A DNA stretch of 64,000 nucleotides, taken from NCBI GenBank assembly GCA_902800395.1, contig CADCEC010000004.1, positions 62,001 to 126,000 on the forward strand, read 5' to 3'. Under the pieces are notes generated by a model. That model made no database searches, was not told where the DNA came from, and worked only from the letters and a program-made list of their open reading frames with translations. Source of the stretch: an uncultured Bacteroidota bacterium (lineage in GTDB: Bacteria; Bacteroidota; Bacteroidia; Bacteroidales; P3). Below are positions 1-64,000 of the stretch, piece after piece; position 1 is the first letter of the stretch, and each line of letters begins with the position of its first letter. Made by a program: the position numbers and the translations under genes.

Positions 1-1
1 C

Positions 2-751
2 GGCGTGGGCGGCACCTTCGGTCCCTCGCTGGTGTTGGGCGGTTTGAGCGGTTATTTCATCGCCTTGTTGAGCAATACACTGGGATTTCCACCACAGAAC
101 ACGGCCAATTTTGCTCTCGTGGGCATGGCGGCTGTGATGACGGGCGTGATGCACGCCCCCTTTATGGCCACCTTCCTCATTGCTGAGATTACTGGTGGTT
201 ATGGACTTTTGGCCCCCCTGCTCACAGCATCGGCGGTGACCTACCTCTGCATCACTCCCTTTGAGCGACACTCCATCTATGCTCGCAAACTCGCCGAAAA
301 AGGCGATTTACTCACTCACAACAAGGACGCTTCTGCTTGGCGTCTGCTTGACATGAAATCGCTCATTGAGACCAACTTTGTTCTTGTCCGCTCAGGCGAC
401 AAACTGCGCGACCTCGTCGAGGCCATCCAGAATTCCAAACGCAATCTTTTCCCTGTGCTCAGCGATGACGACAAGTTCCTCGGCGTCATTGTGTTGGATG
501 ATGTCCGTAAGATTATGTTCCGCTCGGAACTATATGATACAGTGGCTGTCGACGAAATGATGCATCCACTCTCCGAGGGCGACTTGGTGCGCAGCAGCGA
601 CAGTCTCAGCGACGTGGTGGAGAAATTCCGTGTCGGTAACCGCTACAACCTCGTCGTCATCGACGACTCCCAGCGTTACCTCGGATTCCTTTCTCGCGCT
701 AACACTTTCAGCGCCTACCGTCGCTTTATTTCCGCCACCAGCGACGAATAA
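2..751 (+). CDS. ClC-family chloride channel, C-terminal part with two CBS domains (5'-truncated by window)
   Basis: This is the C-terminal part of a voltage-gated-chloride-channel (ClC) type anion channel or H+/Cl- exchanger of the inner membrane. The frame is open from base 2, so the real start lies outside the window. The first residues carry the ClC selectivity-filter motif GGTFGPSL, followed by the last membrane helices up to about residue 85. Two cytoplasmic CBS domains follow, roughly residues 118-175 and 183-240, which usually bind adenine nucleotides. The gene ends two bases from the stop of a convergent gene. The family call is firm; whether it is a channel or an antiporter cannot be judged without the N-terminal half. 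Confidence 0.9.
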   Translation, partial: GVGGTFGPSLVLGGLSGYFIALLSNTLGFPPQNTANFALVGMAAVMTGVMHAPFMATFLIAEITGGYGLLAPLLTASAVTYLCITPFERHSIYARKLAEKGDLLTHNKDASAWRLLDMKSLIETNFVLVRSGDKLRDLVEAIQNSKRNLFPVLSDDDKFLGVIVLDDVRKIMFRSELYDTVAVDEMMHPLSEGDLVRSSDSLSDVVEKFRVGNRYNLVVIDDSQRYLGFLSRANTFSAYRRFISATSDE

Positions 752-752
752 T

Positions 753-2024
753 CTAATTCTTGAACTGCAGGTCGATCCAGGCCCAGGTGAGGCGGGAGTC
801 TTCGGCCGAACGTTTCAGCTTGTCCATTGTTTCGCTTCCCACCATATAGGAGAATCCGGCCGAGAGGGTCACCTCTTCAGAGAACTTATAGGTGGCAGCG
901 AGCTCCAGCTCGTGACCCAACGTGTGATCCAAATTTTTTATGTCGGCAGGGATGGCGAAATAGTGGTACCCGAGGCCGAAGTCGAATTTCTCCGTGGGAT
1001 GGAGGTCGACAAAAGTGTAGAGGTTCTGCAGGCCGGGGGTGAATCCGCTGTAGTAGGTGCTGACATAGAAGAAGTCCATGGCACCGTAGAACTTATGGTG
1101 CGATCCCCAGACGGGGTTGAATCCGCGGATGACTTTGTGCTGTATCATTCCGAGGGAGCCGCCAGCAGGTACGTTGAAGTATTCGTCGCCACTCATGTGG
1201 TCGCAGCCGACGCTGACATCGAGTAGTTGGATAGGTTTCCATGTGGCTTTCAGGGCTGCCATCCATGCGTCGATGGGGAGACCATGTTCCTCATGACCCC
1301 CTTGCCGGTAGTAGGAACCTTCGATGGTCAGCCACGGTTTCTCGAACTTAGCATAGCCACCGTAAATCTGTTGGTATTCGTTGTGCTCGTCAACGCCTTT
1401 GGTGCCGGCCTGCATACCCATGTTCATGAAAATCAACGAAAGTGAGGCTGGGGATTTCGGGGGCTCTAGGTGATACCAGCCTACCAGCATGGTCTTGTAA
1501 CTTTGGAATCCGCCTTCGGAGTAATAGCTGCTGCCGGTTTCCTCGACATCACCGTCCTGGTTGTAAGCCGCGATGAAATGGAGTTTGTGGGCTCCATGTT
1601 CGTAGCCGAGGCGTAGCACGTCGTGCGACTGTGAGGCCATAGCCCAGTCGTCCATGCCGATGATGCGTTCGTCATCATACGAAAGTGCTTGGCGTCCTAC
1701 CTGTACGAATCCGCCCCACAGGGTGCTCAGTTTACCCCAGCCTTCGAAAATCTGCAGACTCCCGTTTTGTCCCCAGATGGTTTTGTGCTGAAGGTTTAAG
1801 TGCATGGTCCATCGTAGGTTGCTCGAGGAATCGGTGTAGTCTGCGATAAGTCGTTCTCGGCTGGCCATAAAGCGGGGATCGTAATGCGCGCTGTCTTTCA
1901 TTCCGCCATTGCGAATCTCGGCATGACCGAGGATGTCGACCTTAAACGACAGTGGCGACTGGGAAAATGAAAAATGGAAGGTGGAAAATACCAAAACGGC
2001 GGCGATGAATATTTTTTTTCTCAT
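753..2024 (-). CDS. Alginate-export-type outer membrane beta-barrel protein
   Basis: The 423-residue protein has a signal peptide ending near residue 22 (...FSFSQ) and then a continuous run of amphipathic strands ending in ...WIDLQFKN, as expected of an outer membrane barrel. The stretch VGRQ (109-112), DDERIIG (117-123) and W127 matches the start of alginate-export (AlgE-like) barrels of Bacteroidota. In this phylum such proteins need not export alginate, so the substrate is unknown. It sits downstream of an O-antigen-ligase-like gene in the same direction, with a 41-bp gap, so it may be cotranscribed with surface polysaccharide genes. The coding stretch for the signal peptide is itself a loose 7-bp repeat (VFSTFHFSFS). 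Confidence 0.72.
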   Translation of the reverse strand: MRKKIFIAAVLVFSTFHFSFSQSPLSFKVDILGHAEIRNGGMKDSAHYDPRFMASRERLIADYTDSSSNLRWTMHLNLQHKTIWGQNGSLQIFEGWGKLSTLWGGFVQVGRQALSYDDERIIGMDDWAMASQSHDVLRLGYEHGAHKLHFIAAYNQDGDVEETGSSYYSEGGFQSYKTMLVGWYHLEPPKSPASLSLIFMNMGMQAGTKGVDEHNEYQQIYGGYAKFEKPWLTIEGSYYRQGGHEEHGLPIDAWMAALKATWKPIQLLDVSVGCDHMSGDEYFNVPAGGSLGMIQHKVIRGFNPVWGSHHKFYGAMDFFYVSTYYSGFTPGLQNLYTFVDLHPTEKFDFGLGYHYFAIPADIKNLDHTLGHELELAATYKFSEEVTLSAGFSYMVGSETMDKLKRSAEDSRLTWAWIDLQFKN

Positions 2025-2065
2025 ATTGAACAGTATTTAGGAGCGTCGGCCTCCAGCCGGCATTA

Positions 2066-3505
2066 TTATTCGTTGATTCCTTTCTTCTCGCTGTAGACGT
2101 CCAGGGCGACGATGACGGCGGTGAAGGCCCAGAAGGGGACGGAGAGTTTGTCGGTGTCGAGGAAGTTGTTGAAGACGCCGTGGATGTAGTAGGTGAGGAG
2201 CGACAATGTGAAAGCCAGTGCCATACGTGCCGTATGAGGGTCACGTGCCGTACGGTAGACGCGCACGCCGGTGGCGAAGGTGGTGAGGAACAGCAGTGCC
2301 ACCAGTGCCACTCCCGGCACTCCTTGCTCGGTCATTGGACCGATATATTCACTGTGGGCGTTGCCGAGGTCGCCGGCGTTAGTGCTGATGGTGGAGAGCT
2401 GGTAGCTGCGCTGATAGCTGGCGTAGAGGAATTGATAGGTTCCAGGGCCACAGCCCAGCACGGGACGCTCTTCCCACATGCGGAAGGCTGAGGCCCAGCG
2501 GTTGAGACGCTCGAGGTTCGAAGCATCGGTGGAGATATTCGAGATACTCTTTACCTGGTCGGCCAGCGTGTAGCTAGAGTCCTGATGGTTCTTGCCGAGT
2601 TTATAGATGATATCGTTCTGGTAGATGAAGAAGGCTCCCACGCCGAGACCGAATAGCAGAACCATCCATTTCACTTTCATACCCATGCGTATTAGCACAT
2701 AGACTCCGATGGCCCCCACCACGCTAATCCATGCGGCACGACAGTAGCTGAAAAACAGGCCTATACACATGCCTGCAAACAGCAGTAGCGACAGCACGCG
2801 GCGCCATCCTTTCATGCTGTGGGAGAAAATGAAATAGAAAGCTGCCGGCAGCATCAAGGCGATGACGCAGCCGTAGGCTGTATGGTCGTTGTAGAAAGGT
2901 TTCATCACACGGTGCAGCGTCTGGAGGTCGCTGAAGTTACCGAGGGTCTTACTCGTGGCAATGAGGATGACGACGCCCAGCCCGATGGCGTAGGCCCAGA
3001 AGAACTGCCGTATGCGGCGCTGGTCTCTGAAAATCTGTGCTGCCGCAAAAAAGAACGGCACCACAAACCATACCCTTGCCAACAGGTATTTGAACGATAC
3101 CCATGGTAGTTCGGAGGTGATGGAAGTGATAGTCATCCATAGCAGTGATACAATCAGTAGAATGCTCACCGGGTGTTTCAGCAGCCGTGTGTCGTAGTTG
3201 TGCGCCACCAACACGCGGAAAAAGAAGATGGCCGTGAAGAGTATCATCATCGGCTCCACGGGCATCGAGAGCTCCATGCCGGGCATCAGTGCCATGTTCA
3301 CTGCAAAGGGCGTCAGCAGTGCCATGCAGAGTAGACCGGTCTCGAATCGCGTCACGAAGAGCCAAATGGCGAGTAATGCCAACGGCGCCAGCGTAATGGT
3401 GGCGTCGCCCTTGTACCACAAGGCATAGGCCTCGCCAACGATGAATGCCAGCGTGACGGCCAATGCTATCAGCAGCCCCCGGTTCTTCTTGAGCCAGTCT
3501 TTCAT
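2066..3505 (-). CDS. O-antigen ligase/polymerase-like membrane protein (Wzy_C family)
   Basis: This is a 479-residue polytopic inner membrane protein with about 11-12 hydrophobic segments and a large periplasmic loop at about residues 300-395. The loop contains RWASAFRMWEERPVLGCGPGTY and a later NAHSEYIGPMTEQGVPG, the arrangement typical of O-antigen ligases (WaaL) and Wzy polymerases. These enzymes transfer or polymerise lipid-linked glycans on the periplasmic side. A Wzz-like chain-length protein is encoded just upstream, which favours a polymerase or ligase for surface polysaccharide or exopolysaccharide. Ligase cannot be separated from polymerase by sequence alone. The 52-bp linker to the upstream gene is a tandem array. 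Confidence 0.82.
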   Translation of the reverse strand: MKDWLKKNRGLLIALAVTLAFIVGEAYALWYKGDATITLAPLALLAIWLFVTRFETGLLCMALLTPFAVNMALMPGMELSMPVEPMMILFTAIFFFRVLVAHNYDTRLLKHPVSILLIVSLLWMTITSITSELPWVSFKYLLARVWFVVPFFFAAAQIFRDQRRIRQFFWAYAIGLGVVILIATSKTLGNFSDLQTLHRVMKPFYNDHTAYGCVIALMLPAAFYFIFSHSMKGWRRVLSLLLFAGMCIGLFFSYCRAAWISVVGAIGVYVLIRMGMKVKWMVLLFGLGVGAFFIYQNDIIYKLGKNHQDSSYTLADQVKSISNISTDASNLERLNRWASAFRMWEERPVLGCGPGTYQFLYASYQRSYQLSTISTNAGDLGNAHSEYIGPMTEQGVPGVALVALLFLTTFATGVRVYRTARDPHTARMALAFTLSLLTYYIHGVFNNFLDTDKLSVPFWAFTAVIVALDVYSEKKGINE

Positions 3506-3510
3506 GTGTT

Positions 3511-3560
3511 TTTTTTCTTAGGTTTTCCTAGGATGTCCTAGGATGTCCTAGACTTTCCTA
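3511..3560. repeat. Five-unit 10-bp tandem array (core CCTA/CTAGG) filling an intergenic linker
   Basis: Five 10-bp units can be read directly: TTTTTTCTTA, GGTTTTCCTA, GGATGTCCTA, GGATGTCCTA, GACTTTCCTA. They fill nearly the whole linker between the Wzz-like gene and the O-antigen-ligase-like gene. The last unit contains the stop codon of the Wzz-like gene (CTA on this strand, TAG on the coding strand). It is one of many such arrays in the window. Confidence 0.85.
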
Positions 3561-4466
3561 TTCTTCTTTTTTGTTTGGGCAGAATATCAGCAGGCAGAAG
3601 ATGGCTACCACTACGGCACCGAGACTGCCACCAAGGATGATAAGCAGTCGTTTGGGATAGGCTTTTTTGTCAGCGGGAGTGGCGTAATCGACGCTGTATT
3701 TGTAGCTTACCTCCAAATTCTTGTCGATGCGCGTCTGCGTGGCACGGGTCTGAAGGTCAGCCAGCTGGGAGCATTTCTCGGCAATGAGTTTGTCTCGCCA
3801 GTCGGCTTTGGGCAGTTGTGCCAGCGAGTCAATTTCACGCTCCATAGAGGCGCAGACGCCATCCATCACCTCGGCTGCCGAGATGGCACGGTCGTGGTGA
3901 ATCTCGTGACACAGTGTGTCGTACATTGCGGCGATATAGTTGGCAATATCGGCGGCCCACTGAGGATCTTGGTCCAATACCCCAATCTCCACACCGAGGA
4001 ACTCGGTACGCTTCACCGTGATGTTGCTGCGGTATTGTTCGTCGAGTTTAAAGAGTTTGTGCTCGTTATCAGCAGGAATGCCATAGTGCTCCATGAGGTT
4101 GAAGTGGTCGCACACAGCCTGCTCCATACGTTTCGAACTGAGAATCTGGATGGCATACTCGCAATCGCGCTCGATACCATAGTCCATGAAGTCCAGACTA
4201 TAGTGGTAGTCCATGATGGCTTTACTGAGACGGTTCGAATTGGTGGGGAAAATCACCGCACTCGATTTGTAGAGGGGCTTGATGAGCCAGGCAGCAATGC
4301 CCGATCCAATGGCGCCAACAACGAAGACAATCAACAGCACTTTCCACCAGCGGCGGAAGAATTGGCGCGTAGCCTCGTGGTCATAATTATTTCCGAATCC
4401 TTTGCTTTCTTCTTGCATCATCTTTTCTCTTTTTATAGAATTATTCATTATATAACGCTTCTCCAT
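3558..4466 (-). CDS. Wzz/chain-length-determinant-like polysaccharide co-polymerase
   Basis: The 302-residue protein has a basic N-terminus, a transmembrane helix at about residues 40-62 (VLLIVFVVGAIGSGIAAWLI), a periplasmic alpha/beta region rich in charged helices, and a second transmembrane helix near the C-terminus (LLIILGGSLGAVVVAIFCLLIF). This two-helix layout is that of Wzz-type co-polymerases that set glycan chain length. No Walker motif or BY-kinase domain is present. An internal start at 4448 (MNNSIKRE) is about equally plausible. It is the first gene of the minus-strand surface group, with the ligase/polymerase gene next. Confidence 0.75.
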   Translation of the reverse strand: MEKRYIMNNSIKREKMMQEESKGFGNNYDHEATRQFFRRWWKVLLIVFVVGAIGSGIAAWLIKPLYKSSAVIFPTNSNRLSKAIMDYHYSLDFMDYGIERDCEYAIQILSSKRMEQAVCDHFNLMEHYGIPADNEHKLFKLDEQYRSNITVKRTEFLGVEIGVLDQDPQWAADIANYIAAMYDTLCHEIHHDRAISAAEVMDGVCASMEREIDSLAQLPKADWRDKLIAEKCSQLADLQTRATQTRIDKNLEVSYKYSVDYATPADKKAYPKRLLIILGGSLGAVVVAIFCLLIFCPNKKEE

Positions 4467-4511
4467 TGATATTATTGTTTTTTGAAAAAAATAAAAAAAA
4501 ATGAAAAAAAT

Positions 4512-4543
4512 TTTGTCAGTTTAAAAAATAGTATTACTTTTGC
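4512..4543 (+). promoter_or_regulatory. Bacteroidota-type promoter for the 811-residue barrel gene
   Basis: A -33 element TTTG (4512-4515) is followed after 19 bp by the -7 element TACTTTTGC (4535-4543). This matches the Bacteroidota housekeeping consensus TTTG-N19-TAnnTTTG. The predicted start of transcription is near 4550, about 70 bases before the ATG. Confidence 0.7.
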
Positions 4544-4620
4544 AGTGTTCTAGTTTACTAGTACACACGAATAAGATGTAAATTATAAACTGAAAAACAA
4601 ATAGATAGTAAAAAGCAACA

Positions 4621-7056
4621 ATGATTATGAAGAAGCTGTTTTTTGTTCTGTTGGCGATTTTTGCCACGATGGCCTCGGTCGAGGCGCAGAATTTTAAGGT
4701 GAAGGGTAGTGTCCGCGATGCCAAGACCGGCGAAGCGCTGCCGTTCGTCAACGTGGGACTCATGCGTACCACCGACACCGTCTTCGTGCGTGGAGCCGCT
4801 ACCGACATGCAGGGCCGTTTCGTTATCGAGGACGTGAAATCCGGCGACTACCTCATGCAGGCCTCCTGTGTGGGCTATGAGAGTTACACCAAAGACCTTA
4901 AGGTAGTTAAGGACATTAAGGATCTTAAGGTGGAACTCAAGAGTGGCACGCAGCTCGAGACCGTGGAGATTACTGCCGAGAAGCCTCTCTATGTGATGGA
5001 CGGTGAGAAGAATATGTACAATGCCAGCGAGGATGTCTCCATCCAGACCGGCACCGCCAGCGATGCTCTGCAGAACGCCCCTGGCGTCGAGGTGGATGCC
5101 GAGGGTAACATCACCTTGCGTGGTGTCTCGAGTGTGGAAATCTGGATTAACGATCGCCCCTCGCACATGAACGAAGAGGCTTTGAAGCAGTATATCAAGC
5201 AGCTGCCTGCCAATGCCATCGAGCGCATTGAAGTCATTACCAATCCCTCGGCACGCTACTCCACCTCCGGCGGCGTTATCAATATCGTCACCAACCAGAA
5301 GATTACGCGCAACGAGTTACTTTGTGTGGGTGTGCGAGCCACCACCACACCGGCCATCTCGCCTTGGGTCTCCTATGTGTGGGCCAACGAGAAGGTGGAC
5401 TTCAACTTTTATCTCAACGGCAATTACGCCACCCACGACATGGATGCCGACGGCACCAGCACCCTCTATGCTCCCAACGGCGACACCAGCCGCTATCAGA
5501 GCTTTAAGACCGAGAGTCGCAACCCCAATGTCGGTGGTTACGTGGGCTTTAACATGAACTGGAACATCGACAGTGTGACACACCTCTCGGCCTGGTTGGG
5601 CGCCTATCCTGGCTGGAGCTGGGGACACGGCCAAAGTGACTATATCTACCGTGAGTATAATATGACTGGAGGTACGCCTGCGTACCAAGACTTGAGCTAT
5701 TTCGATACTGTGCGTGACCACAACTTCTGGGGCGGCGGCTATGCCGGCGCTTGGTTCGAGCATCGCTACGACACCACGGGCCGAAAACTCAGCCTCACAT
5801 TCAATGGTAACCTCTGGAGCAGCGATGGCGACAACGAACGCTGGCGCCGTTATTCTAGCATTGCGTCAAAAAACTTCGATCGGAAAGGGTCTAGCTTCTA
5901 TTTCGGTCCCAGTGCCAGCATTGGTGCCAACTACACCCTGCCGCTGAAGAACAACTTCGAGATGGAGATGGGTGTCGAGATGGGCTACAGCCATAATGTC
6001 ACCGAGATGGGGCTCGACAGCCTCGCCGGCACCACCTGGAACAACATGGGGCTGCGCTCTTACCGTGCTGAAGGCAACGGTTGGAGTCCCGAGGCCTATG
6101 TCACCGTGCAGAAACGCTGGGGTGGCTTCACCGCCAAGTTGGGTCTCCGCGCTGAAAGCACCATCATGGGCGGCACCCTCAAACATAACAGTGATGTTAC
6201 GGCCCTCGAAATCGACACCGCCTTCTTCGGCCTCGTGCCCAGCATCCACCTGAGCTACCAGACACAGAACTTCACCTCCTACAGCCTCAGCTATACGCTC
6301 CGTTTCTCCGACCCCAGCGACCTCGCTGACCTCACCAACCTCTTCCGCATCTATGATGATTATAGCTACAGCACCGGCAATCCCAACCTGCTGCGTGCAT
6401 ACACCCACAATTTCGAGGCGGCTTGGAACAAGTACCTCATGGGCTTCGGTAATATCGGCCTCAATGCTTATGTGCGTGCCAACACCAACGAGCGCGGCAC
6501 CATGACTTCCACCGACACCGATCCCAACATCGGCACTTATCTGGTGAATTACAGCTATCCCGTCAATATCGGGATGAGCCACACCGAGGGCATCGAGGCC
6601 AACATCACCTATCGTCCCACGGGATTCTTCAACATTCGTTTCAACGCTTCGGTGTTCAACTACGGCTACGACTACGATGGCGACAAGGACAGCCGTGTGA
6701 GCTGGAGTGCCCGAATCAATCTTTGGGCCAAGCTGTGGGAGAAGCTCGAGGTCTTCGCCAACGCACGCTACACCTCGCCTCGTCTGGGCCTTTATAGTCT
6801 CAGCAACGCACAGAAGAGTATCGACTTTGGCGTGAGCAGCGATTTCTTTGATCGCCAGTTGAGCCTGTTCCTCAACGTCAACGACATCTTCGGCTGGAGC
6901 GAGTGGGGTAGCAACACCACGGCCCCCAGTTATCAGACCACCGGCAGTACCCGCTTCAACTCGCGCTTCGTCAGCGTCGGCCTCACCTGGCGTATCGGCA
7001 AGATGGAACTCGAGAGCAAAGCCCGCCAGGGTGCCACCGACACGCCGCAGATGTAG
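4621..7056 (+). CDS. Outer membrane beta-barrel protein with carboxypeptidase-regulatory-like domain (TonB-receptor-like)
   Basis: The 811-residue protein has a signal peptide (to about residue 22, ...VEAQ), a carboxypeptidase-regulatory-like beta-sandwich at about 24-105 (FKVKGSVRDAKTGEALPFVNV), a plug-like segment at about 118-213 (SDALQNAPGVEVDAEGNITLRG, then IERIEVITNPSARY), and a long barrel. This architecture is the outer membrane beta-barrel family of Bacteroidota, related to TonB-dependent receptors. No SusD-like partner is adjacent, so a glycan-uptake role is not indicated and the substrate is unknown. An in-frame 9-bp array encodes the LKVVKDIKDLKV stretch at about residues 93-104. 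Confidence 0.85.
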   Translation: MIMKKLFFVLLAIFATMASVEAQNFKVKGSVRDAKTGEALPFVNVGLMRTTDTVFVRGAATDMQGRFVIEDVKSGDYLMQASCVGYESYTKDLKVVKDIKDLKVELKSGTQLETVEITAEKPLYVMDGEKNMYNASEDVSIQTGTASDALQNAPGVEVDAEGNITLRGVSSVEIWINDRPSHMNEEALKQYIKQLPANAIERIEVITNPSARYSTSGGVINIVTNQKITRNELLCVGVRATTTPAISPWVSYVWANEKVDFNFYLNGNYATHDMDADGTSTLYAPNGDTSRYQSFKTESRNPNVGGYVGFNMNWNIDSVTHLSAWLGAYPGWSWGHGQSDYIYREYNMTGGTPAYQDLSYFDTVRDHNFWGGGYAGAWFEHRYDTTGRKLSLTFNGNLWSSDGDNERWRRYSSIASKNFDRKGSSFYFGPSASIGANYTLPLKNNFEMEMGVEMGYSHNVTEMGLDSLAGTTWNNMGLRSYRAEGNGWSPEAYVTVQKRWGGFTAKLGLRAESTIMGGTLKHNSDVTALEIDTAFFGLVPSIHLSYQTQNFTSYSLSYTLRFSDPSDLADLTNLFRIYDDYSYSTGNPNLLRAYTHNFEAAWNKYLMGFGNIGLNAYVRANTNERGTMTSTDTDPNIGTYLVNYSYPVNIGMSHTEGIEANITYRPTGFFNIRFNASVFNYGYDYDGDKDSRVSWSARINLWAKLWEKLEVFANARYTSPRLGLYSLSNAQKSIDFGVSSDFFDRQLSLFLNVNDIFGWSEWGSNTTAPSYQTTGSTRFNSRFVSVGLTWRIGKMELESKARQGATDTPQM
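4897..4932. repeat. In-frame 9-bp array (NTTAAGGNN x4) inside the barrel-protein gene
   Basis: The units CTTAAGGTA, GTTAAGGAC, ATTAAGGAT and CTTAAGGTG are consecutive and in frame, each encoding a hydrophobic-Lys-Asp/Val triplet. A related unit occurs in the ileS array at 62062-62097. Confidence 0.8.
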
Positions 7057-7101
7057 TTAATAGATAATAGTTAAAAGATAATAGTTTAAAAAGATAGTAT
7101 T
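7054..7101. repeat. 7-bp tandem array spanning the stop codon to the next start codon
   Basis: After the TAG stop (7054-7056) the linker reads TTAATAG, ATAATAG, TTAAAAG, ATAATAG, TTTAAAA and then a degenerate remainder up to the ATG at 7102. The heptamer period places stop codons in several frames. Confidence 0.8.
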
Positions 7102-7416
7102 ATGAAACTTGTAACAGTAGAAACCCTTCAGGGTGTGAATTATGAAGAATTGGGTGTCGTCACCGGCAGCACCATCCAGAGCAAGAACATGTTTGCTGAC
7201 TTCGGTCAGGGATTGAAGAGTATCGTGGGCGGTGAGCTGAAGAGCTACACCGGAATGATGGACAAGGCCCGCGAGATGGCCACGCAGCGTATGGTGGACC
7301 AGGCTGTCCGCATGGGCGCTGATGCCATTATTGGCGTGCGCTACACCACCAACAGCATCATGGCGCAGGCCGCCGAGGTGCTGGTGTTTGGTACGGCGGT
7401 GAGATATAAGAACTAG
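7102..7416 (+). CDS. YbjQ/UPF0145 family protein
   Basis: The 104-residue cytoplasmic protein covers the full length of the YbjQ (UPF0145, heavy-metal-binding-domain-like) family. Diagnostic stretches are TGSTIQSKNMFADFGQGLKSIVGGEL near the N-terminus and GADAIIGVRYTTNSIM near residues 73-88. The family forms small pentameric beta-structures of unknown function; the metal-binding idea comes from fold annotation, not biochemistry. It lies between the barrel gene and an ABC transporter, all plus strand. Its TAG stop is the first CTAGT of the following tandem array. Confidence 0.88.
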   Translation: MKLVTVETLQGVNYEELGVVTGSTIQSKNMFADFGQGLKSIVGGELKSYTGMMDKAREMATQRMVDQAVRMGADAIIGVRYTTNSIMAQAAEVLVFGTAVRYKN

Positions 7417-7455
7417 TAAAACTAGTCTGACTAGTCGAACTAGTATAACTAGAAA
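7411..7455. repeat. Five-unit 9-bp array (NACTAGTNN) beginning in the last sense codon of ybjQ
   Basis: The units AACTAGTAA, AACTAGTCT, GACTAGTCG, AACTAGTAT and AACTAGAAA follow one another without gaps. The stop codon of the YbjQ gene (7414-7416) is within unit one, and the next gene starts 12 bp after the array. The core CTAG is palindromic. Confidence 0.85.
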
Positions 7456-7467
7456 AAAGATTAAGCC

Positions 7468-8298
7468 ATGATAGACATCCAAAATCTTAGCTTCAGCTAT
7501 AAGAAGACTCCTGTCTTCGACAATATCAGCCTATCCTTTCAGGAAGGCAACATCTACGGCCTGCTGGGCGAGAACGGGGTGGGCAAGACCACGCTCCTCA
7601 AGCTCGTCTGCGGCCTCCAGCGTCCCACCGAGGGCACCTGCAGCGTCGACGGCCTCACTAGCCACGACCGCCTGCCGGAGATGCTGCAGCGCATCACCTT
7701 CCTCCCCGACGAGGTGAAGCTGCCCGACAACACCACGCCGCAGCGCTATGTCGACGAGCTGCGCCCCTTCTATCCCAACTTCGCCCAGGGCACCTTCCTG
7801 CACCTGATGCAGGAGTTCGAGGTGGAACCCGACCGCAAGTTCCGCGAGATGAGCTTCGGCCAGCAGAAGAAGAGCCTCATCTCTGCCGCCCTCTCGCTGG
7901 GTACCGACTATGTGCTGCTCGACGAGCCCACCAACGGCCTCGACATCCCAGGCAAAGCCCAGTTCCGATCCATCCTCAGCAAGCGCGTCGACGAGCGCTC
8001 CACCCTCATCATCTCCACCCATCAGGTGAAGGATGTGGAGAACCTCATCGACCCCATCGTCATCCTCTCGAACAACGCCGTGCTGCTCGACGCCACGGTG
8101 CAGCGCATCACCGAGAAGCTCTACTTCGAGTACGGCGGCACCCAGCGCGACGACGCCCTCTACAGCGAGCTGATGCCCGGCGGCTACCTCAACGTGGTGC
8201 CCAATACTACCGGTGAGGAGAGTCAGATCAACATCGAGGCCCTCTTCAACGCCGTGCTGAGGAACAAAAAACAAATCAATGAACTTTTTGCCTTATGA
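7468..8298 (+). CDS. ABC transporter ATP-binding protein
   Basis: The 276-residue nucleotide-binding subunit has Walker A GENGVGKTT (about 34-42), an ABC signature in the form MSFGQQKK (about 128-135), Walker B YVLLDEPTNGLD (about 149-160) and the switch histidine in STHQVKDVE. It would power export or regulation by the membrane protein encoded next, with which it overlaps by four bases (ATGA). With the GntR regulator that follows, the order recalls YtrA-type antibiotic or envelope-stress ABC systems. The substrate cannot be inferred. Confidence 0.92.
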   Translation: MIDIQNLSFSYKKTPVFDNISLSFQEGNIYGLLGENGVGKTTLLKLVCGLQRPTEGTCSVDGLTSHDRLPEMLQRITFLPDEVKLPDNTTPQRYVDELRPFYPNFAQGTFLHLMQEFEVEPDRKFREMSFGQQKKSLISAALSLGTDYVLLDEPTNGLDIPGKAQFRSILSKRVDERSTLIISTHQVKDVENLIDPIVILSNNAVLLDATVQRITEKLYFEYGGTQRDDALYSELMPGGYLNVVPNTTGEESQINIEALFNAVLRNKKQINELFAL

Positions 8299-9098
8299 AT
8301 AACACTTTTGACTGGAACCGATTCTGCGAAGTCGTCAAGAAAGACTTCCGCAATATGTGGCCCCTCTTCGGCCGCACCATGCTCATCCTGGCGCTGCTGC
8401 CGATGACCATCTGGCTGGTCTCGGTGGTGTTCCCCGGCGTGTCGCCCGTCTCCGCCAACTTCCGCCTCTGGGCAGTAAAGCTAGTGGCCATGCTAGCCGC
8501 CTGCATGACCGCCTCGCGCATGTACCGCACCTGGAACCTCGTCGGCGAAGGCATCTACTACGCCATGCTGCCGGCTTCGAAGCTCGAGAAGCTCCTCAGC
8601 GCCGCGTTCTACTCCATCGTTGTCTGCCCGCTGCTGGTCTTCTTCGGCAGCATAGTGGTCGACACCTTCCTCACCATGCTTCCTTTCGGCGGCTACCATG
8701 ATTGGATATGGCAGCGCGACCCGGGTCTCTTCTCATTCAACCTCGACACCGATCCCGGCTTCCACTATGGTCCTTGGGGCACGCTCTACAGCATCACCTA
8801 CCTGCTGAGTTTCGTCGGCACCACGCTCCTCTTTATGTTCACCTCCACGCTCTTCAAGCGCCACAAGGTGCTGCGTACCTTCCTCTGGATCTACCTCATC
8901 GAGTTTGTTCTCACCCTCGTCCTCGTCCCCATGCTGAACACGCCGTCGTTCACCGTCTGGTTCATCGGCTTGTTCAAGGATATGGGACCCGATGGAGTGC
9001 TCAACCTCTTCTTCGGCGGCATGATAGCCTTCGCCGTCATCGAGATAGTCGTCTTCGGCTGGCTCACCTGGCGTAGGCTCGACCGTATGGGATACTAA
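8295..9098 (+). CDS. ABC-2-like membrane permease of the GntR-linked ABC system
   Basis: The 267-residue protein has about six hydrophobic segments (for example MLILALLPMTIWLVSVVF, LLSFVGTTLLFMFTSTLF, MIAFAVIEIVVFGWLTW) and a cytoplasmic N-terminus. It overlaps the ATP-binding gene by four bases and lies 13 bp before the GntR gene, so it is very probably the transmembrane partner of that ATPase. I do not see a strong match to a named family beyond the ABC-2-like layout. Confidence 0.75.
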   Translation: MNNTFDWNRFCEVVKKDFRNMWPLFGRTMLILALLPMTIWLVSVVFPGVSPVSANFRLWAVKLVAMLAACMTASRMYRTWNLVGEGIYYAMLPASKLEKLLSAAFYSIVVCPLLVFFGSIVVDTFLTMLPFGGYHDWIWQRDPGLFSFNLDTDPGFHYGPWGTLYSITYLLSFVGTTLLFMFTSTLFKRHKVLRTFLWIYLIEFVLTLVLVPMLNTPSFTVWFIGLFKDMGPDGVLNLFFGGMIAFAVIEIVVFGWLTWRRLDRMGY

Positions 9099-9111
9099 AG
9101 AAAGGAACACC

Positions 9112-9450
9112 ATGGAATTCAGGAAACAGAAACCGATATACCTTCAGATTGCCGACCGGCTGATGGAGCAGGTCCTCGCCGGCGAGCTCAAGGAGGAAGA
9201 CCGCGTGCCGTCGGTGCGCGACGTGGCGGAGGCCATGGGCGTCAACCCCAACACGGTGATGCGCACCTTCGAGTACCTGCAGGGCGCTGAGATTATCTAT
9301 AACCGCCGTGGCGTGGGTTACTTCGTCAGTCCCGATGCCCAACAGAAAATTCTGGAAAAGCAGCGCCGCGAGTTTATCGAAGACGACCTGCCCATTATCA
9401 AACAAAAGATGAGGATGCTCGGCATCGACCTCAGAGAACTCTTGGATTAA
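9112..9450 (+). CDS. GntR-family transcriptional regulator (YtrA type)
   Basis: This 112-residue regulator consists almost only of the GntR winged helix (IYLQIADRLMEQVLAGELKEEDRVPSVRDVAE, then MGVNPNTVMRTFEYLQ) plus a short C-terminal helical tail. It lacks a large effector domain, which is the hallmark of the YtrA subgroup that represses ABC transporter operons. It is the third gene of the ABC cluster and probably autoregulates it. The cluster ends 126 bp later at a strong terminator. Confidence 0.9.
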   Translation: MEFRKQKPIYLQIADRLMEQVLAGELKEEDRVPSVRDVAEAMGVNPNTVMRTFEYLQGAEIIYNRRGVGYFVSPDAQQKILEKQRREFIEDDLPIIKQKMRMLGIDLRELLD

Positions 9451-9468
9451 CTTATGCATTTTCAACAC

Positions 9469-9550
9469 TGACTTACCACTGTTCTACCATTGTTTAACCA
9501 TTTAAAATGGTCGAACAATGGTCGAACAATGGTTAAACAGAGGTTGAAGT
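9469..9550. repeat. Inverted pair of 11-bp tandem arrays
   Basis: The left arm reads TGACTTACCAC, TGTTCTACCAT, TGTTTAACCAT. After the loop TTAAA (9502-9506) the right arm reads ATGGTCGAACA, ATGGTCGAACA, ATGGTTAAACA, GAGGTTGAAGT. The unit TGTTTAACCAT is the exact reverse complement of ATGGTTAAACA. The transcript downstream of gntR could form a long imperfect hairpin here. Confidence 0.8.
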
Positions 9551-9575
9551 GGCTAAGAATGAGCGAATAATGAAA

Positions 9576-9614
9576 CCGTCCGTCGAAATTTCCGACGGAC
9601 GGCTGCTTTTTTAT
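9576..9614 (+). terminator. Rho-independent terminator of the YbjQ/ABC/GntR cluster
   Basis: A perfect 10-bp stem, CCGTCCGTCG (9576-9585) and CGACGGACGG (9593-9602), has a 7-nt loop and is followed by CTGCTTTTTTAT. The T-rich tail is on the plus strand only. Confidence 0.88.
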
Positions 9615-9641
9615 GCCGGCAGGAAGCCGACGTTCCTTTTG

Positions 9642-10889
9642 TTATTTGCTGAGACGGGTGAAAACGATGGTCTGGGGGAGAGGACCCTCGGCACCCTCGG
9701 GGTCGGGATTGGTGACTATGATGGTGTTGTTGGTGGAGTTATAGGTAAAGGGGAGTGTGTTGGTCTCGGGTTCACCGGTGTCGGTGTCGGTGGTGGTGGC
9801 GGTCATGGTGCCAGAGTGAGAGTTCACGTCGTAGGTGTAGGTGAAGTTGATGGTTTCGGTGTCGCTGCGGCCCATAGAGGTAATGGCCATGGTCTCCTCC
9901 AAGGTGCCAGTGGTGGAGGTGGTGAAGGCAAGGAGCATAGAGAAGGTATAGTCGAAGGTCATGTCCTGTTCCGTCATGGTGCCGCTGTAGGAGAAGGTCC
10001 AGCTGGTGCCGGTGAGTTCGCCGGTGATGGGATCGGGATCAGGATCGGGGTTGGGGTCGTCGCCATTGTAGCGGACGAGGGTGATGTTTGCTTCGCCGGG
10101 GAGTGTGCCAACGCCGGGGAAGGACATGTTGTTGCTGGTGAAGACAACCCGGTCGGCCGTCTGGCTGGTGATGGTGGCGTTGATGGTCTCGTTGCCGGTA
10201 TTGATATTGAGGACATTGCCGGTGAGGGTCCAGGTGAAGGGATATTCAACGCCAGACATGGAGATGACACCGGCGCCGGTGCCCTCGAGGTGGATTTTGA
10301 CGTGCATCGGTGCCACCATGGAGCTCATGTCTTGGCCGTTGAGGGTCATGGCGTTGATCTGCCAGGTGCCGAGGAGGAGGTCTCTGTTAACGGTGGTGTC
10401 GGGCTGGGGATCGGGCTGAGGATTGGGGTTGTCGCCCACTTTCACCATGTGGATTTCAACTTGGCCTTCCATCTCCTGGCCCATCATTTCGATGTCGGAG
10501 GCCGTCCAAGTGCATTCGGTGGAGGTCATCTGGACGATGGTGACGTTGATTGTCGTGTCGTTGTGGGGTGTCACGGTCAGGGTGTTGCCACTGATGGACC
10601 ACCGGAAGTCGTTGTTCTGGGTTTCTCCGTTGTGGTTCAGCAATCCGGTGCCGCCAGCGTTGAAGGTGAGCTGGATGTTGCCCATCATGGCGATGAGTTG
10701 CTCGCCGGAGATGCTCATGCCGTTGTAGGACATGCGGTCGACCTGCCAGGTGCCGAGAATGAGGGTGCTGTAGTTGCCGCTGTCACCGCCGCCCTGCTGG
10801 CCATTGTTGTTGTCTTTCTCGCACGAGACAGTCAGCCCCATGCAGGCCATCACGAACATGGCCATCATGATTTTCTTTAACGTTTTCAT
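9642..10889 (-). CDS. Lipoprotein with three lipocalin-like domains
   Basis: The 415-residue lipoprotein has a signal peptide with lipobox near MGLTVSC (Cys about 23). Three repeated domains each start with L-G-T-W/S-W: LILGTWQVDRM (about 43), LLLGTWQINAM (about 172) and LTGTSWTFSYS (about 292). Each ends in a strand such as EIHMVKV, NITLVRY or TIVFTRL. The domains are joined by proline-aspartate linkers (NPNPQPDPQPD and DPNPDPDPDP). This is the lipocalin-like lipoprotein layout common in Bacteroidales. The ligand is unknown; the protein probably lies on the outer membrane. Confidence 0.75.
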   Translation of the reverse strand: MKTLKKIMMAMFVMACMGLTVSCEKDNNNGQQGGGDSGNYSTLILGTWQVDRMSYNGMSISGEQLIAMMGNIQLTFNAGGTGLLNHNGETQNNDFRWSISGNTLTVTPHNDTTINVTIVQMTSTECTWTASDIEMMGQEMEGQVEIHMVKVGDNPNPQPDPQPDTTVNRDLLLGTWQINAMTLNGQDMSSMVAPMHVKIHLEGTGAGVISMSGVEYPFTWTLTGNVLNINTGNETINATITSQTADRVVFTSNNMSFPGVGTLPGEANITLVRYNGDDPNPDPDPDPITGELTGTSWTFSYSGTMTEQDMTFDYTFSMLLAFTTSTTGTLEETMAITSMGRSDTETINFTYTYDVNSHSGTMTATTTDTDTGEPETNTLPFTYNSTNNTIIVTNPDPEGAEGPLPQTIVFTRLSK

Positions 10890-10951
10890 AATGCGTTGTT
10901 GTTTTTAAAATGTTTTTAAACTTATTTCCGTATAACGGGTAATTTCATTTT

Positions 10952-12253
10952 TTATTGTGCGGTGTGCTCCATCGACCGCGTGTTCTCGTGATCGATGCCG
11001 AAGGGATCTGGTTTTTCAGCAGGAGAGGAGTCGACACTGTCTTTCTTATATTCTCGACCGCGTTCGGGACGGGCGCAGTTGCTCATGTTCTGCTGTATAC
11101 GTTCCACGTCGTCCTCCGTCAGCGCCTTGTTGTTTGAGGCGAAACGCTCCACCTGGAAGGGGAACACATCGGCCAGCTCGCCGCTGTAGTAGAAGTCGAA
11201 ACCGATGCCACCGAAGGTATAGATGCGGCCACCCACTTCAATATGACTGCCGCCAGCCTTCGGGTCGGCCTTGGGTACCGACTGCGAGAAGCCCACGTTA
11301 AAGAGGGTGAACAGCAGGTCGGGACGGTCGCTGATGTCGTAACCCGCACGGCGCCACTGCAACATGGTCTGGTGCAAGATGCACCCCGTATAAATAAAGG
11401 AATACAGATGGTTGCGGTAGTCGACGAGGCGGTTGTAGCGCTCGGTGACGTGGTCATTGGTGGTGAAATCGAGCAGGTGCTCGTAGGCGGGTCCCATGTA
11501 GTATTCCGACGAGGGGTCTTTCAGGTGTTCCTCCACGGCGCGGGCGGTGAAGTCTTTGATGCCGTTGACGCCGTAGCTGAACTGGCTCTGCACGCTCAGC
11601 ACCTTCACGGGGCCGAGGTATTTCTTGAACATCTCGCGTTTGGAGTTGAAAAGGCGTATTTGCTCGCCCACGAGGCATCCCACGATGAGGCGGGGCTCCA
11701 CGCCAGTGAGGCGTCCAGCCTCGATGATAAGGGCGCTGTCTTTCAGAATGGCCTCTTTCAGTGCAGGCCACTCGGGACCGTCCATCCACGGTATTACGTT
11801 GCCTCGCTGCTGCTGCGGTACCTCGTTGAGCAATTTCGCAATACTTTCAGCCAGTTTGTCCACGTCCTGGTTCTCGTCCATGTAGACTTTTGCGGCGGCA
11901 ATCATACGGTCCACTGCCAGCGGGTTGTTGCTGTGCTGCGCGGCATTGAGGATGAGGCGTGCATTGACAGGATAGTAGCGCGCCAGCGCCGCCAGTTCGC
12001 CGTAGCGGATGGCCCAAGCAGCGTCTATCTCTTCCTGCGTGAGCTCCGCATGTTTTAAGTCTTCGATTTCCGACACCGACATCAGCGAACGGTAGTTCTC
12101 GTCGATGGCACCGGCGTTGTTGGTCAGTCCCAGTTGGAATATCGCCCAGGCTCCAATGATGCCAAAGCCAGCACCTGCGAAGAGCAATTCGACAATGTTC
12201 AGCGTCTTGCGCCACCAGGGACGCTGCTTGAATTCAATCCAAAGTTTTTTCAT
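10952..12253 (-). CDS. Uncharacterised membrane-anchored protein (possible lysozyme-like fold)
   Basis: I do not recognise this 433-residue family with certainty. It has one N-terminal membrane anchor (about residues 18-43, VELLFAGAGFGIIGAWAIFQLGL) and a large extracytoplasmic part. The stretch GVEPRLIVGCLVGEQIRLFNSKREMFKKYLG (about 190-220) resembles the active-site region of lysozyme-like transglycosylases, with a possible catalytic Glu in GEQ, and GGSHIEVGGRIYTFGGIGFDFYYSGELADVFPF (about 336-368) is a conserved-looking block. The C-terminus is charged and probably disordered. The gene begins one base after the stop of nhaD and is the last of a yidC-nhaD-this run. Confidence 0.5.
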   Translation of the reverse strand: MKKLWIEFKQRPWWRKTLNIVELLFAGAGFGIIGAWAIFQLGLTNNAGAIDENYRSLMSVSEIEDLKHAELTQEEIDAAWAIRYGELAALARYYPVNARLILNAAQHSNNPLAVDRMIAAAKVYMDENQDVDKLAESIAKLLNEVPQQQRGNVIPWMDGPEWPALKEAILKDSALIIEAGRLTGVEPRLIVGCLVGEQIRLFNSKREMFKKYLGPVKVLSVQSQFSYGVNGIKDFTARAVEEHLKDPSSEYYMGPAYEHLLDFTTNDHVTERYNRLVDYRNHLYSFIYTGCILHQTMLQWRRAGYDISDRPDLLFTLFNVGFSQSVPKADPKAGGSHIEVGGRIYTFGGIGFDFYYSGELADVFPFQVERFASNNKALTEDDVERIQQNMSNCARPERGREYKKDSVDSSPAEKPDPFGIDHENTRSMEHTAQ

Positions 12254-13612
12254 TTATTTCAAATTGTGCAACCATTCGATAGGTTCGAACAACGACACAT
12301 CCATCAGCATGAACACCAGGGCGCCAGCAATGTAACCAGCTAGTGCCAGCCAGGAGATTTTTTTAAGATACCAGATGAAGTCGATCTTCTCCATACCCAT
12401 GACAGCCACACCGGCGGCGGAGCCGATGATGAGGATGGATCCACCAGTGCCGGCGCAGTAGGCAAGGAACTCCCAGAAGGGATGGTTTTGGATGAAGATG
12501 GCATCGACACCCTCGAAGGGATACATGCCCATGGCGGCGGCCACCAGCGGTACGTTGTCGACCACCGACGAAAGGACGCCGATGATAAGGTCGATGAAGA
12601 AGAAGCCCGGTGCTTCGGTACCGAAGACGCTATCCAGGCCGTTGGCGAGGTTACCCAGGATGCCGGCCACCTTGAGGCAGGAGACAGCCATCAGGATGCC
12701 GAGGAAGAAGAGAATGGTGGGAACGTCGATGTGCTCGAGGGTGGAGACGGCTGTGGGCATTTTCACGCCATCGCGGGAGTATTTGTGGCTGATAATTTCA
12801 GTAAGGACCCACAGGACGCCCAGACCGAAGAGCATGCCCATGTAGGGGGGCAGGTGGGTGATGGTCTTGAAGATGGGGACGAATACTAGGGCTCCCACTC
12901 CCACGAGGAGGATGAATTTGCGTAGACGCGCCGGCATCTCGAAGCCTGCGTCACTCTCCTCGGGACGCTGGATTTCGCCTTTCAGCGTGGCGCCCACAAT
13001 GAGCACTGGGACCACCATGCAGACGAGGCTGGGGATGAGGGTCTTCACGATGATGTTCAGCGTGGTTACCTGACCCTTGATCCAGAGCATGATGGTGGTG
13101 ACGTCGCCGATGGGACTCCAGGCACCGCCGGCGTTGGCGGCGAGGATGACCATGCCAGCATACAGCCAGCGCTCTTTCTTGTCAGCGATGAGCTTACGTA
13201 GCAGGGCAATCATCACGATGGCCGTGGTCATATTATCCAGTAGGGCCGAGAGGAAGAAGGTGAGGATAGAAAGAATCCACAGCAACTTCTTCTTGTTTGT
13301 GGTGGTGATTTTGTCGGTGATGACACGGAATCCTTGATAGTCCTCAATCAGAGTGACAATGGTCATGGCGCCCAGCAGGAAGAACACGATTTCTGCTGTC
13401 TCACCGAGATTCTCGATGAGGTTATCCGAGATGAATTTGTGCCAGGTGTCGCTGTCCATGCCGGGCTGTGCCACACTGTTGCAGAACATGAAGATGGTCC
13501 ACAGCAGGGTGCCCAGCATGAGCGCCGTGGCGGTTTTGTTGATTTTGAACGGATGCTCCATCGCGATGAAGAAGTACCCGATAATAAATATGGCAACGAG
13601 AGCTACTACCAT
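12254..13612 (-). CDS. nhaD: NhaD-type Na+/H+ antiporter
   Basis: This 452-residue, roughly 12-helix inner membrane protein belongs to the ion-transporter superfamily. Two discontinuous-helix motifs are visible: ALLDNMTTAIVMIALL followed by NAGGAWSPIGDVTTIMLW (about 118-176), and SSVVDNVPLVAAAMGMYP (about 352-369). They are characteristic of NhaD antiporters, which expel Na+ (or Li+) against protons. It sits 26 bp after yidC and abuts the unknown gene downstream, so the three are probably cotranscribed. Confidence 0.9.
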   Translation of the reverse strand: MVVALVAIFIIGYFFIAMEHPFKINKTATALMLGTLLWTIFMFCNSVAQPGMDSDTWHKFISDNLIENLGETAEIVFFLLGAMTIVTLIEDYQGFRVITDKITTTNKKKLLWILSILTFFLSALLDNMTTAIVMIALLRKLIADKKERWLYAGMVILAANAGGAWSPIGDVTTIMLWIKGQVTTLNIIVKTLIPSLVCMVVPVLIVGATLKGEIQRPEESDAGFEMPARLRKFILLVGVGALVFVPIFKTITHLPPYMGMLFGLGVLWVLTEIISHKYSRDGVKMPTAVSTLEHIDVPTILFFLGILMAVSCLKVAGILGNLANGLDSVFGTEAPGFFFIDLIIGVLSSVVDNVPLVAAAMGMYPFEGVDAIFIQNHPFWEFLAYCAGTGGSILIIGSAAGVAVMGMEKIDFIWYLKKISWLALAGYIAGALVFMLMDVSLFEPIEWLHNLK

Positions 13613-13638
13613 AATTTTTTTGTTTTAGGGTTTATCGT

Positions 13639-15597
13639 TTATCGTCTGTTTTGTTGTTTTTCGCGTTGCTTCTGCATGGCTTCCGCCTGCTTCTGCATCT
13701 CTTCGAGACGCTGCTGGAAACGACTCTTCTTCTTGGGCTTGCCATTCATGGCATTCTTGGCGTAGGCGGCCATGCGGGCACGCACCTTCTGTTCGCTCGT
13801 GAACTTGCGGATGAGAATCATGGTGGTCATCGTGAAGGTGAGCGAGACGAGGTAGTAGAGGTTCAATCCAGCACTCTGGCTGTTGAAGATGAAGAGCATC
13901 ATGAAGGGCATGAAGTACATCATGAATTTCATGCCGGGCATGGTCTGCGAGCCGGCCTGCTGCTTCATGGTGTACCAGGTGTAGAAGAACTGCATACCGA
14001 ACATCATCAAGCAGAAGAGCGAGATGTGGTCACCGTAGAGCGGGATGTTGAATCCGAAGTTGAGGATGGAGTCGTAAGTGGAGAGGTCGTCGCACCACAG
14101 GAAGCCTTTCTGACGCAGTTCGATGGCCTGCGGGAAGAACATAAACATGGCGGTGAGGAAAGGCATCTGTAGCAGCACTGGCAGGCAGCCCGCCATGGGA
14201 CTATAGCCCGCACTCTTCTGTAGCGCCATCATGGCTTGCTGCTTCTGCATGGCTTGCTCTTTTTTCGGGAAGCGCTGGTTCAGGGCATCCATCTCGGGTT
14301 TGAGGATGCGCATGATGGCTCCGCCGCGGTAGCTCTTGAATACCAGGGGCAGCAGGATGAGACGGATCAACAGGGTGAACACAATGATGATGATGCCGTA
14401 GTTCCAATTGAACTGCTCTAGGAAGTTGAAGGCAGGAATGATAAGCCAGCGGCTGATATTCTTTGAGATGAAGGTCCAACCCAACGGCAGCATCTTGTCG
14501 AAGTCACTGTCGAAAGCTCGCAGGTCGCGGTACTTGGTGGGACCGAAGTAGTAGCACATGTCCATGCTCTTGCCTCTCATGTCCACGCCCATCGTGCTCT
14601 CCATGTCGGTGAGGTATTCCGGAGTCTTTTCCTTGGCGTCGGTGTGAACGTTGAAGATGGCGTTCTCGAAGGGATGCGATTTGGCCGACAAGATGGCGCA
14701 GAAATACTGCTGCTTGAAGGCTACCCAGTCCAGTTTTGTCTTCAGGTCTTTTTGGTCGTCCTTGCCGTCGGAGAGGTGGTCTACGTCGTCCGTCGGCGGC
14801 TTGTAATAGATGCTGGTATAGGTACGCTCGCTGCGTGTGCCTTCGCGGTGTTTCTCCTGACGCAGCATGCGGTTCTTCCACACCAGGTCGGTGCGTTCGT
14901 TGAAGTGCACCACATTGTCGAGCCCCACAAAGTGGATGCCGAAATCTACCTCATAACTGTCACCATGGAAGATATAGGCAAACTCCAGATAGCTCTTTCC
15001 GTCGGCGGCACCACTGTCCACCGCGCCACTGATATCGGCACGCAGGGCTACGATGGCGGAGTCGCTGCCCTTCAGGTTCAGGGCGTTGCCGTCCCAGGGT
15101 TTGCCATTCACATAGGGGGTGAAAGACAGGTGCTGCGTCTGCACTGTGCGATCGGCCACTGAGAAGGTATAGCTCAGGTTGTCGGTACCCGGGGTGATGA
15201 GTACCAGAGGCTGTTTGTTGTAGGTTTGGTAGTCCTTCAACGTTACCTTATTGATTTGGGCGCCCAGAGTGTTCAGTTCCACGGTCATACGTTCAGTACC
15301 CACCGTAAGGGTTTGTCCTTCCGTGGCCACCAAGCCTTGGAAGATACCCATGTCTGCAATGGCGGAGAGGGCCATAGAATCGGCAGTAGCACTGTCGGCG
15401 GCTATCCCGGTGCTATCCATCGCCGTAGTGGCAGCAATGGAGTCCTTCAGGCGCTGTTCCTCGGCCGCTTGGGCTCTGCGTACCGAGTCTTCAACACGCA
15501 TCTTCTCCCGCTCCTCTGCCGACGGTGAGACCCAAGCCATATATCCGACAAAGATGCCGAAAATTAAAATCAGTCCAATAATCGATTTTTTATCCAT
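13639..15597 (-). CDS. yidC: Membrane protein insertase YidC
   Basis: The 652-residue insertase has an N-terminal membrane anchor (KKSIIGLILIFGIFVGYMAWV), a large periplasmic beta-supersandwich domain (about 60-350), and the conserved five-helix core beginning at FLEQFNWNYGIIIIVFTLLIRLILLPL, including MAGCLPVLLQMPFLTAMFMFFP. The cytoplasmic C-terminal tail is rich in Lys, Arg and Gln (QQRLEEMQKQAEAMQKQREKQQNRR region), typical of ribosome-contacting tails. It inserts membrane proteins alone or with SecYEG. It is the first gene of a minus-strand run with nhaD. Confidence 0.97.
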   Translation of the reverse strand: MDKKSIIGLILIFGIFVGYMAWVSPSAEEREKMRVEDSVRRAQAAEEQRLKDSIAATTAMDSTGIAADSATADSMALSAIADMGIFQGLVATEGQTLTVGTERMTVELNTLGAQINKVTLKDYQTYNKQPLVLITPGTDNLSYTFSVADRTVQTQHLSFTPYVNGKPWDGNALNLKGSDSAIVALRADISGAVDSGAADGKSYLEFAYIFHGDSYEVDFGIHFVGLDNVVHFNERTDLVWKNRMLRQEKHREGTRSERTYTSIYYKPPTDDVDHLSDGKDDQKDLKTKLDWVAFKQQYFCAILSAKSHPFENAIFNVHTDAKEKTPEYLTDMESTMGVDMRGKSMDMCYYFGPTKYRDLRAFDSDFDKMLPLGWTFISKNISRWLIIPAFNFLEQFNWNYGIIIIVFTLLIRLILLPLVFKSYRGGAIMRILKPEMDALNQRFPKKEQAMQKQQAMMALQKSAGYSPMAGCLPVLLQMPFLTAMFMFFPQAIELRQKGFLWCDDLSTYDSILNFGFNIPLYGDHISLFCLMMFGMQFFYTWYTMKQQAGSQTMPGMKFMMYFMPFMMLFIFNSQSAGLNLYYLVSLTFTMTTMILIRKFTSEQKVRARMAAYAKNAMNGKPKKKSRFQQRLEEMQKQAEAMQKQREKQQNRR

Positions 15598-15715
15598 ATA
15601 ATTTATATTTCCTAATATCTGAAATTATTCTTTTTATTTATCTGAAATTATTCTTTTTATTTCAATTCTATGTTATTCAATAAAATACTAGACGGTGCCC
15701 CGCCGGGTTTAAACT

Positions 15716-15724
15716 GCAAATATA
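15716..15724 (-). promoter_or_regulatory. Candidate -7 promoter element for yidC
   Basis: On the minus strand the sequence reads TATATTTGC, matching TAnnTTTGC, about 120 bases before the yidC start. No convincing TTTG is present at the expected -33 distance. The rest of the 15598-15809 spacer is AT-rich, and I see no other feature in it. Confidence 0.4.
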
Positions 15725-15809
15725 TGAATTTTTTCACACTTGTACGGTTACAATTTTTTTTTTGTAAAATAATGTGCAATAAATTGTAAAAAAAAGCGTT
15801 ACAAAAAGT

Positions 15810-17063
15810 ATGAAAAAAGTGTTATTCCTTTTGGCGGCGATGTTGCTGCCGATGATGGCCAGCGCATTTGATTTTCAGGCGGTTGCTCCGAGTGGGCAGA
15901 CGCTCTATTTCGACACCGTACCTGGTGGCGTGTCGGTGGTTTATCCCCATGTGGGCAATATCTCAACCGCATGGAATGGTTTTGACAAACCCACAGGGGT
16001 TTTGATGGTTCCCGGCGTGATTAATTGGCAAGGTGTCAATTACCCTGTGACATCGATTGGTCCCGGGGCGTTCTACGGCTGTGAAGGTCTTACTTCTGTG
16101 ATTATCAGTCACGGTATTACTTCCCTTGGCAATAGCGCCTTCAATGGCTGTACGGCCCTTGATACTGTATCTATTCCAGCGTCAGTAACCTCTATTGGTA
16201 GTCAAGCGTTTGCAGGATGTTCTTCTTTGTCAAGTGTATGTATTCATGCCACTACTCCGCCTACTACGGCCTCTGGTGCTTTCTATAATACTACGTTGGT
16301 TTCTTGCGTGTTGTATGTGCCTTGTGAGAGCGATTCCGTCTATTCGGCGACGGTACCGTGGAGTGGCTTCGGCAGTGTGGTTGCAATGCCTTGTGCTGTG
16401 ACGGTGAACACCGCTGTGAACGACATCGAGCGTGGTAGTGTGACGGGTGCAGGGACCTATCCTTTTGGTACTTGGGTAACGCTTACGGCAACCCCCACTG
16501 ACGGCTACGCTTTTATTTGCTGGAATGATGGTAATACACAGAATCCTCGCACCATGGAAGCAACTGCTGACATCACGTTGACGGCCATGTTCTTCCCTCT
16601 CGTCCACGATACCATTGTCATCACACCCACTTTCTATCGCTTGCAGGTGTTGTCGGACAACGAATCTCTCGGCTTGGGTGTAGGCTCCGCAACACTCCCC
16701 GAAGGCACTATGGCCGAAATATGTGCGCTACCGCTCGAAGGTGGCCACTTCGCGGGATGGAGTGATGGCGGAAGTGGCAACCCGCGTCAAGTATCGGTGA
16801 CAAGCGACATGACCCTCACGGCACTTTTCGACAGGGTGGGGATGCCCTCTCCCGGGGCGCTAGAATGGAGCGTCAACACGAAGGGACAAACCATCGAGGT
16901 GAGATGCCCAGAGAGTACAAATGTCGCTGTTTATGACATGGGTGGACGTATTATGGCATCGGCTATTGCCACCGCGGCACCTCTGTTCTTCACCCTGCCG
17001 GCGAAGGGTACTTATGTGGTTTCTGTCGATGGTGTCGGGGGACGAAAAGTGGTTGTTGAATAA
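15810..17063 (+). CDS. Secreted BspA-like leucine-rich-repeat protein with type IX sorting tail
   Basis: The 417-residue protein has a signal peptide (to about 19), then BspA/LRR_5 repeats at about 68-150 (IGPGAFYGCEGLTSVIIS, LGNSAFNGCTALDTVSIP, IGSQAFAGCSSLSSVCIH). Two InlB-B/Flg_new-like domains follow, of the form G-T-WVTLTATPTDGYAFICWNDG...ITLTAMF and G-TMAEICALPLEGGHFAGWSDG...MTLTALF. The last 75 residues (NVAVYDMGGRIMAS ... GTYVVSVDGVGGRKVVVE) match the type A sorting domain recognised by the type IX secretion system. It is therefore probably secreted or attached to the cell surface. The partner or ligand is unknown. Confidence 0.82.
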   Translation: MKKVLFLLAAMLLPMMASAFDFQAVAPSGQTLYFDTVPGGVSVVYPHVGNISTAWNGFDKPTGVLMVPGVINWQGVNYPVTSIGPGAFYGCEGLTSVIISHGITSLGNSAFNGCTALDTVSIPASVTSIGSQAFAGCSSLSSVCIHATTPPTTASGAFYNTTLVSCVLYVPCESDSVYSATVPWSGFGSVVAMPCAVTVNTAVNDIERGSVTGAGTYPFGTWVTLTATPTDGYAFICWNDGNTQNPRTMEATADITLTAMFFPLVHDTIVITPTFYRLQVLSDNESLGLGVGSATLPEGTMAEICALPLEGGHFAGWSDGGSGNPRQVSVTSDMTLTALFDRVGMPSPGALEWSVNTKGQTIEVRCPESTNVAVYDMGGRIMASAIATAAPLFFTLPAKGTYVVSVDGVGGRKVVVE

Positions 17064-17067
17064 TTTT

Positions 17068-17099
17068 TTTACAATATAACATTTTTTTCGTATTTTTGC
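17068..17099 (+). promoter_or_regulatory. Promoter for the beta-CASP nuclease operon
   Basis: The -7 element TATTTTTGC (17091-17099) has a TTTA (17068-17071) 19 bp upstream, one mismatch from the TTTG consensus. It lies 19 bp before the ATG at 17119, giving a very short leader. Confidence 0.6.
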
Positions 17100-17118
17100 A
17101 TTTTCAAAAAAAGAAGAA

Positions 17119-18519
17119 ATGAAACTGCAATTTATGGGTGCCACCCGCGAGGTGACGGGTAGCAAACACATGATAACCACCAAAAGCGGTCTGAAGATTT
17201 TGCTCGACTGCGGTATGTATCAGGGTAAAGGTCTCGAGACTGATGCCATGAACCGCGACCTCGGATTCAATCCTTCGGAAATAGACTATCTCATCCTTAG
17301 TCACGCCCATATCGACCACTCAGGTCTCATCCCCTACATCTACAAGAACGGTTTCCGCGGCACGGTGCTTTGCACTCCCGCCACCCGTGACCTCTGCGCC
17401 ATCATGCTGGCTGACGCCGGCCGTATCCAGATGCAGGATACTCAGACATTCAACAAGAAACGTAAGGCTCAGGGACTCGACCCAGTGGAGCCTATCTATG
17501 ACGAGCAGGACGCCCAGGCTTGCATGAGTTGCTTCATCAGCGTGCCCTACCACAAAAAATTCAACATCGAAGGCGAGGTGACGGTGGAATTTTTTGATGC
17601 CGGCCACATCCTTGGCTCCGCCCTCGTCTACCTCGAAATCAAGGACGGCCGACGCAAGATACGTCTAGGCTTCACTGGTGATATCGGCCGCTACGACAAG
17701 CAGATACTCAAAGATCCCGAACCGTTCCCGCAGGTCGACTACCTCATCATGGAGAGTACCTATGGTGACCGCCTGCATGAGAGTCTCCAGAACGCCGAGC
17801 AGGAGTTGCTGATGGCGGTGCTCGACACTTGCACCAAGAAAAAAGGTAAACTTATCATCCCCAGTTTCGCTATCGGCCGTGCTCAGGAGATTATCTATGC
17901 TCTCGATCGTCTGGAGCATGCCAAATTGTTGCCCGATATCGACGTCTTTGTTGACAGTCCGCTGAGCGTCAGCGCTACCAATATCATGCGTCTGCACACA
18001 GAAAGCTTCAATGACGATATCGCGGAGTATTGCAAAACGGACCCCGACCCCTTCGGGTTTGACCGTCTGCACTACATCCAGAGCGTGATGGAGAGCAAGC
18101 AGCTCAATATACGCCACAAACCCTGTGTTATCATCGCCGCCAGCGGCATGATGGAAGCCGGTCGCGTGAAGCACCATCTGGCCAACCACATAGAAAATCC
18201 CTCCACCACCATCCTCTGCGTGGGCTACTGCGAGCCCTCGACGCTGGGAGCTAAGATTATGCGTGGTGACGAGGAGGTGAGTATTTTCGGCCAGCGCCAC
18301 AAGGTGCGCGCTGAATTGAGGAGGATTGATTCCCTCTCAGGTCACGGCGATTATAAGGAGATGATGCATTATATCGGCTGTTTGGACAAGAAGAAAGTCA
18401 AAGGGCTCTTCCTTGTCCATGGTGAGGAGGAGACGCAGAAGCATTTTGCCGAAACCTTAGCTGCCGATGGTTGGAAGCATATCACCATACCCACATTCCG
18501 CGAAGAAGTTGAGATTTAG
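17119..18519 (+). CDS. MBL-fold beta-CASP RNA-processing nuclease (CPSF73-like)
   Basis: The 466-residue metallo-beta-lactamase-fold hydrolase has the metal motif SHAHIDHSG (about 59-67), further ligands in FDAGHILGSA and FTGDIGR, and the beta-CASP region starting at MESTYGDRLH. Motif C lies in ASGMMEAGR with the downstream RMMA/RNA-specificity domain (IDSLSGHGDYKEM, FLVHGEEETQKHF). Such enzymes are predicted zinc-dependent RNases related to CPSF73. It is the first gene of a plus-strand run ending at 21524. Its stop codon lies inside a 7-bp tandem array. Confidence 0.92.
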   Translation: MKLQFMGATREVTGSKHMITTKSGLKILLDCGMYQGKGLETDAMNRDLGFNPSEIDYLILSHAHIDHSGLIPYIYKNGFRGTVLCTPATRDLCAIMLADAGRIQMQDTQTFNKKRKAQGLDPVEPIYDEQDAQACMSCFISVPYHKKFNIEGEVTVEFFDAGHILGSALVYLEIKDGRRKIRLGFTGDIGRYDKQILKDPEPFPQVDYLIMESTYGDRLHESLQNAEQELLMAVLDTCTKKKGKLIIPSFAIGRAQEIIYALDRLEHAKLLPDIDVFVDSPLSVSATNIMRLHTESFNDDIAEYCKTDPDPFGFDRLHYIQSVMESKQLNIRHKPCVIIAASGMMEAGRVKHHLANHIENPSTTILCVGYCEPSTLGAKIMRGDEEVSIFGQRHKVRAELRRIDSLSGHGDYKEMMHYIGCLDKKKVKGLFLVHGEEETQKHFAETLAADGWKHITIPTFREEVEI

Positions 18520-18549
18520 TCAATAGTTGATAATTAACAATTAACAGTT
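18515..18549. repeat. 7-bp tandem array between the beta-CASP and endonuclease genes
   Basis: The units TTTAGTC, AATAGTT, GATAATT, AACAATT and AACAGTT run from just before the TAG stop (18517-18519) to the TTG start at 18550. The linker consists entirely of the array. Confidence 0.78.
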
Positions 18550-19305
18550 TTGAGAGTCCTGCCGATTATACTGTTGTTAATGATGTTTTCCTGCAAACCT
18601 GCGGGGACACAGACGCCTTGCGCGCAACTTGCTGTCGACGGTCTCGAACTGCCGGCCTATGGCGAGGAAGAGGATGTCATCGTGCATTTGGGTTATTCCG
18701 CCTCCTACAACCACCAAACGCTTGTGTCTGACTGGGTGGCCTGGGAACTCACCGCAGAAGAGGTCGACGGCACCAACGAAGGACAGTACAGTTTCAGCCG
18801 CGACCCCAATGTGCGTTTCCCCAAGGCTTCGCGAGAGGACTATTCTCACAGCGGCTGGGACAAAGGACATATGGCGCCAAGAGCAGACATGAAATGGTCG
18901 TGTCAGGCATTGGAGGAGAGCTACTACTTCACTAATGTCTGCCCGCAGGATCATGAGATGAATAGTCAGGCGTGGCGCAAGATTGAGGAGCTTACGCGAC
19001 GGCTGGCCAAACGCTACGGACGTGTCTATGTTGTCTGTGGACCCCTTTTCGATGAGCATCGCTTCGGTACGATAGGGGAGGGTGGGGTACAGGTGCCCGA
19101 CCGTTTCTTCAAGGCACTGGCAGTCGTTACCGAGAAGGGCTATCAAACGGTAGGGTTTATTGTCGATAACACGCCGCAAAGTTTCTCCCCCAAGCATTAT
19201 GCTGTGTGTGTCGATAGCGTGGAGACTCTGGCAGGAAGGAATCTCTTCCCCAAGGTCGACGAAACAGCAGAACAGTCATTCGATTGGAATTTTTGGAATC
19301 ATTAA
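18550..19305 (+). CDS. DNA/RNA non-specific endonuclease, lipoprotein
   Basis: This 251-residue NUC1-type beta-beta-alpha-metal nuclease cleaves DNA and RNA without sequence specificity. The active-site block HSGWDKGHMAPRADMKWS (about 97-114) has the catalytic His of the DRGH-type motif (here DKGH) and is followed by YYFTNVCPQDHEMNSQAW, whose Asn is expected to bind Mg2+. A TTG start is proposed because it gives a complete lipoprotein signal (MRVLPIILLLMMFSC, Cys15); the later ATG codons would destroy it. It is probably periplasmic or surface-exposed, serving nucleic-acid scavenging. Confidence 0.88.
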   Translation: MRVLPIILLLMMFSCKPAGTQTPCAQLAVDGLELPAYGEEEDVIVHLGYSASYNHQTLVSDWVAWELTAEEVDGTNEGQYSFSRDPNVRFPKASREDYSHSGWDKGHMAPRADMKWSCQALEESYYFTNVCPQDHEMNSQAWRKIEELTRRLAKRYGRVYVVCGPLFDEHRFGTIGEGGVQVPDRFFKALAVVTEKGYQTVGFIVDNTPQSFSPKHYAVCVDSVETLAGRNLFPKVDETAEQSFDWNFWNH

Positions 19306-19328
19306 TAGACAAAAAAACATCAGTAATA

Positions 19329-19817
19329 ATGAAATATTATCCGATTCTTCCCATTGTTTTCTGCCTCATTATGGCAGCGTGTAACCAGCAAATGGATAAC
19401 GAGGACTCTGGAACGACGGCCCTCACCACGGAGAGTGAGGAGATGAGTTATGTGAAGAGCAATACCGTCAGCACTCCCCAAGAACCCTCGAAGATGAGCT
19501 TCGCCGAAGAAAAGACAGAGCCCGTGGCACGCCAGCAAGTCAAGACCCCTGCTGCCAAAGCCAAAGCTGCCGCGGCTCCTGCAAAACCCAAAACAAAAAC
19601 TACTCCCGAGACCATTTACGTGGAGACCTACGGCGCTCAGGGCAAGGTGTGGGGACACGTGACCATGAATGGTGACCGCGGCACGGGCACTATCCATGAC
19701 TACGACGAGAATACCCTCTCCGTCACCGTTACCCGTCATGGAAACGAGCTCTTCGCCGTCGACCAGAACTCCCGGCAGTATGTATTTAAGTTGAAACAAA
19801 ATAAAACACAAGAATAA
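19329..19817 (+). CDS. Hypothetical lipoprotein
   Basis: I do not recognise this 162-residue protein. The ATG at 19329 gives a clear lipoprotein signal (MKYYPILPIVFCLIMAAC, Cys18). A low-complexity Thr/Lys/Ala/Pro stretch follows (about 65-95), and then a small C-terminal domain (YVETYGAQGKVWGHVTMNGDRGTGTIHD...YVFKLKQ) that looks beta-rich. Its stop codon overlaps the ATG of the transketolase gene by one base, so the two are translationally coupled. Confidence 0.65.
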   Translation: MKYYPILPIVFCLIMAACNQQMDNEDSGTTALTTESEEMSYVKSNTVSTPQEPSKMSFAEEKTEPVARQQVKTPAAKAKAAAAPAKPKTKTTPETIYVETYGAQGKVWGHVTMNGDRGTGTIHDYDENTLSVTVTRHGNELFAVDQNSRQYVFKLKQNKTQE

Positions 19818-20665
19818 TGAAAAGCACACAGGAACTTCAGCAGATTGCGACGCAGGTGCGCCGCGACATTTTGAGAATGACCACCAATGCCAAGAGCGGT
19901 CACCCGGGCGGCTCGCTCGGCACCGCCGACTGGTTCGTGGCCATGAATTTTAACCTCTTGGACTTCGACCCGAAGAACTTCACCATGAGCGGCGAGGGCG
20001 AGGACATGCTCTTCGTCTCCCAGGGTCACATCACCCCGGTCATCTACAGCACTATGGCCCGCCGCGGCTACTTCCCCGTCTCTGAACTTGCCACGTTTCG
20101 CAAGTTCGGCACCCGTCTGCAGGGTCACCCCTCCACCGAGCATGGCCTGCCGGGCATCCGCATGGCCAGTGGTTCGCTGGGTCAGGGTATGAGCGTCGGT
20201 GTTGGCGCCGCCCTCGGCAAGAAGATGACGGGTGACAAACACCTCGTCTACACCATGCACGGTGACGGTGAGTTGGAGGAAGGTCAGATTTGGGAGGCCG
20301 TCATGTTCGCTGGCGCCAAGAAGGTCGACAACCTCATTGCCACTATCGACTACAACAACCAGCAGATCGATGCTACCGTCGACGAGGTGATGACTCTCGG
20401 CGACCTCAAGGCCAAGTTCGAGAGTTTCCTCTGGAAGGTCGTTGTGATTGAGAACGGTAACGACATGCAGCAGGTGCTTGACGGTATGGCCAAAGCCAAA
20501 CAGATGAGTGGCCAGGGCGCACCGGTGTGCGTCATCCTCAAGACCAAAATGGGCTTCGGTGTCGACTTTATGCAGGACACCAACAAGTACCACGGCTCCG
20601 TCCTCTCGGCCGACGACCTCCCCAAGGCCCTCGCCCAGCTCCCCGAGACCCTCGGCGACTTCTGA
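19817..20665 (+). CDS. Transketolase, N-terminal (thiamine-diphosphate-binding) subunit
   Basis: The 282-residue protein corresponds to the N-terminal half of transketolase. It contains AKSGHPGGSLGTADW (about 23-37), SQGHITPVIYS, HGLPGIRMASGSLGQGMSVGVGAALG and the thiamine-diphosphate motif GDGELEEGQIWEAVMFAGAKKVDNLIATIDYNN. In split transketolases a separate C-terminal (pyrimidine-binding) subunit normally follows directly. Here the next gene is a peroxiredoxin, and no C-terminal half occurs in the window, so it must be elsewhere or the function has diverged. The pathway would be the non-oxidative pentose phosphate pathway. Confidence 0.9.
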   Translation: MKSTQELQQIATQVRRDILRMTTNAKSGHPGGSLGTADWFVAMNFNLLDFDPKNFTMSGEGEDMLFVSQGHITPVIYSTMARRGYFPVSELATFRKFGTRLQGHPSTEHGLPGIRMASGSLGQGMSVGVGAALGKKMTGDKHLVYTMHGDGELEEGQIWEAVMFAGAKKVDNLIATIDYNNQQIDATVDEVMTLGDLKAKFESFLWKVVVIENGNDMQQVLDGMAKAKQMSGQGAPVCVILKTKMGFGVDFMQDTNKYHGSVLSADDLPKALAQLPETLGDF

Positions 20666-20688
20666 AGAATTAAGAGTTAAGAGTTATG
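20661..20688. repeat. 7-bp array containing both the stop and the next start codon
   Basis: The four units TCTGAAG, AATTAAG, AGTTAAG and AGTTATG contain the transketolase TGA stop (unit 1) and the ATG of the peroxiredoxin gene (unit 4, 20686-20688). Confidence 0.75.
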
Positions 20689-21132
20689 CTACAGATAGGA
20701 ACTAAAGCCCCTCACTTCGAGGGGCTTATTGAGACGGGCGAACGCGTTTCGCTTGCCGACTATGCCGGAAAGAAACTGGTGCTCTACTTCTACCCCAAGG
20801 ATAGCACCCCCGGCTGCACCGCCGAGGCTTGCGACCTGCGCGACAACTACGAGCGCTTCCTTTCCCTCGGCTATGAAGTCCTCGGTGTCAGTCGCGACAG
20901 CACCGCCAGCCACCAACGATTCATCGAGAAATACCAGCTTCCCTTCCACCTCATCGCCGACACCGACCTCACCATCCTCAAAGCTTACGAAGCCTGGGGC
21001 GAGAAAAAGAACTACGGCAAAGTCACCATGGGCACCCTCCGCACCACCTACGTCATCGACGAGCAGGGCACCATCATCGACGCCATCGGCAAAGTGAACA
21101 CCAAAGCCCACACAACACAGATACTCCAATGA
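20686..21132 (+). CDS. bcp: Thioredoxin-dependent thiol peroxidase (Bcp/PrxQ), copy 1
   Basis: This 148-residue peroxiredoxin reduces hydrogen peroxide and organic peroxides using thioredoxin. It has GKKLVLYFYPKDSTPGCTAEACDLRDNY, with peroxidatic and resolving cysteines in the C-X4-C spacing of alpha-type PrxQ/Bcp, and the later R/W region of the family. It overlaps the following gene by four bases. A second copy, at 22907-23350, is nearly identical over long stretches, including LRDNYERFL and PFHLIADTD-TILKAYEAWGEKKNYGKV. Confidence 0.95.
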   Translation: MLQIGTKAPHFEGLIETGERVSLADYAGKKLVLYFYPKDSTPGCTAEACDLRDNYERFLSLGYEVLGVSRDSTASHQRFIEKYQLPFHLIADTDLTILKAYEAWGEKKNYGKVTMGTLRTTYVIDEQGTIIDAIGKVNTKAHTTQILQ

Positions 21133-21524
21133 AAAGGAACCTCCTGCTATTCCTCCTGATGGCCTTCGGATTTGTCGCCGGAGCGCAGACCTTTGTAGGC
21201 ACCATGAATGTCGACGGCTACAAACGCGAAGAGGTCAAAGTGACGCTCCGCAAAACCGATTCCGGCGACTATACGCTGACCATGTACCGCGTGAAATTCG
21301 CTCGCCTGATGCCGGTGAGGATAGATTTCGACATCCCGCAGATGAAACTCGAGGGCGGCCACCTCTCGGCCGATGATGTGGTGCCCGTCTCCAAAGGCAA
21401 GCGCTACGAGAAATACACCATCCACAACCTCTCCGGTGCCGTCAGCGACGACAAACTCATCTTCTACTGCAAGATGGGCGACAAACCCTTCTCCTACAGC
21501 GGCAAACGCCAAGACGACAAGTAA
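21129..21524 (+). CDS. Calycin-like secreted small beta-barrel protein
   Basis: The 131-residue protein has a signal peptide (MKRNLLLFLLMAFGFVAGAQ) and then a single small beta domain starting TFVGTMNVDGYKREEVKVTL, with a strand-turn pattern and ending FYCKMGDKPFSYSGKR. This resembles the calycin-like domain widespread in Bacteroidales. No ligand or enzyme role is evident. It is the last gene of the run that began at 17119 and is translationally coupled to bcp by an ATGA overlap. Confidence 0.65.
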   Translation: MKRNLLLFLLMAFGFVAGAQTFVGTMNVDGYKREEVKVTLRKTDSGDYTLTMYRVKFARLMPVRIDFDIPQMKLEGGHLSADDVVPVSKGKRYEKYTIHNLSGAVSDDKLIFYCKMGDKPFSYSGKRQDDK

Positions 21525-21590
21525 CGCCGCCATCCTCACACATCGTGGCCTGCGAACATGATTTGTTAATAGATGTTAAACGGCATCTGT

Positions 21591-21610
21591 AAACGCAAAC
21601 CATTGCGTTT
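21591..21610 (+). terminator. Possible weak terminator after the calycin-like gene
   Basis: An 8-bp stem, AAACGCAA (21591-21598) and TTGCGTTT (21603-21610), has a 4-nt loop and is followed by TACTCCTTTTCTCC. The T tract is interrupted, so termination is uncertain. Confidence 0.4.
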
Positions 21611-21646
21611 TACTCCTTTTCTCCATTTTTTAAAAGTTTAGTTTTA

Positions 21647-21704
21647 TAAAATACTAATAACCAGTATTTTACGCACTCGGTAGAATGGTATTTTATAAAA
21701 TACT
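21647..21704. promoter_or_regulatory. Cluster of TAAAATACT/AGTATTTTA palindromic half-sites
   Basis: One dyad is TAAAATACT (21647-21655) with AGTATTTTA (21663-21671). A second is the perfect 16-bp palindrome GTATTTTATAAAATAC (21688-21703). Four copies of the same 8-9-bp half-site lie in under 60 bp of the AT-rich 480-bp spacer before the CDF transporter, suggesting a binding site for a dimeric regulator. Confidence 0.45.
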
Positions 21705-21734
21705 GACAATCAGCATTTAGTAGGTATCATCTTT

Positions 21735-21778
21735 TTATCAAATTCTTATCAAACTCTTATCAAATTCTAATCAAACTT
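21735..21778. repeat. Four-unit 11-bp tandem array
   Basis: The units TTATCAAATTC, TTATCAAACTC, TTATCAAATTC and TAATCAAACTT are consecutive. The array lies in the noncoding spacer 21525-22005. Apart from this array and the palindromes I see only a doubtful 46-codon frame (21842-21982) there. Confidence 0.85.
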
Positions 21779-22005
21779 TACTTTAGTAAAATATGATAAA
21801 ACTTTCATAACAATTGTTAAAAAGGTTGATTTGTCTTTATTATGGTGTCGTGTTATGTTACTATCGGTGTATACGACAAAGTAAATTGGACAGGAGTTGC
21901 TGGAGGCTCATTGGGAAAGAATGGGTTGATAATGTCGATGCCGGGGATGCTTCGCACAATAAATAATGTATTAGTGCGTTAAAATGTTATCGTGTTAATG
22001 GCAAT

Positions 22006-22893
22006 ATGAATCGCGAAAAGGAGATATATAAAGTGACGTTGGTGGGCAGCGCGGCGAATGTGGTGCTGACGGTGTTCAAGTTTGTGGCGGGCATCGTGGG
22101 ACATAGTGCTGCGATGACGGCCGATGCGGTGCATTCGCTCTCCGACCTGCTGACCGATGCTGTGGTGCTGCTTTTTGTGCGTATCGGTGCCAAGCCTGAG
22201 GACGGCGGACACGACTACGGGCATGGGAAGTATGAGACCCTCGCCACCACCATCGTGGGTCTCGCGTTGGTGGCGGTGGCTGTGGGCATAGGATGGAAAG
22301 CCGTGGGATCGCTGCTGTTCTGGTACGAGGGGGGCACACTGGAGGCGCCGGGGATGCTGGCGCTGTGGGCGGCGCTGGTGTCGGTGGCGCTGAAAGAGGG
22401 TGTGTATCAGTACACCGTGAAGCGCGGAAGGAAGTTGAACTCGCCTGCTGTGGAGGCCAACGCGTGGCATCATCGCAGCGATGCGTTGTCTTCTTTGGGC
22501 ACCCTGCTGGGCATCGGCGGCGCCATCGTGCTGGGCGACCGCTGGACGGTGCTCGACCCGCTGGCGGGACTCATCGTGTCGTTCTTTATCCTCGGTGTGG
22601 CGTGGAAGCTCTTGAAGCAGGGTTTCGACGAACTGATGGAGGCTTCGCTGCCCGACGAGGTGGAGAAGGAGATTCGGGCCGTCGTCACCTCTTTCCCCGA
22701 TGTGCGCGACCCGCACCACCTCCGCACACGCCGCATCGGTAGCCGCTACGCCATCGAGTTGCATATCCGCATGGACGGCACCCTGCCTCTCGCTGTCGCC
22801 CATGCCCGCACCTGCGAGATAGAGCGCGCACTCAAGGCCCGCTTCGGCGAACGAACACATATCACCCTCCATGTTGAACCCCGAAAGGATTAA
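22006..22893 (+). CDS. Cation diffusion facilitator (CDF) family metal exporter
   Basis: The 295-residue protein has six predicted membrane helices followed by a cytoplasmic domain of about 90 residues. The first metal site appears as HSLSDLLTDAVVL, followed by HDYGHGKYETLATTIVG, and the second pair as ANAWHHRSDALSSLGTLLG. The C-terminal dimerisation domain ends HVRMDGTLPL-like, with ELHIRMDG. CDF proteins export Zn2+, Fe2+, Mn2+ or related ions in exchange for protons; the metal cannot be fixed here. A bcp copy follows 13 bp downstream. Confidence 0.92.
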   Translation: MNREKEIYKVTLVGSAANVVLTVFKFVAGIVGHSAAMTADAVHSLSDLLTDAVVLLFVRIGAKPEDGGHDYGHGKYETLATTIVGLALVAVAVGIGWKAVGSLLFWYEGGTLEAPGMLALWAALVSVALKEGVYQYTVKRGRKLNSPAVEANAWHHRSDALSSLGTLLGIGGAIVLGDRWTVLDPLAGLIVSFFILGVAWKLLKQGFDELMEASLPDEVEKEIRAVVTSFPDVRDPHHLRTRRIGSRYAIELHIRMDGTLPLAVAHARTCEIERALKARFGERTHITLHVEPRKD

Positions 22894-22906
22894 CACATTC
22901 ATAAGT

Positions 22907-23350
22907 ATGTTACAGAAAGGAACCAAAGCGCCCTATTTCGAGGGTATTGATGAAAATGGGAACACCGTGAAGCTGACCGACTTCGCTGGCAAAAAGTTGG
23001 TGCTTTACTTTTACCCCAAGGACAGCACCCCCGGCTGCACAGCTGAGGCCTGCGACCTGCGTGACAACTACGAACGCTTCCTCGCACTGGGCTACAATGT
23101 GCTCGGCGTGAGCAAGGACAGCGCCGCCAGCCACCAGAAGTTTATTGCCAAGTATGAACTGCCGTTCCACCTTATCGCCGACACCGACATGACCATCCTC
23201 AAGGCTTACGAGGCTTGGGGTGAGAAGAAGAATTACGGTAAAGTTAGCATGGGCACCCTACGCACTACCTATGTCATCGACGAGCAGGGTATGATTATCG
23301 ATGCTATCGGCAAGGTGAATACTAAGGATCACACGTCGCAGATACTATAA
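22907..23350 (+). CDS. bcp: Thioredoxin-dependent thiol peroxidase (Bcp/PrxQ), copy 2
   Basis: The 147-residue peroxiredoxin has the same C-X4-C active site (PGCTAEAC) as copy 1 at 20686. The proteins are collinear without gaps and differ mainly in the first 25 residues and at scattered conservative sites. The start at 22907 gives the same N-terminus (MLQKGTKAP) as copy 1 (MLQIGTKAP). The 3' end overlaps the end of the convergent dus gene by six bases. The CDF transporter upstream may be cotranscribed, which would join metal export to peroxide defence. Confidence 0.95.
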   Translation: MLQKGTKAPYFEGIDENGNTVKLTDFAGKKLVLYFYPKDSTPGCTAEACDLRDNYERFLALGYNVLGVSKDSAASHQKFIAKYELPFHLIADTDMTILKAYEAWGEKKNYGKVSMGTLRTTYVIDEQGMIIDAIGKVNTKDHTSQIL

Positions 23351-24277
23351 TGTGACGATGGCTACCGCCTCGCGATAACGGGGTAGGGTAGTGGCTTTCA
23401 TAATAGCTTTTTTCGCCTTGTGGTCGATGTCGAGATACTCCCAGAAGGCGTGAAGCCGCGAGAGTATCTGGCTGTCGCCACAGAGGTGCTCCGTGGCGTG
23501 ACGGTAGATGATGGCATGCATGTTCCTAATGACCTCGAGAGGCTCTTTGTCGGAGAGCATCCACGGCTGTGTCAGCAATCCCCTACCAATCATTACGCCT
23601 TTCAATCTTTCACCTTTCTTCACTGCATTTTCTTTCTTTTCCAAGGTGTTCAGTTCCCCTTCGGGGTGCCACTTCCCGCTTTCCACTCCCCAAACGTCTC
23701 CGTTATACACCATCGGGTGACGGAAAACCTCCATAAACCGCATAAACGCCTCCCTGTCGGCCACACCTTTATATTGCTGTTTCCCTAAACGAGGATGCAG
23801 CGTGACGTGCAGCAACGGCATCTCGTTAATGATTGGCATCACCCTCAGGCCCTCTTCCTCACACTCTTGTCCTAGGCGCATCTTGACAGAGAATGTCACT
23901 TCTGGCCTTTTTTGCATTTCGCGGAGGATTTCCTCCACATGCTCAGGGTGTTGCAGCAGTCCACTCCCACGGCCGGTCCTCACCTGCATCGGGAACGGGC
24001 AGCCCATATTGAGGTCGATACGCCGCCAGCCCTGTTTCTGTAGCGCGTCGCACAACCGTGCGAATTCGTCGCCGTCACGTGCTATCACTTGTGGCACCGT
24101 GGGCACGCCCTCATCGGCTGCAGGATCGGTGTCCCGCAGGTCTTTCTTGCGTACCTCGCCTTTCTCAATCCTTACAAATGGTGTATAGTACTCATCCACC
24201 CCTCCGACACACTCCCAGTGTGCCCGCCGGTAGACAGCATCGGTATAGCCTTGCAAAGGCGCAAAAGCGACGTACAT
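23345..24277 (-). CDS. dus: tRNA-dihydrouridine synthase
   Basis: This 310-residue FMN-dependent TIM-barrel enzyme reduces uridine to dihydrouridine in tRNA. Motifs include FAPLQGYTDAVYR at the N-terminus (family: APM-G-TD), the FMN/substrate block RIDLNMGCPFPMQVRTGRGSGLL with the catalytic Cys in GCP, SVKMRLG, and GVMIGRGLLTQPW near residues 240-252. It starts one base after the glutathione peroxidase stop and ends the minus-strand run. The tRNA positions it modifies are not predictable here. Confidence 0.93.
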   Translation of the reverse strand: MYVAFAPLQGYTDAVYRRAHWECVGGVDEYYTPFVRIEKGEVRKKDLRDTDPAADEGVPTVPQVIARDGDEFARLCDALQKQGWRRIDLNMGCPFPMQVRTGRGSGLLQHPEHVEEILREMQKRPEVTFSVKMRLGQECEEEGLRVMPIINEMPLLHVTLHPRLGKQQYKGVADREAFMRFMEVFRHPMVYNGDVWGVESGKWHPEGELNTLEKKENAVKKGERLKGVMIGRGLLTQPWMLSDKEPLEVIRNMHAIIYRHATEHLCGDSQILSRLHAFWEYLDIDHKAKKAIMKATTLPRYREAVAIVTL

Positions 24278-24278
24278 A

Positions 24279-24821
24279 TTATAGCATCGCCTCGATATCC
24301 TTCTCGAAGTCTTTGGGCCCGGTGGTGGGGGCGTAACGCTTCACCACAGTGCCGTCGCGACTGATAAGGAATTTGGTAAAGTTCCACTTGATGTCGCTGG
24401 GTTTCTCGACGCTGGTGCTGATGGTCTTGAAGAGGGCGGCGGCGCCTTTGGCCTTGAGGCCGTGGTACTCCTCGGTGGGGGCCTGCTGTTTGAGATACTC
24501 GAAGATGGGGTGTGCCTCCTTGCCGTTGACATCAATCTTCTTCATAATCTGGAACGTCACGCCGTAGTTCACGCGGCAGAACTCCTCAATCTCGCCGTCG
24601 CTGCCGGGGTCCTGCTCCTTGAACTGGTTGCACGGGAATCCGATGCAGACCAGGCCGCGGTCGCGGTACTTCTCATTGAGCTCTTCGAGGCCGTCAAACT
24701 GGGGCGTGAAACCGCACTTGCTGGCGGTGTTGATGATAAGCAGCACCTTGCCGCGGAAGTCGGCAAAGTCAATCTCCTTGCCGTTGCTGGCGAGGGCTTT
24801 GTAATCGTAAATAGTTGCCAT
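24279..24821 (-). CDS. Glutathione peroxidase-family thiol peroxidase
   Basis: The 180-residue thioredoxin-fold peroxidase has NTASKCGFTPQFDGLEEL (peroxidatic Cys), FPCNQFKEQDPG (catalytic Gln) and IKWNFTKFLI (Trp-Asn), which complete the family's Cys-Gln-Trp-Asn tetrad. Cysteine replaces selenocysteine. In bacteria these usually use thioredoxin. An alternative start at 24848 would add nine residues (MSKNDNTKD); I prefer MATIYDYKA from the usual N-terminus. It lies between ccsBA and dus, in the same direction. Confidence 0.92.
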   Translation of the reverse strand: MATIYDYKALASNGKEIDFADFRGKVLLIINTASKCGFTPQFDGLEELNEKYRDRGLVCIGFPCNQFKEQDPGSDGEIEEFCRVNYGVTFQIMKKIDVNGKEAHPIFEYLKQQAPTEEYHGLKAKGAAALFKTISTSVEKPSDIKWNFTKFLISRDGTVVKRYAPTTGPKDFEKDIEAML

Positions 24822-24881
24822 ATCTTTTGTATTATCGTTTTTTGACATAACGGAATCCTCGCTAATTTATTGTGCGACTGG

Positions 24882-26849
24882 TTAGCCGCCGTAGGAATGC
24901 ATACCGCCAAGAATGAGATTGACACCGAAGTAGGTGATGATGACGCTGAGGAAGGCGAAGGTACAGTAGAGGAAGAATTTCTTCGGCTCACGGCTGACAG
25001 AAAGCGAGGGGTGCAGAGGAAAAGCATAGACGATGAGGGTGATGAGAGCCCATACCTCCTTGGGGTCCCACGTCCAGTAGTTGCCCCACGAGATGTTGGC
25101 CCAGAGGGCACCGATGATGATGCCGAGGGCCAGCAAAAATACCGCAGGATAAAGAAGTGTCTTGCCTAACTTGAAACCTGAATCCTGAAACTTGGAACTT
25201 ATCAGTCCCGCCACCCCAATCATCATTAGGAAGAAGAACAATGCGTAGGACATCATGATGACCGCCACGTGGAGGCAGAGCAGGGGTGAGCTGAGCACCG
25301 GCATAAGGTTGGTGACAGGTGGGTTGCTGCCGCTCATCATGGCTACCAATAGGCAGAAGCCTATAGTCAGCATCGACACGGGCAGTGCCATCGGGTGTCG
25401 ACGCATCAAGGCCAGGCCGATAATGCCGATGACGATGGCCATCAGGTTCATACTGTCAAAACCTCCTGCCATGGGGATATGGCCGCCGGCTATCCATCTA
25501 AGGATGAAGATAAGTAAGAGGTAAGAAGTAAGGGCTATGAGGTAAGAGGTGAGAAGAATTTTCAGCCAACGGGACATAGTCTTTCCTCGGCCCTGACACC
25601 AGAGGGCGTAGGCGAAGCAGAGGAAACCCAGGGTGATGCTGAGCATCGCTAGCCAGCGGCCGGTGGTGAGGGCGTTGTAAAAGCGTTCGGCTTTGACCCT
25701 TGCGGGGGAGGGGAGCACATTGGCGGCACGTTTTTCCTGGAAGAGTTTTATCTTGTCGAAGACCTGCTCCAAGGCTGCATAGTCACCTTTCACGACCAAC
25801 TCCTGGCAGTAGCTGAGGTGCTTGCGGATGAAGATGTATTCGTCGTCGGAGACGGTCATCGGAAGGTCGTCGTTTTGGGCGTACCAGCCGAGGGTGCCCA
25901 TGCTGTCGGCCACGGGGAAGAGCTTTAAACTGCGGCCGGAGAGGAGCATCTCTACCAGCGCCTTGCTTTCTTTCTGCCGTTTGGGGCTTACTTCGTCAAG
26001 GATGGGTGCCCAGTCGGCGTAGTAGAAGAGGAATCCGCTGAGGACCTGCTCGCTGCTGAGACCCTCATAGGTGGCTTTGCCGGTGAGCTTGGTGGTGAAA
26101 TCCTTGGCGAAGGTCTGCAGGGGGCAGATGCGCCCTTTGTAGAGGGTGTACATCTCGCCCATCTTCGAGGCGGTCTCGCGAGGCAGGGTGCGGGGGGCGG
26201 CCTGCGATACGGCAGGGAGGAGGAGTGGCAAAAGGAGTGCAAGTTTGGCGGGCTTGAGCTTGGATATTGTAAGCCAAAGCAGACCAATGAGGAGTAGCGC
26301 GTAGCCGGTGTAGGTGACGGGGATGCCCCAGGGGTCGTGGCTGACGCTGAGGGTGGTGCGGCCTTGGTCGTCGTAGTCCTCTTGGTAATAGCGGCGACCG
26401 TCGTGGCGGAGGATGTGGTTCATCGAGATGTCGGCTTTGCGGACGGCAGAACCGTCCGCCACAGTGACGTGGCTGACGAAGTCCATCGGGGTGTGCGTGC
26501 CGGGGTAATAGAGCACCTCGAAGCGCTCGAGGGTAATGCCTTCCTTAGTCTCGCCAGGGGCAAGGGTGATGCTGTAGTGCTCGCCCGTCCAGGAGGTGAG
26601 GGCGCCACCGAGCAATATAATAGGTATCGCGGCATGAATGAGCAGCGAGGCAGGCCGATGCCACAACCGCCCCTGCACGATGGCGACGATAGCTCCCACC
26701 GCCACCAGTCCCAGCAGCACGGCAAACCACCACGAGCCGTAGAAGTGGTCGGCCACCCATTCTGCCCCGCGGTAACGCTCAAAAACGGTGCCTGCGGCTA
26801 GCACCACGGCCACAAGCACCATCAAAATGACTCTCGATTTCTTCATCAT
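24882..26849 (-). CDS. ccsBA: Fused ResB-CcsA cytochrome c biogenesis protein (System II, CcsBA)
   Basis: The 655-residue protein joins a ResB/CcsB-like N-terminal half (three early helices, a periplasmic domain with GITLERFEVLYYPG, and YTGYALLLIGLLWLTI) to a CcsA-like C-terminal half (about 400-655). The latter has the WWD-type haem-handling motif WANISWGNYWTWDPKEVWALI and flanking His residues. CcsBA carries haem across the inner membrane and attaches it to CxxCH motifs of c-type cytochromes. The gene follows, in the same direction, a di-haem protein with two CxxCH sites, its likely client. A short 7-bp repeat (encoding SSKFQDSGFKLG) sits in a loop. Confidence 0.88.
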   Translation of the reverse strand: MMKKSRVILMVLVAVVLAAGTVFERYRGAEWVADHFYGSWWFAVLLGLVAVGAIVAIVQGRLWHRPASLLIHAAIPIILLGGALTSWTGEHYSITLAPGETKEGITLERFEVLYYPGTHTPMDFVSHVTVADGSAVRKADISMNHILRHDGRRYYQEDYDDQGRTTLSVSHDPWGIPVTYTGYALLLIGLLWLTISKLKPAKLALLLPLLLPAVSQAAPRTLPRETASKMGEMYTLYKGRICPLQTFAKDFTTKLTGKATYEGLSSEQVLSGFLFYYADWAPILDEVSPKRQKESKALVEMLLSGRSLKLFPVADSMGTLGWYAQNDDLPMTVSDDEYIFIRKHLSYCQELVVKGDYAALEQVFDKIKLFQEKRAANVLPSPARVKAERFYNALTTGRWLAMLSITLGFLCFAYALWCQGRGKTMSRWLKILLTSYLIALTSYLLLIFILRWIAGGHIPMAGGFDSMNLMAIVIGIIGLALMRRHPMALPVSMLTIGFCLLVAMMSGSNPPVTNLMPVLSSPLLCLHVAVIMMSYALFFFLMMIGVAGLISSKFQDSGFKLGKTLLYPAVFLLALGIIIGALWANISWGNYWTWDPKEVWALITLIVYAFPLHPSLSVSREPKKFFLYCTFAFLSVIITYFGVNLILGGMHSYGG

Positions 26850-26920
26850 AATATTCTTGGTCTATATTCTCTCCAGTGATGATAGATGTTCTTCTCAGAG
26901 ATGATAGTTATTCTTTGGAA

Positions 26921-26975
26921 TCTTCCTTAAGGTTCTCTGCGGAGTTCCTTAAGATTCTCTGCAGAGTTCCTTAAG
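26921..26975. repeat. Five-unit 11-bp array alternating CTTAAG and CTGCAG cores
   Basis: The units TCTTCCTTAAG, GTTCTCTGCGG, AGTTCCTTAAG, ATTCTCTGCAG and AGTTCCTTAAG alternate two palindromic cores. They occupy most of the spacer between the di-haem protein stop and the ccsBA start. Confidence 0.8.
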
Positions 26976-26992
26976 GAAGATTTCCGAGGGGG

Positions 26993-28555
26993 TTAAATTG
27001 CATTGATGAACTTCACCACGGCGTCGCGGTCCTCCTTGCTGAGCTGGCGGAACTTTTCCACGCTCCAGCGGGCGTCGCTCTGGGCGGAGCCGTGCCACAT
27101 GATGGCCTCGATGACGTTGCGGGCGCGACAGTCGTGCAGACGGTCGGCGTGGCCGGAGCAGATGGGCGCCAGGCCGCGGCCCCACAGCGGGGTGGTGCGG
27201 CACCAGCCGGTGCGGATGTCGTTCACCATGAAGAGGCGGTGCTGCACCATGTCGGTGTAGGGCCAGATCTTCTGGTAGGGGTAGCGCGGCAGGCGGGAGT
27301 CGCCGTCGCTGAAGAAGCCGTTGGGGTCGGTGAAGTTGTCGGGACCCGTCTCCCAGCTGGGCCGGTGGCAGGTGGCGCAACCCGACTCGATGAAGAGGCG
27401 CTTGCCGCGCTGCACCTCGGCGTCGGTGATGTTGCGGGCGGCGGGGACGGCCAGGCCGCGGTGCCACACCATGAAGTTGACATAGTCCTGGTCGCTCATC
27501 TCGACGGGCAGCTCGGTGGAGGTGAGGTAGTTGTAGATGTCCTGCTGCACGTTGCCGGTGCGGTTCCACTCGGGGAAGTACTGGTAGAACTGGGCCTGCA
27601 CGTCGGGGTCCTGCGAGGCGGCGGTAGCGTAGATGGTGGGGGCGAGGCTGAGATAGTGCTTGCGGCGGTCGCTGCGGGTGACGTTGGTGATGTTCCAGAT
27701 GGCGTTGGCGCCGGCGGCATCCTGCAGGGGACCGCGGCTGAGGGCGTAGGTGAAGCGCTTGGGATGTGTGGTGTTGCCGTAGAGTGAGGCCCAGTCGCCG
27801 CCGGCCCAGATGGCGGGATTGAGGGTGGCGCCAGCCTGCTGCTCACGCAGATACTGCGCCTTCAGCGAGTCGTCGGGGATGGCGTCGAGGAGGCCCGTGC
27901 CGTAGATGCCGATGGTGCTCTCTAGGCGGAAAGCCAGCTGGGCGTAGGGCGTGGAGAGCGGGGCGTAGAAGGCATCCTCGGGGATGTTGACTTCGGGGTA
28001 GATGAGGTCGTAGGTCTCGCCGTCGGGGAAGCGGTTGCCCCAGTCGTCGGTGTAGGGCAGCCAGGCGATGGTGATTTTCTCCTCGTCGATAGAGGGCTTG
28101 AAGGGTGCCACGGCCTTGGTCTGCGGCATACCGGCCACGGAGCTCTCGTAGGCGTTGGTGGCACTGTTGTAGACCACCAGCAGGTAGCCGTTGCCCCAGT
28201 CGTCGGCACGGTAACGCTCCATGCGGCGGCCGTGTCCGTAACCTGGGTGGCAGCTCTCACAACTGGAGCGCACGTAAAGGGGCCCGAGGCCGTTGAAGGG
28301 CGGGTTGTTCTGCGTCACCGTGTGCTCGAAGAACATCTCACCATACTTAAAGGCGTTGACCATGCCGGCGTTGACTACGGCGGGTGTGGGGTCTTCATAG
28401 GCCGAGGCCGACTGGTTGAAGGTGGTGCCGAGCAGTCCGCCGGCGTAGGTCTCCTCGCTGACACCTTCAGGAGCAGGAGTAGGCTCTTTCTCGTCGCGGT
28501 TGCATGCGGCGAATAGCATCACCGCCGCTGACAAAAATATTGCTAACTTTTTCAT
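26993..28555 (-). CDS. Di-haem oxidoreductase-like c-type cytochrome (DHOR family), lipoprotein
   Basis: The protein is 520 residues from the MKKLAIF start, with a lipobox ending LFAAC. Two c-type haem sites are visible: SSCESCHPGYGHG (about 97-109) and SGCATCHRPSWETG (about 388-401). The block AQLAFRLESTIGIYGTGLLDAIPDD and the C-terminal RTTPLWGRGLAPICSGHADRLHDCRARNVIEAIMWHG match the DHOR (putative thiol oxidoreductase) family, distantly related to MauG. Its neighbours are imelysin and a porin, a grouping typical of iron-regulated loci, plus CcsBA downstream for haem attachment. The actual redox substrate is unknown. Confidence 0.88.
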   Translation of the reverse strand: MKKLAIFLSAAVMLFAACNRDEKEPTPAPEGVSEETYAGGLLGTTFNQSASAYEDPTPAVVNAGMVNAFKYGEMFFEHTVTQNNPPFNGLGPLYVRSSCESCHPGYGHGRRMERYRADDWGNGYLLVVYNSATNAYESSVAGMPQTKAVAPFKPSIDEEKITIAWLPYTDDWGNRFPDGETYDLIYPEVNIPEDAFYAPLSTPYAQLAFRLESTIGIYGTGLLDAIPDDSLKAQYLREQQAGATLNPAIWAGGDWASLYGNTTHPKRFTYALSRGPLQDAAGANAIWNITNVTRSDRRKHYLSLAPTIYATAASQDPDVQAQFYQYFPEWNRTGNVQQDIYNYLTSTELPVEMSDQDYVNFMVWHRGLAVPAARNITDAEVQRGKRLFIESGCATCHRPSWETGPDNFTDPNGFFSDGDSRLPRYPYQKIWPYTDMVQHRLFMVNDIRTGWCRTTPLWGRGLAPICSGHADRLHDCRARNVIEAIMWHGSAQSDARWSVEKFRQLSKEDRDAVVKFINAI

Positions 28556-28558
28556 TTC

Positions 28559-28607
28559 AATTCTCAATTTTTAATTCTCAATTCTCAACTCTCAATTCTC
28601 AATTATT
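28559..28607. repeat. 7-bp array (AATTCTC) between the imelysin and DHOR genes
   Basis: Six units, AATTCTC, AATTTTT, AATTCTC, AATTCTC, AACTCTC, AATTCTC, and a partial AATTATT run from next to the DHOR start to inside the imelysin gene. The imelysin TGA stop (28599-28601) is within a unit. The same heptamer forms the in-frame array at 39230-39257. Confidence 0.88.
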
Positions 28608-29753
28608 CCTGATGGCATCAATGGCTTCGCCGATGGCGTCGCTCAGTGCGGCGCAGGCCTCCACGGCCTCACCGTTGGCGGCCTCGCTGTAGTGCAGTGC
28701 GAAGGGGGCGGGCATGGCGTCGATCTTGGCCAGCGCATTCTCGATGGCAGCCATCACCTTGCTGTCCAGACCGGCATCGAGACTCTTCACATAGTTATGC
28801 AGCGACTTGGTCTCGTCGCGCTGTCCTTCAATGCCACCCATGTAGGTGTTCTGAATGCTGATGATATTGTTGCGGAAGTCGGTGATGGACATATAGCTGT
28901 AGGGACTCTCGATGTAGGTGATGTCCTCGCCGTGCCAGGCAGCGTAGATTTTGCTGCTGCCCACCTCGTCGGCGATGTCGGCGCAACCCTGCAGGATAGC
29001 CATCAGGGCGGCGGCACGGGTGCCGTAGGTGCTGCCGGCCTGTCCGGCGTTCTTCATGTTCTCGCCGTAGCTGTATTCGCCACCGGCCACGGTGTACTGC
29101 ATCTCCAGGTCGTCGAGTTTGGCTTTGTGGGCAGCGGGAGCGGCATCGCCAATCCAGCCCACCTCGAGCTGGTAGCAGCGGTTGCGCAGGTCACCGGCCA
29201 CAGCCACCACATACTTCCACTGGTCGGCGGTGATGGCGCTGGCGCTACGGGGCTGACCGTCGCGGAAGAGGATGTACTCGATTCCGTGGAAGCCCAGCAG
29301 GGCATTGCCGAGACGTTCGCCGGCCACCACGTCGCCGTCCTCAGCGTCGAGGGCCTCCAGCATGGCGGGGCTGTTCATCAGCGTGTTGAAGGCATTCTCG
29401 TCGAGGGGCCAAGAGTCGATGTGGGGGTCCACGCCGTAGTCGCCGGCGGCACCGAAGAGGAAGGCCTCGCTCTTCTCCCACTGTTCGCGGGCGGCGAGGA
29501 AGGTCTCGCATGCCTCACGCACTCCGGCGTCGGTGGGGTTGGCCTTGAGGGTTGCCAGCTGGCTGGCCAGCATCTCGGCCTTCGCGGCCAGTGCGCTGTA
29601 GGTGGGAGCCACTGTGTGGTCCACAAACTGGGCGGCGATAGCCTCTGCCTGCAGGTCGTCGTTTCCTGTGGAATTGTTGTTCTCTTTCTCGCACGAAGCG
29701 AGCGTCATCGTGGCCACGAAAGCCACAGCTAAGGTTTTGAATAAATGCTTCAT
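28599..29753 (-). CDS. Imelysin-family (peptidase M75-like) iron-regulated lipoprotein
   Basis: The 384-residue lipoprotein (lipobox MTLASC, Cys about 20) has the two-repeat all-helical imelysin fold. The signature GxHxxE appears as GFHGIEYILFRDG (about 153-165), preceded by IDSWPLDENAFNTLM. Imelysins such as IrpA, ICMP and EfeO domains take part in iron acquisition rather than proteolysis. It lies between a porin and a di-haem oxidoreductase in one direction, supporting a joint role in envelope iron uptake or redox handling. Confidence 0.9.
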   Translation of the reverse strand: MKHLFKTLAVAFVATMTLASCEKENNNSTGNDDLQAEAIAAQFVDHTVAPTYSALAAKAEMLASQLATLKANPTDAGVREACETFLAAREQWEKSEAFLFGAAGDYGVDPHIDSWPLDENAFNTLMNSPAMLEALDAEDGDVVAGERLGNALLGFHGIEYILFRDGQPRSASAITADQWKYVVAVAGDLRNRCYQLEVGWIGDAAPAAHKAKLDDLEMQYTVAGGEYSYGENMKNAGQAGSTYGTRAAALMAILQGCADIADEVGSSKIYAAWHGEDITYIESPYSYMSITDFRNNIISIQNTYMGGIEGQRDETKSLHNYVKSLDAGLDSKVMAAIENALAKIDAMPAPFALHYSEAANGEAVEACAALSDAIGEAIDAIRNN

Positions 29754-29782
29754 AATATTATTGTTTATTATTTTTCAATCTT

Positions 29783-31075
29783 TCATTTTTTGAAGAAGCC
29801 GGCCCAGGTGATGCCCAGGGCAAAATAAGGCTCGTTGTTGTACTGGCTGGCCAGCAGGCGCACGCCGCCCTCGGCCTTGATGGCAATCTCGGGCAGGGGA
29901 TAGTAGTTCACGCCGGCACTCACCACCTGGCGCTCGGCCCACTCCACGTCGGTCCAGCCCTCGGCTGGCACGAAGCTGTCGTAGTGGTCGTAGCGCCCAA
30001 AGAGGTACAGTTTGGCCGTGGTCTTGCTCCAGGCCAGCACGTTGACGCCCGCCTCGATGGCAGCATCCCAGGCACTTTCGCCCACGGCGGTATGGGGGTA
30101 GGGGTTACCGGTCATGGTGGTCTGGTTCTTGTTGCGAGTGCTGATAAGGCTGGCGTCGCCCAAATGACCGTAGTCCATGTTGCCTCGCACCGTCAGCCAA
30201 CGGTTTTTATAGGCGAAGTCAAAGCAGCCTATCAGTAGCGTACCCGTGGCGCCATAGTAGCGCGAGGTCTCGGGATAGACCGTCGTGGTGATGTCATTAT
30301 TGAATGTGTTCCCTATATATCCGCTCACGCTCAGCCGCAGTCCTTGGACGCCAGTCCAATCCACGCGTGCGGCCCCAGCCAGACTGTTGGCCGGACGGAA
30401 CTCGTAGGGTGAGGCGCTGCCGTTGTGCACCCATCCGGCGTCGTTGAAAAGATTGCTGTTCAGCGCGGGTAGCAGCTGCACCTCGTAGCGCCAGCTGCCG
30501 GCTTTGCCCCACAGACTTACTCCCGTCTCGTGCCAGGTGCAGGGCATGATGGTGTTCTCACCTTCGGGACGGTAGAGGCCGAAGAACTGTGTGGGCAGGT
30601 GGTTGGCATTGGTCATGCCGACGGGCACCACGATATGTCCGGCGCGGATGTTGAACGCTTTGCCAAACGACTTCTGCACCCAGAATTGCTCCAGTGCCAC
30701 CTCGCCGCCGCGCTCTATCTCTTGCTCGAACTCACCGGTCTCCTCGGTCTCCTTCTCCACGGCGGCCTCGATGCCTCCGTGCTCGAACTCTATCTCGGTA
30801 CCGATGCTCCAGCCGTGGCCAAAATCATATCCTAGCATGATGACGGCATGTGGCAGGTCGAGCCGCGAATAGGCCGGAGCATCCTTGTAGCGGTCGGCAT
30901 GCGAATAGCGGAACACATTGTCCGAATAGAAATGGCGGCTGAACACCGCCTCTCCGTATCCGCCTACCGTTAAGCGACTTTTGGCGGCAGTAGTATCGTT
31001 TTGCCCCAAAACCGAGGCCTCACAAGCAAGTGCTGAGATAGCACAAAGAATTAGTATACTTTTAGTTAATCGCAT
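29783..31075 (-). CDS. Outer membrane porin of the imelysin/di-haem locus
   Basis: The protein is 430 residues from the ATG at 31075, which is chosen because it gives a signal peptide (MRLTKSILILCAISALACEASVLGQ) and lies just after the predicted transcription start. It is followed by a barrel rich in alternating strands and ending ALGITWAGFFKK with a terminal aromatic region. Features such as AFNIRAGHIVVPVGMTNANHLPTQFFGLYRPEGENTIMPCTWHETG fit phosphate-selective-porin-like or related barrels. It is the first gene of the operon with imelysin and DHOR, so it may admit iron or another small ligand. Confidence 0.75.
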   Translation of the reverse strand: MRLTKSILILCAISALACEASVLGQNDTTAAKSRLTVGGYGEAVFSRHFYSDNVFRYSHADRYKDAPAYSRLDLPHAVIMLGYDFGHGWSIGTEIEFEHGGIEAAVEKETEETGEFEQEIERGGEVALEQFWVQKSFGKAFNIRAGHIVVPVGMTNANHLPTQFFGLYRPEGENTIMPCTWHETGVSLWGKAGSWRYEVQLLPALNSNLFNDAGWVHNGSASPYEFRPANSLAGAARVDWTGVQGLRLSVSGYIGNTFNNDITTTVYPETSRYYGATGTLLIGCFDFAYKNRWLTVRGNMDYGHLGDASLISTRNKNQTTMTGNPYPHTAVGESAWDAAIEAGVNVLAWSKTTAKLYLFGRYDHYDSFVPAEGWTDVEWAERQVVSAGVNYYPLPEIAIKAEGGVRLLASQYNNEPYFALGITWAGFFKK

Positions 31076-31097
31076 ATCACAAATCATTATTTCTGCT

Positions 31098-31130
31098 GCA
31101 AAATTAGAGGTTATCCCCCACTCGGGCAAT
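31098..31130 (-). promoter_or_regulatory. Promoter of the porin-imelysin-DHOR operon
   Basis: On the minus strand ATTG (31127-31130) is followed after 20 bp by TAATTTTGC (31106-31098). The predicted start is near 31095, 20 bases before the porin ATG. The TCACCA-N4-TGGTGA dyad abuts the -33 element. Confidence 0.6.
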
Positions 31131-31147
31131 CACCATAATTGGTGATT
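31128..31147. promoter_or_regulatory. Operator-like dyad AATCACCA-N4-TGGTGATT
   Basis: A perfect inverted repeat (8-bp arms, 4-nt centre TAAT) is centred at 31137.5, about 42 bp upstream of the predicted porin transcription start. That is the class II activator position of CRP/FNR-like regulators. The inner 16 bp, TCACCA-N4-TGGTGA, recurs upstream of the hydrogenase operon (45039-45054). Confidence 0.6.
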
Positions 31148-31152
31148 TTGGG

Positions 31153-31174
31153 CACCATACATTCATGTATGGTG
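31153..31174. promoter_or_regulatory. Second dyad, CACCATACAT-TC-ATGTATGGTG
   Basis: This 22-bp inverted repeat has perfect 10-bp arms and lies midway between the divergent porin and methyltransferase promoters. It shares CACCAT/ATGGTG half-sites with the neighbouring dyad but has a different spacing, so it could be a second site for the same or a related regulator. Confidence 0.5.
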
Positions 31175-31196
31175 AAAGAAATCCCCATTTCTGGGT

Positions 31197-31229
31197 ATTG
31201 TCGGGTCGTGGGAATGGTAGTACTTTTGC
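31197..31229 (+). promoter_or_regulatory. Promoter of the methyltransferase gene
   Basis: ATTG (31197-31200), 20 bp, then TACTTTTGC (31221-31229). It is divergent from the porin promoter, with the two dyads in between. Confidence 0.6.
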
Positions 31230-31250
31230 AACCAAAAAAATAAAGAACAA

Positions 31251-31877
31251 ATGGGACTTTTCAGTAAGATTTTCAGCAATGCCCGCAAGCCTGAAGGCTT
31301 CTTCGGGCGCATGATGGTCAATGGTATGAACGGCGGTTCCCACGCCCGCATGGCGCAGTGGGGACTCTCTTTTGTCGATATCGCCGAGGAGGCGAATGTC
31401 CTCGACATCGGATGCGGCGGCGGAGCCAATATCGCACGGCTGCTGGCACTGGCATCAAAAGGCAAGGTACAGGGCATCGACTACTCGCCGGTGTCGGTGA
31501 GGAAGTCGCAGGAGGTGAACGCCGCCGCCATTGCCTCCGGCCGCTGCGAGGTGCAGGAGGGCAGCGCCGCCGCCCTGCCGTATGCCGAGGGCGAGTTCGA
31601 CCTCGTCACCGCCTTCGAAACGGTCTATTTTTGGCCTGGTATAGAGGAGTGCTTCCGTGGGGTGCGCCGTATGCTGAAAGATGGTGGACGCTTCCTTATC
31701 GTCAACGAGGACGACGGCCTCACGGGCAACAACGAGAAGTGGGAGAAGATGATCGACGGCATGCACACCTACACGCCCGACGAGCTCCGCACCCACCTCA
31801 CCGCTGCCGGCTTCAGCGACATCGCCGTCCACACCAACGACCAGCACCACTGGCTCTGCGCGACAGCGGCAAAGTAG
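31251..31877 (+). CDS. Class I SAM-dependent methyltransferase
   Basis: The 208-residue Rossmann-fold methyltransferase has motif I VLDIGCGGGANIARLLAL (about 48-65), the acidic residue in KVQGIDYSPVSV, and LVTAFETVYFWPG followed by RMLKDGGRFLIVNEDDG. The first 45 residues form a helical lid. The substrate is unknown. It is transcribed divergently from the porin-imelysin-dihaem operon across a 175-bp region with two operator-like dyads, so the two may share control. Confidence 0.88.
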   Translation: MGLFSKIFSNARKPEGFFGRMMVNGMNGGSHARMAQWGLSFVDIAEEANVLDIGCGGGANIARLLALASKGKVQGIDYSPVSVRKSQEVNAAAIASGRCEVQEGSAAALPYAEGEFDLVTAFETVYFWPGIEECFRGVRRMLKDGGRFLIVNEDDGLTGNNEKWEKMIDGMHTYTPDELRTHLTAAGFSDIAVHTNDQHHWLCATAAK

Positions 31878-31917
31878 GGATAACGCCCCCACGTCTGCCT
31901 GTGTCGCGATTTTTGTG

Positions 31918-31926
31918 TATCTTTGC
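31918..31926 (+). promoter_or_regulatory. Candidate promoter for the DUF4491-ZIP pair
   Basis: TATCTTTGC matches the -7 consensus, 44 bp before the ATG at 31970. No good TTTG lies at the expected upstream distance. Confidence 0.45.
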
Positions 31927-31969
31927 AGCGTGAATTATGCTTTTGTTTAAATCACAAGTAATTGACTAG

Positions 31970-32260
31970 ATGAACTTTACTGGAATCATCATCGGGGTAT
32001 CTTCCTTCCTTTGCATAGGTCTTTTCCACCCCATTGTTATCAAAGCTGAATACTATCTTGGCGTGCGCTGCTGGTGGATATTCCTACTCATTGCTGTAAT
32101 CTGCATTGCCGGCTCGCTGTTCACAGCGGCCACCATTCCCTCAACCATCCTCGGAGTGGTGGCATTTTCGAGCCTCTGGTCAATATTGGAGCTATTCAAG
32201 CAGCGCGAACGTGTGGCCAAGGGCTGGTTTCCCAAGAACCCTAAAAGAAACGATAAATGA
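31970..32260 (+). CDS. DUF4491 family small membrane protein
   Basis: The 96-residue protein has three hydrophobic segments (TGIIIGVSSFLCIGLFHPIVIKAEYYLG, WWIFLLIAVICIAGSLF, TILGVVAFSSLWSILELF) and a basic C-terminus ending KGWFPKNPKRNDK. This matches the small Bacteroidota/Firmicutes DUF4491 family of unknown function. It overlaps the ZIP transporter gene by four bases (ATGA), so a role alongside metal transport is possible but is only inferred. Confidence 0.72.
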   Translation: MNFTGIIIGVSSFLCIGLFHPIVIKAEYYLGVRCWWIFLLIAVICIAGSLFTAATIPSTILGVVAFSSLWSILELFKQRERVAKGWFPKNPKRNDK

Positions 32261-33057
32261 ATGCCATTATTATAGGAATACTGCTGCCTTTGCTGGGCAC
32301 CATGCTGGGATCGGCCTTCGTCTTCTTTATGAAGAAGGAGATTCCCGACCGGCTGCAGAAGACGCTGCTGGGTTTCGCCAGCGGCGTGATGGTGGCGGCG
32401 AGCGTGTGGTCGCTGCTGATACCGTCGATAGAGATGGCTTCATCTGGCTGCTCCCCTGACGCAGGGGAGCTGTCCGCAGGACTGAGGGGTATACTCCCTG
32501 CCGCCATAGGTTTCCTCGCCGGTATTGCCTTCCTCCTGCTGATTGATGAGCTGACACCCCACCTGCATGTCGGCGCACAGAAGGCCGAAGGACCTCGCAG
32601 CCGCCTCTCGCGCACCATGATGTTGGCACTAGCCGTCACCATCCACAACCTGCCCGAGGGTATGGCCGTGGGTGTGGTCTTTGCCGGCGAGTCGCAGGGG
32701 CTGACGCTCAGCGCCGCCCTCGCGGTTTCCATCGGCATCGCCATACAGAACATCCCCGAGGGAGCCATCATCTCGATGCCCATGCATGCCGAAGGCAACT
32801 CGCGAATGAAATCGTTCCTTATCGGCACGTTGAGCGGCGTGGTGGAGCCCGTCGGCTCGCTAGCCATACTGCTGCTGGCGGGAGTGCTCGGCGTAGCGCT
32901 ACCCTACCTACTGGCCTTTGCCGCCGGTGCCATGATGTACGTGGTGGTCGAGGAACTTATCCCCGAGACCGCCCAAGGCCGCCACACCAACCTCTCCACC
33001 ATCGGCTTCGCCGTGGGCTTCGTCCTGATGATGGTCATGGATGTGCTGCTGGGGTAA
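32257..33057 (+). CDS. ZIP-family metal transporter
   Basis: The 266-residue, eight-helix transporter has the paired metal-binding helices of the family: VTIHNLPEGMAVGVVFAGE (about 127-145) and AIQNIPEGAIISMPMHAEGN (about 162-181). A His-containing cytoplasmic loop is short (ELTPHLHVGAQKAEG). The protein is GufA-like. ZIP proteins bring Zn2+, Fe2+ or Mn2+ into the cytoplasm. It is translationally coupled to the DUF4491 gene and converges on the SMR transporter gene. Confidence 0.92.
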   Translation: MNAIIIGILLPLLGTMLGSAFVFFMKKEIPDRLQKTLLGFASGVMVAASVWSLLIPSIEMASSGCSPDAGELSAGLRGILPAAIGFLAGIAFLLLIDELTPHLHVGAQKAEGPRSRLSRTMMLALAVTIHNLPEGMAVGVVFAGESQGLTLSAALAVSIGIAIQNIPEGAIISMPMHAEGNSRMKSFLIGTLSGVVEPVGSLAILLLAGVLGVALPYLLAFAAGAMMYVVVEELIPETAQGRHTNLSTIGFAVGFVLMMVMDVLLG

Positions 33058-33062
33058 TTGGC

Positions 33063-33383
33063 TCAGCCGACGATTTTCAAGCCTACGATGGAGAGTATCA
33101 GCGTGCTGAGGAAGAGGAGGCGCCAGAAGGTGGCGGGCTCGTGGAAGACGAAGATGCCTAGCAGCACGGCTCCGACGGCACCGATGCCGGTCCACACGGG
33201 ATAGGCGATGCCGATGGGGATGGTCTGTGTGGCTTTGGCCAGCAGCACGGCGCTCAGCACGTAGAAGAAGGCGAAGCCTGCTATCCACCACCATTCCGTA
33301 CCCACCGCCGGCTTGGCTTTCCCTAGACAGAAGGCGAAGCCCGTCTCGCAAAAACCCGCTATGATAAGGATAATCCAGTTCAT
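33063..33383 (-). CDS. Small multidrug resistance (SMR) family transporter
   Basis: The 106-residue, four-helix protein has the essential membrane glutamate in IIAGFCETGFAFCLGKA (Glu13) and the SMR block IGIAYPVWTGIGAVGAVLLGIFVFHEPATFWRLLF. The length and AYPVWTGIG motif are as in EmrE/SugE (Gdx). Members exchange protons for guanidinium, quaternary ammonium or lipophilic cations; which one applies here cannot be read from sequence alone. It lies four bases from a flavodoxin gene in the same direction. Confidence 0.92.
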   Translation of the reverse strand: MNWIILIIAGFCETGFAFCLGKAKPAVGTEWWWIAGFAFFYVLSAVLLAKATQTIPIGIAYPVWTGIGAVGAVLLGIFVFHEPATFWRLLFLSTLILSIVGLKIVG

Positions 33384-33387
33384 ATCA

Positions 33388-33900
33388 TTAGTTCATCAGG
33401 CGCTTCTCGCCCCAAGTGTATTGCGGGTAGGTTTTCTTGAGGTCGTTGTAGGAGCCGTCGACGGTGCTGCCGCCGCTGGTAGCGAAGACGTTGAGCACCT
33501 TGCCGCTGAGGTCGTGTGCTTCGATGAAGGTGTTGACGATGGTGGGGGCGGTGTACCACCACACGGGGAAGCCAATCCAGACGGTGTCGTAGTCGGCGAT
33601 GTTCTCGCAGCGGCCCTGGATGGCGGGACGCGAGGACTTGTCCTTCATCTCCAGCGTCGAGCGCGAGGTTTTGTCGCGCCAGTCGAGGTCGGCGTCGGTG
33701 TAGGCCTGCTCGGGGACAATCTCGTAGAGGTCGGCATTGTGCTCTTTTGCGAGTTTCTGTGCGGCGGCCTTGGTGGTGCCCGTGGCCGAGAAGTAAACGA
33801 TCAGGGTCTTTTTCATGTTGTTCTCCTTTCCTTTTGAATTTTGCGCGCAAGCGCCCAGCATCAGGCAGCAAGCGGCGATGATTAATGCTTTTTTCTTCAT
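33388..33900 (-). CDS. Flavodoxin-like protein with lipoprotein signal
   Basis: The 170-residue protein begins with a lipoprotein signal (MKKKALIIAACCLMLGAC, Cys18). A full-length flavodoxin domain starts at residue 29: MKKTLIVYFSATGTTKAAAQKLAK (FMN phosphate loop SATGTT), then YDTVWIGFPVWWYTAPTIVNTFIEAHDLSGKVLNVFATSGGS. Flavodoxins are normally cytoplasmic electron carriers, so an exported one is unusual. Alternatively translation begins at the internal ATG (residue 29). A decayed flavodoxin gene lies immediately upstream. Confidence 0.85.
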   Translation of the reverse strand: MKKKALIIAACCLMLGACAQNSKGKENNMKKTLIVYFSATGTTKAAAQKLAKEHNADLYEIVPEQAYTDADLDWRDKTSRSTLEMKDKSSRPAIQGRCENIADYDTVWIGFPVWWYTAPTIVNTFIEAHDLSGKVLNVFATSGGSTVDGSYNDLKKTYPQYTWGEKRLMN

Positions 33901-33909
33901 GATTGATGG

Positions 33910-34062
33910 TTATTTAATTCTATCCACTATTGGCTGCAACGAGCTAAAGTCTTTCACCGCTTTGTATTCGACTGCCTCGAGGCCCATCATCTCCGCCAAT
34001 CGTCTGGAATAGCGCTCAGACGAGCCGTACCGGCTACCGTAAACTATGAGTTGTTTTTTCAT
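33910..34062 (-). pseudogene. N-terminal remnant of a second flavodoxin-domain protein
   Basis: A 50-codon frame encodes MKKQLIVYGSRYGSSERYSR and continues RLAEMMGLEAVEYKAVKDFSS before ending ...LQPIVDRIK. This is the start of a flavodoxin domain-containing protein (beta-1, a GSRYGSS FMN phosphate loop, helix 1, strand 2) that normally runs to 150-180 residues, but it stops here at a TAA. The downstream part is absent: the next bases lead straight into the intact flavodoxin gene. It looks like a 3'-deleted gene, though a short expressed peptide cannot be excluded. Confidence 0.65.
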
Positions 34063-34104
34063 TTATCTGTCTTTTCGTTCTTCAAAGATTGGTATAGGCG
34101 ATTC

Positions 34105-35148
34105 CTACTCGTAGTGGCGTATACGGACATCTATACCAGGTAGCTGGGCGGGAATGCCGGTAACATTGGTCTCGCCGTAATGATAGGGGAAGAGAATTTT
34201 CGGCTTGATTATCTTGGCAGCACGGACGAGTTGATCGGGAGTCATGGTGTAGGGCTGGTTGCAGGGGAGGAAGGCGATGTCGATGTCCTTTATCTCGGCC
34301 ATCTCGGGGATGTCCTCGGTGTCGCCGGCGATGTAGATGCGCAGGCCGTCTATGGTGAGGATATAGCCGTTGTCGCGGCCCTTGGGGTGGAACTGCAGAT
34401 GGCCCTCGGTGGTGTTGTAGGCGGGGACGGCGTCGAGGGTGATGTCGTCGGCGAGTTGCAACTTGTCGCCATTAGCCATAGCGCTACCGTCACCGTATAT
34501 CTCCACACAACGCTTATTCATAACGAGCTGTGTCTTCTCGGAGGTAAGCTGACGGAGGGCAACGGTGTCGTAGTGGTCGAAATGCTCATGGGTGACGAGA
34601 ATAATATCGGCCTTGGGTATCGCGGTGTAGTCTACCGTGTGGCCACGCAGGTTGGAGCAGGGGTCAATCTCGATCTCCCGTCCGTCGTACTCGATGCGGA
34701 TACTGGAGTGCAGCAGCGCGTGAAACTTCACCAGCTTGCCGCTCTTGGTGGTGAAGATGTCGGTTTCCACCTTTGTCGTCGGTTTGCCGGCCTTTTGCCA
34801 GGCGAGGATGCCACCATCGAGGTTATAGATGGTGCAGCCCTGTTTGGCGAATTGTTCAGCAGCCATGAGGCTCCGCTTGCCGCTTCGGCAGTAGACGGTC
34901 ACCGTGCCCTTGATGTCTTTGATGCGCTCTGCGAAATCGGCGGCCTTCACGTCGACATTCTCTGCCCCTGCGAGATGCCCCTCGGCATACTCTTTGGGCG
35001 TCCTCACATCGATGAGTCGCACATCCTTCTGTGCCATCTTTTCGGCGAACTCCTCTACATTGATGGTCTTCACCGACTCATTGTTTTTGGCATTACCGCA
35101 GCCGCAAAACAAGGCCGCAAACATTGTCATCATAAGTATTTGTTTCAT
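34105..35148 (-). CDS. Lipoprotein fusing a rhodanese domain to an MBL-fold hydrolase
   Basis: The 347-residue lipoprotein (lipobox LFCGC, Cys about 17) has an N-terminal rhodanese domain (about 27-120). This contains RLIDVRTPKEYAEGHLAGAENVDV and an active-site loop VYCRSGKRS with the catalytic Cys. The C-terminal MBL-fold domain (about 135-347) has VTHEHFDHYDT (HxHxDH), later AGDTEDIP and PYHYGE, resembling the UlaG/UPF0173 group. Rhodanese-MBL fusions are known in sulfur metabolism with the reverse order (persulfide dioxygenase first). An export signal plus this order is unusual. The substrate is unknown. Confidence 0.85.
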   Translation of the reverse strand: MKQILMMTMFAALFCGCGNAKNNESVKTINVEEFAEKMAQKDVRLIDVRTPKEYAEGHLAGAENVDVKAADFAERIKDIKGTVTVYCRSGKRSLMAAEQFAKQGCTIYNLDGGILAWQKAGKPTTKVETDIFTTKSGKLVKFHALLHSSIRIEYDGREIEIDPCSNLRGHTVDYTAIPKADIILVTHEHFDHYDTVALRQLTSEKTQLVMNKRCVEIYGDGSAMANGDKLQLADDITLDAVPAYNTTEGHLQFHPKGRDNGYILTIDGLRIYIAGDTEDIPEMAEIKDIDIAFLPCNQPYTMTPDQLVRAAKIIKPKILFPYHYGETNVTGIPAQLPGIDVRIRHYE

Positions 35149-35166
35149 ATATCTTTGTTTTCTTGT

Positions 35167-35757
35167 TTATTCGGTTGGTATTTCGGGATGCGGCACTGAG
35201 AGGGGCAGTCCTTTCTGCGAGAGATAGAACATGTAGAGGACGACGGGCTTGGTGCCGCGGTTCTCGCCGTGATGGATGGTGCCGACCATCTCGACGACGG
35301 CCTCTCCCTCGTGGACGACCTTCTCCGTCCCGTCCTGCGCGACGATGGTCAGCTCGCCCTGCACCAGCACACCGTGATTCATCACATCGTGGTGGTGCCA
35401 TCCGAGCTTCTTCCCGGCGGGGAACACATACTTCATCGCCACCAGTTCGGGGTGCCCCTTCGGGTAGTCGGGCAACTCCGCGCTGTCCCAGCTCTTCGAC
35501 GTGCGGAAGAGTTCCGTCGTCTCCACCTGCTTCAGCATTTCGCAGATGCGGTCTTCGCGGAGAATATTCGGTGCCGACTTACCGGCCAGCACCAATATCT
35601 TTTTGCCGTTACGATAGATATGCAGCTGGCGCGAGCGCACCACGGCTGTCAGCTCGGGGTCGTCCTGCAGGGCCGTCCAAATCCGGTGGTACTCGCCGTT
35701 CTCGTCGAACAGCTTCCTTTGCAGGTGCGAGCACATATTAGTGGTATCTATTTGCAT
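35167..35757 (-). CDS. Cupin-domain protein with an extra N-terminal region
   Basis: The protein has 196 residues from the ATG at 35757, which follows a promoter-like element. The C-terminal part (about 105-185) is a single cupin: GHPELVAMKYVFPAGKKLGWHHHDVMNHGVLVQGELTIV with a clear HHHD-x3-H metal motif, then EGEAVVEMVGTIHHGENRG. The first about 90 residues (DPELTAVVRSRQLHIYRNGKKILVLAGKS, EDRICEMLKQVE) do not belong to the cupin and look like a separate small domain. The function is unknown; cupins range from storage folds to dioxygenases. Confidence 0.8.
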   Translation of the reverse strand: MQIDTTNMCSHLQRKLFDENGEYHRIWTALQDDPELTAVVRSRQLHIYRNGKKILVLAGKSAPNILREDRICEMLKQVETTELFRTSKSWDSAELPDYPKGHPELVAMKYVFPAGKKLGWHHHDVMNHGVLVQGELTIVAQDGTEKVVHEGEAVVEMVGTIHHGENRGTKPVVLYMFYLSQKGLPLSVPHPEIPTE

Positions 35758-35777
35758 AACTGTTTTTTTTCTTTTTT

Positions 35778-35786
35778 GCAAAAATA
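35778..35786 (-). promoter_or_regulatory. Candidate promoter for the cupin gene
   Basis: The minus strand reads TATTTTTGC, 21 bp before the ATG at 35757. The upstream -33 element is poor. Confidence 0.5.
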
Positions 35787-35815
35787 CGCATTTTATTTGA
35801 ATTGAGAAAAATAAT

Positions 35816-35847
35816 TTTGTCATGTGGTGGATTTTGCGTAACTTTGC
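35816..35847 (+). promoter_or_regulatory. Promoter of the Fic gene
   Basis: TTTG (35816-35819), exactly 19 bp, then TAACTTTGC (35839-35847), a full consensus match. The ATG follows 11 bp after, so the mRNA is almost leaderless. Confidence 0.72.
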
Positions 35848-35857
35848 AATTTGAAAT

Positions 35858-36916
35858 ATGACGCAAGAGAACAAGGACATATTATTGAAACTGCTTGACC
35901 GGCACCGCGAGTTGGATATCTCGGAGCAGATAGATTACGACAAATTCTATCTGTATTCTATCATCGTGCATTCAACCGCCATCGAGGGCAGCACGGTGAC
36001 CGAGGTGGAGGCGCAGCTGCTCTTCGACGAGGGCATCACCTCCAGTAAGCGCACCATGCAGGAACAGATGATGAACCTTGACCTCAAGGTGGCCTACGAA
36101 TACGGTCGCGAGTGGATCAAGCGGCACGAGCCCATCACCGTCGAATGGCTTATCACGTTGGCCTCAAAGGTGATGGCCCGCACCGGCAGCGAGTACAGCG
36201 CGTTGGGTGGCAATTTTTCCGCTGCCAAAGGTGAGTTGCGCAAGCTCAATGTCTCTGCCGGCATTGGTGGTAAGTCTTATATGTCCTATCTCAAAGTGCC
36301 GGAACGTCTCGCAGACTTCTGCAAAGAACTCAATCGTCGTCGCAAGGCTATCGACCCCGCGGACATTTGTGGCGTCTACGACCTCAGTTTCTGGGCGCAC
36401 TATGAGTTGGTGACCATCCATCCGTGGGCCGACGGCAACGGCCGCACCAGCCGCCTGCTGATGAACCTCCTGCAAATGGAGTTCGGAGTCTTGCCCACCA
36501 AGGTGCTCAAGGAAGACAAGACTACTTACATCCAAGCCCTTATCGACACCCGCGAGGCGGAGGACATCGCCATCTTCCAGAATTGCATGGACACTCTCCA
36601 CACGCGACACTTGAGGGCAGATATCGACCAATATGTCAACTCCTCCTCCGGGAAAATGGTCGATAAAGAGGGTTTAAGTAAAAAAATGGTCGATAAATGG
36701 TCGATAAAGCCCACTCTGGCCGAAAAACTGGTCGATGTTTTGGCATTTGTGGCTGATAAAGAAGAGTTCTCCACCGAGGCCATCGTCCGCCAGTTCGGAT
36801 TTACACCAACCACCGCCAAGCGGTATCTGCGTCAGCTTACCGAGTTCGGCTATCTGGAATCTCATGGTGGCAACCGCAACCGCACCTATCGATTGAAAAA
36901 TTTAATTTCGGAATAA
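35858..36916 (+). CDS. Fic-domain AMP-transferase with C-terminal winged helix
   Basis: The 352-residue Fic protein has a nearly canonical active-site motif HPWADGNGRTSRLL (about 187-200; consensus HPFxxGNGRxxR, with Trp for Phe). An N-terminal autoinhibitory element STAIEGSTVT (about 37-46) fits the (S/T)xxxE(G/N) motif of class II Fic enzymes. A C-terminal winged helix (STEAIVRQFGFTPTTAKRYLRQLTEFGYLESHGG) suggests DNA binding or self-regulation. Fic enzymes transfer AMP to target proteins. No antitoxin gene is adjacent, as expected for class II. Confidence 0.92.
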   Translation: MTQENKDILLKLLDRHRELDISEQIDYDKFYLYSIIVHSTAIEGSTVTEVEAQLLFDEGITSSKRTMQEQMMNLDLKVAYEYGREWIKRHEPITVEWLITLASKVMARTGSEYSALGGNFSAAKGELRKLNVSAGIGGKSYMSYLKVPERLADFCKELNRRRKAIDPADICGVYDLSFWAHYELVTIHPWADGNGRTSRLLMNLLQMEFGVLPTKVLKEDKTTYIQALIDTREAEDIAIFQNCMDTLHTRHLRADIDQYVNSSSGKMVDKEGLSKKMVDKWSIKPTLAEKLVDVLAFVADKEEFSTEAIVRQFGFTPTTAKRYLRQLTEFGYLESHGGNRNRTYRLKNLISE

Positions 36917-37199
36917 GAAGTGCTATCAGGTAGGCATCCTGCCTGGCTCCGAAGGAGACACGGCCTGCGACGCAAGTACGGCCAAGAGCAGAGGGCTGGA
37001 GCAAACTAGTGCCCAACTAGTGCCTCCGCCTGACTCCGGAGGTAACTGTGACTTGTGACTAAAATGAAACGCATAAGACTGGAACCATTTCTCTCTCAAG
37101 GTGTTTTACTTCCATGCGTTACAACGTTACAGCGTTACAGTTCGAAATAGAGCCTCTTCTTCTCTACAAGGCTGCTGGGTTTCATAAATGAATAAAAAT
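36917..37199. other. Noncoding spacer with small repeats
   Basis: I see no gene in this spacer of about 280 bp. It holds a duplicated AACTAGTGCC (about 37008-37030), a small inverted repeat CCTCCG...CGGAGG near 37022-37042, and GC-rich sequence unlike the AT-rich linkers elsewhere, perhaps decayed coding DNA. Confidence 0.4.
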
Positions 37200-37231
37200 T
37201 TTGCCATATCAGAAAAATATCGTATTTTTGC
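37200..37231 (+). promoter_or_regulatory. Promoter of the QueG-like gene pair
   Basis: TTTG (37200-37203), exactly 19 bp, then TATTTTTGC (37223-37231), a full consensus match. Because it lies downstream of an in-frame ATG at 37188, it fixes the true start at 37260. Confidence 0.72.
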
Positions 37232-37259
37232 AAAATCAATCAAGACGATAATCCAAACT

Positions 37260-37997
37260 ATGGATAGCAATAATTACCCCCACCCGTGGGAGCAGGACCT
37301 ACCCCTCACCGACCGGCTGCTGAAACTGGTGGACGACGAGGACTGGGACCTCTTTGGTATCGCCGATGTGGGGCCGCTTAACGAGAAAGCGCGTCCCGGA
37401 CGACGCCCCAAGGATCTTTGGCCGACGGCCAAGGCGGTGCTGATGTTCGCCGTGGGGCTGGCCGACCCCTTCACCCGCGGATGGGTGCAGAACGGCAAGA
37501 GCGGCAAGTTCTACTCTTACGCCCTGCTGGAGCTCGACCGCCGCGTGTGGACGGTGAAACGTTTCCTGCGGCAGGAGGGTTACCTCTATTTCGGGGGCGA
37601 GTCCTACGGCGGTGCTCTCTTCGACACGGGCATCCGTTTCGCTGATGCCGCCGCCGACTGCGGCATGGGCTATATCGGCAAGAGTAACGTGCTCGTCACC
37701 GAGAAATACGGGCCGCGCATCAACATGACCTACCTGATGACCGACGCACCTTTGGTGACCACCATCAAGGAGGTGCCCAGCCGTTGCGGACGCTGCACCG
37801 CCTGCCAGAAGGTCTGCATGAGCGGCGCCATCCTTGGCGACTACTACTTCCACCAGCGCCAATGCGAGGCCATCATCAACGTGAAGCCCAACATGGATTA
37901 TTACAGCGACTTCGTGAAACAGGACTGCGACCGTTGTCTGCGGGTCTGTCCGCAAGGGAAGGTGAAGTGGCATGACGGAAAGGAGGTAAAGCCATGA
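37260..37997 (+). CDS. 4Fe-4S epoxyqueuosine reductase-like protein 1
   Basis: The 245-residue protein is related to the QueG family. The C-terminal half has CGRCTACQKVCMSGAI (about 179-194) and a second cluster set CDRCLRVCPQGKV (about 223-235), giving two 4Fe-4S clusters. Upstream, MGYIGKSNVLVTEKYGPRINMTYLMTDAPL resembles the QueG/PceA cobalamin-dependent fold. The HEAT-repeat tail of true QueG is missing and the protein is shorter than QueG (about 310-380), so a different reductive role is likely. It overlaps a paralogue by four bases. Confidence 0.75.
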   Translation: MDSNNYPHPWEQDLPLTDRLLKLVDDEDWDLFGIADVGPLNEKARPGRRPKDLWPTAKAVLMFAVGLADPFTRGWVQNGKSGKFYSYALLELDRRVWTVKRFLRQEGYLYFGGESYGGALFDTGIRFADAAADCGMGYIGKSNVLVTEKYGPRINMTYLMTDAPLVTTIKEVPSRCGRCTACQKVCMSGAILGDYYFHQRQCEAIINVKPNMDYYSDFVKQDCDRCLRVCPQGKVKWHDGKEVKP

Positions 37998-38770
37998 AGA
38001 AGAAATGGGGCGAGCCTCGCAGCCGCCAGGATGTGGAGGTGCAGATTCCTGAATCCTATCTGGCCAAAGACTACGAGACGCAGGAGCGTCGCAAGCTCTC
38101 CTTCCTTCTGCAGGAGTCGGCCTTCTCGGAGCATATCCCGATATTCTGCATCATCGACATCGACCTGCTGCCGGCGGAAGAGAAGGCCCTCTTCGACGGA
38201 TATGGCATTACGCCTCACGCCGCCATTCTCCTCGGGCAGACCATCGCCGAGCCATTCCTCTTTGCCGAACAGGCGGCTCCCGGCAACCGTGGCGACCGCA
38301 TCTCGTCGTGTGCCGAACTCATTACCTTGGGCTACCTCATGGGCTTCCGTGAGAAGATAGAGTTCCAAGGCTACCAGACCGCCCTTATACCACCCTCGCC
38401 ACTGCCTGACACCAAGCTGTCGCGCATGCTGGCCGCCTCGCGCAAAGGCGTGGTGGGCCGCAGCCAGCGGTTCCTTGCGGGCGAATACGGCGCGTGGCAC
38501 ACCATCGGCCTGCTGCTCACCGACGCTCCACTGATGGGCGGCGACTACCGCTATCCCGACATCACCGTCGACCTCTGCGACGGCTGCCGCGCCTGCCTCG
38601 ATGCCTGTCCCTGCGGCGCCATCACCGACGACGGCTACGATGAAAAACGTTGCCATGAATATCGCAACAATCCCGACAACCAGGAGCAAGCCTCCACCCA
38701 CACCGTGATGAAATGTATGCGCTGCATGACCGCCTGTGACAAGAAACGCATCAAGGAGTTGCTGAAGTAA
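37994..38770 (+). CDS. 4Fe-4S epoxyqueuosine reductase-like protein 2
   Basis: The 258-residue paralogue of the preceding gene aligns over AELITLGYLMGFREKIEFQGYQTALIPPSP and GRSQRFLAGEYGAWHTIGLLLTDAPLMGG. It then has CDGCRACLDACPCGAI (about 195-210) and CMRCMTACDKKRI near the C-terminus, again two 4Fe-4S sites. The first 60 residues (QERRKLSFLLQESAFSEHIPIFCIIDIDLL) are more divergent. Coupled translation with gene 1 (ATGA) suggests a heteromeric complex. I cannot name the substrate. Confidence 0.72.
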   Translation: MKKKWGEPRSRQDVEVQIPESYLAKDYETQERRKLSFLLQESAFSEHIPIFCIIDIDLLPAEEKALFDGYGITPHAAILLGQTIAEPFLFAEQAAPGNRGDRISSCAELITLGYLMGFREKIEFQGYQTALIPPSPLPDTKLSRMLAASRKGVVGRSQRFLAGEYGAWHTIGLLLTDAPLMGGDYRYPDITVDLCDGCRACLDACPCGAITDDGYDEKRCHEYRNNPDNQEQASTHTVMKCMRCMTACDKKRIKELLK

Positions 38771-38782
38771 TCAATACGAAAT

Positions 38783-40045
38783 ATGACCATAGGAGAATTT
38801 TTCAACGCGCTGCTGGCAGTCATCAATGCGATGAGTCCCTATCTATTGCTGGGCTTCCTCATCGCGGGAGTGTTGCATGTGTTTGTTCCGAAACGATTCT
38901 ACACGCGGTATCTGTCGCGCAACAACAAGCTGTCGGTGGTATGGGCCGCCCTGTTGGGTGTGCCGCTGCCGCTCTGCTCATGCGGCGTCATCCCCACCGC
39001 CGTGGGGCTGAAGAACGAGGGGGCTTCTAAAGGGGCTGTGGCCTCGTTCCTTATCGCCACGCCTCAGACGGGCATCGACTCCATCCTAGCTACCTTCTCG
39101 CTGATGGGCCTCGGTTTCGCCATCACGCGCCCCGTAGCCGCGTTGGTGACTGGTATCTGCGGAGGCTTATTAGTAAACCGCTTGGTGAAGGAAGAAGTGA
39201 ATACAGACAATTCGGCTTGCGCAGTCAATAATTCTCAATTCTCAATTTTCAATTCTCAATTCAAGCTTTGGCGCGTGTTTAAGTACGCCTACTTCGAAAT
39301 GATTCAGGACATCGGCCTGCGGTTGGCCATCGGTCTGTTGGTGGCTGCCCTCATCAACGTGGCCGTGCCCGATGAGTTCTTCCTGTCTTTCGGCAAGCAG
39401 CCTTTGATACAGATGCTGGTCATCCTTGTGGTGGCGGTGCCGATGTACATCTGCTCCACCGGCAGCATCCCCGTGGCGGCGGCGCTGATGATGAAAGGCC
39501 TCTCGCCCGGAGCCGCACTGGTGATGCTGATGGCTGGTCCTGCGGTCAACATTGCCTCCATCCTCGTGGTGCGCAAGTCGATGGGCCGCCGTTTCACCTG
39601 GATCTACCTCCTCACCATCGTGGGATTCTCCATCCTCTTCGGGTTGCTAATTAATGCCTTCGGCATTCAAGCCGTCGGCATGACAGAAGGCTGTGGGATG
39701 CACGGGGCCTGCTGTCCTTCGGAATCCGCCTCGCCCAGCGTGTTCCAAATCATCTGTTCGTCATTATTAGTATTATTCATCATAATTGCACTTACCATGA
39801 AATTCCTCAGCAAATTCAAGAAACAAGAACCCGTTGCCGGAACGGTCGTCTATACCGTCGAGGGCATGCATTGCAACCACTGCAAAGCCGCCTGCGAGCA
39901 GTCGGTCGGCAAAGTGAAAGGTGTCGCCTCCTGCGAAGCCACTCCCGCCGCCAACACCCTCGTCGTCAGCGGCACCGCTGCCTCTGACGATGTGCGCAAA
40001 GCCGTCGAACAAGCCGGCTTCGAATTCAAAGGCGTGAAAGAATAA
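38783..40045 (+). CDS. SO_0444-type metal efflux permease with C-terminal HMA domain
   Basis: This 420-residue permease of the YraQ/DUF318 (SO_0444 Cu/Zn efflux) type has about ten helices and the duplicated motif GVPLPLCSCGVIPTAVGLKNEGASKGAVASFLIATPQTGIDS, matched by VAVPMYICSTGSIPVAAALMMKGLSPGAALVMLMAGPAVN. A cytoplasmic loop with GCGMHGACCPS could bind metal. The last 65 residues are a heavy-metal-associated domain, YTVEGMHCNHCKAACEQSV (CxxC). It is probably a Cu+/Zn2+/Cd2+ exporter. An AATTCTC 7-bp array lies in frame at 39230-39257, in the loop between the two repeats. Confidence 0.85.
   Translation: MTIGEFFNALLAVINAMSPYLLLGFLIAGVLHVFVPKRFYTRYLSRNNKLSVVWAALLGVPLPLCSCGVIPTAVGLKNEGASKGAVASFLIATPQTGIDSILATFSLMGLGFAITRPVAALVTGICGGLLVNRLVKEEVNTDNSACAVNNSQFSIFNSQFKLWRVFKYAYFEMIQDIGLRLAIGLLVAALINVAVPDEFFLSFGKQPLIQMLVILVVAVPMYICSTGSIPVAAALMMKGLSPGAALVMLMAGPAVNIASILVVRKSMGRRFTWIYLLTIVGFSILFGLLINAFGIQAVGMTEGCGMHGACCPSESASPSVFQIICSSLLVLFIIIALTMKFLSKFKKQEPVAGTVVYTVEGMHCNHCKAACEQSVGKVKGVASCEATPAANTLVVSGTAASDDVRKAVEQAGFEFKGVKE
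39230..39262. repeat. AATTCTC heptamer array inside the permease gene
   Basis: The units AATTCTC, AATTCTC, AATTTTC and AATTCTC plus a partial AATTC encode NNSQFSIFNSQFK in the central cytoplasmic loop. The same heptamer fills the imelysin-DHOR linker at 28559-28607, more than 10 kb away. Confidence 0.88.
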
Positions 40046-40066
40046 CCATTTCCGCCATAAAACAAG

Positions 40067-40092
40067 AAAGGGCGTCCAGTAGGACGCCCTTT
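40067..40092. terminator. Bidirectional terminator between the permease and hydrogenase operons
   Basis: A perfect 11-bp stem, AAAGGGCGTCC (40067-40077) and GGACGCCCTTT (40082-40092), has a 4-nt loop AGTA. T-rich sequence follows on the plus strand (ACTTTTGC), and TTTCTTGTTTT follows on the minus strand. It probably serves both convergent operons. Confidence 0.8.
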
Positions 40093-40098
40093 ACTTTT

Positions 40099-40115
40099 GC
40101 AGGCGGGACGCCTGC
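40099..40115. repeat. Short GC-rich palindrome next to the terminator
   Basis: GCAGGCG-GGA-CGCCTGC forms a perfect 7-bp stem with a 3-nt loop. It resembles repetitive extragenic palindromes, but I saw no exact second copy in the window. Confidence 0.4.
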
Positions 40116-40126
40116 GTACCCGGGAT

Positions 40127-40603
40127 TTATTTGTACTCGGCGATGATGCCGGGGACCATGTCGGGGGTGAGACGGCCGTAGACCTTGTCGCCAATCATGG
40201 CGACGGGGGCGAGACCGCAGGCACCGACGCAACGGAGGGTGTTCAGCGAGAACTTGCCGTCGGGGGTGCACTTGCCGACCTGGATGCCCAGATTACGCTG
40301 GAAGGCATCGAGGACCTTCTCGGCGCCACGCACGTAGCAGGCGGTACCGAGGCAGATGTCGATGGGGTGCTCGCCCTTGGGCTCCATGGTGAAGAAGCTG
40401 TAGAAGGAGACGATACCATAGACCTTGGCCACGGGCATGTTCAACTCGTGGGCGACGACTTCCTGGACCTCGGCGGGGAGGTAGCCGAACTTGCCCTGCA
40501 CCTGGTGGAGGACGTTGATGACCTCACCGGCACGGTTACCAAAGCTCTTGCAGATGTCTTTGATAACGTTGATCTTATCTTCAGAAATTTTGATGTTTGC
40601 CAT
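40127..40603 (-). CDS. hndA: NuoE/HndA-type 2Fe-2S subunit of NAD(P)-linked hydrogenase
   Basis: The 158-residue subunit has a helical N-terminus and a thioredoxin-like 2Fe-2S domain with cluster ligands in CLGTACYVRGA (about 83-93) and LRCVGACGLAP (about 123-133). This is the C-x4-C ... C-x3-C pattern of NuoE/HydC/HndA. In trimeric or tetrameric [FeFe]-hydrogenases it carries electrons near the flavin subunit. It is the last gene of the operon, separated from the catalytic subunit by a 144-bp spacer containing paired tandem arrays. Confidence 0.92.
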   Translation of the reverse strand: MANIKISEDKINVIKDICKSFGNRAGEVINVLHQVQGKFGYLPAEVQEVVAHELNMPVAKVYGIVSFYSFFTMEPKGEHPIDICLGTACYVRGAEKVLDAFQRNLGIQVGKCTPDGKFSLNTLRCVGACGLAPVAMIGDKVYGRLTPDMVPGIIAEYK

Positions 40604-40619
40604 TGTTCTTTTATTTTGG

Positions 40620-40736
40620 GGAGTTAAAGAATTTAAAGTAGTTATCGCTCGCTGTGCTCGCTAGGAGTTAAAGACAAATGTACTGGACGGTGCTATTGTC
40701 TCTAACTTCTTTTACTTCTATAACTTCTTTAACTCC
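40620..40736. repeat. Inverted pair of 9-bp arrays in the hndD-hndA spacer
   Basis: The left array is GGAGTTAAA, GAATTTAAA, GTAGTTATC (40620-40646) and the right array is TCTAACTTC, TTTTACTTC, TATAACTTC, TTTAACTCC (40701-40736). The first left unit is the exact reverse complement of the last right unit. The core between them contains AGACAA...TTGTCT, which could close an inner stem. The spacer in the mRNA should fold back on itself. Confidence 0.75.
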
Positions 40737-40747
40737 CATTGATTACT

Positions 40748-42541
40748 TTATTTCGTTGCCTCGATTTTGTCGCTCTTGTCGAAGTAGTGGGTGTGGAGCT
40801 GCTCGTGGCTGAGGTGGCCGCAGGGTTCACCGTAGTACTCCTTGTAGATGGCGATGATGTCGGGGTTCTCGTGGCTCTTGCGGATGGGCTTGCCAGCGTC
40901 CTCGCGGTAGATGGCGTCCATACGGCGCTTGATGATGTCGCTCTTGCCGTGGTGGTAGGGCTGACCAGCACCGCCGATGCAGCCACCCGGGCAGGCCATC
41001 ACCTCGATGAAGTGGTAGCCGTTGGGGTTGCCTTCGCGGACTTCTTCCATGAGTTTGCGAGCGTTGCTGAGACCGTAGCAGATGGCGATCTTGACGGGCA
41101 GACCGGCGAAGTCGACAGTGGCCTCGCGGATGCTCTCGCCGAAGATGCCGCGGCACTCCTCGAAGTCGATCTTCGGGAGGGTCTTGCCGGTGTGCACCTC
41201 GTAGGCGGTACGGAGGGCAGCCTCCATAACACCACCGGTAGCACCGAAGATGACGGCAGCACCAGTGGACTGGCCGAGCGGGCTATCGAAGTCCTCCTCA
41301 GGCATGCTGTTGAGGTCGATGTTGCTCTGCTTGAGCATGTGGGCGAGCTCACGGGTGGTGAGGCTGAAGTTGACATCCTGGTCGGTGCCGTTGCCGAGTT
41401 CGGGACGGGCGCACTCGCTCTTCTTGGCCAGGCAGGGCATAATGGAGACGCAGACGACATCCTCGCGCTTCACGCCGATCTTCGGGGCGAAGTAGTTCTT
41501 GGTGACGGCGCCGAACATACCCTGGGGCGACTTGGCGGTCGAGGGATGACCGAGCAGGTCGGGGAAGTTCTTCTCGTAGAAGGTGACCCAAGCGGGGCAG
41601 CAGCTGGTGAACATAGGCATCTTGACGTTCTTGTCGCCAGCGAGGAGCTGTTTCACGCGGCCGAGAAGCTCGGTGCCTTCCTCCATGATGGTGAGGTCGG
41701 CGCTCCAGTCGGTGTCGAAGACATAGTCGAAACCGAGGCGGCGGAGGGCAGCGGCCATCTTGCCGGTGACGATGGTGCCGGGTTCCATGCCGAACTCTTC
41801 GCCGAGGGCGACGCGGACGGCGGGAGCGGTCTGGACGACGACCTTCTTGGTCGGGTCGGCGAGGGCTTTACGGACATCGTTGATGTTGTCGACGAGGGTG
41901 AGGGCACCCACGGGGCAGACCTGGACACACTGGCCGCAGTTGACGCAGGAGCTGTCGCCGAGTTTCTGCTCGAAGGCGGGAGCCACCACCGAGGGGAAGC
42001 CGCGGTTGACGCCGGAGAGGGCGCCGACGCTCTGGAACTTGGAGCACATGGTCTCGCAGCGGCGGCAGTAGACGCACTTGTCCATGTCGCGGTAGACGCT
42101 GAGGGTGGTGTCTTTCTCATAGTGGCTCTGCTCGCCCTTGAAGGGGATCTCGCGGATACCCATCTTGGCGGCGAGGGCCTGGAGCTCGCAGTCGCCGCTC
42201 TTCTCGCACTGGAGGCAGTCGTTCGGGTGGTCGCTGAGGATCAGCTCGAGGACGGTCTTGCGGGCGTTGAGGGCGCGGGGCGAAGCGGTGAGGACCTCCA
42301 TGCCTTCGACACAGTCGGTGGCGCAGGCGGGGGCCAGATTGCGACGGGGCTTGCCGTTGAAGTCCTTGGTGACCTCAACCATGCAGACGCGGCATCCGCC
42401 GGGTTTGTTTTCAAATTTCATTCCGTCGAGCTCGAAGTAGCAGAGCGTCGGAATCTCGATACCGGCCATGCGGGCAGCTTTCAGGATAGTGGTGCCTTCG
42501 GGGACCTGGATCGCTTTGTTATCTATAGTGACATTAATCAT
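40748..42541 (-). CDS. hndD: [FeFe]-hydrogenase catalytic subunit (HndD/HydA type)
   Basis: The protein has 597 residues from the ATG at 42541 (MINVTIDNKAIQVPEG). Domains in order are: an N-terminal 2Fe-2S ferredoxin domain (LCYFELDG...CRVCMVEV), a His-Cys3 4Fe-4S motif (HPNDCLQCEKSGDCELQ), a two-[4Fe-4S] ferredoxin domain (CVYCRRCETMCSK and CVNCGQCVQVCPVGAL), and the H-cluster domain. The last has TSCCPAW, MPCLAKKSE and MACPGGCIGGAGQP, then a small-subunit-like tail. This is the M3-type catalytic subunit. It reversibly makes H2, probably with NAD(P)H and ferredoxin through its partners. Confidence 0.96.
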   Translation of the reverse strand: MINVTIDNKAIQVPEGTTILKAARMAGIEIPTLCYFELDGMKFENKPGGCRVCMVEVTKDFNGKPRRNLAPACATDCVEGMEVLTASPRALNARKTVLELILSDHPNDCLQCEKSGDCELQALAAKMGIREIPFKGEQSHYEKDTTLSVYRDMDKCVYCRRCETMCSKFQSVGALSGVNRGFPSVVAPAFEQKLGDSSCVNCGQCVQVCPVGALTLVDNINDVRKALADPTKKVVVQTAPAVRVALGEEFGMEPGTIVTGKMAAALRRLGFDYVFDTDWSADLTIMEEGTELLGRVKQLLAGDKNVKMPMFTSCCPAWVTFYEKNFPDLLGHPSTAKSPQGMFGAVTKNYFAPKIGVKREDVVCVSIMPCLAKKSECARPELGNGTDQDVNFSLTTRELAHMLKQSNIDLNSMPEEDFDSPLGQSTGAAVIFGATGGVMEAALRTAYEVHTGKTLPKIDFEECRGIFGESIREATVDFAGLPVKIAICYGLSNARKLMEEVREGNPNGYHFIEVMACPGGCIGGAGQPYHHGKSDIIKRRMDAIYREDAGKPIRKSHENPDIIAIYKEYYGEPCGHLSHEQLHTHYFDKSDKIEATK

Positions 42542-42556
42542 CTTTTTATTCTTTTT

Positions 42557-42670
42557 GGAGTTAGAGGGAGATAGAGGGAGATAAGGGAAGATAGAGGACA
42601 ATACCTTTTGCTGATGTGTGCATTTGTCCGTTATCTCCTTTTATCTTCTTTTATCTTCCGTTATCTTCCA
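42557..42670. repeat. Inverted pair of 10-bp arrays in the hndC-hndD spacer
   Basis: The left array is GGAGTTAGAG, GGAGATAGAG, GGAGATAAGG, GAAGATAGAG (42557-42596) and the right array is TTATCTCCTT, TTATCTTCTT, TTATCTTCCG, TTATCTTCCA (42631-42670). They are mutually complementary, and GGACAA...TTGTCC bounds the 34-nt core. The architecture is the same as in the next spacer of the operon, but with a different unit and period. Confidence 0.8.
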
Positions 42671-42682
42671 TTTATCATTATT

Positions 42683-44497
42683 TTATTTAATCGAGATGGC
42701 ACCGAACTTACAGTTCTGGTAGCAGGCACCGCACTTGACGCACTTGGACTGCTCGATCACCATGGAAGCCAGCTTGTGGCCGGGGGCGATGTAGTCGGTA
42801 CGTGTAATGGTCTCGGCGGGGCAGTTCTTGGCGCACTTGCCGCAACCGATGCACTTCTCGGGGTCGATGACGTACTGCATGAGTTTCTTGCAGACGCCGG
42901 CGCGGCACTTCTTGTCGACGACGTGCTCGACGTACTCGTCCCAGAAGTTGTCGAGGGTGGAGAGCACGGGGTTCGGCGAGGTCTGGCCGAGGCCGCAGAG
43001 GGCGCTGTCCTTGATGACGGCGGCCAGGTTGCGGAGGGCGTAGAGGTCGTCCATCGTGCCGTTGCCGTTGGTGATCTTCTCGAGGAGCTCGCAGAGGCGT
43101 TTGTTACCGATGCGGCAGGGGCTGCACTTACCGCAGCTCTCCTCGCAGGTGAACTCAAGATAGAACTTGGCGATAGCAGGCATGCAGGAGGTTTCGTCCA
43201 TGACGACCATACCGCCGGAGCCCATCATCGAGCCAGCAGCCACGAGGCTGTCGTAGTCGATCTCGGTGTCGAGGTGCTTGGCAGTGAGGCAGCCGCCGGA
43301 AGGACCGCCGGTCTGAACGGCTTTGAACTCGCGGCCGTCCTTGATGCCACCACCAATCTCGTAGATAATCTCACGCAGGGTGATGCCCATGGGAACCTCG
43401 ATCAGACCCACGTTGTTGATCTGGCCAGCGAGGGCGAACACCTTGGTTCCGGGCGATTTCTCGGTACCGATGGTGCGGAACCAGTCGGCGCCCTTGGTGA
43501 TGATGACGGGGATGTTGGCGAAGGTCTCGACGTTGTTGACGTTCGAGGGCTTGTCCATATAGCCGCGGACAGCGGGGAACGGGGGCTTCAGGGTGGGCTC
43601 GCCGCGCTGGCCTTCCATGGAGTGGATCAGAGCGGTCTCCTCGCCGCAGACGAAGGCGCCGGCGCCGTAGCGGAGCTCGATATCGAAGTTGAAGCCAGTG
43701 CCGAGGATGTCCTCACCGAGGAGGCCGTACTCGCGGGCCTGGCTGATAGCGATTTTCAGACGGTCGATGGCCAGAGGATACTCGGCACGGATGTAGACGA
43801 GACCCTTGGTGGCGCCGATGGCGTAGCCGCCGATGGCCATAGCCTCGACGATGCTGTTGGGGTCACCCTCGAGGATGGAACGATCCATGAAGGCACCGGG
43901 GTCACCCTCGTCGGCGTTGCAGATGATGTACTTCTGGTCGGCCTGGTTCTTGGCGCAGAGACCCCACTTGACACCGGTGGGGAAGCCGGCGCCGCCACGG
44001 CCGCGGAGGCCGGACTTGGTGATCTCGTCGATAACCTGCTGCGGGGTCATCTCGGTCAAGCACTTGGCCAGAGCCTCGTAACCGCCACGGGAGATGCTCT
44101 CCTCGATGTTCTCGGGATCCACAAAGCCGCAGTTGCGGAGGGCGATACGGATCTGCTTGCGATAGAAGTCCATGTGCTTCGAGTCGCTGACGTGCTCTTT
44201 GTTCTCGGGGTTGGTGTAGAGCAGCTCGGGGACCTTACGACCCTTGATGATGTGCTCGTTGACGATACGCTCCACATCCTCGGGTTTCACCTGGGTGTAG
44301 AAGGTGTTGTCGGGCATGATCTTCACGATGGGGCCCTTCTCGCAGAAGCCGAAGCAGCCGGTCTTGATGACCTGGACGTCGTCCTTCAGACCCTTCTCAG
44401 CGAGGATCTTGTGGAAATTGTCGATGATCTGGAGGCTGTTGCTGGATTTGCATCCGGTACCGCCGCAGATCAGAATATGCATTTTGTATTTTGCCAT
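42683..44497 (-). CDS. hndC: NuoF/HndC-type flavoprotein subunit of NAD(P)-linked hydrogenase
   Basis: The 604-residue subunit starts with a thioredoxin-like 2Fe-2S domain (CGGTGCKSS and CFGFCEKGP). The NuoF core follows: FMN/NAD site GLRGRGGAGFPTGVKW, ADEGDPGAFMDR, GAGAYVCGEETALI-like GAGAFVCGEETALIHSMEG, and the 4Fe-4S motif ESCGKCSPCRIG. The C-terminus has two ferredoxin clusters (CIGCGKCAKNCPAETI, CVKCGACYQNCKFGAI). This is the FMN-containing NAD(P)H site where electron bifurcation is thought to occur in Hyd/Hnd complexes. It lies 12 bp after hndB. Confidence 0.95.
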   Translation of the reverse strand: MAKYKMHILICGGTGCKSSNSLQIIDNFHKILAEKGLKDDVQVIKTGCFGFCEKGPIVKIMPDNTFYTQVKPEDVERIVNEHIIKGRKVPELLYTNPENKEHVSDSKHMDFYRKQIRIALRNCGFVDPENIEESISRGGYEALAKCLTEMTPQQVIDEITKSGLRGRGGAGFPTGVKWGLCAKNQADQKYIICNADEGDPGAFMDRSILEGDPNSIVEAMAIGGYAIGATKGLVYIRAEYPLAIDRLKIAISQAREYGLLGEDILGTGFNFDIELRYGAGAFVCGEETALIHSMEGQRGEPTLKPPFPAVRGYMDKPSNVNNVETFANIPVIITKGADWFRTIGTEKSPGTKVFALAGQINNVGLIEVPMGITLREIIYEIGGGIKDGREFKAVQTGGPSGGCLTAKHLDTEIDYDSLVAAGSMMGSGGMVVMDETSCMPAIAKFYLEFTCEESCGKCSPCRIGNKRLCELLEKITNGNGTMDDLYALRNLAAVIKDSALCGLGQTSPNPVLSTLDNFWDEYVEHVVDKKCRAGVCKKLMQYVIDPEKCIGCGKCAKNCPAETITRTDYIAPGHKLASMVIEQSKCVKCGACYQNCKFGAISIK

Positions 44498-44509
44498 GAT
44501 TTAAAAGTC

Positions 44510-44905
44510 TTATTTGTCAATGGTTTCGTAGTTGACGGGGATGATGCCCTCGACGAGTTCGCCCTGCTGGACATACTTGGTGAGGATTTCATCGGCGCGG
44601 TTGTTGTCGACGTGGCCGAAGACGATGGGGTCTTTGCCGGGGACGCGCACCTCGAGGGTGGGCTCAGCGTGGCAGTAGCCCATGCAACCCGTCTGGGTGA
44701 ACACGGCCTGGATGCCCAACTCGTCGGCTTTCTGCATCATGTGTTCCATAACCTGCTTGGCACCGGCGGCGATACCGCAAGTGGCCATAGCGACCTTGAT
44801 CTGCACCAGGCTCTCAGGGTTCTCGGCCTTCTCACGAATGTCGAGATTGTTCTGGAGCTTCTCGCGCATGGCTTTCAGGTCAGCCAAAGATTTAACTTTT
44901 GTCAT
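44510..44905 (-). CDS. hndB: HndB-type 2Fe-2S ferredoxin-like subunit
   Basis: The 131-residue protein has an N-terminal helical segment and a thioredoxin-like 2Fe-2S domain with cysteines in ATCGIAAGAKQ and TGCMGYCHAEP. This is the arrangement of HndB of the tetrameric Desulfovibrio hydrogenase. It is the first gene of the operon hndB-hndC-hndD-hndA on the minus strand; in the Desulfovibrio operon the NuoE-like subunit comes first. The gene fixes the complex as four-subunit Hnd type rather than trimeric HydABC. Confidence 0.88.
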   Translation of the reverse strand: MTKVKSLADLKAMREKLQNNLDIREKAENPESLVQIKVAMATCGIAAGAKQVMEHMMQKADELGIQAVFTQTGCMGYCHAEPTLEVRVPGKDPIVFGHVDNNRADEILTKYVQQGELVEGIIPVNYETIDK

Positions 44906-44989
44906 AGATGTGACTTTTTAGGATTAATATTATTATTATTTAACTAATTATCAATAGCATACGCAGGCTTACGCTTGGGTATGACGGGA

Positions 44990-44997
44990 CAAATATA
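44990..44997 (-). promoter_or_regulatory. Candidate promoter of the hydrogenase operon
   Basis: The minus strand reads TATATTTG, matching TAnnTTTG, giving a predicted start near 44987 and a leader of about 80 bases. No TTTG at the -33 distance is seen, so activation by a bound regulator would make sense. Confidence 0.45.
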
Positions 44998-45038
44998 CAA
45001 AATAAAAATGACATTCTGCCACTTTTAGCAAAATTTTC

Positions 45039-45054
45039 TCACCAATAATGGTGA
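45039..45054. promoter_or_regulatory. Operator-like dyad TCACCA-N4-TGGTGA upstream of the hydrogenase operon
   Basis: TCACCA-ATAA-TGGTGA is a perfect 6+6 inverted repeat, centred at 45046.5, about 60 bp upstream of the predicted hydrogenase start. That is close to the class I activator position (-61.5). The same half-sites and the same 4-bp spacing occur upstream of the porin-imelysin operon (31130-31145). Confidence 0.55.
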
Positions 45055-45120
45055 CCCCCTTAATCCTGCTTAACATAACCTTAAGAACGGGGGTTGATTT
45101 TCAGGTTATTAAGTGCATAA

Positions 45121-45170
45121 GTCTTACTATACTCTTACTCCTCTCTTACTCCCCCCTTACTTCGGTCTTG
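45121..45170. repeat. 11-bp tandem array (CTTACT core)
   Basis: GTCTTACTATA, CTCTTACTCCT, CTCTTACTCCC, CCCTTACTTCG and a partial GTCTTGG are consecutive. The array lies in the 381-bp noncoding region between the hydrogenase operon and the S8 protease gene. Confidence 0.8.
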
Positions 45171-45229
45171 GTTTTGAAAGAGTTATGAGGGCGTTGTGAA
45201 AGAGGGAAAAATGTATAATGTTGAAAAAG

Positions 45230-45264
45230 AAACCCCTACGGTGGTATGAATTCCGTAGGGGTTT
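45230..45264 (-). terminator. Terminator after the S8 protease gene
   Basis: A perfect 12-bp stem, AAACCCCTACGG (45230-45241) and CCGTAGGGGTTT (45253-45264), has an 11-nt loop. On the minus strand it is followed by CTTTTTCAAC, as expected for termination of the protease transcript. The plus-strand side also has GTATTTTG. Confidence 0.8.
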
Positions 45265-45286
45265 GTATTTTGTTGATTTCTAGTAT

Positions 45287-48043
45287 TTATCGGATGACGA
45301 CAACCTTACGGGCAGGGCGGTCGCCGACTTTGACTATGTAGACGCCGGGAGTTGAAAACTCATGATTGAAAGTTGAAAGTTTTGAGGTGGCCAGCTGGCG
45401 TCCAGTGACGTCGTAGAGGCTCACGGTCTCGCTATCGGGATTGTTTACATTAAGGGTGAGGCCGTCAATCCATAACCGATAGCCCATAACTTCTGCATCT
45501 TCGATACCTTGCAGGTAGTCGACTCTGGCGGTCAAAAGCATGAGAGCGCTGGTGGTGGCGGTGGCGTAGTGATGGAAGGCGAAGCGGACGGGTTGGCCGG
45601 CGTAGGGGGTGAGATCGGCATGTATCTCAATGGGATCACCTCTGAGGATTTCTTCGCTGGCAAGAATCACCGTGTCGCCAGCGTCGGTAATGGCTACGAT
45701 GGCCACGCTGTCGCTGTTGATACTGGAGAAGGTGGCAAACACCGAGGTATTGGCCTCAGGGATGAGGTAAGGGGAGATAAGCCAGTTGTCGATACCTTGC
45801 ATGCCCGCAGGGGTGGCGGATACCATCACAGATGTGAGAGGAGTCCAAGGGAGTTGGCCGAGGGCGGAGTAGTTCTCCCAGCACTTGAGGGTGCCCTCGG
45901 AAAATGTTATTACCCAGGGAATACTGGTGATGGTGTCGCAGGCGGCAGAGTCGAAGTAAGCCACGAAGGTGGTATCGGAGGTGAGGTTGATGATGCGGGG
46001 ATTGTCGGTATTGCCGTCGTTCCACTCGCGGAAGTCATATCCGTTGAAGTCGACGGCCTCGATGGAGACTGTCCCTTCGGGATGGGTGCCGCGTCCGATG
46101 ACGACGCCGTGGAGGCGATTATCCGCAGTGGCGTCGACATGGTGCATGGGAACCATGGTGCTGGGCAGACCACCGTAGGCGTTGATTTTGCCCCAGCCCC
46201 AGTTGTTGTCGCCGGAGGCGGTGATGTTGCCGGTTCGGTGGTCCTGACGGGCGGTAGAGTGGAGGATGGAGCGCACGTCGCTGACGCTGAGACTGGGGTT
46301 CTGCTGCAGCCACAGTGCCACTATGCCGGTGGCGGAAGGAGCGGCCATGGAGGTGCCGCGCATGAGGCAGTAGTAGTAGGTCTCGCCGTTGAAGACGGTG
46401 GAGTCGAAATTAAGGTTGGCAGGGTAGTAGGACATATAGGGAGTGCTGAAGACGGAGACGATATATTCGCCGGGGGAGCAGATGTCGGGCTTGGTGCGGC
46501 CGTCCCAGGTGGGACCGCGCGAAGAGAAGAACGACAAGCCACCCTCATCAGAGGTGGTGAGCGAAGAGGCAAAGCCGTTTTCGTCAGCCCGTGTGTTGCG
46601 GGTGGTGTAGCTGCCCACGCAGATGACGGCGTCGCCGTTGGTGCCGACACCGCTAACGGTGTATTCGTTGTCGCCGGCAACGAACTGGGGATCGTTGTAG
46701 TTGTCGAGGTCGTGGTTCATGCTCCAGCAATGGACATCGGCGGAGTCGGATTTGAGGGTCAGGGAGAAGATGTCGGACATGGGAGCCCTTCCCGACTTAG
46801 AGGCGACAACGGCAATCTCGGGTCTTTGATTATAAGGATTGACGTGCGTGACAGCTATAAAGCATTGATATTCTGATGTGTCATGGGTGAGGGAAAAGGT
46901 GTAGACGCTATCCACGTCGGACGAGATGAAGGGTGTTTCTGCAATGGAATCAAAATGGTTGGCATAGCGATGGTTCAGGGTGAGTTTCACGCTGAACTGG
47001 TCGCCTACGTCGCCCCAGCAGTCGACAATCATCTTGAAGTTATCCTGTGTGGCGTAAGAAGCGTAGGTGCGTATCATCGTGTCGGTGGGGGAGAACTGAT
47101 GGTGCAGGTGCTCTTGTGTACCTCCTTCGTTGCCGGCAGAGACCATAAGCACAAGGCTGTCGAGGGTGCCTCCCTGCATATAGTTTTCTGTCATCAAGGT
47201 GAAGGCATCGGTGCCGTCGTGCGGACTGATGATGCTGCCCAGACTCATGTTGATGACGCAGGGTTTTCCTACCGAGCGTGCATATTCATGGATATAGCGG
47301 ATGCCGTCGAAGATGCCGTCATCCTGCATGGTGGTGCCCACCATCACGATGTCGGCAGCGGGGGCCATACCGCGGTAGCGGCGGCCGTTACCGTCGGGGG
47401 CGCCACAGCCTGCCGCCATACCGGCGACATGGCTGCCGTGGCCCTGGTTAACACGGTCGGTGACAGCGGCGAGCATCTCCTCGGGAGTGGTAAGCTCGCG
47501 GCCGTAGGAGAAGCCCGCGGGAGGATTGCCCGTGGTGTCGAGCTGCTGCCACACGCGCTTGATGCGCAGCGTGGAACCTGTGGTGTCATAGAACGAGGGA
47601 TGGCCGTAGTAGAGTCCGACGTCGATGACGCCCACCACCACGCCGGTGCCGTCAAAGCCCTGCGGCAGGTTGATGCCGTTGTGGATATAGTCGATGCCCA
47701 ACTCGTCACGGATGAGGTCGTTGTGAAGCTGCACCTCCCGAGCCAGGTCGATGTAGGCGCAGAGACCCGAGGCCACGACTTCGTTGTAACGCTTCGCAGG
47801 AATGTGAGCGGTCATCATATTGCCTACGGTGGAGTTGATTTTTACACCATAGTTCATCAACGCCTTGATGTCGGCACCTTCGGCGAGGGTGACGAAGGCG
47901 TGGACATACTCTGTCTGGCATTTGCCCTCACGGATTTCGAGGGCCTTGATTGCCGCTTGGGGCGAGAGAAGGGTGTGCTGTGCCTGCAGGGAAATGACAC
48001 CCGCCAGGAGAGCAGCAAAAAAGATAAACTTTTTCATAATCAT
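45287..48043 (-). CDS. Secreted S8 (subtilisin-like) serine protease with type IX sorting tail
   Basis: The 918-residue protein has a signal peptide (to about 21, ...SLQAQ). The peptidase S8 catalytic triad lies in VVVGVIDVGLYYGHPSF (Asp), HGSHVAGMAAGCGAP (His) and MRGTSMAAPSATGIVALW (Ser). A Flg_new/InlB-B-like domain (GTVSIEAVDFNGYDFREWNDGN...TFVAYF) like that in the 15810 gene and a jelly-roll-like segment follow. The C-terminal type A sorting domain is VSLYDVTGRQLATSKL...GVYIVKVGDRPARKVVVIR. It is probably an extracellular protease delivered by the Por (T9SS) system. A 7-bp repeat encodes part of the sorting domain. Confidence 0.93.
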   Translation of the reverse strand: MIMKKFIFFAALLAGVISLQAQHTLLSPQAAIKALEIREGKCQTEYVHAFVTLAEGADIKALMNYGVKINSTVGNMMTAHIPAKRYNEVVASGLCAYIDLAREVQLHNDLIRDELGIDYIHNGINLPQGFDGTGVVVGVIDVGLYYGHPSFYDTTGSTLRIKRVWQQLDTTGNPPAGFSYGRELTTPEEMLAAVTDRVNQGHGSHVAGMAAGCGAPDGNGRRYRGMAPAADIVMVGTTMQDDGIFDGIRYIHEYARSVGKPCVINMSLGSIISPHDGTDAFTLMTENYMQGGTLDSLVLMVSAGNEGGTQEHLHHQFSPTDTMIRTYASYATQDNFKMIVDCWGDVGDQFSVKLTLNHRYANHFDSIAETPFISSDVDSVYTFSLTHDTSEYQCFIAVTHVNPYNQRPEIAVVASKSGRAPMSDIFSLTLKSDSADVHCWSMNHDLDNYNDPQFVAGDNEYTVSGVGTNGDAVICVGSYTTRNTRADENGFASSLTTSDEGGLSFFSSRGPTWDGRTKPDICSPGEYIVSVFSTPYMSYYPANLNFDSTVFNGETYYYCLMRGTSMAAPSATGIVALWLQQNPSLSVSDVRSILHSTARQDHRTGNITASGDNNWGWGKINAYGGLPSTMVPMHHVDATADNRLHGVVIGRGTHPEGTVSIEAVDFNGYDFREWNDGNTDNPRIINLTSDTTFVAYFDSAACDTITSIPWVITFSEGTLKCWENYSALGQLPWTPLTSVMVSATPAGMQGIDNWLISPYLIPEANTSVFATFSSINSDSVAIVAITDAGDTVILASEEILRGDPIEIHADLTPYAGQPVRFAFHHYATATTSALMLLTARVDYLQGIEDAEVMGYRLWIDGLTLNVNNPDSETVSLYDVTGRQLATSKLSTFNHEFSTPGVYIVKVGDRPARKVVVIR

Positions 48044-48077
48044 AATATTGTACTATAAAATATATCCTTAATAAAGT

Positions 48078-48086
48078 GCAAAAGTA
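48078..48086 (-). promoter_or_regulatory. Candidate promoter of the S8 protease gene
   Basis: The minus strand reads TACTTTTGC, about 35 bases before the start codon. The -33 element is not evident. Confidence 0.5.
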
Positions 48087-48131
48087 ATAAAATATTTTCA
48101 TCTAAGTGTATAAGTTTGGAATTTTTTTTCG

Positions 48132-48140
48132 TATTTTTGC
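48132..48140 (+). promoter_or_regulatory. Candidate promoter of the LOG gene
   Basis: TATTTTTGC ends 20 bp before the ATG at 48161. A TTTG lies upstream at 48115-48118, but the spacing of 13 bp is too short. The position supports the 48161 start over an earlier in-frame start. Confidence 0.5.
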
Positions 48141-48160
48141 ATCTTAAAAACGATAGAGAT

Positions 48161-48742
48161 ATGAAACGTAATATAGCGGTTTTCTGTGGTTCTTCGATGC
48201 CTCACAACCCTAAGATTGTAGCTGCGGCTCGTGAGTTGGGACGGCGTCTCGCCGAAGAGGGGGATGCGTTGGTATACGGAGGTAGCAACCTCGGTCTGAT
48301 GGGAGTGGTGAGCAGTGCTGCCCTCGAGGCTGGCGGACATGTGATAGGGGTGATTCCCACGCTCTTCAGCGAAGATATCATCCGCTCGCAGACGGTCAGC
48401 GAGTTGGTGCGTGTCGGCACCATGGCTGAGCGCAAGGAGCGCATCCTGGCGGCCTGCGATGCCTTTATTGCCCTGCCCGGCGGCATAGGCACCATCGACG
48501 AGATGTCAGAGGTGATGGTGATGAATCAGTTGCAGATAGTGGAAGGTCAGCGGTTGCTGGACGGCAGCTATAAAACTAAGCCGATGATACTCCTGAATAT
48601 CGATGGTTACTATGACCCTTTCCTTGAACAGATGCGAGTGGTCAAAGAGGAAGGCTTGATGCGCTCGGATGCCGGGTTAGTGGCTGCTGGCTCGGTTCTA
48701 GATGTTCTAGAAATTCTAGAGCATCTAGATAATCTAGATTAA
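48161..48742 (+). CDS. LOG-family nucleotide 5'-monophosphate phosphoribohydrolase
   Basis: The 193-residue Rossmann-fold protein of the LOG/YgdH-like group (TIGR00730) is annotated as a cytokinin riboside 5'-monophosphate phosphoribohydrolase. In bacteria it probably hydrolyses AMP-like nucleotides. Motifs are AVFCGSS at the N-terminus and the active-site PGGIGTIDEMSEV (about 107-119). The last 15 residues (VLDVLEILEHLDNLD) are encoded by a 9-bp tandem array that runs on past the stop codon, so the C-terminus appears to be grown from the linker. Confidence 0.9.
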   Translation: MKRNIAVFCGSSMPHNPKIVAAARELGRRLAEEGDALVYGGSNLGLMGVVSSAALEAGGHVIGVIPTLFSEDIIRSQTVSELVRVGTMAERKERILAACDAFIALPGGIGTIDEMSEVMVMNQLQIVEGQRLLDGSYKTKPMILLNIDGYYDPFLEQMRVVKEEGLMRSDAGLVAAGSVLDVLEILEHLDNLD

Positions 48743-48748
48743 CTAGAA
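48695..48748. repeat. Six-unit 9-bp array (NNTCTAGAN) crossing a stop codon
   Basis: The units GTTCTAGAT, GTTCTAGAA, ATTCTAGAG, CATCTAGAT, AATCTAGAT and TAACTAGAA are consecutive. The first five are read in frame as the C-terminus of the LOG protein, the sixth contains its TAA stop, and the next ATG is three bases after the array. Confidence 0.9.
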
Positions 48749-48751
48749 AAA

Positions 48752-49429
48752 ATGGGACATCTGCTGAGCAAGAGCAAGTATATCAGGGGACTGCAGTGCG
48801 ACCGTGCGCTGTGGCTGGATGTCTATAACCCGCGCATTGCGCGTTACAGCGCTGAGCAGATGCGCCGCTTCGACCGCGGCCGCGAGTACGAGTACGCCTT
48901 CAAGGATACCTTCCCGGAAGGCATCGATATCAGCGCGGAACCGAAGCGCAATGTCGACGCCTACCCTTCGTTGACAGCCCAATTTCTGGATAGGGAAGAG
49001 GAGGTGGATTTGTTTGAGGCTGGTTTCCTCTTTGACGATGTGCTGGTGCTTGCTGACGTGGTGCACCGCAATGCCGACGGCAGCCTTGATATCTATGAGG
49101 TGAAGAGCGGCAATGTGCTGAGCGACACCTATAAACGCGATGCTGCCCTGCAGCATTATGTCATCTCGCATTGCCGCGCTATCAATAAATTCTGCATAGT
49201 ATATAATGGGGTGGATGGGGTTAATGGGTCTAATGGGTTTAATATTGTTGACCTCACGGAAGATTTGGAGGCACAACACGACGAGATAGCCCGCAATATC
49301 GCTGCCATGAAGGAAATTCTCCGTCACGGAGAGCCCGCCACGCCCACGGGCCAGCACTGCCTCGAGCCTTATGCCTGTCCCTATCAACACTACTGTGCCC
49401 AAGGGGTGAGGCAGATGTCACTGTTTTGA
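48752..49429 (+). CDS. Cas4-like PD-(D/E)XK nuclease with probable Fe-S cluster
   Basis: The 225-residue protein starts LLSKSKYIRGLQCDRALWLDVY, the Cys-containing N-terminus of DUF2779/Cas4-RecB-like nucleases. The nuclease core is DVLVLADVVHRNADGSLDIYEVKSG (Asp then E-x-K), and a C-terminal cysteine set CLEPYACPYQHYC completes a likely 4Fe-4S cluster. No cas genes or CRISPR array are nearby, so it is a stand-alone enzyme, perhaps in repair or in defence. An in-frame 9-bp array (GVDGVNGSNGFN) lies between the catalytic core and the Cys cluster. Confidence 0.75.
   Translation: MGHLLSKSKYIRGLQCDRALWLDVYNPRIARYSAEQMRRFDRGREYEYAFKDTFPEGIDISAEPKRNVDAYPSLTAQFLDREEEVDLFEAGFLFDDVLVLADVVHRNADGSLDIYEVKSGNVLSDTYKRDAALQHYVISHCRAINKFCIVYNGVDGVNGSNGFNIVDLTEDLEAQHDEIARNIAAMKEILRHGEPATPTGQHCLEPYACPYQHYCAQGVRQMSLF
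49208..49243. repeat. In-frame 9-bp array (GGGNTNAAT) in the Cas4-like gene
   Basis: The units GGGGTGGAT, GGGGTTAAT, GGGTCTAAT and GGGTTTAAT encode the repeated Gly-x-Asn/Asp triplets GVD-GVN-GSN-GFN. Confidence 0.82.
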
Positions 49430-49430
49430 T

Positions 49431-50261
49431 TTACTCCACCGGGAAAGCGATCTCGCGCTCGATGACCTGGTAGGGCACGTTGTTGCGGTAGATGGTCTGG
49501 CGCACCCAGTTGTCGTCCTCATCGTATTCGTAGACGTAGGAGTGCTTCCAGTTGAGGTGCTCATCATAGTTGAACGAGCTGATTTCTATCACGTTGTCGT
49601 GGTCGTCGTAGTAGTAGGTAGTGAGGGCGGAGAGGAACTCGTCGGCGTCGTAGAAACGCCATTCGATGCGGTTGCCGCGGGCGTCATATTTGTAGAGGTA
49701 GTGCTGCATGAGTTCGCCGTCGCGGTTGTAGAACTCCATCTCGGTGCAGTTGCCCTTCTGGTCGTATTTGTACTTACGCAGTTCGGTCATCTGGCCGTCC
49801 TGGTCGAAGCTCTGCTCCTCCATCATCTGGCCGCCGACGAACTTGGAACTCTCTTTCTTAGTCATCTGGTTGCCGAGGTACACGGTGCGCTCCACGCGGT
49901 TGCCGTCCTTGTCGTTGAGGTAGGCAGTGCGACCGGTGAGCATCTTCTCGCGGTTGTACTCGTTCCAGCCGAGGCTGTAGCCGTTGACATCGAAGAAGTA
50001 GCTATACCAGGTATATTCGTTGGCTTTGGTGCGGAACTTGTCGGCGAAATTGCCGCGTTTGTCGAAAGTGATGCTGTCGATGCAGATGAGCTGACGGCCA
50101 CCGTCTTTGCCGCTGTGGAGGTTATAGGTGTACTCGATGACATAGATGGCGTTGCCGTGAATTCCCATCTCGCTGCGCGAGTTCTTGCGAGTCTTGGGAT
50201 TTGCTGCAAAAGACGCTCCTGCAATGAGCAGAGCCATCATGAGGGCGATATTTTTCTTCAT
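49431..50261 (-). CDS. Secreted protein with RHS-like YD repeats
   Basis: The protein has 276 residues from the ATG at 50261, chosen because the promoter-like TATCTTTGC lies just upstream and a signal peptide follows (MKKNIALMMALLIAGASFA). The rest consists of imperfect repeats of about 22 residues of the form Y-x-YD-x-x-GN-x-x-E, for example KYDQKGNCTEMEFYNRDGELMQ, KYDARGNRIEWRFYDADEF and EYDEDDNWVRQTIYRNN. These resemble RHS/YD or MORN-like beta repeats seen in Bacteroidales surface proteins. The function is unknown. Confidence 0.7.
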   Translation of the reverse strand: MKKNIALMMALLIAGASFAANPKTRKNSRSEMGIHGNAIYVIEYTYNLHSGKDGGRQLICIDSITFDKRGNFADKFRTKANEYTWYSYFFDVNGYSLGWNEYNREKMLTGRTAYLNDKDGNRVERTVYLGNQMTKKESSKFVGGQMMEEQSFDQDGQMTELRKYKYDQKGNCTEMEFYNRDGELMQHYLYKYDARGNRIEWRFYDADEFLSALTTYYYDDHDNVIEISSFNYDEHLNWKHSYVYEYDEDDNWVRQTIYRNNVPYQVIEREIAFPVE

Positions 50262-50282
50262 TTTTTTCGTTGTTTTCAAAAT

Positions 50283-50291
50283 GCAAAGATA
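50283..50291 (-). promoter_or_regulatory. Candidate promoter of the YD-repeat gene
   Basis: The minus strand reads TATCTTTGC, 22 bases before the ATG at 50261. There is no clear -33 element. Confidence 0.5.
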
Positions 50292-50342
50292 CAAAACTTT
50301 TTCTATAACGGCGATTTTTATTTTTTATTGCCGACGAAGATA

Positions 50343-51806
50343 TTATTTTCTGTTTCGTCGCAGGAAGAAGAGCACGCCGAGTGCGGCGGTGAGCACGGCG
50401 GCGATGGCGTAGCCGACGGGTTGGGGGAGGACCGAGCCGAGGCCTTCCTTGTATGCCACAAAGAGGAAGCTGATGGTCACCATGCTCATGAACAGCGCGG
50501 GGACGAGGGTAATCCAGTACCAGCCCTTGGTGGGGTGCAGCTTGCTGAGGAAGACGGTGACGGCCCACAGCGTGAACATAGCCAGCACCTGGTTGGCCCA
50601 CGAGAAGTAGCGCCAGATGTAGTCGAAGCCCGCGGGGTTGGCCAGCGAGAAGACCAGCAGGGCGGCCGAGAGCACAAATATCGGAATGGCCACCATCAGC
50701 CGCTTGGGCACGGGCTTCTGGTCCACATGCATAAAGTCGGCCACGATGAGGCGTGCCGACCGCAGGGCCGTGTCGCCGGTGGTGACGGCGGCGCTCACCA
50801 CGCCGAGGATGGTGATGAAGGCGATGATTCCCGGGAACCACTGGTTGGCGATGACGCCCACCATGGCTGCGCCGCTCTTGCCGAAGCAGATCTCGGGATG
50901 GTCGTGGAAGAAATAGGCGGCGGCGGCGGCCCAGATGAGGGCCACGATGCCCTCGGCAATCATGGCGCCGTAGAAGATGGGGCGTGCCTGCTTCTCATTG
51001 ATCATGCAACGTGCCATAAGAGGCGACTGCGTGGCGTGGAAGCCACTGATGGCACCGCAGGCGATGCTGATGAACATCATCGGGAAGATGGGGTTGGTCG
51101 CGGCAGCAGGATGGCTGTTTTCCAAACCATCCCATACCTCGCGCAGCGGCACTCCGTAGGCGATGAAGGCCACCACCAGCGCTACGGCCATGGCCAGCAG
51201 CATGATACCGAAGATGGGGTATATCTTGCCGATGATTTTGTCTATCGGCAGCAAGGTAGCCAGCAGGTAGTAGAGGAAGATGATTACCACCCAGAAGTAC
51301 TGTATCACGCTGTGGTCCAGATGACGCAGTCCTTCGGGGACAAAAATATCCTGTGTGAGCAGCGTGGCGGGGGTGTTTACGAATACCGCACCCACCAGAA
51401 TCATCAACACTACGGCGAATCCGCGCATAAACTGCTTCATGCCGTTGCCCAGATATTTACCGTGGATTTCGGGCAGCGAGGCGCCATCCTGACGGAGGGA
51501 GATGAATCCTGCGATGAAGTCGTGCACGGCACCTGCGAGGATGCAGCCGAAGACAATCCAGAGGAACGAGGCAGTGCCGAACTGGGCGCCCATGACAGCA
51601 CCGATAATCGGACCCACGCCGGCAATATTCAGGAACTGGATAAGGAAGATACGCCACGGTTTCATCGGCACATAATCCACCCCGTCGGGGTGCGCCACAG
51701 CAGGCGTGGTGCGCTGGGGGTCGACGCCGATAACGCGCTCTATCAACTTGGAGTAGAGCCAGTAGCCAAGTAGCAGAAGTACAACAGATACAATAAATGT
51801 TATCAT
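50343..51806 (-). CDS. cstA: CstA-type peptide/pyruvate transporter
   Basis: The protein has 487 residues from the ATG at 51806 (MITFIVSVVLLLLGYWLYSKLIERVIGVD). It is a carbon-starvation CstA family membrane protein with about 13-14 helices. Motifs include PAVAHPDGVDYVPMKPWRIFLIQFLNIAGVGPIIGAVMGAQFG, GAVHDFIAGFISLRQDGASLPEI and FHATQSPLMARCMINE. Members take up peptides or pyruvate. A perfect TACTTTTGC promoter element lies 24 bp upstream. The gene stands alone and is divergent from the acyltransferase genes. Confidence 0.92.
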   Translation of the reverse strand: MITFIVSVVLLLLGYWLYSKLIERVIGVDPQRTTPAVAHPDGVDYVPMKPWRIFLIQFLNIAGVGPIIGAVMGAQFGTASFLWIVFGCILAGAVHDFIAGFISLRQDGASLPEIHGKYLGNGMKQFMRGFAVVLMILVGAVFVNTPATLLTQDIFVPEGLRHLDHSVIQYFWVVIIFLYYLLATLLPIDKIIGKIYPIFGIMLLAMAVALVVAFIAYGVPLREVWDGLENSHPAAATNPIFPMMFISIACGAISGFHATQSPLMARCMINEKQARPIFYGAMIAEGIVALIWAAAAAYFFHDHPEICFGKSGAAMVGVIANQWFPGIIAFITILGVVSAAVTTGDTALRSARLIVADFMHVDQKPVPKRLMVAIPIFVLSAALLVFSLANPAGFDYIWRYFSWANQVLAMFTLWAVTVFLSKLHPTKGWYWITLVPALFMSMVTISFLFVAYKEGLGSVLPQPVGYAIAAVLTAALGVLFFLRRNRK

Positions 51807-51829
51807 AATTTCGTCCTTAAAAAAACGCT

Positions 51830-51838
51830 GCAAAAGTA
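51830..51838 (-). promoter_or_regulatory. Candidate promoter of cstA
   Basis: The minus strand reads TACTTTTGC, 24 bases before the cstA ATG. It excludes an earlier in-frame start at 51860. Confidence 0.55.
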
Positions 51839-51869
51839 CGACTTTTTTTTCAATTTTCATTTTTTTTCG

Positions 51870-51878
51870 TATTTTTGC
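51870..51878 (+). promoter_or_regulatory. Candidate promoter of the glsA-glsB-engB-dacB run
   Basis: TATTTTTGC lies 29 bp before the ATG at 51907; the -33 element is weak (TTTC). Confidence 0.5.
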
Positions 51879-51906
51879 AACTTGAATTCTAATATGGGTT
51901 TTGTCG

Positions 51907-52761
51907 ATGGAACAGGAAGTAATCTCTGAAAACTATATTGATGTACACAAGGTTCTCGGCGCGAAAGGGGTGAAATTGCCGAGTTTCGTGGAGAAACTTG
52001 TGGGGCGTCTGCTACATGTCAAGGATCTCAACAGGGGCATCTATATGAACCGTGACAAGTTCGGCCTCGATTTCGTCTATGCTTTCACCGAGGGCAAGGA
52101 AGATTACAATTTGGGGATGAAGGTGAGCTATACGGGCTTGGAGAATGTGCCGCAGGGGGGCTGTCCCATGGTGGTGGGCAACCACCCGCTGGGTGGTCCT
52201 GACGGCTTGGCACTCATGGGCGCCATCGGCCATAGGCGCAGCGATATCCTCTTTCCTGTCACCGACTTCCTCCTCTACCTCCCAGGCTTGCGACAGCTCT
52301 TTGTTCCTATCGACAAAGTGAATCGCACTAAGACCCTCGCTAACCTCGAGGAGGCTTTCGCCGGGCAGAACATCCTCCTCTATTACCCCTCCGGTGCTGC
52401 TTCGCGTCGCCAGAAAGGGGTTATCAAGGACCTCGAGTGGCACCCCACCTTCATCAAGAAGGCTGTGAAATACCACCGCGACATTGTTCCTGTCTACACC
52501 GAGGCACGCAACCGCAATATCTTCTATACAATAGCCAATCTCCGCAAGTGTCTGGGCATCAAGTTCTCCTTCGAGATGGCTCTGTTGCCCGCCGAGATGT
52601 TCGCCCAGCGCGGCAAGTCGGTGTCCATGACCTTCGGCAAGCCCATCCCTTGGCAGACCTTCGACCGCCGCCACAGCCCCGCCGAGTGGGCCGCCCTGAT
52701 GAGGGACTTTGTATATGAACTAAAAGAGAATCCAAAGGCTGATTTTACATGCAAGATTTAA
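51907..52761 (+). CDS. glsA: Lysophospholipid-type O-acyltransferase, GlsA-like
   Basis: The 284-residue acyltransferase of the PlsC/LPLAT fold has a membrane-proximal N-terminus, the catalytic NHPLGGPDG (NHx4D, about 90-98) and a later YYPSGAASRR block. It overlaps by 13 bases a GNAT/OlsB-type N-acyltransferase gene. In Bacteroides this pair (GlsB, GlsA) makes N-acyloxyacyl glycine lipids: the N-acyltransferase acylates glycine and the O-acyltransferase adds the second chain. The symbol rests on this pairing and family, not on direct comparison. Confidence 0.75.
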   Translation: MEQEVISENYIDVHKVLGAKGVKLPSFVEKLVGRLLHVKDLNRGIYMNRDKFGLDFVYAFTEGKEDYNLGMKVSYTGLENVPQGGCPMVVGNHPLGGPDGLALMGAIGHRRSDILFPVTDFLLYLPGLRQLFVPIDKVNRTKTLANLEEAFAGQNILLYYPSGAASRRQKGVIKDLEWHPTFIKKAVKYHRDIVPVYTEARNRNIFYTIANLRKCLGIKFSFEMALLPAEMFAQRGKSVSMTFGKPIPWQTFDRRHSPAEWAALMRDFVYELKENPKADFTCKI

Positions 52762-53897
52762 GTTATATAGCACCGCCAGTGGACCGAGAACTCATCAAGA
52801 AGGAGCTCAAGCAGAAGCACTTTCTCCGCATGAGTAACCGCGGCAACAAGGAGATTTATGTCACCACAGCCCACCTCTCGCCCAATATCATGCGGGAGAT
52901 TGGGCGCCTCCGCGAGCTCAGTTTTGCCGTCGACGGCGGCGGCTCCGGCAAGGAGGTGGATATCGACATGTATGACACCCTTGACGACCCCTACTGCTGC
53001 AAGCAGCTCTTTGTATGGAGTCCCGAGGACGAGGAGATTATCGGTGCCTACCGCTTTATCCACGGCAGCAACATGATGCGTCGCGACGACGGCTCTATCG
53101 TCACTCCCACCGCCGACCAGTACCAGTTCAGCGAGCAGTTCATCAACGACTACCTGCCTTATACCGTTGAACTTGGCCGCGCCTTTGTGCAGCCCGCCTA
53201 TCAGCCTGGCAACAACCTCCGCAAGGGTCTCTACAGCCTCGACAACCTCTGGGACGGCCTGGGATGTCTTATCCTCGAGATTCCGGAGACTCGCTATTTC
53301 TTCGGCAAGATTACCATGTATGGAGATCTTGACCTCAAGGCACGCGACATGATACTCTATTTCTACCAGAAACACTTCCCCGACCGCGACGGCCTTGTCT
53401 GGCCTTACGAGCGTGTCAGCATTCAGACCGACTACAACCAGTTGGTGCGACTCTTCAACGGCCGCAACTATAAGGAGGACTACCAGATTCTGTTGCACGC
53501 TGTCCGCGCCTGCGGATGCACCGTACCGCCGCTCATCAACTCCTATATGAACCTCACGCCCACCATGCGCTCTTTCGGTACCTGCCCCAACCACCATCTG
53601 AAGGGTACTACCGACACCGGCATTCTCATCACCTTGGGCGACCTCTTCCCCGACAAGCGCAAGCGTTACCTCGACAGCTACCAGGATCGCAACCGAAAAC
53701 TGGATCGCCGCCGTCTCTTCAGCATCAATCCCAAACTGTTGCCTTGGTGGAAGCAGACGAGCGACGAGGAACGTGCCGCCATGAAAGAACTGAAGGAACT
53801 GAAGACAAAGCAGCGTGAGGTAAGGCAGGAACTGAGGAAAATCAGAAGAAATGGTACGCAGACGACTCGCCTGCGGAAAAAAGATAATGGACAATGA
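52749..53897 (+). CDS. glsB: GNAT/OlsB-type N-acyltransferase, GlsB-like
   Basis: The 382-residue protein contains an OlsB/hemolysin-like acyl-ACP N-acyltransferase core at about 40-230 ([62 protein letters not shown]). A C-terminal extension (about 240-382) includes [32 protein letters not shown], then a charged helical tail with a KELKELKTK repeat. The core and the overlapping acyltransferase gene suggest glycine-lipid synthesis. It overlaps engB by four bases. Confidence 0.75.
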
Positions 53898-54496
53898 ATA
53901 TCAAGAGTGCTGAGTTTTGCGTGAGTAGTCCGAACTACCGCAAGTGTCCCGATGATGGGCGTCCCGAGTACGCCTTCATAGGGAGGAGTAATGTCGGTAA
54001 GTCGTCGCTCATCAACATGCTGACGGGCGTCAAGGGTTTAGCGAAAACTTCGGGGCGTCCGGGAAAGACGCAGTTGATAAATCATTTCCTCATCAATAAG
54101 GAGTGGTATCTTGTGGATCTCCCCGGCTACGGCTATGCCCGAACTTCTAAGTCGTCGCGCGAGAAATGGAGCACCATGATGCGCGACTATTTCCTCCACC
54201 GTGAGGCTCTCACCAATGTCTTTGTGCTCATCGACAGTCGCATTCCGCCGCAACGTATTGACCTCGAATTTATATCCTTCCTTGGCGAGAATGGCATCCC
54301 GATCTCCATTGTTTTTACCAAGACCGACAAAGAGAAACAGCGTGAGGTGATGACCAACATCAAGGCAATGAAGAAGTCCCTCTTGGAGCTTTGGGAAGAG
54401 TTGCCGCCGATGTTTCTCACTTCATCGCTCACCGGCTATGGCCGCGAAGCGCTGCTCGACAGTATCGAATCCATCAATCAAACACTCATACAGTAA
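53894..54496 (+). CDS. engB: Ribosome biogenesis GTPase YihA/YsxC (EngB)
   Basis: The 200-residue GTPase has P-loop [14 protein letters not shown] (G1, about 33-46), the switch Thr region around [18 protein letters not shown] (G3), FTKTDKEKQ (G4, TKxD) and TSSLTGYG (G5). EngB assists 50S subunit assembly and is essential in many bacteria. It is coupled to the acyltransferase gene upstream (ATGA) and lies three bases before dacB. The length is normal for the family. Confidence 0.96.
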
Positions 54497-54499
54497 ATT

Positions 54500-55966
54500 A
54501 TGAATAGATTATTTAGACTCGCAATCTGCGCAAGCATAATTTTCAATTATCTTTCAGTTTCCAATTTAGCTTCCGCTCAGCAGATTTCTGAACTCGAGAG
54601 GACTGTCGTGGCTACCCACCAGGAGAGTGTTATGCAGCACGGAATGCTGGCCGTCAGTGTCTATAATATCACGAAGGACAAGCCTGTGTATAACTACAAT
54701 TCGCAGCTAGGAATGGCGCCGGGATCGGTAAACAAGTTGCTCACCACCGGTGTGGCTTTTGCTCGTTTGGGGAGCGACTTTCGTTTTACCACCCGTCTGG
54801 GTATCCGTGGTGTTGTGGACCGTGATGGGGTGCTTCATGGCGATATATATATCATCGGAGGCGGCGACCCGTTGTTGGGCTCTTACCGCTACCGTCAGAC
54901 GGCCATTGATTCGCTTTTTGAGGGATGGATGCTGGCACTCAAGAAAAAAGGCATCCACCGCGTCGACGGACGTGTTTGCTACAATCAGAGCATCTATGAC
55001 GAGGAGGCTCTCCATGACAGTTGGCCTTGGGGCGACGTGGGCAATGCCTATGGCGCCGGTGTCTATGGCCTCAACTTCCACGAGAATATGTACTTCGCCC
55101 ATTTCGACCCGGGTGCGAAACTTGGCTACCGCGCCACAGCGGTGCGCACCGTACCCAAGAATATCGACGTGAAGGAGGTCTGCGAGGTGACCACGGGTCC
55201 TGCCAATTCGGGCGACCAGGTGATTGCCTACGGCAGCCCCACGGCGAATGAACGCATCTACCGAGGCACCGTGCCGCTGGGCAAAAAAGACTTCTCCGTC
55301 CGCATCTCGCTACCCAATCCCGCCAAGCAGTGTGCTGACCTCTTTGCCTCCTATCTCCGCACCCACGGCATCAGCATCTCGTCGAACTCCATGCAGGTAT
55401 ACGCCCAACCCGACAGTCTGCGCACGGTGCTCGATTACTACAGCAGCGACTACTACACCATCGCGCAGTATACCAATGTCACCAGCAACAACGTCTACGC
55501 TGAAGCCATTTTTAAATACTTGGGTTATGCCAAATATGGGAAGGGAACCTTCGCCAATGGCAGTAAGGCGGTGATGGATTGGCTTAAGGAAAAGAATATT
55601 GATGCCGACGGTGTGAAGATGGTCGACGGCAGCGGCCTCTCGCCCATCGACCGTGTCACTACCGATTTCCTCTGCCGCTATTTGGCGGCCTTAAGTCGTG
55701 AGCCTTTCTTTGAGAACTTCTACAACACCTTGGCGGTAGCTGGCGAGAGCGGCACTGCCAAGAATATCAAGATTTCTGTACCGGGTGTCAGCGTACACAT
55801 GAAGACCGGCACCATCGGTGGTGTGAAAGCCTATGCCGGTTATGTCGATGCCGCCAACGGCGACCGTCTGGCTTTCGCCATCATCAGTAACGGCCACAGC
55901 TGTAAAGGTTCGGTGGCTGGCGAGAAGCTCACCAGAATATTGCAGAAGATAGCGTCGATTTATTGA
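54500..55966 (+). CDS. dacB: D-alanyl-D-alanine carboxypeptidase/endopeptidase (PBP4)
   Basis: The 488-residue periplasmic class C penicillin-binding protein has a signal peptide ending SNLASAQ (about 27). The three active-site motifs are SVNK (SxxK, in APGSVNKLL), SNN (SxN, in VTSNNVYAEAIFKYLG) and KTG (in HMKTGTIGGVKAYAGYV). The domain inserted between SxxK and SxN is present. PBP4 trims pentapeptide stems and cleaves cross-links in peptidoglycan. It ends at a bidirectional terminator shared with mreB. Confidence 0.95.
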   Translation: MNRLFRLAICASIIFNYLSVSNLASAQQISELERTVVATHQESVMQHGMLAVSVYNITKDKPVYNYNSQLGMAPGSVNKLLTTGVAFARLGSDFRFTTRLGIRGVVDRDGVLHGDIYIIGGGDPLLGSYRYRQTAIDSLFEGWMLALKKKGIHRVDGRVCYNQSIYDEEALHDSWPWGDVGNAYGAGVYGLNFHENMYFAHFDPGAKLGYRATAVRTVPKNIDVKEVCEVTTGPANSGDQVIAYGSPTANERIYRGTVPLGKKDFSVRISLPNPAKQCADLFASYLRTHGISISSNSMQVYAQPDSLRTVLDYYSSDYYTIAQYTNVTSNNVYAEAIFKYLGYAKYGKGTFANGSKAVMDWLKEKNIDADGVKMVDGSGLSPIDRVTTDFLCRYLAALSREPFFENFYNTLAVAGESGTAKNIKISVPGVSVHMKTGTIGGVKAYAGYVDAANGDRLAFAIISNGHSCKGSVAGEKLTRILQKIASIY

Positions 55967-56000
55967 AAAAATGGGGCTGTTGAAAGCAGCCCCATTTTTT
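55966..56000. terminator. Bidirectional terminator between dacB and mreB
   Basis: A 14-bp perfect stem, AAAAAATGGGGCTG (55966-55979) and CAGCCCCATTTTTT (55987-56000), has a 7-nt loop. A/T tracts on both sides serve both convergent genes. The dacB and mreB stop codons touch the stem. Confidence 0.92.
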
Positions 56001-57025
56001 TATCGAATCAGGAAGGAGAACTTATTGAAGTTCTTGAGGGCGATACCGGTGCCACGGGCGACGGCGCGCAGCGGGTCGTCGGCGATATGCACCTGCAGCT
56101 TCGTTTTGCTGCTTACGCGTTGGTCGAGACCGCGCAGCAGAGCACCGCCACCGGCCAGGTAGATGCCGTTCTTGTAGATATCGGCGGCCAGCTCCGGAGG
56201 CGTGTTCGCCAAGGTGTCGAGGATGGCCTGCTCGATGCGCGCCACCGATTTGTCGAGGGCATGGGCAATCTCCTTATAGTTGACGGACACCTCTTTGGGC
56301 AGACCTGTGAGCAGGTCGCGGCCGAGGGTATGGTAGTCTTCCGGCGGGTCGGCGAGTTCGCTGACGGCGGAGCCGACGGCAATCTTCACTTTCTCGGCCA
56401 TACGCACACCGATAATCATGTTGTGCTGACGGCGCATGTAGTCGACAACATTGTCGTTGAACTCGTCGCCAGCCACTTTGATGGAGGTGTTGCAGACGAT
56501 GCCGCCGAGGGAGATGACGGCGATTTCAGCGGTGCCGCCTCCGATGTCCACCACCATGTGGCCCTCAGGTTGCAGCACGTCGATACCGATACCGATGGCG
56601 GCAGCCATCGGCTCGTGAATCATGCGTATCTCCTTGGCTCCGGCCTGCTCGGCGCTCTCACGCACGGCACGCTCTTCGACATTGGTGATGCCCGAAGGAA
56701 TGCAGATGACCATACGCAGTGACGGCGGCAGGAAAGAGCGGTTAATGTTGGTCATGCCGATGAGTTCGCGAATGAGGTGCTGTGCCATCTCGAAGTCGGC
56801 GATGACGCCGCCCTTCAGGGGACGCACTGTCTCCACGTTCTTGTTGTCGGTACGGCCGTCCATGCGTTGGGCTTCCTTACCCACGGCGATGACTTTGTTG
56901 TTGTTGCGGTCGACAGCCACGATGGAAGGCTCGTCGATGACCACTTGGTCGTTGTATATGACGATGGAGTTGGCGGTGCCAAGGTCCATTGCTACTTCAC
57001 GGTTGAAGAATGAAAAAAGTCCCAT
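56000..57025 (-). CDS. mreB: Rod-shape-determining protein MreB
   Basis: This 341-residue bacterial actin homologue has an amphipathic N-terminus (MGLFSFFNREVAMDLGTANSIVIY) that includes the phosphate-1 loop DLGTANS. Other features are KGGVIADFEMAQHLIR, VCIPSGITNVEERAVRESAE, VDIGGGTAEIAVISLGG and IYLAGGGALLRGLDQR. It polymerises under the membrane to guide lateral wall synthesis. It follows purH by six bases and is the last gene of its operon; mreC and mreD, which usually follow, are absent, and the terminator comes immediately. Confidence 0.97.
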   Translation of the reverse strand: MGLFSFFNREVAMDLGTANSIVIYNDQVVIDEPSIVAVDRNNNKVIAVGKEAQRMDGRTDNKNVETVRPLKGGVIADFEMAQHLIRELIGMTNINRSFLPPSLRMVICIPSGITNVEERAVRESAEQAGAKEIRMIHEPMAAAIGIGIDVLQPEGHMVVDIGGGTAEIAVISLGGIVCNTSIKVAGDEFNDNVVDYMRRQHNMIIGVRMAEKVKIAVGSAVSELADPPEDYHTLGRDLLTGLPKEVSVNYKEIAHALDKSVARIEQAILDTLANTPPELAADIYKNGIYLAGGGALLRGLDQRVSSKTKLQVHIADDPLRAVARGTGIALKNFNKFSFLIR

Positions 57026-57031
57026 GTGTAA

Positions 57032-58561
57032 TTAGTGTTTAAAATGACGTTTTCCTGTGATGGCCATACCCATCTTGTTTTTCTCGCAGTAGTCGATAGA
57101 ATCCTGGTCGTGGATGCTGCCGCCGGGGTGGGCGACGGCCACGATGCCGGCCTCGTGGGCTATCTCCACGCAGTCGGGGAAGGGGAAGAAAGCATCGCTG
57201 GCCATTACGGCACCGTTGAGGTCGAAACCGAACGATTTGGCTTTGGCGATAGCTTGGCGAAGGGCGTCGACGCGGCTCGTCTGGCCCGTGCCGCTGGCGT
57301 AGAGCTGACGGCCTTTTGCCAGCACGATGGCGTTGCTCTTGGTATGTTTCACGAGGATGGTGGCGAAGGCCAAATCCTCGGCCTGTTCGGCGGTGATGGC
57401 GGTGGAGGTGACGCTCTTCTGCATGTCGGCAGCGGTGGGGACGACGGTGTCGCGGTCCTGTACCAGTACGCCGTTGAGGACAGAGCGGAACATCGGGTCG
57501 GCCATCTTGAAGGCCTTGCGGCGCAGGATGATGCGGTTCTTCTTGCCACGCAGCACCTCGAGGGCGTCGTCGGCATAGTCGGGGGCGATGCAGACCTCAA
57601 AGAAGATTTTGTGCATCTCATCGGCCACTTCTTTGGTTACCTTTTGGTTGCAGATGAGCACGCCGCCGAAGGCGCTGACGGGGTCGCCAGCAAGGGCGTC
57701 CTTCCAGGCCTCGAGGAGGGTGGGGCGCACGGCCATGCCACAGGCGTTGTTATGTTTCAGAATGGCGAAGGCGGTCTGTCCCGCAAAGTCGTCGATGAGG
57801 GCGCAGGCGGCATCGATGTCGCTGAGGTTGTTGTAGCTGATTTCCTTGCCGTTGAGCTTGTCGAAGCAATCGTCGATGTTGCCAAAGAATAATCCCTTTT
57901 GGTGGGGGTTTTCGCCGTAGCGCAGCACTTCGCCGTGACGGCAGCTCTGCTTGAAGGCGGGAATCTGCTCGGCTTGGTTGAAGTAGTTGAAAATGGCGGT
58001 GTCATAGTGACTGCTGACGTTGAAGGCATAGGCCGCGAAGTGGCGGCGCTGCTCGAGGGTGGTGCAGCCGTTCTGCTCTTGGTAAATTGTAAGGAATTCC
58101 TTGTAATAGTCGACGGCGGGCACTATGACCACGTCATTGAAATTCTTGGCGGCGCCGCGGATAAGGCTGATGCCGCCAATGTCTATCTTCTCAATGATGT
58201 CCTGCTCCGAGGCGCCGCTGGCAACGGTCTGCTCGAATGGGTAGAGATCGACAATAACGAGGTCAATCTCGGGAATCTCGTATTGTACCAACTGGGCTTT
58301 GTCGCCCTCGTTGTCGCGACGGGCAAGGATGCCTCCGAATACCTTGGGGTGCAGTGTCTTCACGCGGCCACCGAGGATGGAGGGGTAGCCCGTAAGGCTC
58401 TCCACGGCCACGGGTTTGATGCCGAGCCCTTCGATAAACTTCTGTGTGCCGCCCGTACTGTAGATGGTCACGCCCTGAGCGTCGAGGGCTTTCACGATGT
58501 CCTCAAGGCCGTCTTTGTAGAAGACCGAGATGAGGGCTGATTTTATCTTTTTAGGTTCCAT
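57032..58561 (-). CDS. purH: Bifunctional AICAR formyltransferase/IMP cyclohydrolase
   Basis: The protein has 509 residues from the ATG at 58561 ([42 protein letters not shown]). The N-terminal MGS-like cyclohydrolase domain covers about 1-195. The C-terminal formyltransferase domain has [11 protein letters not shown] (about 225), [58 protein letters not shown] and [13 protein letters not shown]. It performs the last two steps of IMP synthesis. It lies directly upstream of mreB, as in other Bacteroidales. Confidence 0.97.
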
Positions 58562-58626
58562 TATTATATATAGTTTTCTATTTATATCCATTCTGGGCAT
58601 TCCTGGGTTCTTCTAAGTTAAGTTTT

Positions 58627-59730
58627 CTAGGAATCACCGAATTCTATGCCCACGCCTTTGGCGGTGTGCACCAGTCGGCTGTCGGGGGCCACGAGGTTTT
58701 GCTCGCGGACGGCCTCCTCCAGCGGGATGCCCACGATGTCGGGGTGGTGGTAGGCCACCATTTGGCCGAAGCGACCCTCCATGACGAACTCCATGGCGCG
58801 GACGCCGAACTCGGTGGCCAGCACACGGTCGAAGGCGATGGGTGTGCCACCGCGCTGCAGGTGTCCGAGGATGGTGTAGCGGATGTCGTGCTCCACGCCA
58901 GCAGCCTTCAGGTCGGCCGCCAGCTGCTCACCGATGCCGCCCAACTTCACATGCTGGTAGCCCACTTCACCGGTCTCGGTGCCGGTGACGCTTCCGCCTT
59001 TCGGCATCGCCCCTTCGGCTACCACGATGATGCAGTATCCGTGGCGTTTGTTGTATTTTTGCTCTATTTTCTTCTTTATCTTGTTGATGTCGTAGGGTAT
59101 CTCGGGGATGAGACAGACATCGGCACCGCCGGCGATGGCGCTATGCAATGCTATCCAGCCAGCATCGCGTCCCATCACCTCGAGGATGAAGACACGGTTG
59201 TGCGAGGCGGCAGTGGTGACGAGTTTGTCGATGGCGTCGGTGCATATCTGCACGGCCGTCTGGAAGCCGAAAGTGTAGTCGGTCATCGACAGGTCGTTGT
59301 CGATGGTCTTGGGCACGCCCACAATGTTGAGACCCTTCTTGGCGAGACCTAGCGAGATGCGCTGACTGCCGTCGCCGCCGATGTTGATGACGGCATCGAC
59401 ACCCATATATTGCAGTTTGCGCAGCATCTCGTCGCTACGGTCCACGGTAGTCCATGTGCCGTCGGCGTTCTTCACCGGCCAGGCAAAGGGGCCGCCCTTG
59501 TTGGTGGTGCCCAGTATGGTGCCGCCAAGAATCTGGAGACCTTCAACGGTCTTCTCGTTGAGCTCCACTATCTCTGTCGGCTCGCGCAGCACGCCGTTGA
59601 ATGACTCAGTGCAGCCGATAACCTCCCAGTCAGAAGTCTGCGAGGCACGCTTCACGATACCACGTATCACCGCGTTGAGTCCGGGGCAGTCGCCACCGCC
59701 GGTCAGTACCATCACTCGTTTCAGTGCCAT
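58627..59730 (-). CDS. pfkA: 6-phosphofructokinase
   Basis: The 367-residue phosphofructokinase opens with LTGGGDCPGLNAVIRGIV and has INIGGDGSQRISLGLAKKGLNIVGVPKTIDNDLSMTDYTFGFQTAVQ, then VMGRDAGWIALHSAIAGGADVCLIPE and LGHLQRGGTPIAFDR. The GGDGS glycine (E. coli position 104) is the ATP type, while Lys in PKTIDND (position 124) is the pyrophosphate type. This mixed pair is known in some ATP-using subgroups. It catalyses the committed step of glycolysis. It probably heads a pfkA-purH-mreB transcription unit. Confidence 0.94.
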   Translation of the reverse strand: MALKRVMVLTGGGDCPGLNAVIRGIVKRASQTSDWEVIGCTESFNGVLREPTEIVELNEKTVEGLQILGGTILGTTNKGGPFAWPVKNADGTWTTVDRSDEMLRKLQYMGVDAVINIGGDGSQRISLGLAKKGLNIVGVPKTIDNDLSMTDYTFGFQTAVQICTDAIDKLVTTAASHNRVFILEVMGRDAGWIALHSAIAGGADVCLIPEIPYDINKIKKKIEQKYNKRHGYCIIVVAEGAMPKGGSVTGTETGEVGYQHVKLGGIGEQLAADLKAAGVEHDIRYTILGHLQRGGTPIAFDRVLATEFGVRAMEFVMEGRFGQMVAYHHPDIVGIPLEEAVREQNLVAPDSRLVHTAKGVGIEFGDS

Positions 59731-59891
59731 TTCTTTCCTTTTTACAATATCACTAATAAGCGCACGTCATTCTTATTCATGTCGTTACGCCGATTCCCTG
59801 CATCAATAGGGGGATACAAATATACTAATAAATTGATAATTGTTATTGAAAATTGAAAAATTATTAAAAAATATTTTTTTTGAACATTTTT

Positions 59892-59923
59892 TTTGTCAGT
59901 TTCAAAAATGTTCGTATTTTTGC
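59892..59923 (+). promoter_or_regulatory. Promoter of the rpmG-DUF4295 operon
   Basis: TTTG (59892-59895), exactly 19 bp, then TATTTTTGC (59915-59923), a full consensus match. The flanking TTTTGTCAGTTT is also found at the 4512 promoter. The rest of the 59731-60009 spacer is AT-rich and without genes. Confidence 0.72.
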
Positions 59924-59928
59924 AGCCG

Positions 59929-59944
59929 ATTTGGATGTCCAAAT
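59929..59944. promoter_or_regulatory. Dyad ATTTGGA-TG-TCCAAAT in the rpmG leader
   Basis: A perfect 7+7 inverted repeat spans the predicted transcription start and leader of the ribosomal protein operon. It could be an operator or the start of a structured leader; the outer CCGA...TCGG (about 59926 and 59982) could close a larger fold. Confidence 0.4.
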
Positions 59945-60009
59945 ATACGATTGTGATGCTCTTTCGCATTTGGAATTCAGTCGGTTATGAATTTGAAAAC
60001 AATTAAGTC

Positions 60010-60198
60010 ATGGCAAAGAAAAATAAAGACGCACGGGTCCAAGTGATCCTTGAATGCACAGAACAGAAGGCTAGCGGTGTTCCCGGCATGAGCCGTTACA
60101 TCACCACCAAGAACAAGAAGAACACTCCTGAGCGTTTGGAGCTCAAGAAGTACAACCCCTTCCTGAAGAAAGTTACCGTTCACAAAGAAATCAAGTAA
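60010..60198 (+). CDS. rpmG: 50S ribosomal protein L33
   Basis: The 62-residue basic protein begins [19 protein letters not shown] and has the L33 signature [33 protein letters not shown]. It is the Bacteroidota form, without the zinc-binding Cys pairs (a single Cys only). In this phylum the order is usually rpmB-rpmG-DUF4295; here no rpmB (L28) lies upstream and the promoter is directly in front of rpmG. Confidence 0.96.
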
Positions 60199-60214
60199 AA
60201 TAGGAGAATAGACT

Positions 60215-60370
60215 ATGGCAAAGAAAGTTGTTGCTACCCTTAAGACCTCTACCGGTAAAAGTTTCGCCAAGGTGATTCGCATGGTCCGTTCCGAGAAGAC
60301 CGGTGCCTATATGTTCAAAGAGGAAATCGTTGCTTCCGATAATGTTCAGGAATACCTGAAAAAGAAGTAA
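60215..60370 (+). CDS. DUF4295 family protein
   Basis: A 51-codon gene encodes MAKKVVATLKTSTGKSFAKV, then IRMVRSEKTGAYMFKEEIVASDNVQEYLKKK. This is the small basic DUF4295 protein that follows rpmG in Bacteroidota and is suspected to be ribosome-associated. It lies 16 bp after rpmG and is followed by a terminator. It is too short to be picked up by many gene finders. Confidence 0.9.
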   Translation: MAKKVVATLKTSTGKSFAKVIRMVRSEKTGAYMFKEEIVASDNVQEYLKKK

Positions 60371-60418
60371 ATCTTAACAGAAAAAGATAATAATTTTTTT
60401 CATACGCTTTTGTTTTGG

Positions 60419-60450
60419 CCTCTGTTCCATGCGTGGAACGGAGGTTTTTT
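60419..60450 (+). terminator. Terminator of the rpmG operon
   Basis: An 11-bp stem with one G-T wobble, CCTCTGTTCCA (60419-60429) and TGGAACGGAGG (60434-60444), has loop TGCG and a TTTTTT tail (60445-60450). Confidence 0.85.
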
Positions 60451-60515
60451 ATTGCTGTAAATCAATATTTTTGCGTTACTAAACATTTCTGTGTTGAAAA
60501 ATAATTATGTTAAAT

Positions 60516-60547
60516 TTTGTCAATTCGAAGAATATTCTTATCTTTGC
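60516..60547 (+). promoter_or_regulatory. Promoter of the small barrel protein gene
   Basis: TTTG (60516-60519), exactly 19 bp, then TATCTTTGC (60539-60547), a full consensus match. It sets the start at 60592 rather than at an upstream in-frame codon. Confidence 0.72.
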
Positions 60548-60591
60548 AATCGAAAACAAAACATTTTTTTATTAACCTAAAATTCAAAAAA

Positions 60592-61098
60592 ATGAAAAAA
60601 GTTTTATCTTTTGTGGCTATCGCAGCCGTGATGATGTTCGCCGGAAAGGCTAATGCTCAGCTGAGCGTTCACGCTGGATACCAGAGTTATTCACTTCATA
60701 ACAATGGCTATTCTGTCTCTGATGACGGTTTCTATGCCGGTTTTAGCTACAACGCAGGGCTTGATGGTGGGTTCGGTGTTGCTCCAGGCGTCTACTTCGC
60801 TTATGTCGAGGATGTTATGGACATCCGTGTTCCCATTCTGATGAACTATGTATTGCATGTCAACGACCTTGGTTTCGGTCTTTTCCTTGGTCCGAATGTC
60901 ACTGTGGGTATTGCTGGCGATATGTACGGTGATATTGGCAACATGAAACGTTTTGATGTTGGTATCACCTTCGGCGGTCAGGTGTCCTACCAGAAGATCT
61001 CGTTAGAGGTGGGCTACAATTTGGGCCTGCTCAAACGTTTCGATGGTGCGGATACAAAGTCCAACCACTTCTTCGTTGGTCTGGGCTATGCTCTCTAA
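60592..61098 (+). CDS. Small outer membrane beta-barrel protein
   Basis: The protein has 168 residues, with a signal peptide (MKKVLSFVAIAAVMMFAGKANAQ) and about eight amphipathic strands (LSVHAGYQSYSLHN, FYAGFSYNAGL, GVAPGVYFAYVE, GFGLFLGPNVTVGIAGD, GGQVSYQKISLEVGYNLGLL) ending NHFFVGLGYAL. The terminal hydrophobic strand is typical of outer-membrane insertion signals. It resembles OmpA/opacity-type eight-stranded barrels. The gene has its own promoter and terminator, so it is monocistronic. Confidence 0.78.
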   Translation: MKKVLSFVAIAAVMMFAGKANAQLSVHAGYQSYSLHNNGYSVSDDGFYAGFSYNAGLDGGFGVAPGVYFAYVEDVMDIRVPILMNYVLHVNDLGFGLFLGPNVTVGIAGDMYGDIGNMKRFDVGITFGGQVSYQKISLEVGYNLGLLKRFDGADTKSNHFFVGLGYAL

Positions 61099-61120
61099 AC
61101 CAATGTGATACAATCTTTTG

Positions 61121-61154
61121 TGCGGGGCGGCCATCCGGCCGCCCCGCATTTTTT
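61121..61154 (+). terminator. Terminator of the small barrel protein gene
   Basis: A perfect 12-bp GC-rich stem, TGCGGGGCGGCC (61121-61132) and GGCCGCCCCGCA (61137-61148), has loop ATCC and is followed by TTTTTT. Confidence 0.92.
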
Positions 61155-61199
61155 GTCTGTATAATACGTTGTTACGTAATCAATTGTACACTCGTTGTT

Positions 61200-61256
61200 C
61201 AGTATTTGTTCAGTATTTGTTCAGTGAATCACTGAACAAATACTGAACAAATACTG
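61200..61256. repeat. 26-bp perfect inverted repeat built from 11-bp units
   Basis: The arms (61200-61225 and 61231-61256) are perfectly complementary with loop GAATC. Each arm is itself a tandem of the 11-mer CAGTATTTGTT (2.4 units). No T tract follows, so a simple terminator is unlikely. It lies between the small barrel protein gene and ileS. Confidence 0.88.
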
Positions 61257-61422
61257 TATAACAGACGAATAATTAGGCTTTTTGATAGCAGATAGATTGT
61301 CCTCAATATTTGATGAAAAAAAAGCTGTACGGTTCAAATAATTTTTGTATTTTTGTAATTTATTCCGTTGCCTTCTTTTGAGGGCAATGGGTTGATTGTG
61401 AATATATAAATATAATATAATA

Positions 61423-64000
61423 ATGAAGTACAACGAGTATAAGCAACTTAATTTGACCCAGATTGGGCAGGATGTGCGCCGCTACTGGGAGGAGAACGAG
61501 ACTTTCGAGAAAGGACAGAAACTGGCCGAAGGGCATCCCGCCTATGTGTTCTACGACGGTCCTCCGAGTGCCAATGGCAAGCCCGGCATCCACCATGTGA
61601 TGGCTCGCACCATCAAGGATGTCTTCTGCCGCTACAAAGCGCAGAAGGGCTACTTCGTCGACCGCAAGGCAGGTTGGGACACCCACGGTCTCCCTGTGGA
61701 ACTGGGTGTGGAGAAGAATCTCGGCATCACCAAGGAGGACATCGGCAAGAAGATAAGCGTGGATGACTACAACCGCGCCTGCCGCGAGGAGGTGATGAAG
61801 TACAAGGAGCTGTGGGACGAGCTGACGCGTGTGATGGGCTACTGGGTCGACCTCAAGGACCCCTATATCACCTTCAACAACGAGTACATCGAGACCCTGT
61901 GGTTCCTACTGAAGAAACTCTACGACAAGGGCCTGCTCTACAAGGGCTACACCATCCAGCCCTATAGTCCCGCCGCCGGTACGGGCCTTTCGAGCCACGA
62001 GCTTAATATGCCTGGCTGCTACCGCGATGTGAAAGACACGACTTGTGTCGCCATGTTCAAGATTAAGGACCTTGAGGACGCTAAGGACCTTATGGACATG
62101 CCTACCTACGCCATCGCTTGGACTACCACTCCCTGGACGCTGCCTTCGAACACTGCCCTCTGCGTGGGTCCCAATATCGACTATGTCACCATCGAGACCA
62201 CCCATCCCTACAAGGAGACGCCCTGCCGCATCATCATGGCCAAGGCTCTGGTGGGTTCGATGTTCCCCGAGGGTAAGTCGCCCGAATACAAGATTGTCGG
62301 CGAGTGCAAGGGTAAAGACCTTGAGGGTCTGCACTATGAGCAACTTATCCCCTGGGTGAAACCTACCGAGGTGAGCGATAAGGGTTCGTTCCGCATCATC
62401 CTTGGCGACTACGTGACCACCGAGGATGGTACCGGTATCGTGCATATCGCCCCCACCTTCGGTGCCGACGACGCCCGTGTGGCCAAGAAGGCCGGCATCG
62501 GCGACCTGCTGTTCTTCGACCGCGACGGCAAGCAGCTGCCCATGGTCGACAAGCAGGGCCGCTTCGCCCCCGTCGAGGATCTCGACCCCGAATGGGTGAA
62601 GGCCAATGTGAATGTTGAAGAATACAGCAAGTATGCCGGCAAGTTTGTCAAGAACGCCTACGACCCCACCAAGGGCGAGAAGGACATGAGCCTCGACGTG
62701 GAGTTGGTCATCATGCTCAAGGAGCAGGGCAAGCTCTTCAAGAGCGAGAAGCACACGCACAGCTACCCTCACTGCTGGCGTACCGACAAGCCCGTCCTCT
62801 ATTACCCCCTCGACAGCTGGTTCATCCGCACCACGGCCCTCAAGGAGCGCATGATAGAACTCAACAAGACCATCAACTGGAAGCCCGAAGCCACCGGCAG
62901 CGGCCGCTTCGGCAACTGGCTGGAGAATATCGTCGACTGGAATCTCAGCCGCAGCCGCTACTGGGGCACCCCGCTGCCCATCTGGCGCACCGAGGACGGC
63001 AAGGAGGAGAAGTGCATCGGCAGCGTGAAGGAGCTGAGCGCCGAAATCGAGAAGGCCGTCAAGGCCGGTCTCATGACCTCGAATCCCTATGCTGGCGACT
63101 ACAAGGACTTTGACCTCCATCGTCCCTATATCGACAACGTCATTCTGGTCAGCGATAGCGGCAAGCCCATGCGCCGTGAGCCGGACCTCATCGACGTGTG
63201 GTTCGACAGTGGCGCTATGCCTTACGCCCAGATACACTACATGGGCGGCGAGCTGAAGCCCACCGAGTTCCCGGCCGACTTCATCGCCGAGGGCGTCGAC
63301 CAGACCCGCGGCTGGTTCTACACGCTCCACGCCATCGGCACCATGTGCTTCGACAGCGTGGCGTTCAAAAATGTCATCTCCAACGGCCTGGTGCTCGACA
63401 AGAACGGCAACAAGATGTCGAAGCGCCTCGGCAATGCCGTCGACCCCTTCGAGACCCTCGGCAAGTACGGCCCCGACGCCACCCGCTGGTATATGATTAC
63501 CAACAGTCAGCCGTGGGACAACCTGAAGTTCGACGTCGAGGGTGTCGACGAGGTGCGCCGCAAACTCTTCGGCACGCTGTACAACACCTACAGCTTCTTC
63601 GCCCTCTATGCCAACCTCGACGGCTTCGACTACAGCCAGAAGGACCTCGACATCAAGGAGCGTCCCGAGATTGACCGCTGGATACTCTCCGAGCTCAACA
63701 CGCTGGTGAAGACCGTCGGCGACGCCATGGAGGACTACGAGCCTACCCGCGCCGGCCGCGCCATCGGCACCTTCGTGGATGCCTACCTCAGCAACTGGTA
63801 CGTGCGTCTCTGCCGTCGTCGCTTCTGGAAGGGCGAGATGACCGCCGACAAGGTCAGCGCCTACCAGACGCTCTACACCTGCCTCGAGACCCTCAGCCGC
63901 CTTATGGCCCCCATCGCCCCCTTCTTCAGCGAGAGGATGTTCCTCGACCTCAACGCCGTCACCAAGCGCTACGATGTCGAGTCCGTCCATCACCTCGGCT
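61423..64000 (+). CDS. ileS: Isoleucyl-tRNA synthetase (3'-truncated by window)
   Basis: The open frame runs from the ATG at 61423 to the window end, about 859 residues of the usual 1,100 or more for this form. The Rossmann motifs are PPSANGKPGIHHVMART (HIGH variant) and NKMSKRLGNAVDP (KMSKS variant). The editing domain has AIAWTTTPWTLPSNTALCVGP and GTGIVHIAPTFGADD. DVWFDSGAMPYAQ and the anticodon-binding helices follow. The enzyme charges tRNA-Ile. A 9-bp in-frame array (IKDLEDAKDLMD) lies in the insertion before the editing domain. A TATTTTTG element at 61348-61355 may be its promoter. Confidence 0.96.
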   Translation, partial: MKYNEYKQLNLTQIGQDVRRYWEENETFEKGQKLAEGHPAYVFYDGPPSANGKPGIHHVMARTIKDVFCRYKAQKGYFVDRKAGWDTHGLPVELGVEKNLGITKEDIGKKISVDDYNRACREEVMKYKELWDELTRVMGYWVDLKDPYITFNNEYIETLWFLLKKLYDKGLLYKGYTIQPYSPAAGTGLSSHELNMPGCYRDVKDTTCVAMFKIKDLEDAKDLMDMPTYAIAWTTTPWTLPSNTALCVGPNIDYVTIETTHPYKETPCRIIMAKALVGSMFPEGKSPEYKIVGECKGKDLEGLHYEQLIPWVKPTEVSDKGSFRIILGDYVTTEDGTGIVHIAPTFGADDARVAKKAGIGDLLFFDRDGKQLPMVDKQGRFAPVEDLDPEWVKANVNVEEYSKYAGKFVKNAYDPTKGEKDMSLDVELVIMLKEQGKLFKSEKHTHSYPHCWRTDKPVLYYPLDSWFIRTTALKERMIELNKTINWKPEATGSGRFGNWLENIVDWNLSRSRYWGTPLPIWRTEDGKEEKCIGSVKELSAEIEKAVKAGLMTSNPYAGDYKDFDLHRPYIDNVILVSDSGKPMRREPDLIDVWFDSGAMPYAQIHYMGGELKPTEFPADFIAEGVDQTRGWFYTLHAIGTMCFDSVAFKNVISNGLVLDKNGNKMSKRLGNAVDPFETLGKYGPDATRWYMITNSQPWDNLKFDVEGVDEVRRKLFGTLYNTYSFFALYANLDGFDYSQKDLDIKERPEIDRWILSELNTLVKTVGDAMEDYEPTRAGRAIGTFVDAYLSNWYVRLCRRRFWKGEMTADKVSAYQTLYTCLETLSRLMAPIAPFFSERMFLDLNAVTKRYDVESVHHLG
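62062..62097. repeat. In-frame 9-bp array in ileS
   Basis: The units ATTAAGGAC, CTTGAGGAC, GCTAAGGAC and CTTATGGAC encode IKD-LED-AKD-LMD just before the editing domain. The unit resembles the NTTAAGGNN unit at 4897-4932. Confidence 0.78.

Follow-up and report, generated by a model that had tools for sequence, protein, structure and literature searches.

We analysed a 64,000-nucleotide stretch of DNA (the window) from a MAG of an uncultured gut Bacteroidales bacterium (Bacteroidota). This MAG is G000, and other G codes denote relatives in the same genus. Several linkers between genes in the window carry short tandem arrays, and three linkers of one hydrogenase operon (s1, s2, and s3) were compared across the genus. 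An array was called at a lag-match score of at least 12 with periods of 5 to 14, and the same threshold was used throughout. The window contains the following features:

3503..3560, minus strand: 10-bp array with core CCTAGG (TRF 3514-3560; score 23, fold z -4.3), which extends from the stop of 3558-4466 and reaches the linker that precedes 2066-3505
7054..7090, plus strand: 7-bp array TAGWTAA (TRF, score), starting at the TAG stop codon of 4621-7056, with the linker extending to 7102
7411..7457, plus strand: 9-bp array, ACTAGT plus three free bases, holding the stop codon of 7102-7416
18515..18549, plus strand: weak 7-bp repeat after the stop codon of 17119-18519, below threshold
20663..20688, plus strand: 7-bp array that covers the linker together with the stop and start codons on either side
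26911..26976, minus strand: two palindromes that alternate at 11-bp intervals and so form a 22-bp repeat (TRF period 22, score 70), in linker 26823-26992 (linker fold z -5.3)
28548..28604, minus strand: 7-bp array AATTGAG, holding the stop codon of 28599-29753
40604..40747, minus strand: hairpin element s1, with a left arm of 9-bp units AGTTAAAGA, centre GACAATAGCACCGTCCAGTACATTTGTC and a complementary right arm (fold z -8.0)
42542..42682, minus strand: hairpin element s2, with arms of 10-bp units and a centre of the same type as s1
44498..44509, minus strand: junction s3, empty in the window
48696..48749, plus strand: 9-bp TCTAGA array, mostly within reading frame 48161-48742, with the stop codon in its last units

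A sequence-only reading of the window had described eight linkers as filled by arrays, seven of them with the upstream stop codon in or beside the array. The arrays at 3511, 7054, 7411, 20661, and 28559 were confirmed, with the upstream stop codon inside the array or at its edge, and at 20661 the next ATG also falls within the array. At 48695 the 9-bp array is real, but the upstream reading frame runs through its first five units, which encode the gene's final 15 residues (...VLDVLEILEHLDNLD*). The linker is only 9 bp long, and the array therefore does not fill it. The locus at 26921 has no stop codon at its array, as claimed, but its proposed 11-bp unit is better described as a 22-bp repeat. 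The repeat at 18515 is weak, with a score of 11 against the threshold of 12 (TRF 2.1 copies, score 30). The arrays are real, and the sequence-only observation was confirmed in part.

Array enrichment and anchoring in operon linkers

The array survey covered 464 kb of the MAG (the window plus 20 stretches of 20 kb). Genes were predicted with our own gene caller. In a test on 45 kb of E. coli with 46 annotated genes, it predicted 43, all 43 with an annotated 3' end. We scored co-directional gaps of 12 to 600 bp and excluded longer and shorter ones, so that the 9-bp linker at 48695 is absent from the set. A tandem array was present in 64 of the 203 scored gaps, compared with ~0.5 in dinucleotide shuffles of the same gaps, 5/203 length-matched random coding segments, and 6/150 gaps in stretches from other families. 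The latter control drew 20 stretches from 19 families other than that of the MAG, so that one family contributes two, and one of the stretches belongs to the same order. The gene caller was trained per stretch; two had poor coding density, one of these without a gap. Operon linkers are therefore enriched in variable-unit arrays far above shuffled sequence, as the sequence-only reading had proposed. Short tandem units beyond chance are the property by which simple sequence repeats, STRR, and LSSR are recognised. Divergent and convergent gaps held an array in 7 of 43 cases (Fisher p=0.063 against the co-directional gaps), and among gaps of at least 60 bp the counts were 44/120 for co-directional versus 6/37 for divergent and convergent gaps (p=0.026).

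Array starts lay at most 3 nt from a stop codon in 27 of 64 cases, against 14.8 under random placement (maximum 23 in 5000 trials). Arrays are anchored at the stop codon, and anchoring to start codons was not supported (19/64 versus 18.3 random). Arrays had also been suggested to provide stops in several frames. There is a modest excess (321 stop triplets in sense, 259 in antisense, and 246 in shuffled sequence; all three frames stopped in 40/64 arrays in sense and 34/64 in antisense), but it is weak evidence for selection on stops, with more sense than antisense stops in 33 arrays and the reverse in 24 (p=0.29). Palindromic cores, said to be frequent, are the exception in the MAG: at least three CTAG, CTTAAG or CTATAG cores occur in 4/64 array linkers. 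The period is 7 or 14 in 36/64 arrays. Array linkers in the G000 sample fold no better than non-array linkers (fold z<-3 in 13/48 versus 22/96; gaps of at least 25 bp, linkers up to 260 bp), so that many G000 arrays are linear.

Unrelated linkers between near-identical hydrogenase genes

Of the 107 genomes with an operon match, 58 were read. Linker counts use every sequence from these 58, and inspection by eye took in part of them. Linkers were grouped into families by single linkage, at 80% identity or more over at least 50% of the shorter sequence. The 166 species-linkers comprise 37 that are short or empty and 129 filled with 45-173 bp, the latter in 59 sequence families; two of the 166 (s1 of G072 and G008) do not start at the stop codon, owing to the anchor. 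Filled and empty sites among relatives, as in MITEs, are also seen between G000 and G090, where whole inserts differ at three junctions and the s1 element is missing. The s1 junction is filled in 50/55 genomes, and s3 in 38 of the 53 scored (59-173 bp; 27/38 with an array). The s2 element is present in G087 and G043 and lacking in G071, G075, G080, and G090. Arrays occur in 87/129 filled linkers, against 0.35 expected in shuffles.

Linkers are unrelated despite gene flanks that are 95-99% identical. The linker differs in kind in 92 of the 121 species pairs whose gene flanks reach at least 95% identity (species are not independent across pairs). Similarity breaks off at the stop codon, a median of 4 nt (range 2-12) being shared there with the stop included, and returns close to the ATG, where the median is 3 nt (range 3-18). 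The same family was found at different sites in 17/99 comparisons within species versus 145/5409 between species.

Most filled linkers are predicted to fold. Compared with shuffles, which is the proper pairing test (a count of at least 11 pairs is weak alone), fold z was below -2 in 115/129 filled linkers and in 50/50 at s1. Bacteroidota are a phylum mostly without Shine-Dalgarno signals, and the arrays had been read as unstructured AT-rich starts. This suits linear heptamer arrays but not the filled hydrogenase-operon linkers, which are strongly structured, with an A-rich stretch in the last 15 nt before the ATG (1293/1935 bases). Base-level covariation in the stem was considered and rejected. 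In 70 elements the native unit order pairs no better than permuted orders (mean rank 0.47, with 17 families under 0.5 and 15 over it), and selection on the stem at base level is therefore not seen. Neither s1 nor s2 in the window has a terminator-like GC stem followed by a T run, and at least four consecutive T in the last 25 nt occur in 2/129 filled linkers. Rfam gave no match at gathering score over the elements in the window, L208, and L151. A mild role as intercistronic RNA structure is possible, in processing, 3'-end protection or translation uncoupling, and would account for the near-constant presence of one hairpin or another at s1.

The contrast between genes and linkers might instead come from the genes. 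If recombination between species holds the hydrogenase genes at 95-99% identity but breaks off where linkers are non-homologous, old lineage-specific linkers would only look freshly swapped. The operon genes are indeed far more alike than a background ABC gene (G068-G114, 96-99% versus 86.7%), identities are uneven within the operon (G000-G080, 97.2% for gene A and 93.5% for gene C), and linkers reassort, G087 having s1 of the G071 type and s2 of the G000 type. In G043-G068, however, the background ABC gene is 97.5% identical and the operon genes 97.3-100%, and yet s1 is the same while s2 and s3 differ; three more array linkers ~10 kb further on the same contig are also unrelated. This pair is not uniformly close, since flanks over 31 gaps average 91.3%. 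Linkers without arrays also turn over in it, 6/17 of them (with lower flank identity) falling below 0.6 identity versus 4/11 with arrays. Recombination would also have to end at nearly every linker. We consider homogenised genes an unlikely explanation.

Origin of the arrays and hairpin elements

The sequence-only reading had attributed the arrays to slippage, as for other bacterial simple repeats. Each would then have grown in place from its own local sequence and been tolerated in a non-coding linker. Comparison with relatives revealed one whole-unit change, in the 3503..3560 array (at 3506), which is one 10-bp unit shorter in G090, a variant in G087, and not alignable in G071. No such change was seen at 7054 or 7411. 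The 7054 array differs at 1/37 positions in G071 and 2/37 in G087, and the 7411 array at 1/32 in G071 (31/32 identical), where flanking genes are 73-89% identical in these two relatives; the 7411 site of G087 has a different 8-bp array plus an insert. By eye, the 7054 array is missing from this place in most other relatives, with related heptamers in L012, and the 18515 repeat is not kept in three relatives. In the hydrogenase operon, whole linkers are unrelated between species.

A phase test, for which 44/102 arrays had enough units and differences, was significant in 7/25 heptamer arrays, 0/7 arrays of period 8, and 0/12 of period 9 or more (control 0/44). A conserved core with free spacers was rejected on this basis. 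The seven heptamer arrays have variants at particular unit phases, as if variant units had been duplicated, which fits slippage. Against slippage, array units recur at unlinked loci and in both orientations, the 36 heptamer arrays falling into 17 dominant unit classes versus ~32 in the shuffled null. Together with the 14 copies of a 9-bp family, this argues that the units are not independent local products. The 9-bp family, that of the s1 element, has 28 matches in the MAG. The best 14, which were examined, have 73-100% identity, each spans at least 100/144 positions, and all lie between co-directional genes (as do 314 of 367 gaps anyway), 11 of them within 20 bp of both neighbours, in orientations of 11 versus 3. 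Such dispersed similar intergenic copies are a feature of BrickBuilt-like MITEs.

Hairpins with a common centre also speak against growth in place. The GACAATA...CATTTGTC centre occurs in 18 distinct sequences, where matching arms are built from either of two 9-bp units or from 10-bp units and mixed elements have other left arms. GACAA[AT] is touched by 9/64 G000 arrays (shuffled mean 0.6, maximum 5). Five of these nine are the hairpin elements that supplied the motif and L037:2972 has it inside its own unit, so that only three remain clear and the link from linear array to hairpin is thin; linear arrays were accordingly rejected as half-elements in general. With unrelated linkers between near-identical flanks and some arrays stable base for base between species as well, in-place slippage is rather improbable as the main process. 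Of the original interpretation, the enrichment and unit-wise length change were upheld.

That arrays are multi-copy binding sites selected in linkers, as palindromic DNA operators or as single-stranded RNA motifs bound by an RNA-binding protein, is very improbable: palindromic cores with variable spacers at some loci, the near-complete conservation at 7054 and 7411, stop-codon anchoring, and palindromic-unit arrays of different core in the Wzz-Wzy linker of several relatives would fit, but neighbouring genes have arrays of different unit and period, as do different species at one site, arrays are found in both orientations, and no tested array of period 9 or more had phase-restricted variation. 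The anchored linker of 3503..3560 has other palindromic 9-bp arrays (TCTAGA, ACTAGT, CTATAG, TTCNGAA) in several relatives.

We favour the reading, with a probability of roughly 0.55, that the linkers are sites held by small exchangeable non-coding MITE/REP-like tandem-repeat elements. How these elements move and what they do are inferred. Against this reading count the G000 array linkers that fold no better than those without arrays, the absent preference for native unit order, the turnover of array-free linkers in G043-G068, the recombination that may underlie the high identity of the operon genes, the thin link from linear arrays to hairpins, and the negative results on a target-site duplication, an end motif and a mobilising enzyme given below. 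The complete form would be a hairpin in a 45-173 bp insert, placed between the stop codon of one gene and the A-rich stretch that precedes the ATG of the next. Units of 7-10 bp would make up its left array, followed by a GC-rich centre and a right array of complementary units. In arrays of palindromic units (CTAG types, GTCNGAC) the left and right units would be the same, which gives a compact form. A few of the linear arrays would be half-elements or chimeras of hairpins, and most linear heptamer arrays may be linked to them. The elements would spread within genomes as mobile or gene-converted DNA, and their arms would be renewed by unit duplication and copying between arms. Linkers could be a haven for them because insertions elsewhere in an 87%-coding genome would be purged.

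A transposase search covering Y1 found no mobilising enzyme. The MAG has two Y1 genes, and the 151-aa one was matched in 60/119 genus genomes (E<=1e-8). Y1 (HuH) transposases were rejected as the direct partner: the flanks of homologues (29/30 loci, 130 bp on each side, by eye) have GCCCC-type, other or no hairpins and no tandem-armed element, apart from a short GGAGATAA-like repeat where L314 ends. GGGCGTACACGGG repeats accompany the RAYT-like gene of G000:C3. No end motif was found for the elements, and no target-site duplication was visible by eye in filled/empty pairs, in which the whole linker differs and boundaries cannot be set.

In a limited search of the open-licence PubMed Central literature, we found no description of tandem-armed linker hairpins. 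BrickBuilt, a minisatellite-containing MITE of Porphyromonas gingivalis, is one family with 23-bp units, lies 49-591 nt from genes, and shows a GAAA target duplication (PMC4596501). It shares with our elements an intergenic location in Bacteroidales, dispersed copies, whole-unit expansion, filled and empty sites (between strains in BrickBuilt), and the build of an element that has small inverted ends and contains tandem repeats; ours differ in their ~7-11 bp units, many families, tandem mutually complementary arms, and a linker that differs from stop to start. The TAACTGA repeats of Beggiatoaceae, Cyanobacteria, and five Bacteroidetes are likewise intergenic heptamer direct repeats, often adjoin a start codon, and have been discussed for a possible post-transcriptional role (PMC4679880). 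That study dealt with one fixed unit (other heptamers are mentioned in some genomes), whereas here period and unit vary per linker, arrays are anchored at stop codons, and many are hairpins that change in their entirety from one species to another. Prokaryotic LSSR (Mrazek and colleagues, as cited in PMC4679880) are linked to slippage and have units up to 11 nt, with heptamers commonest in most genomes. The present elements form dispersed families with complementary arms, and the linkers between like genes are unrelated. REP/REPIN sequences associated with Y1 (RAYT) transposases are also dispersed intergenic hairpins, and REPs are described as palindromes of 20-40 bp (PMC6006769). The inserts here measure 45-173 bp, from stop to start, and the Y1 genes are flanked by different hairpins.

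A more far-reaching version of the exchangeable-element reading, which we regard as tentative and rather doubtful, is that a dedicated process swaps the whole stop-to-start linker for another tandem-armed hairpin, renewing the arms in concert around a fixed centre. Coupling between genes in operons would then evolve through the exchange of ready-made spacers.

Operon linkers set the translation of neighbouring genes and transcript processing, and the usual view of them is of short spacers that drift. The ones studied here resemble sites that trade ready-made repeat hairpins. Questions that follow are what enzyme produces hairpins with tandem arms, and why the units of the two arms stay matched. 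Near-identical hydrogenase genes joined by dozens of linkers also form a natural experiment, in which the effect of intercistronic structure could be directly measurable.

Tandem arrays in co-directional gene linkers

The source MAG comprises 2.41 Mb in 21 contigs, and, judged by its proteins and relatives, it belongs with uncultured Bacteroidales, mostly from the rumen (close named MAGs include RUG12171 and RUG156), with Candidatus Colimorpha as a more distant relative (75% identity). Genes were called with a simple model of our own in the window and 20 further 20-kb stretches of the MAG, yielding 388 genes (87.5% coding); in an E. coli check, 43 genes were called against 46 annotated and 43/43 matched the annotated 3' end. 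In the sampled stretches 314 of 367 gaps are co-directional.

Arrays (score of at least 12, periods 5 to 14) were found in 64 of the 203 co-directional gaps of 12 to 600 bp, compared with approximately 0.5 expected in total after dinucleotide shuffling and 5/203 length-matched coding segments. Divergent and convergent gaps contained arrays in 7/43 cases (p = 0.063 against co-directional gaps; p = 0.026 for gaps of at least 60 bp only). Related members of the group had arrays in 36/155, 57/279 and 57/418 gaps in three partly overlapping locus sets, the third extending to distant relatives, whereas 20 stretches representing 19 further families in the class had 6/150 and E. coli 0/18, so the enrichment is strong in this group and weak elsewhere. 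Stop codons anchor 27 of the 64 arrays (14.8 under random placement, maximum 23 in 5000 trials), but anchoring to start codons is absent (19/64 versus 18.3 by chance).

The sequence-only reading, which had described eight linker arrays in the window, was right in the main and understated. All eight were recovered by TRF, some at a different period or weakly, and five loci match its description. The array at 18515 is only weak, and the one at 26921, described as an 11-bp array, is better seen as a 22-bp repeat made of two palindromes (TRF and sequence). The array at 48695 is present but lies mostly within the upstream reading frame, where it encodes the last 15 residues. Its 9-bp TCTAGA units are read in frame (48696-48742) and give a putative lysine-decarboxylase-like (LOG-type) protein a C-terminal tail rich in leucine and acidic residues; this is an intercistronic repeat serving as coding sequence.

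Dispersed units and a common centre

The same repeat units recur at unlinked loci. Grouped by dominant unit, with rotations counted as equal, the 36 heptamer arrays make 17 classes; shuffled arrays give approximately 32, and never fewer than 25 over 2000 trials. Large parts of the genome contain TAGWTAA-type arrays: allowing up to two mismatches, the pattern matches 206 times forward and 132 times in reverse, compared with 87 and 94 times when it is written backwards. For a 9-bp family the MAG gave 28 hits. Among the best 14, all lie between co-directional genes (baseline 314/367), 11 are within 20 bp of both neighbouring genes, and 11 point one way and three the opposite way. Recurrence at separate loci indicates dispersed repeats rather than independent local slippage, which the sequence-only reading had inferred and which plays a minor part only. 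A SAM-II riboswitch match above the gathering score lies near one 9-bp copy (locus L151, 2952-3011). In longer gaps, 11-bp arrays of the TTGTTCAGTAT type face their own reverse complement over a short loop, and these hairpins are a separate dispersed family.

Facing 11-bp arrays (TTGTTCAGTAT type)
Window 61195-61256: hairpin
Locus L051 16844-17324: hairpin
Locus L049 9439-9716: hairpin

A GACAATA...CATTTGTC-like centre beside a left array was found in 18 distinct sequences, 11 from the source MAG. In most, both arms consist of 9-bp AGTTAAAGA-type or 10-bp GGAGATAAAA-type units, while in the congener G043 both arms are another 9-bp unit, GGAGTTCAA. Mixed elements at three loci (L164, L174, L163) have left arms of 7- or 8-bp units (GGAGACA and GGAGATAA types) opposite 9-bp TTTAACTTC units on the right. 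Another mixed linker, at L032:16260, runs from a TAGWTAA heptamer array via GACAATA to a TTCTTTAAC right arm. The first bases of the centre are touched by 9 of the 64 arrays (shuffled mean 0.6, maximum 5); five are the motif's source elements and a sixth has the bases by coincidence within its repeat unit, which leaves just three linear or mixed arrays with this kind of tie to the hairpins.

Some arrays (7054, 7411, 3506) are old, judging from their retention in congeners. Those at 7054 and 7411 are almost base-for-base identical in G071, and that at 3506 is retained in G090 minus one unit and in G087 with variant spacers. The anchored Wzz-Wzy linker has different palindromic-unit arrays in other relatives. 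The base-for-base conservation in relatives that the sequence-only reading had set against its own proposal therefore holds at some loci (7054, 7411) and fails at others.

Unlike linkers joining like hydrogenase genes

Between the window and G090, a block of approximately 89-98% identity differs by whole inserts at three consecutive junctions of a putative NADH-dependent [FeFe]-hydrogenase operon.

Operon junctions in the window
s1, 40604-40747: filled in the window, short in G090
s2, 42542-42682: filled in the window, short in G090
s3, 44498-44509: short in the window, filled in G090

The HydA-like gene scores 854.8 bits (cutoff 765), and its NuoF- and NuoE-like neighbours score below their cutoffs. 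The operon was matched in 107 of 119 genus genomes, of which 58 were compared (166 species-linkers): 37 linkers do not exceed 40 bp, and the 129 filled ones (45-173 bp) form 59 sequence families. Arrays occur in 87/129 filled linkers, where 0.35 would be expected; their periods are 7, 8, 9 and 10 bp, with additional lags of 13 and 14.

Where both flanks were at least 95% identical, the linker kind differed in 92/121 species pairs (11/17, 48/63, 33/41). In 93 pairs selected under a slightly different flank rule, identity ends at the stop codon (median 4 nt shared including the stop, range 2-12) and resumes at the ATG (median 3 nt including the ATG, range 3-18). At s2, the flanks of G068 and G114 differ at 1/280 and 2/280 bases and the linkers are unrelated. 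Different sites share a linker family in 17/99 within-species and 145/5409 between-species comparisons, an excess expected if families spread within genomes. As the species are not independent, the pair and family counts are descriptive and carry no exact probabilities.

Gene-level recombination could make linkers look recently swapped, and it has happened, since the operon genes are more alike than a background gene. Between G043 and G068, however, the background ABC gene is itself 97.5% identical, yet s2 and s3 differ (s1 is the same) and further unrelated array linkers lie close by; this pair suggests that it is the linkers that have changed. Against that, its flanks average 91.3% across 31 gaps, and non-array linkers also turn over (identity below 0.6 in 6/17, versus 4/11 with arrays). 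In the window (37220-45056) and G090 (C12:49804-57317), the operon and its neighbours are approximately 89-98% identical and the same species' ABC gene 86.7%; hydrogenase genes have likely been exchanged recently among rumen Bacteroidales.

Folding, mobility and the nature of the elements

Filled linkers fold with z < -2 in 115/129 cases (median -4.2), in 54/59 families on family average, and in 50/50 at s1 (median -6.6). When one half is reversed, so that the repeats survive but the halves are no longer complementary, the mean energy goes up from -25.8 to -15.5. The usual layout, by eye among the sequences listed, is a left array, a GC-rich centre and a complementary right array; palindromic units act as both arms (at least three CTAG or GTCNGAC in 25/129). 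Two results speak against a strict stem: permuting unit order leaves pairing unaffected, and across the source MAG array linkers are not more structured than others (z < -3 in 13/48 versus 22/96) because many heptamer arrays are linear. A role as terminators was rejected: none was found at s1 or s2 in the window, and a T run near the end occurs in just 2/129 filled linkers. Junction s1 is filled in 50/55 genomes by folding but often unrelated sequence, a constancy that hints at a putative use for structure at this junction.

Y1 transposases were rejected as the mobilising enzyme, their genes being adjoined by other hairpins. A 151-aa Y1 HuH protein (DHVH and YIINQEEHH motifs) is encoded at G000:C12:13176-13631 in the source MAG (L278) and at congeneric loci L301-L330. 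It resembles subclass 1.2, said in PMC6006769 to be without typical IS200 ends. Beside the gene, many of 29 genus loci have GCCCCG-AGGGGC hairpins together with CAGGCAGGGGT..ACCCCTG repeats; these may be its cognate REPs. A RAYT-like gene in the source MAG (L279:1222-1975, contig C3; NCBIfam REP_Tyr_transpos, below cutoff) has GGGCGTACACGGGGGTACGCCC-type repeats on both sides, a REPIN-like layout distinct from the tandem-armed elements.

On the best reading, the linkers belong to a class of small intercistronic elements that are exchangeable and have arms of tandem repeats, a new variety of dispersed intergenic hairpins; the stop-to-start pattern of linker difference is unusual.
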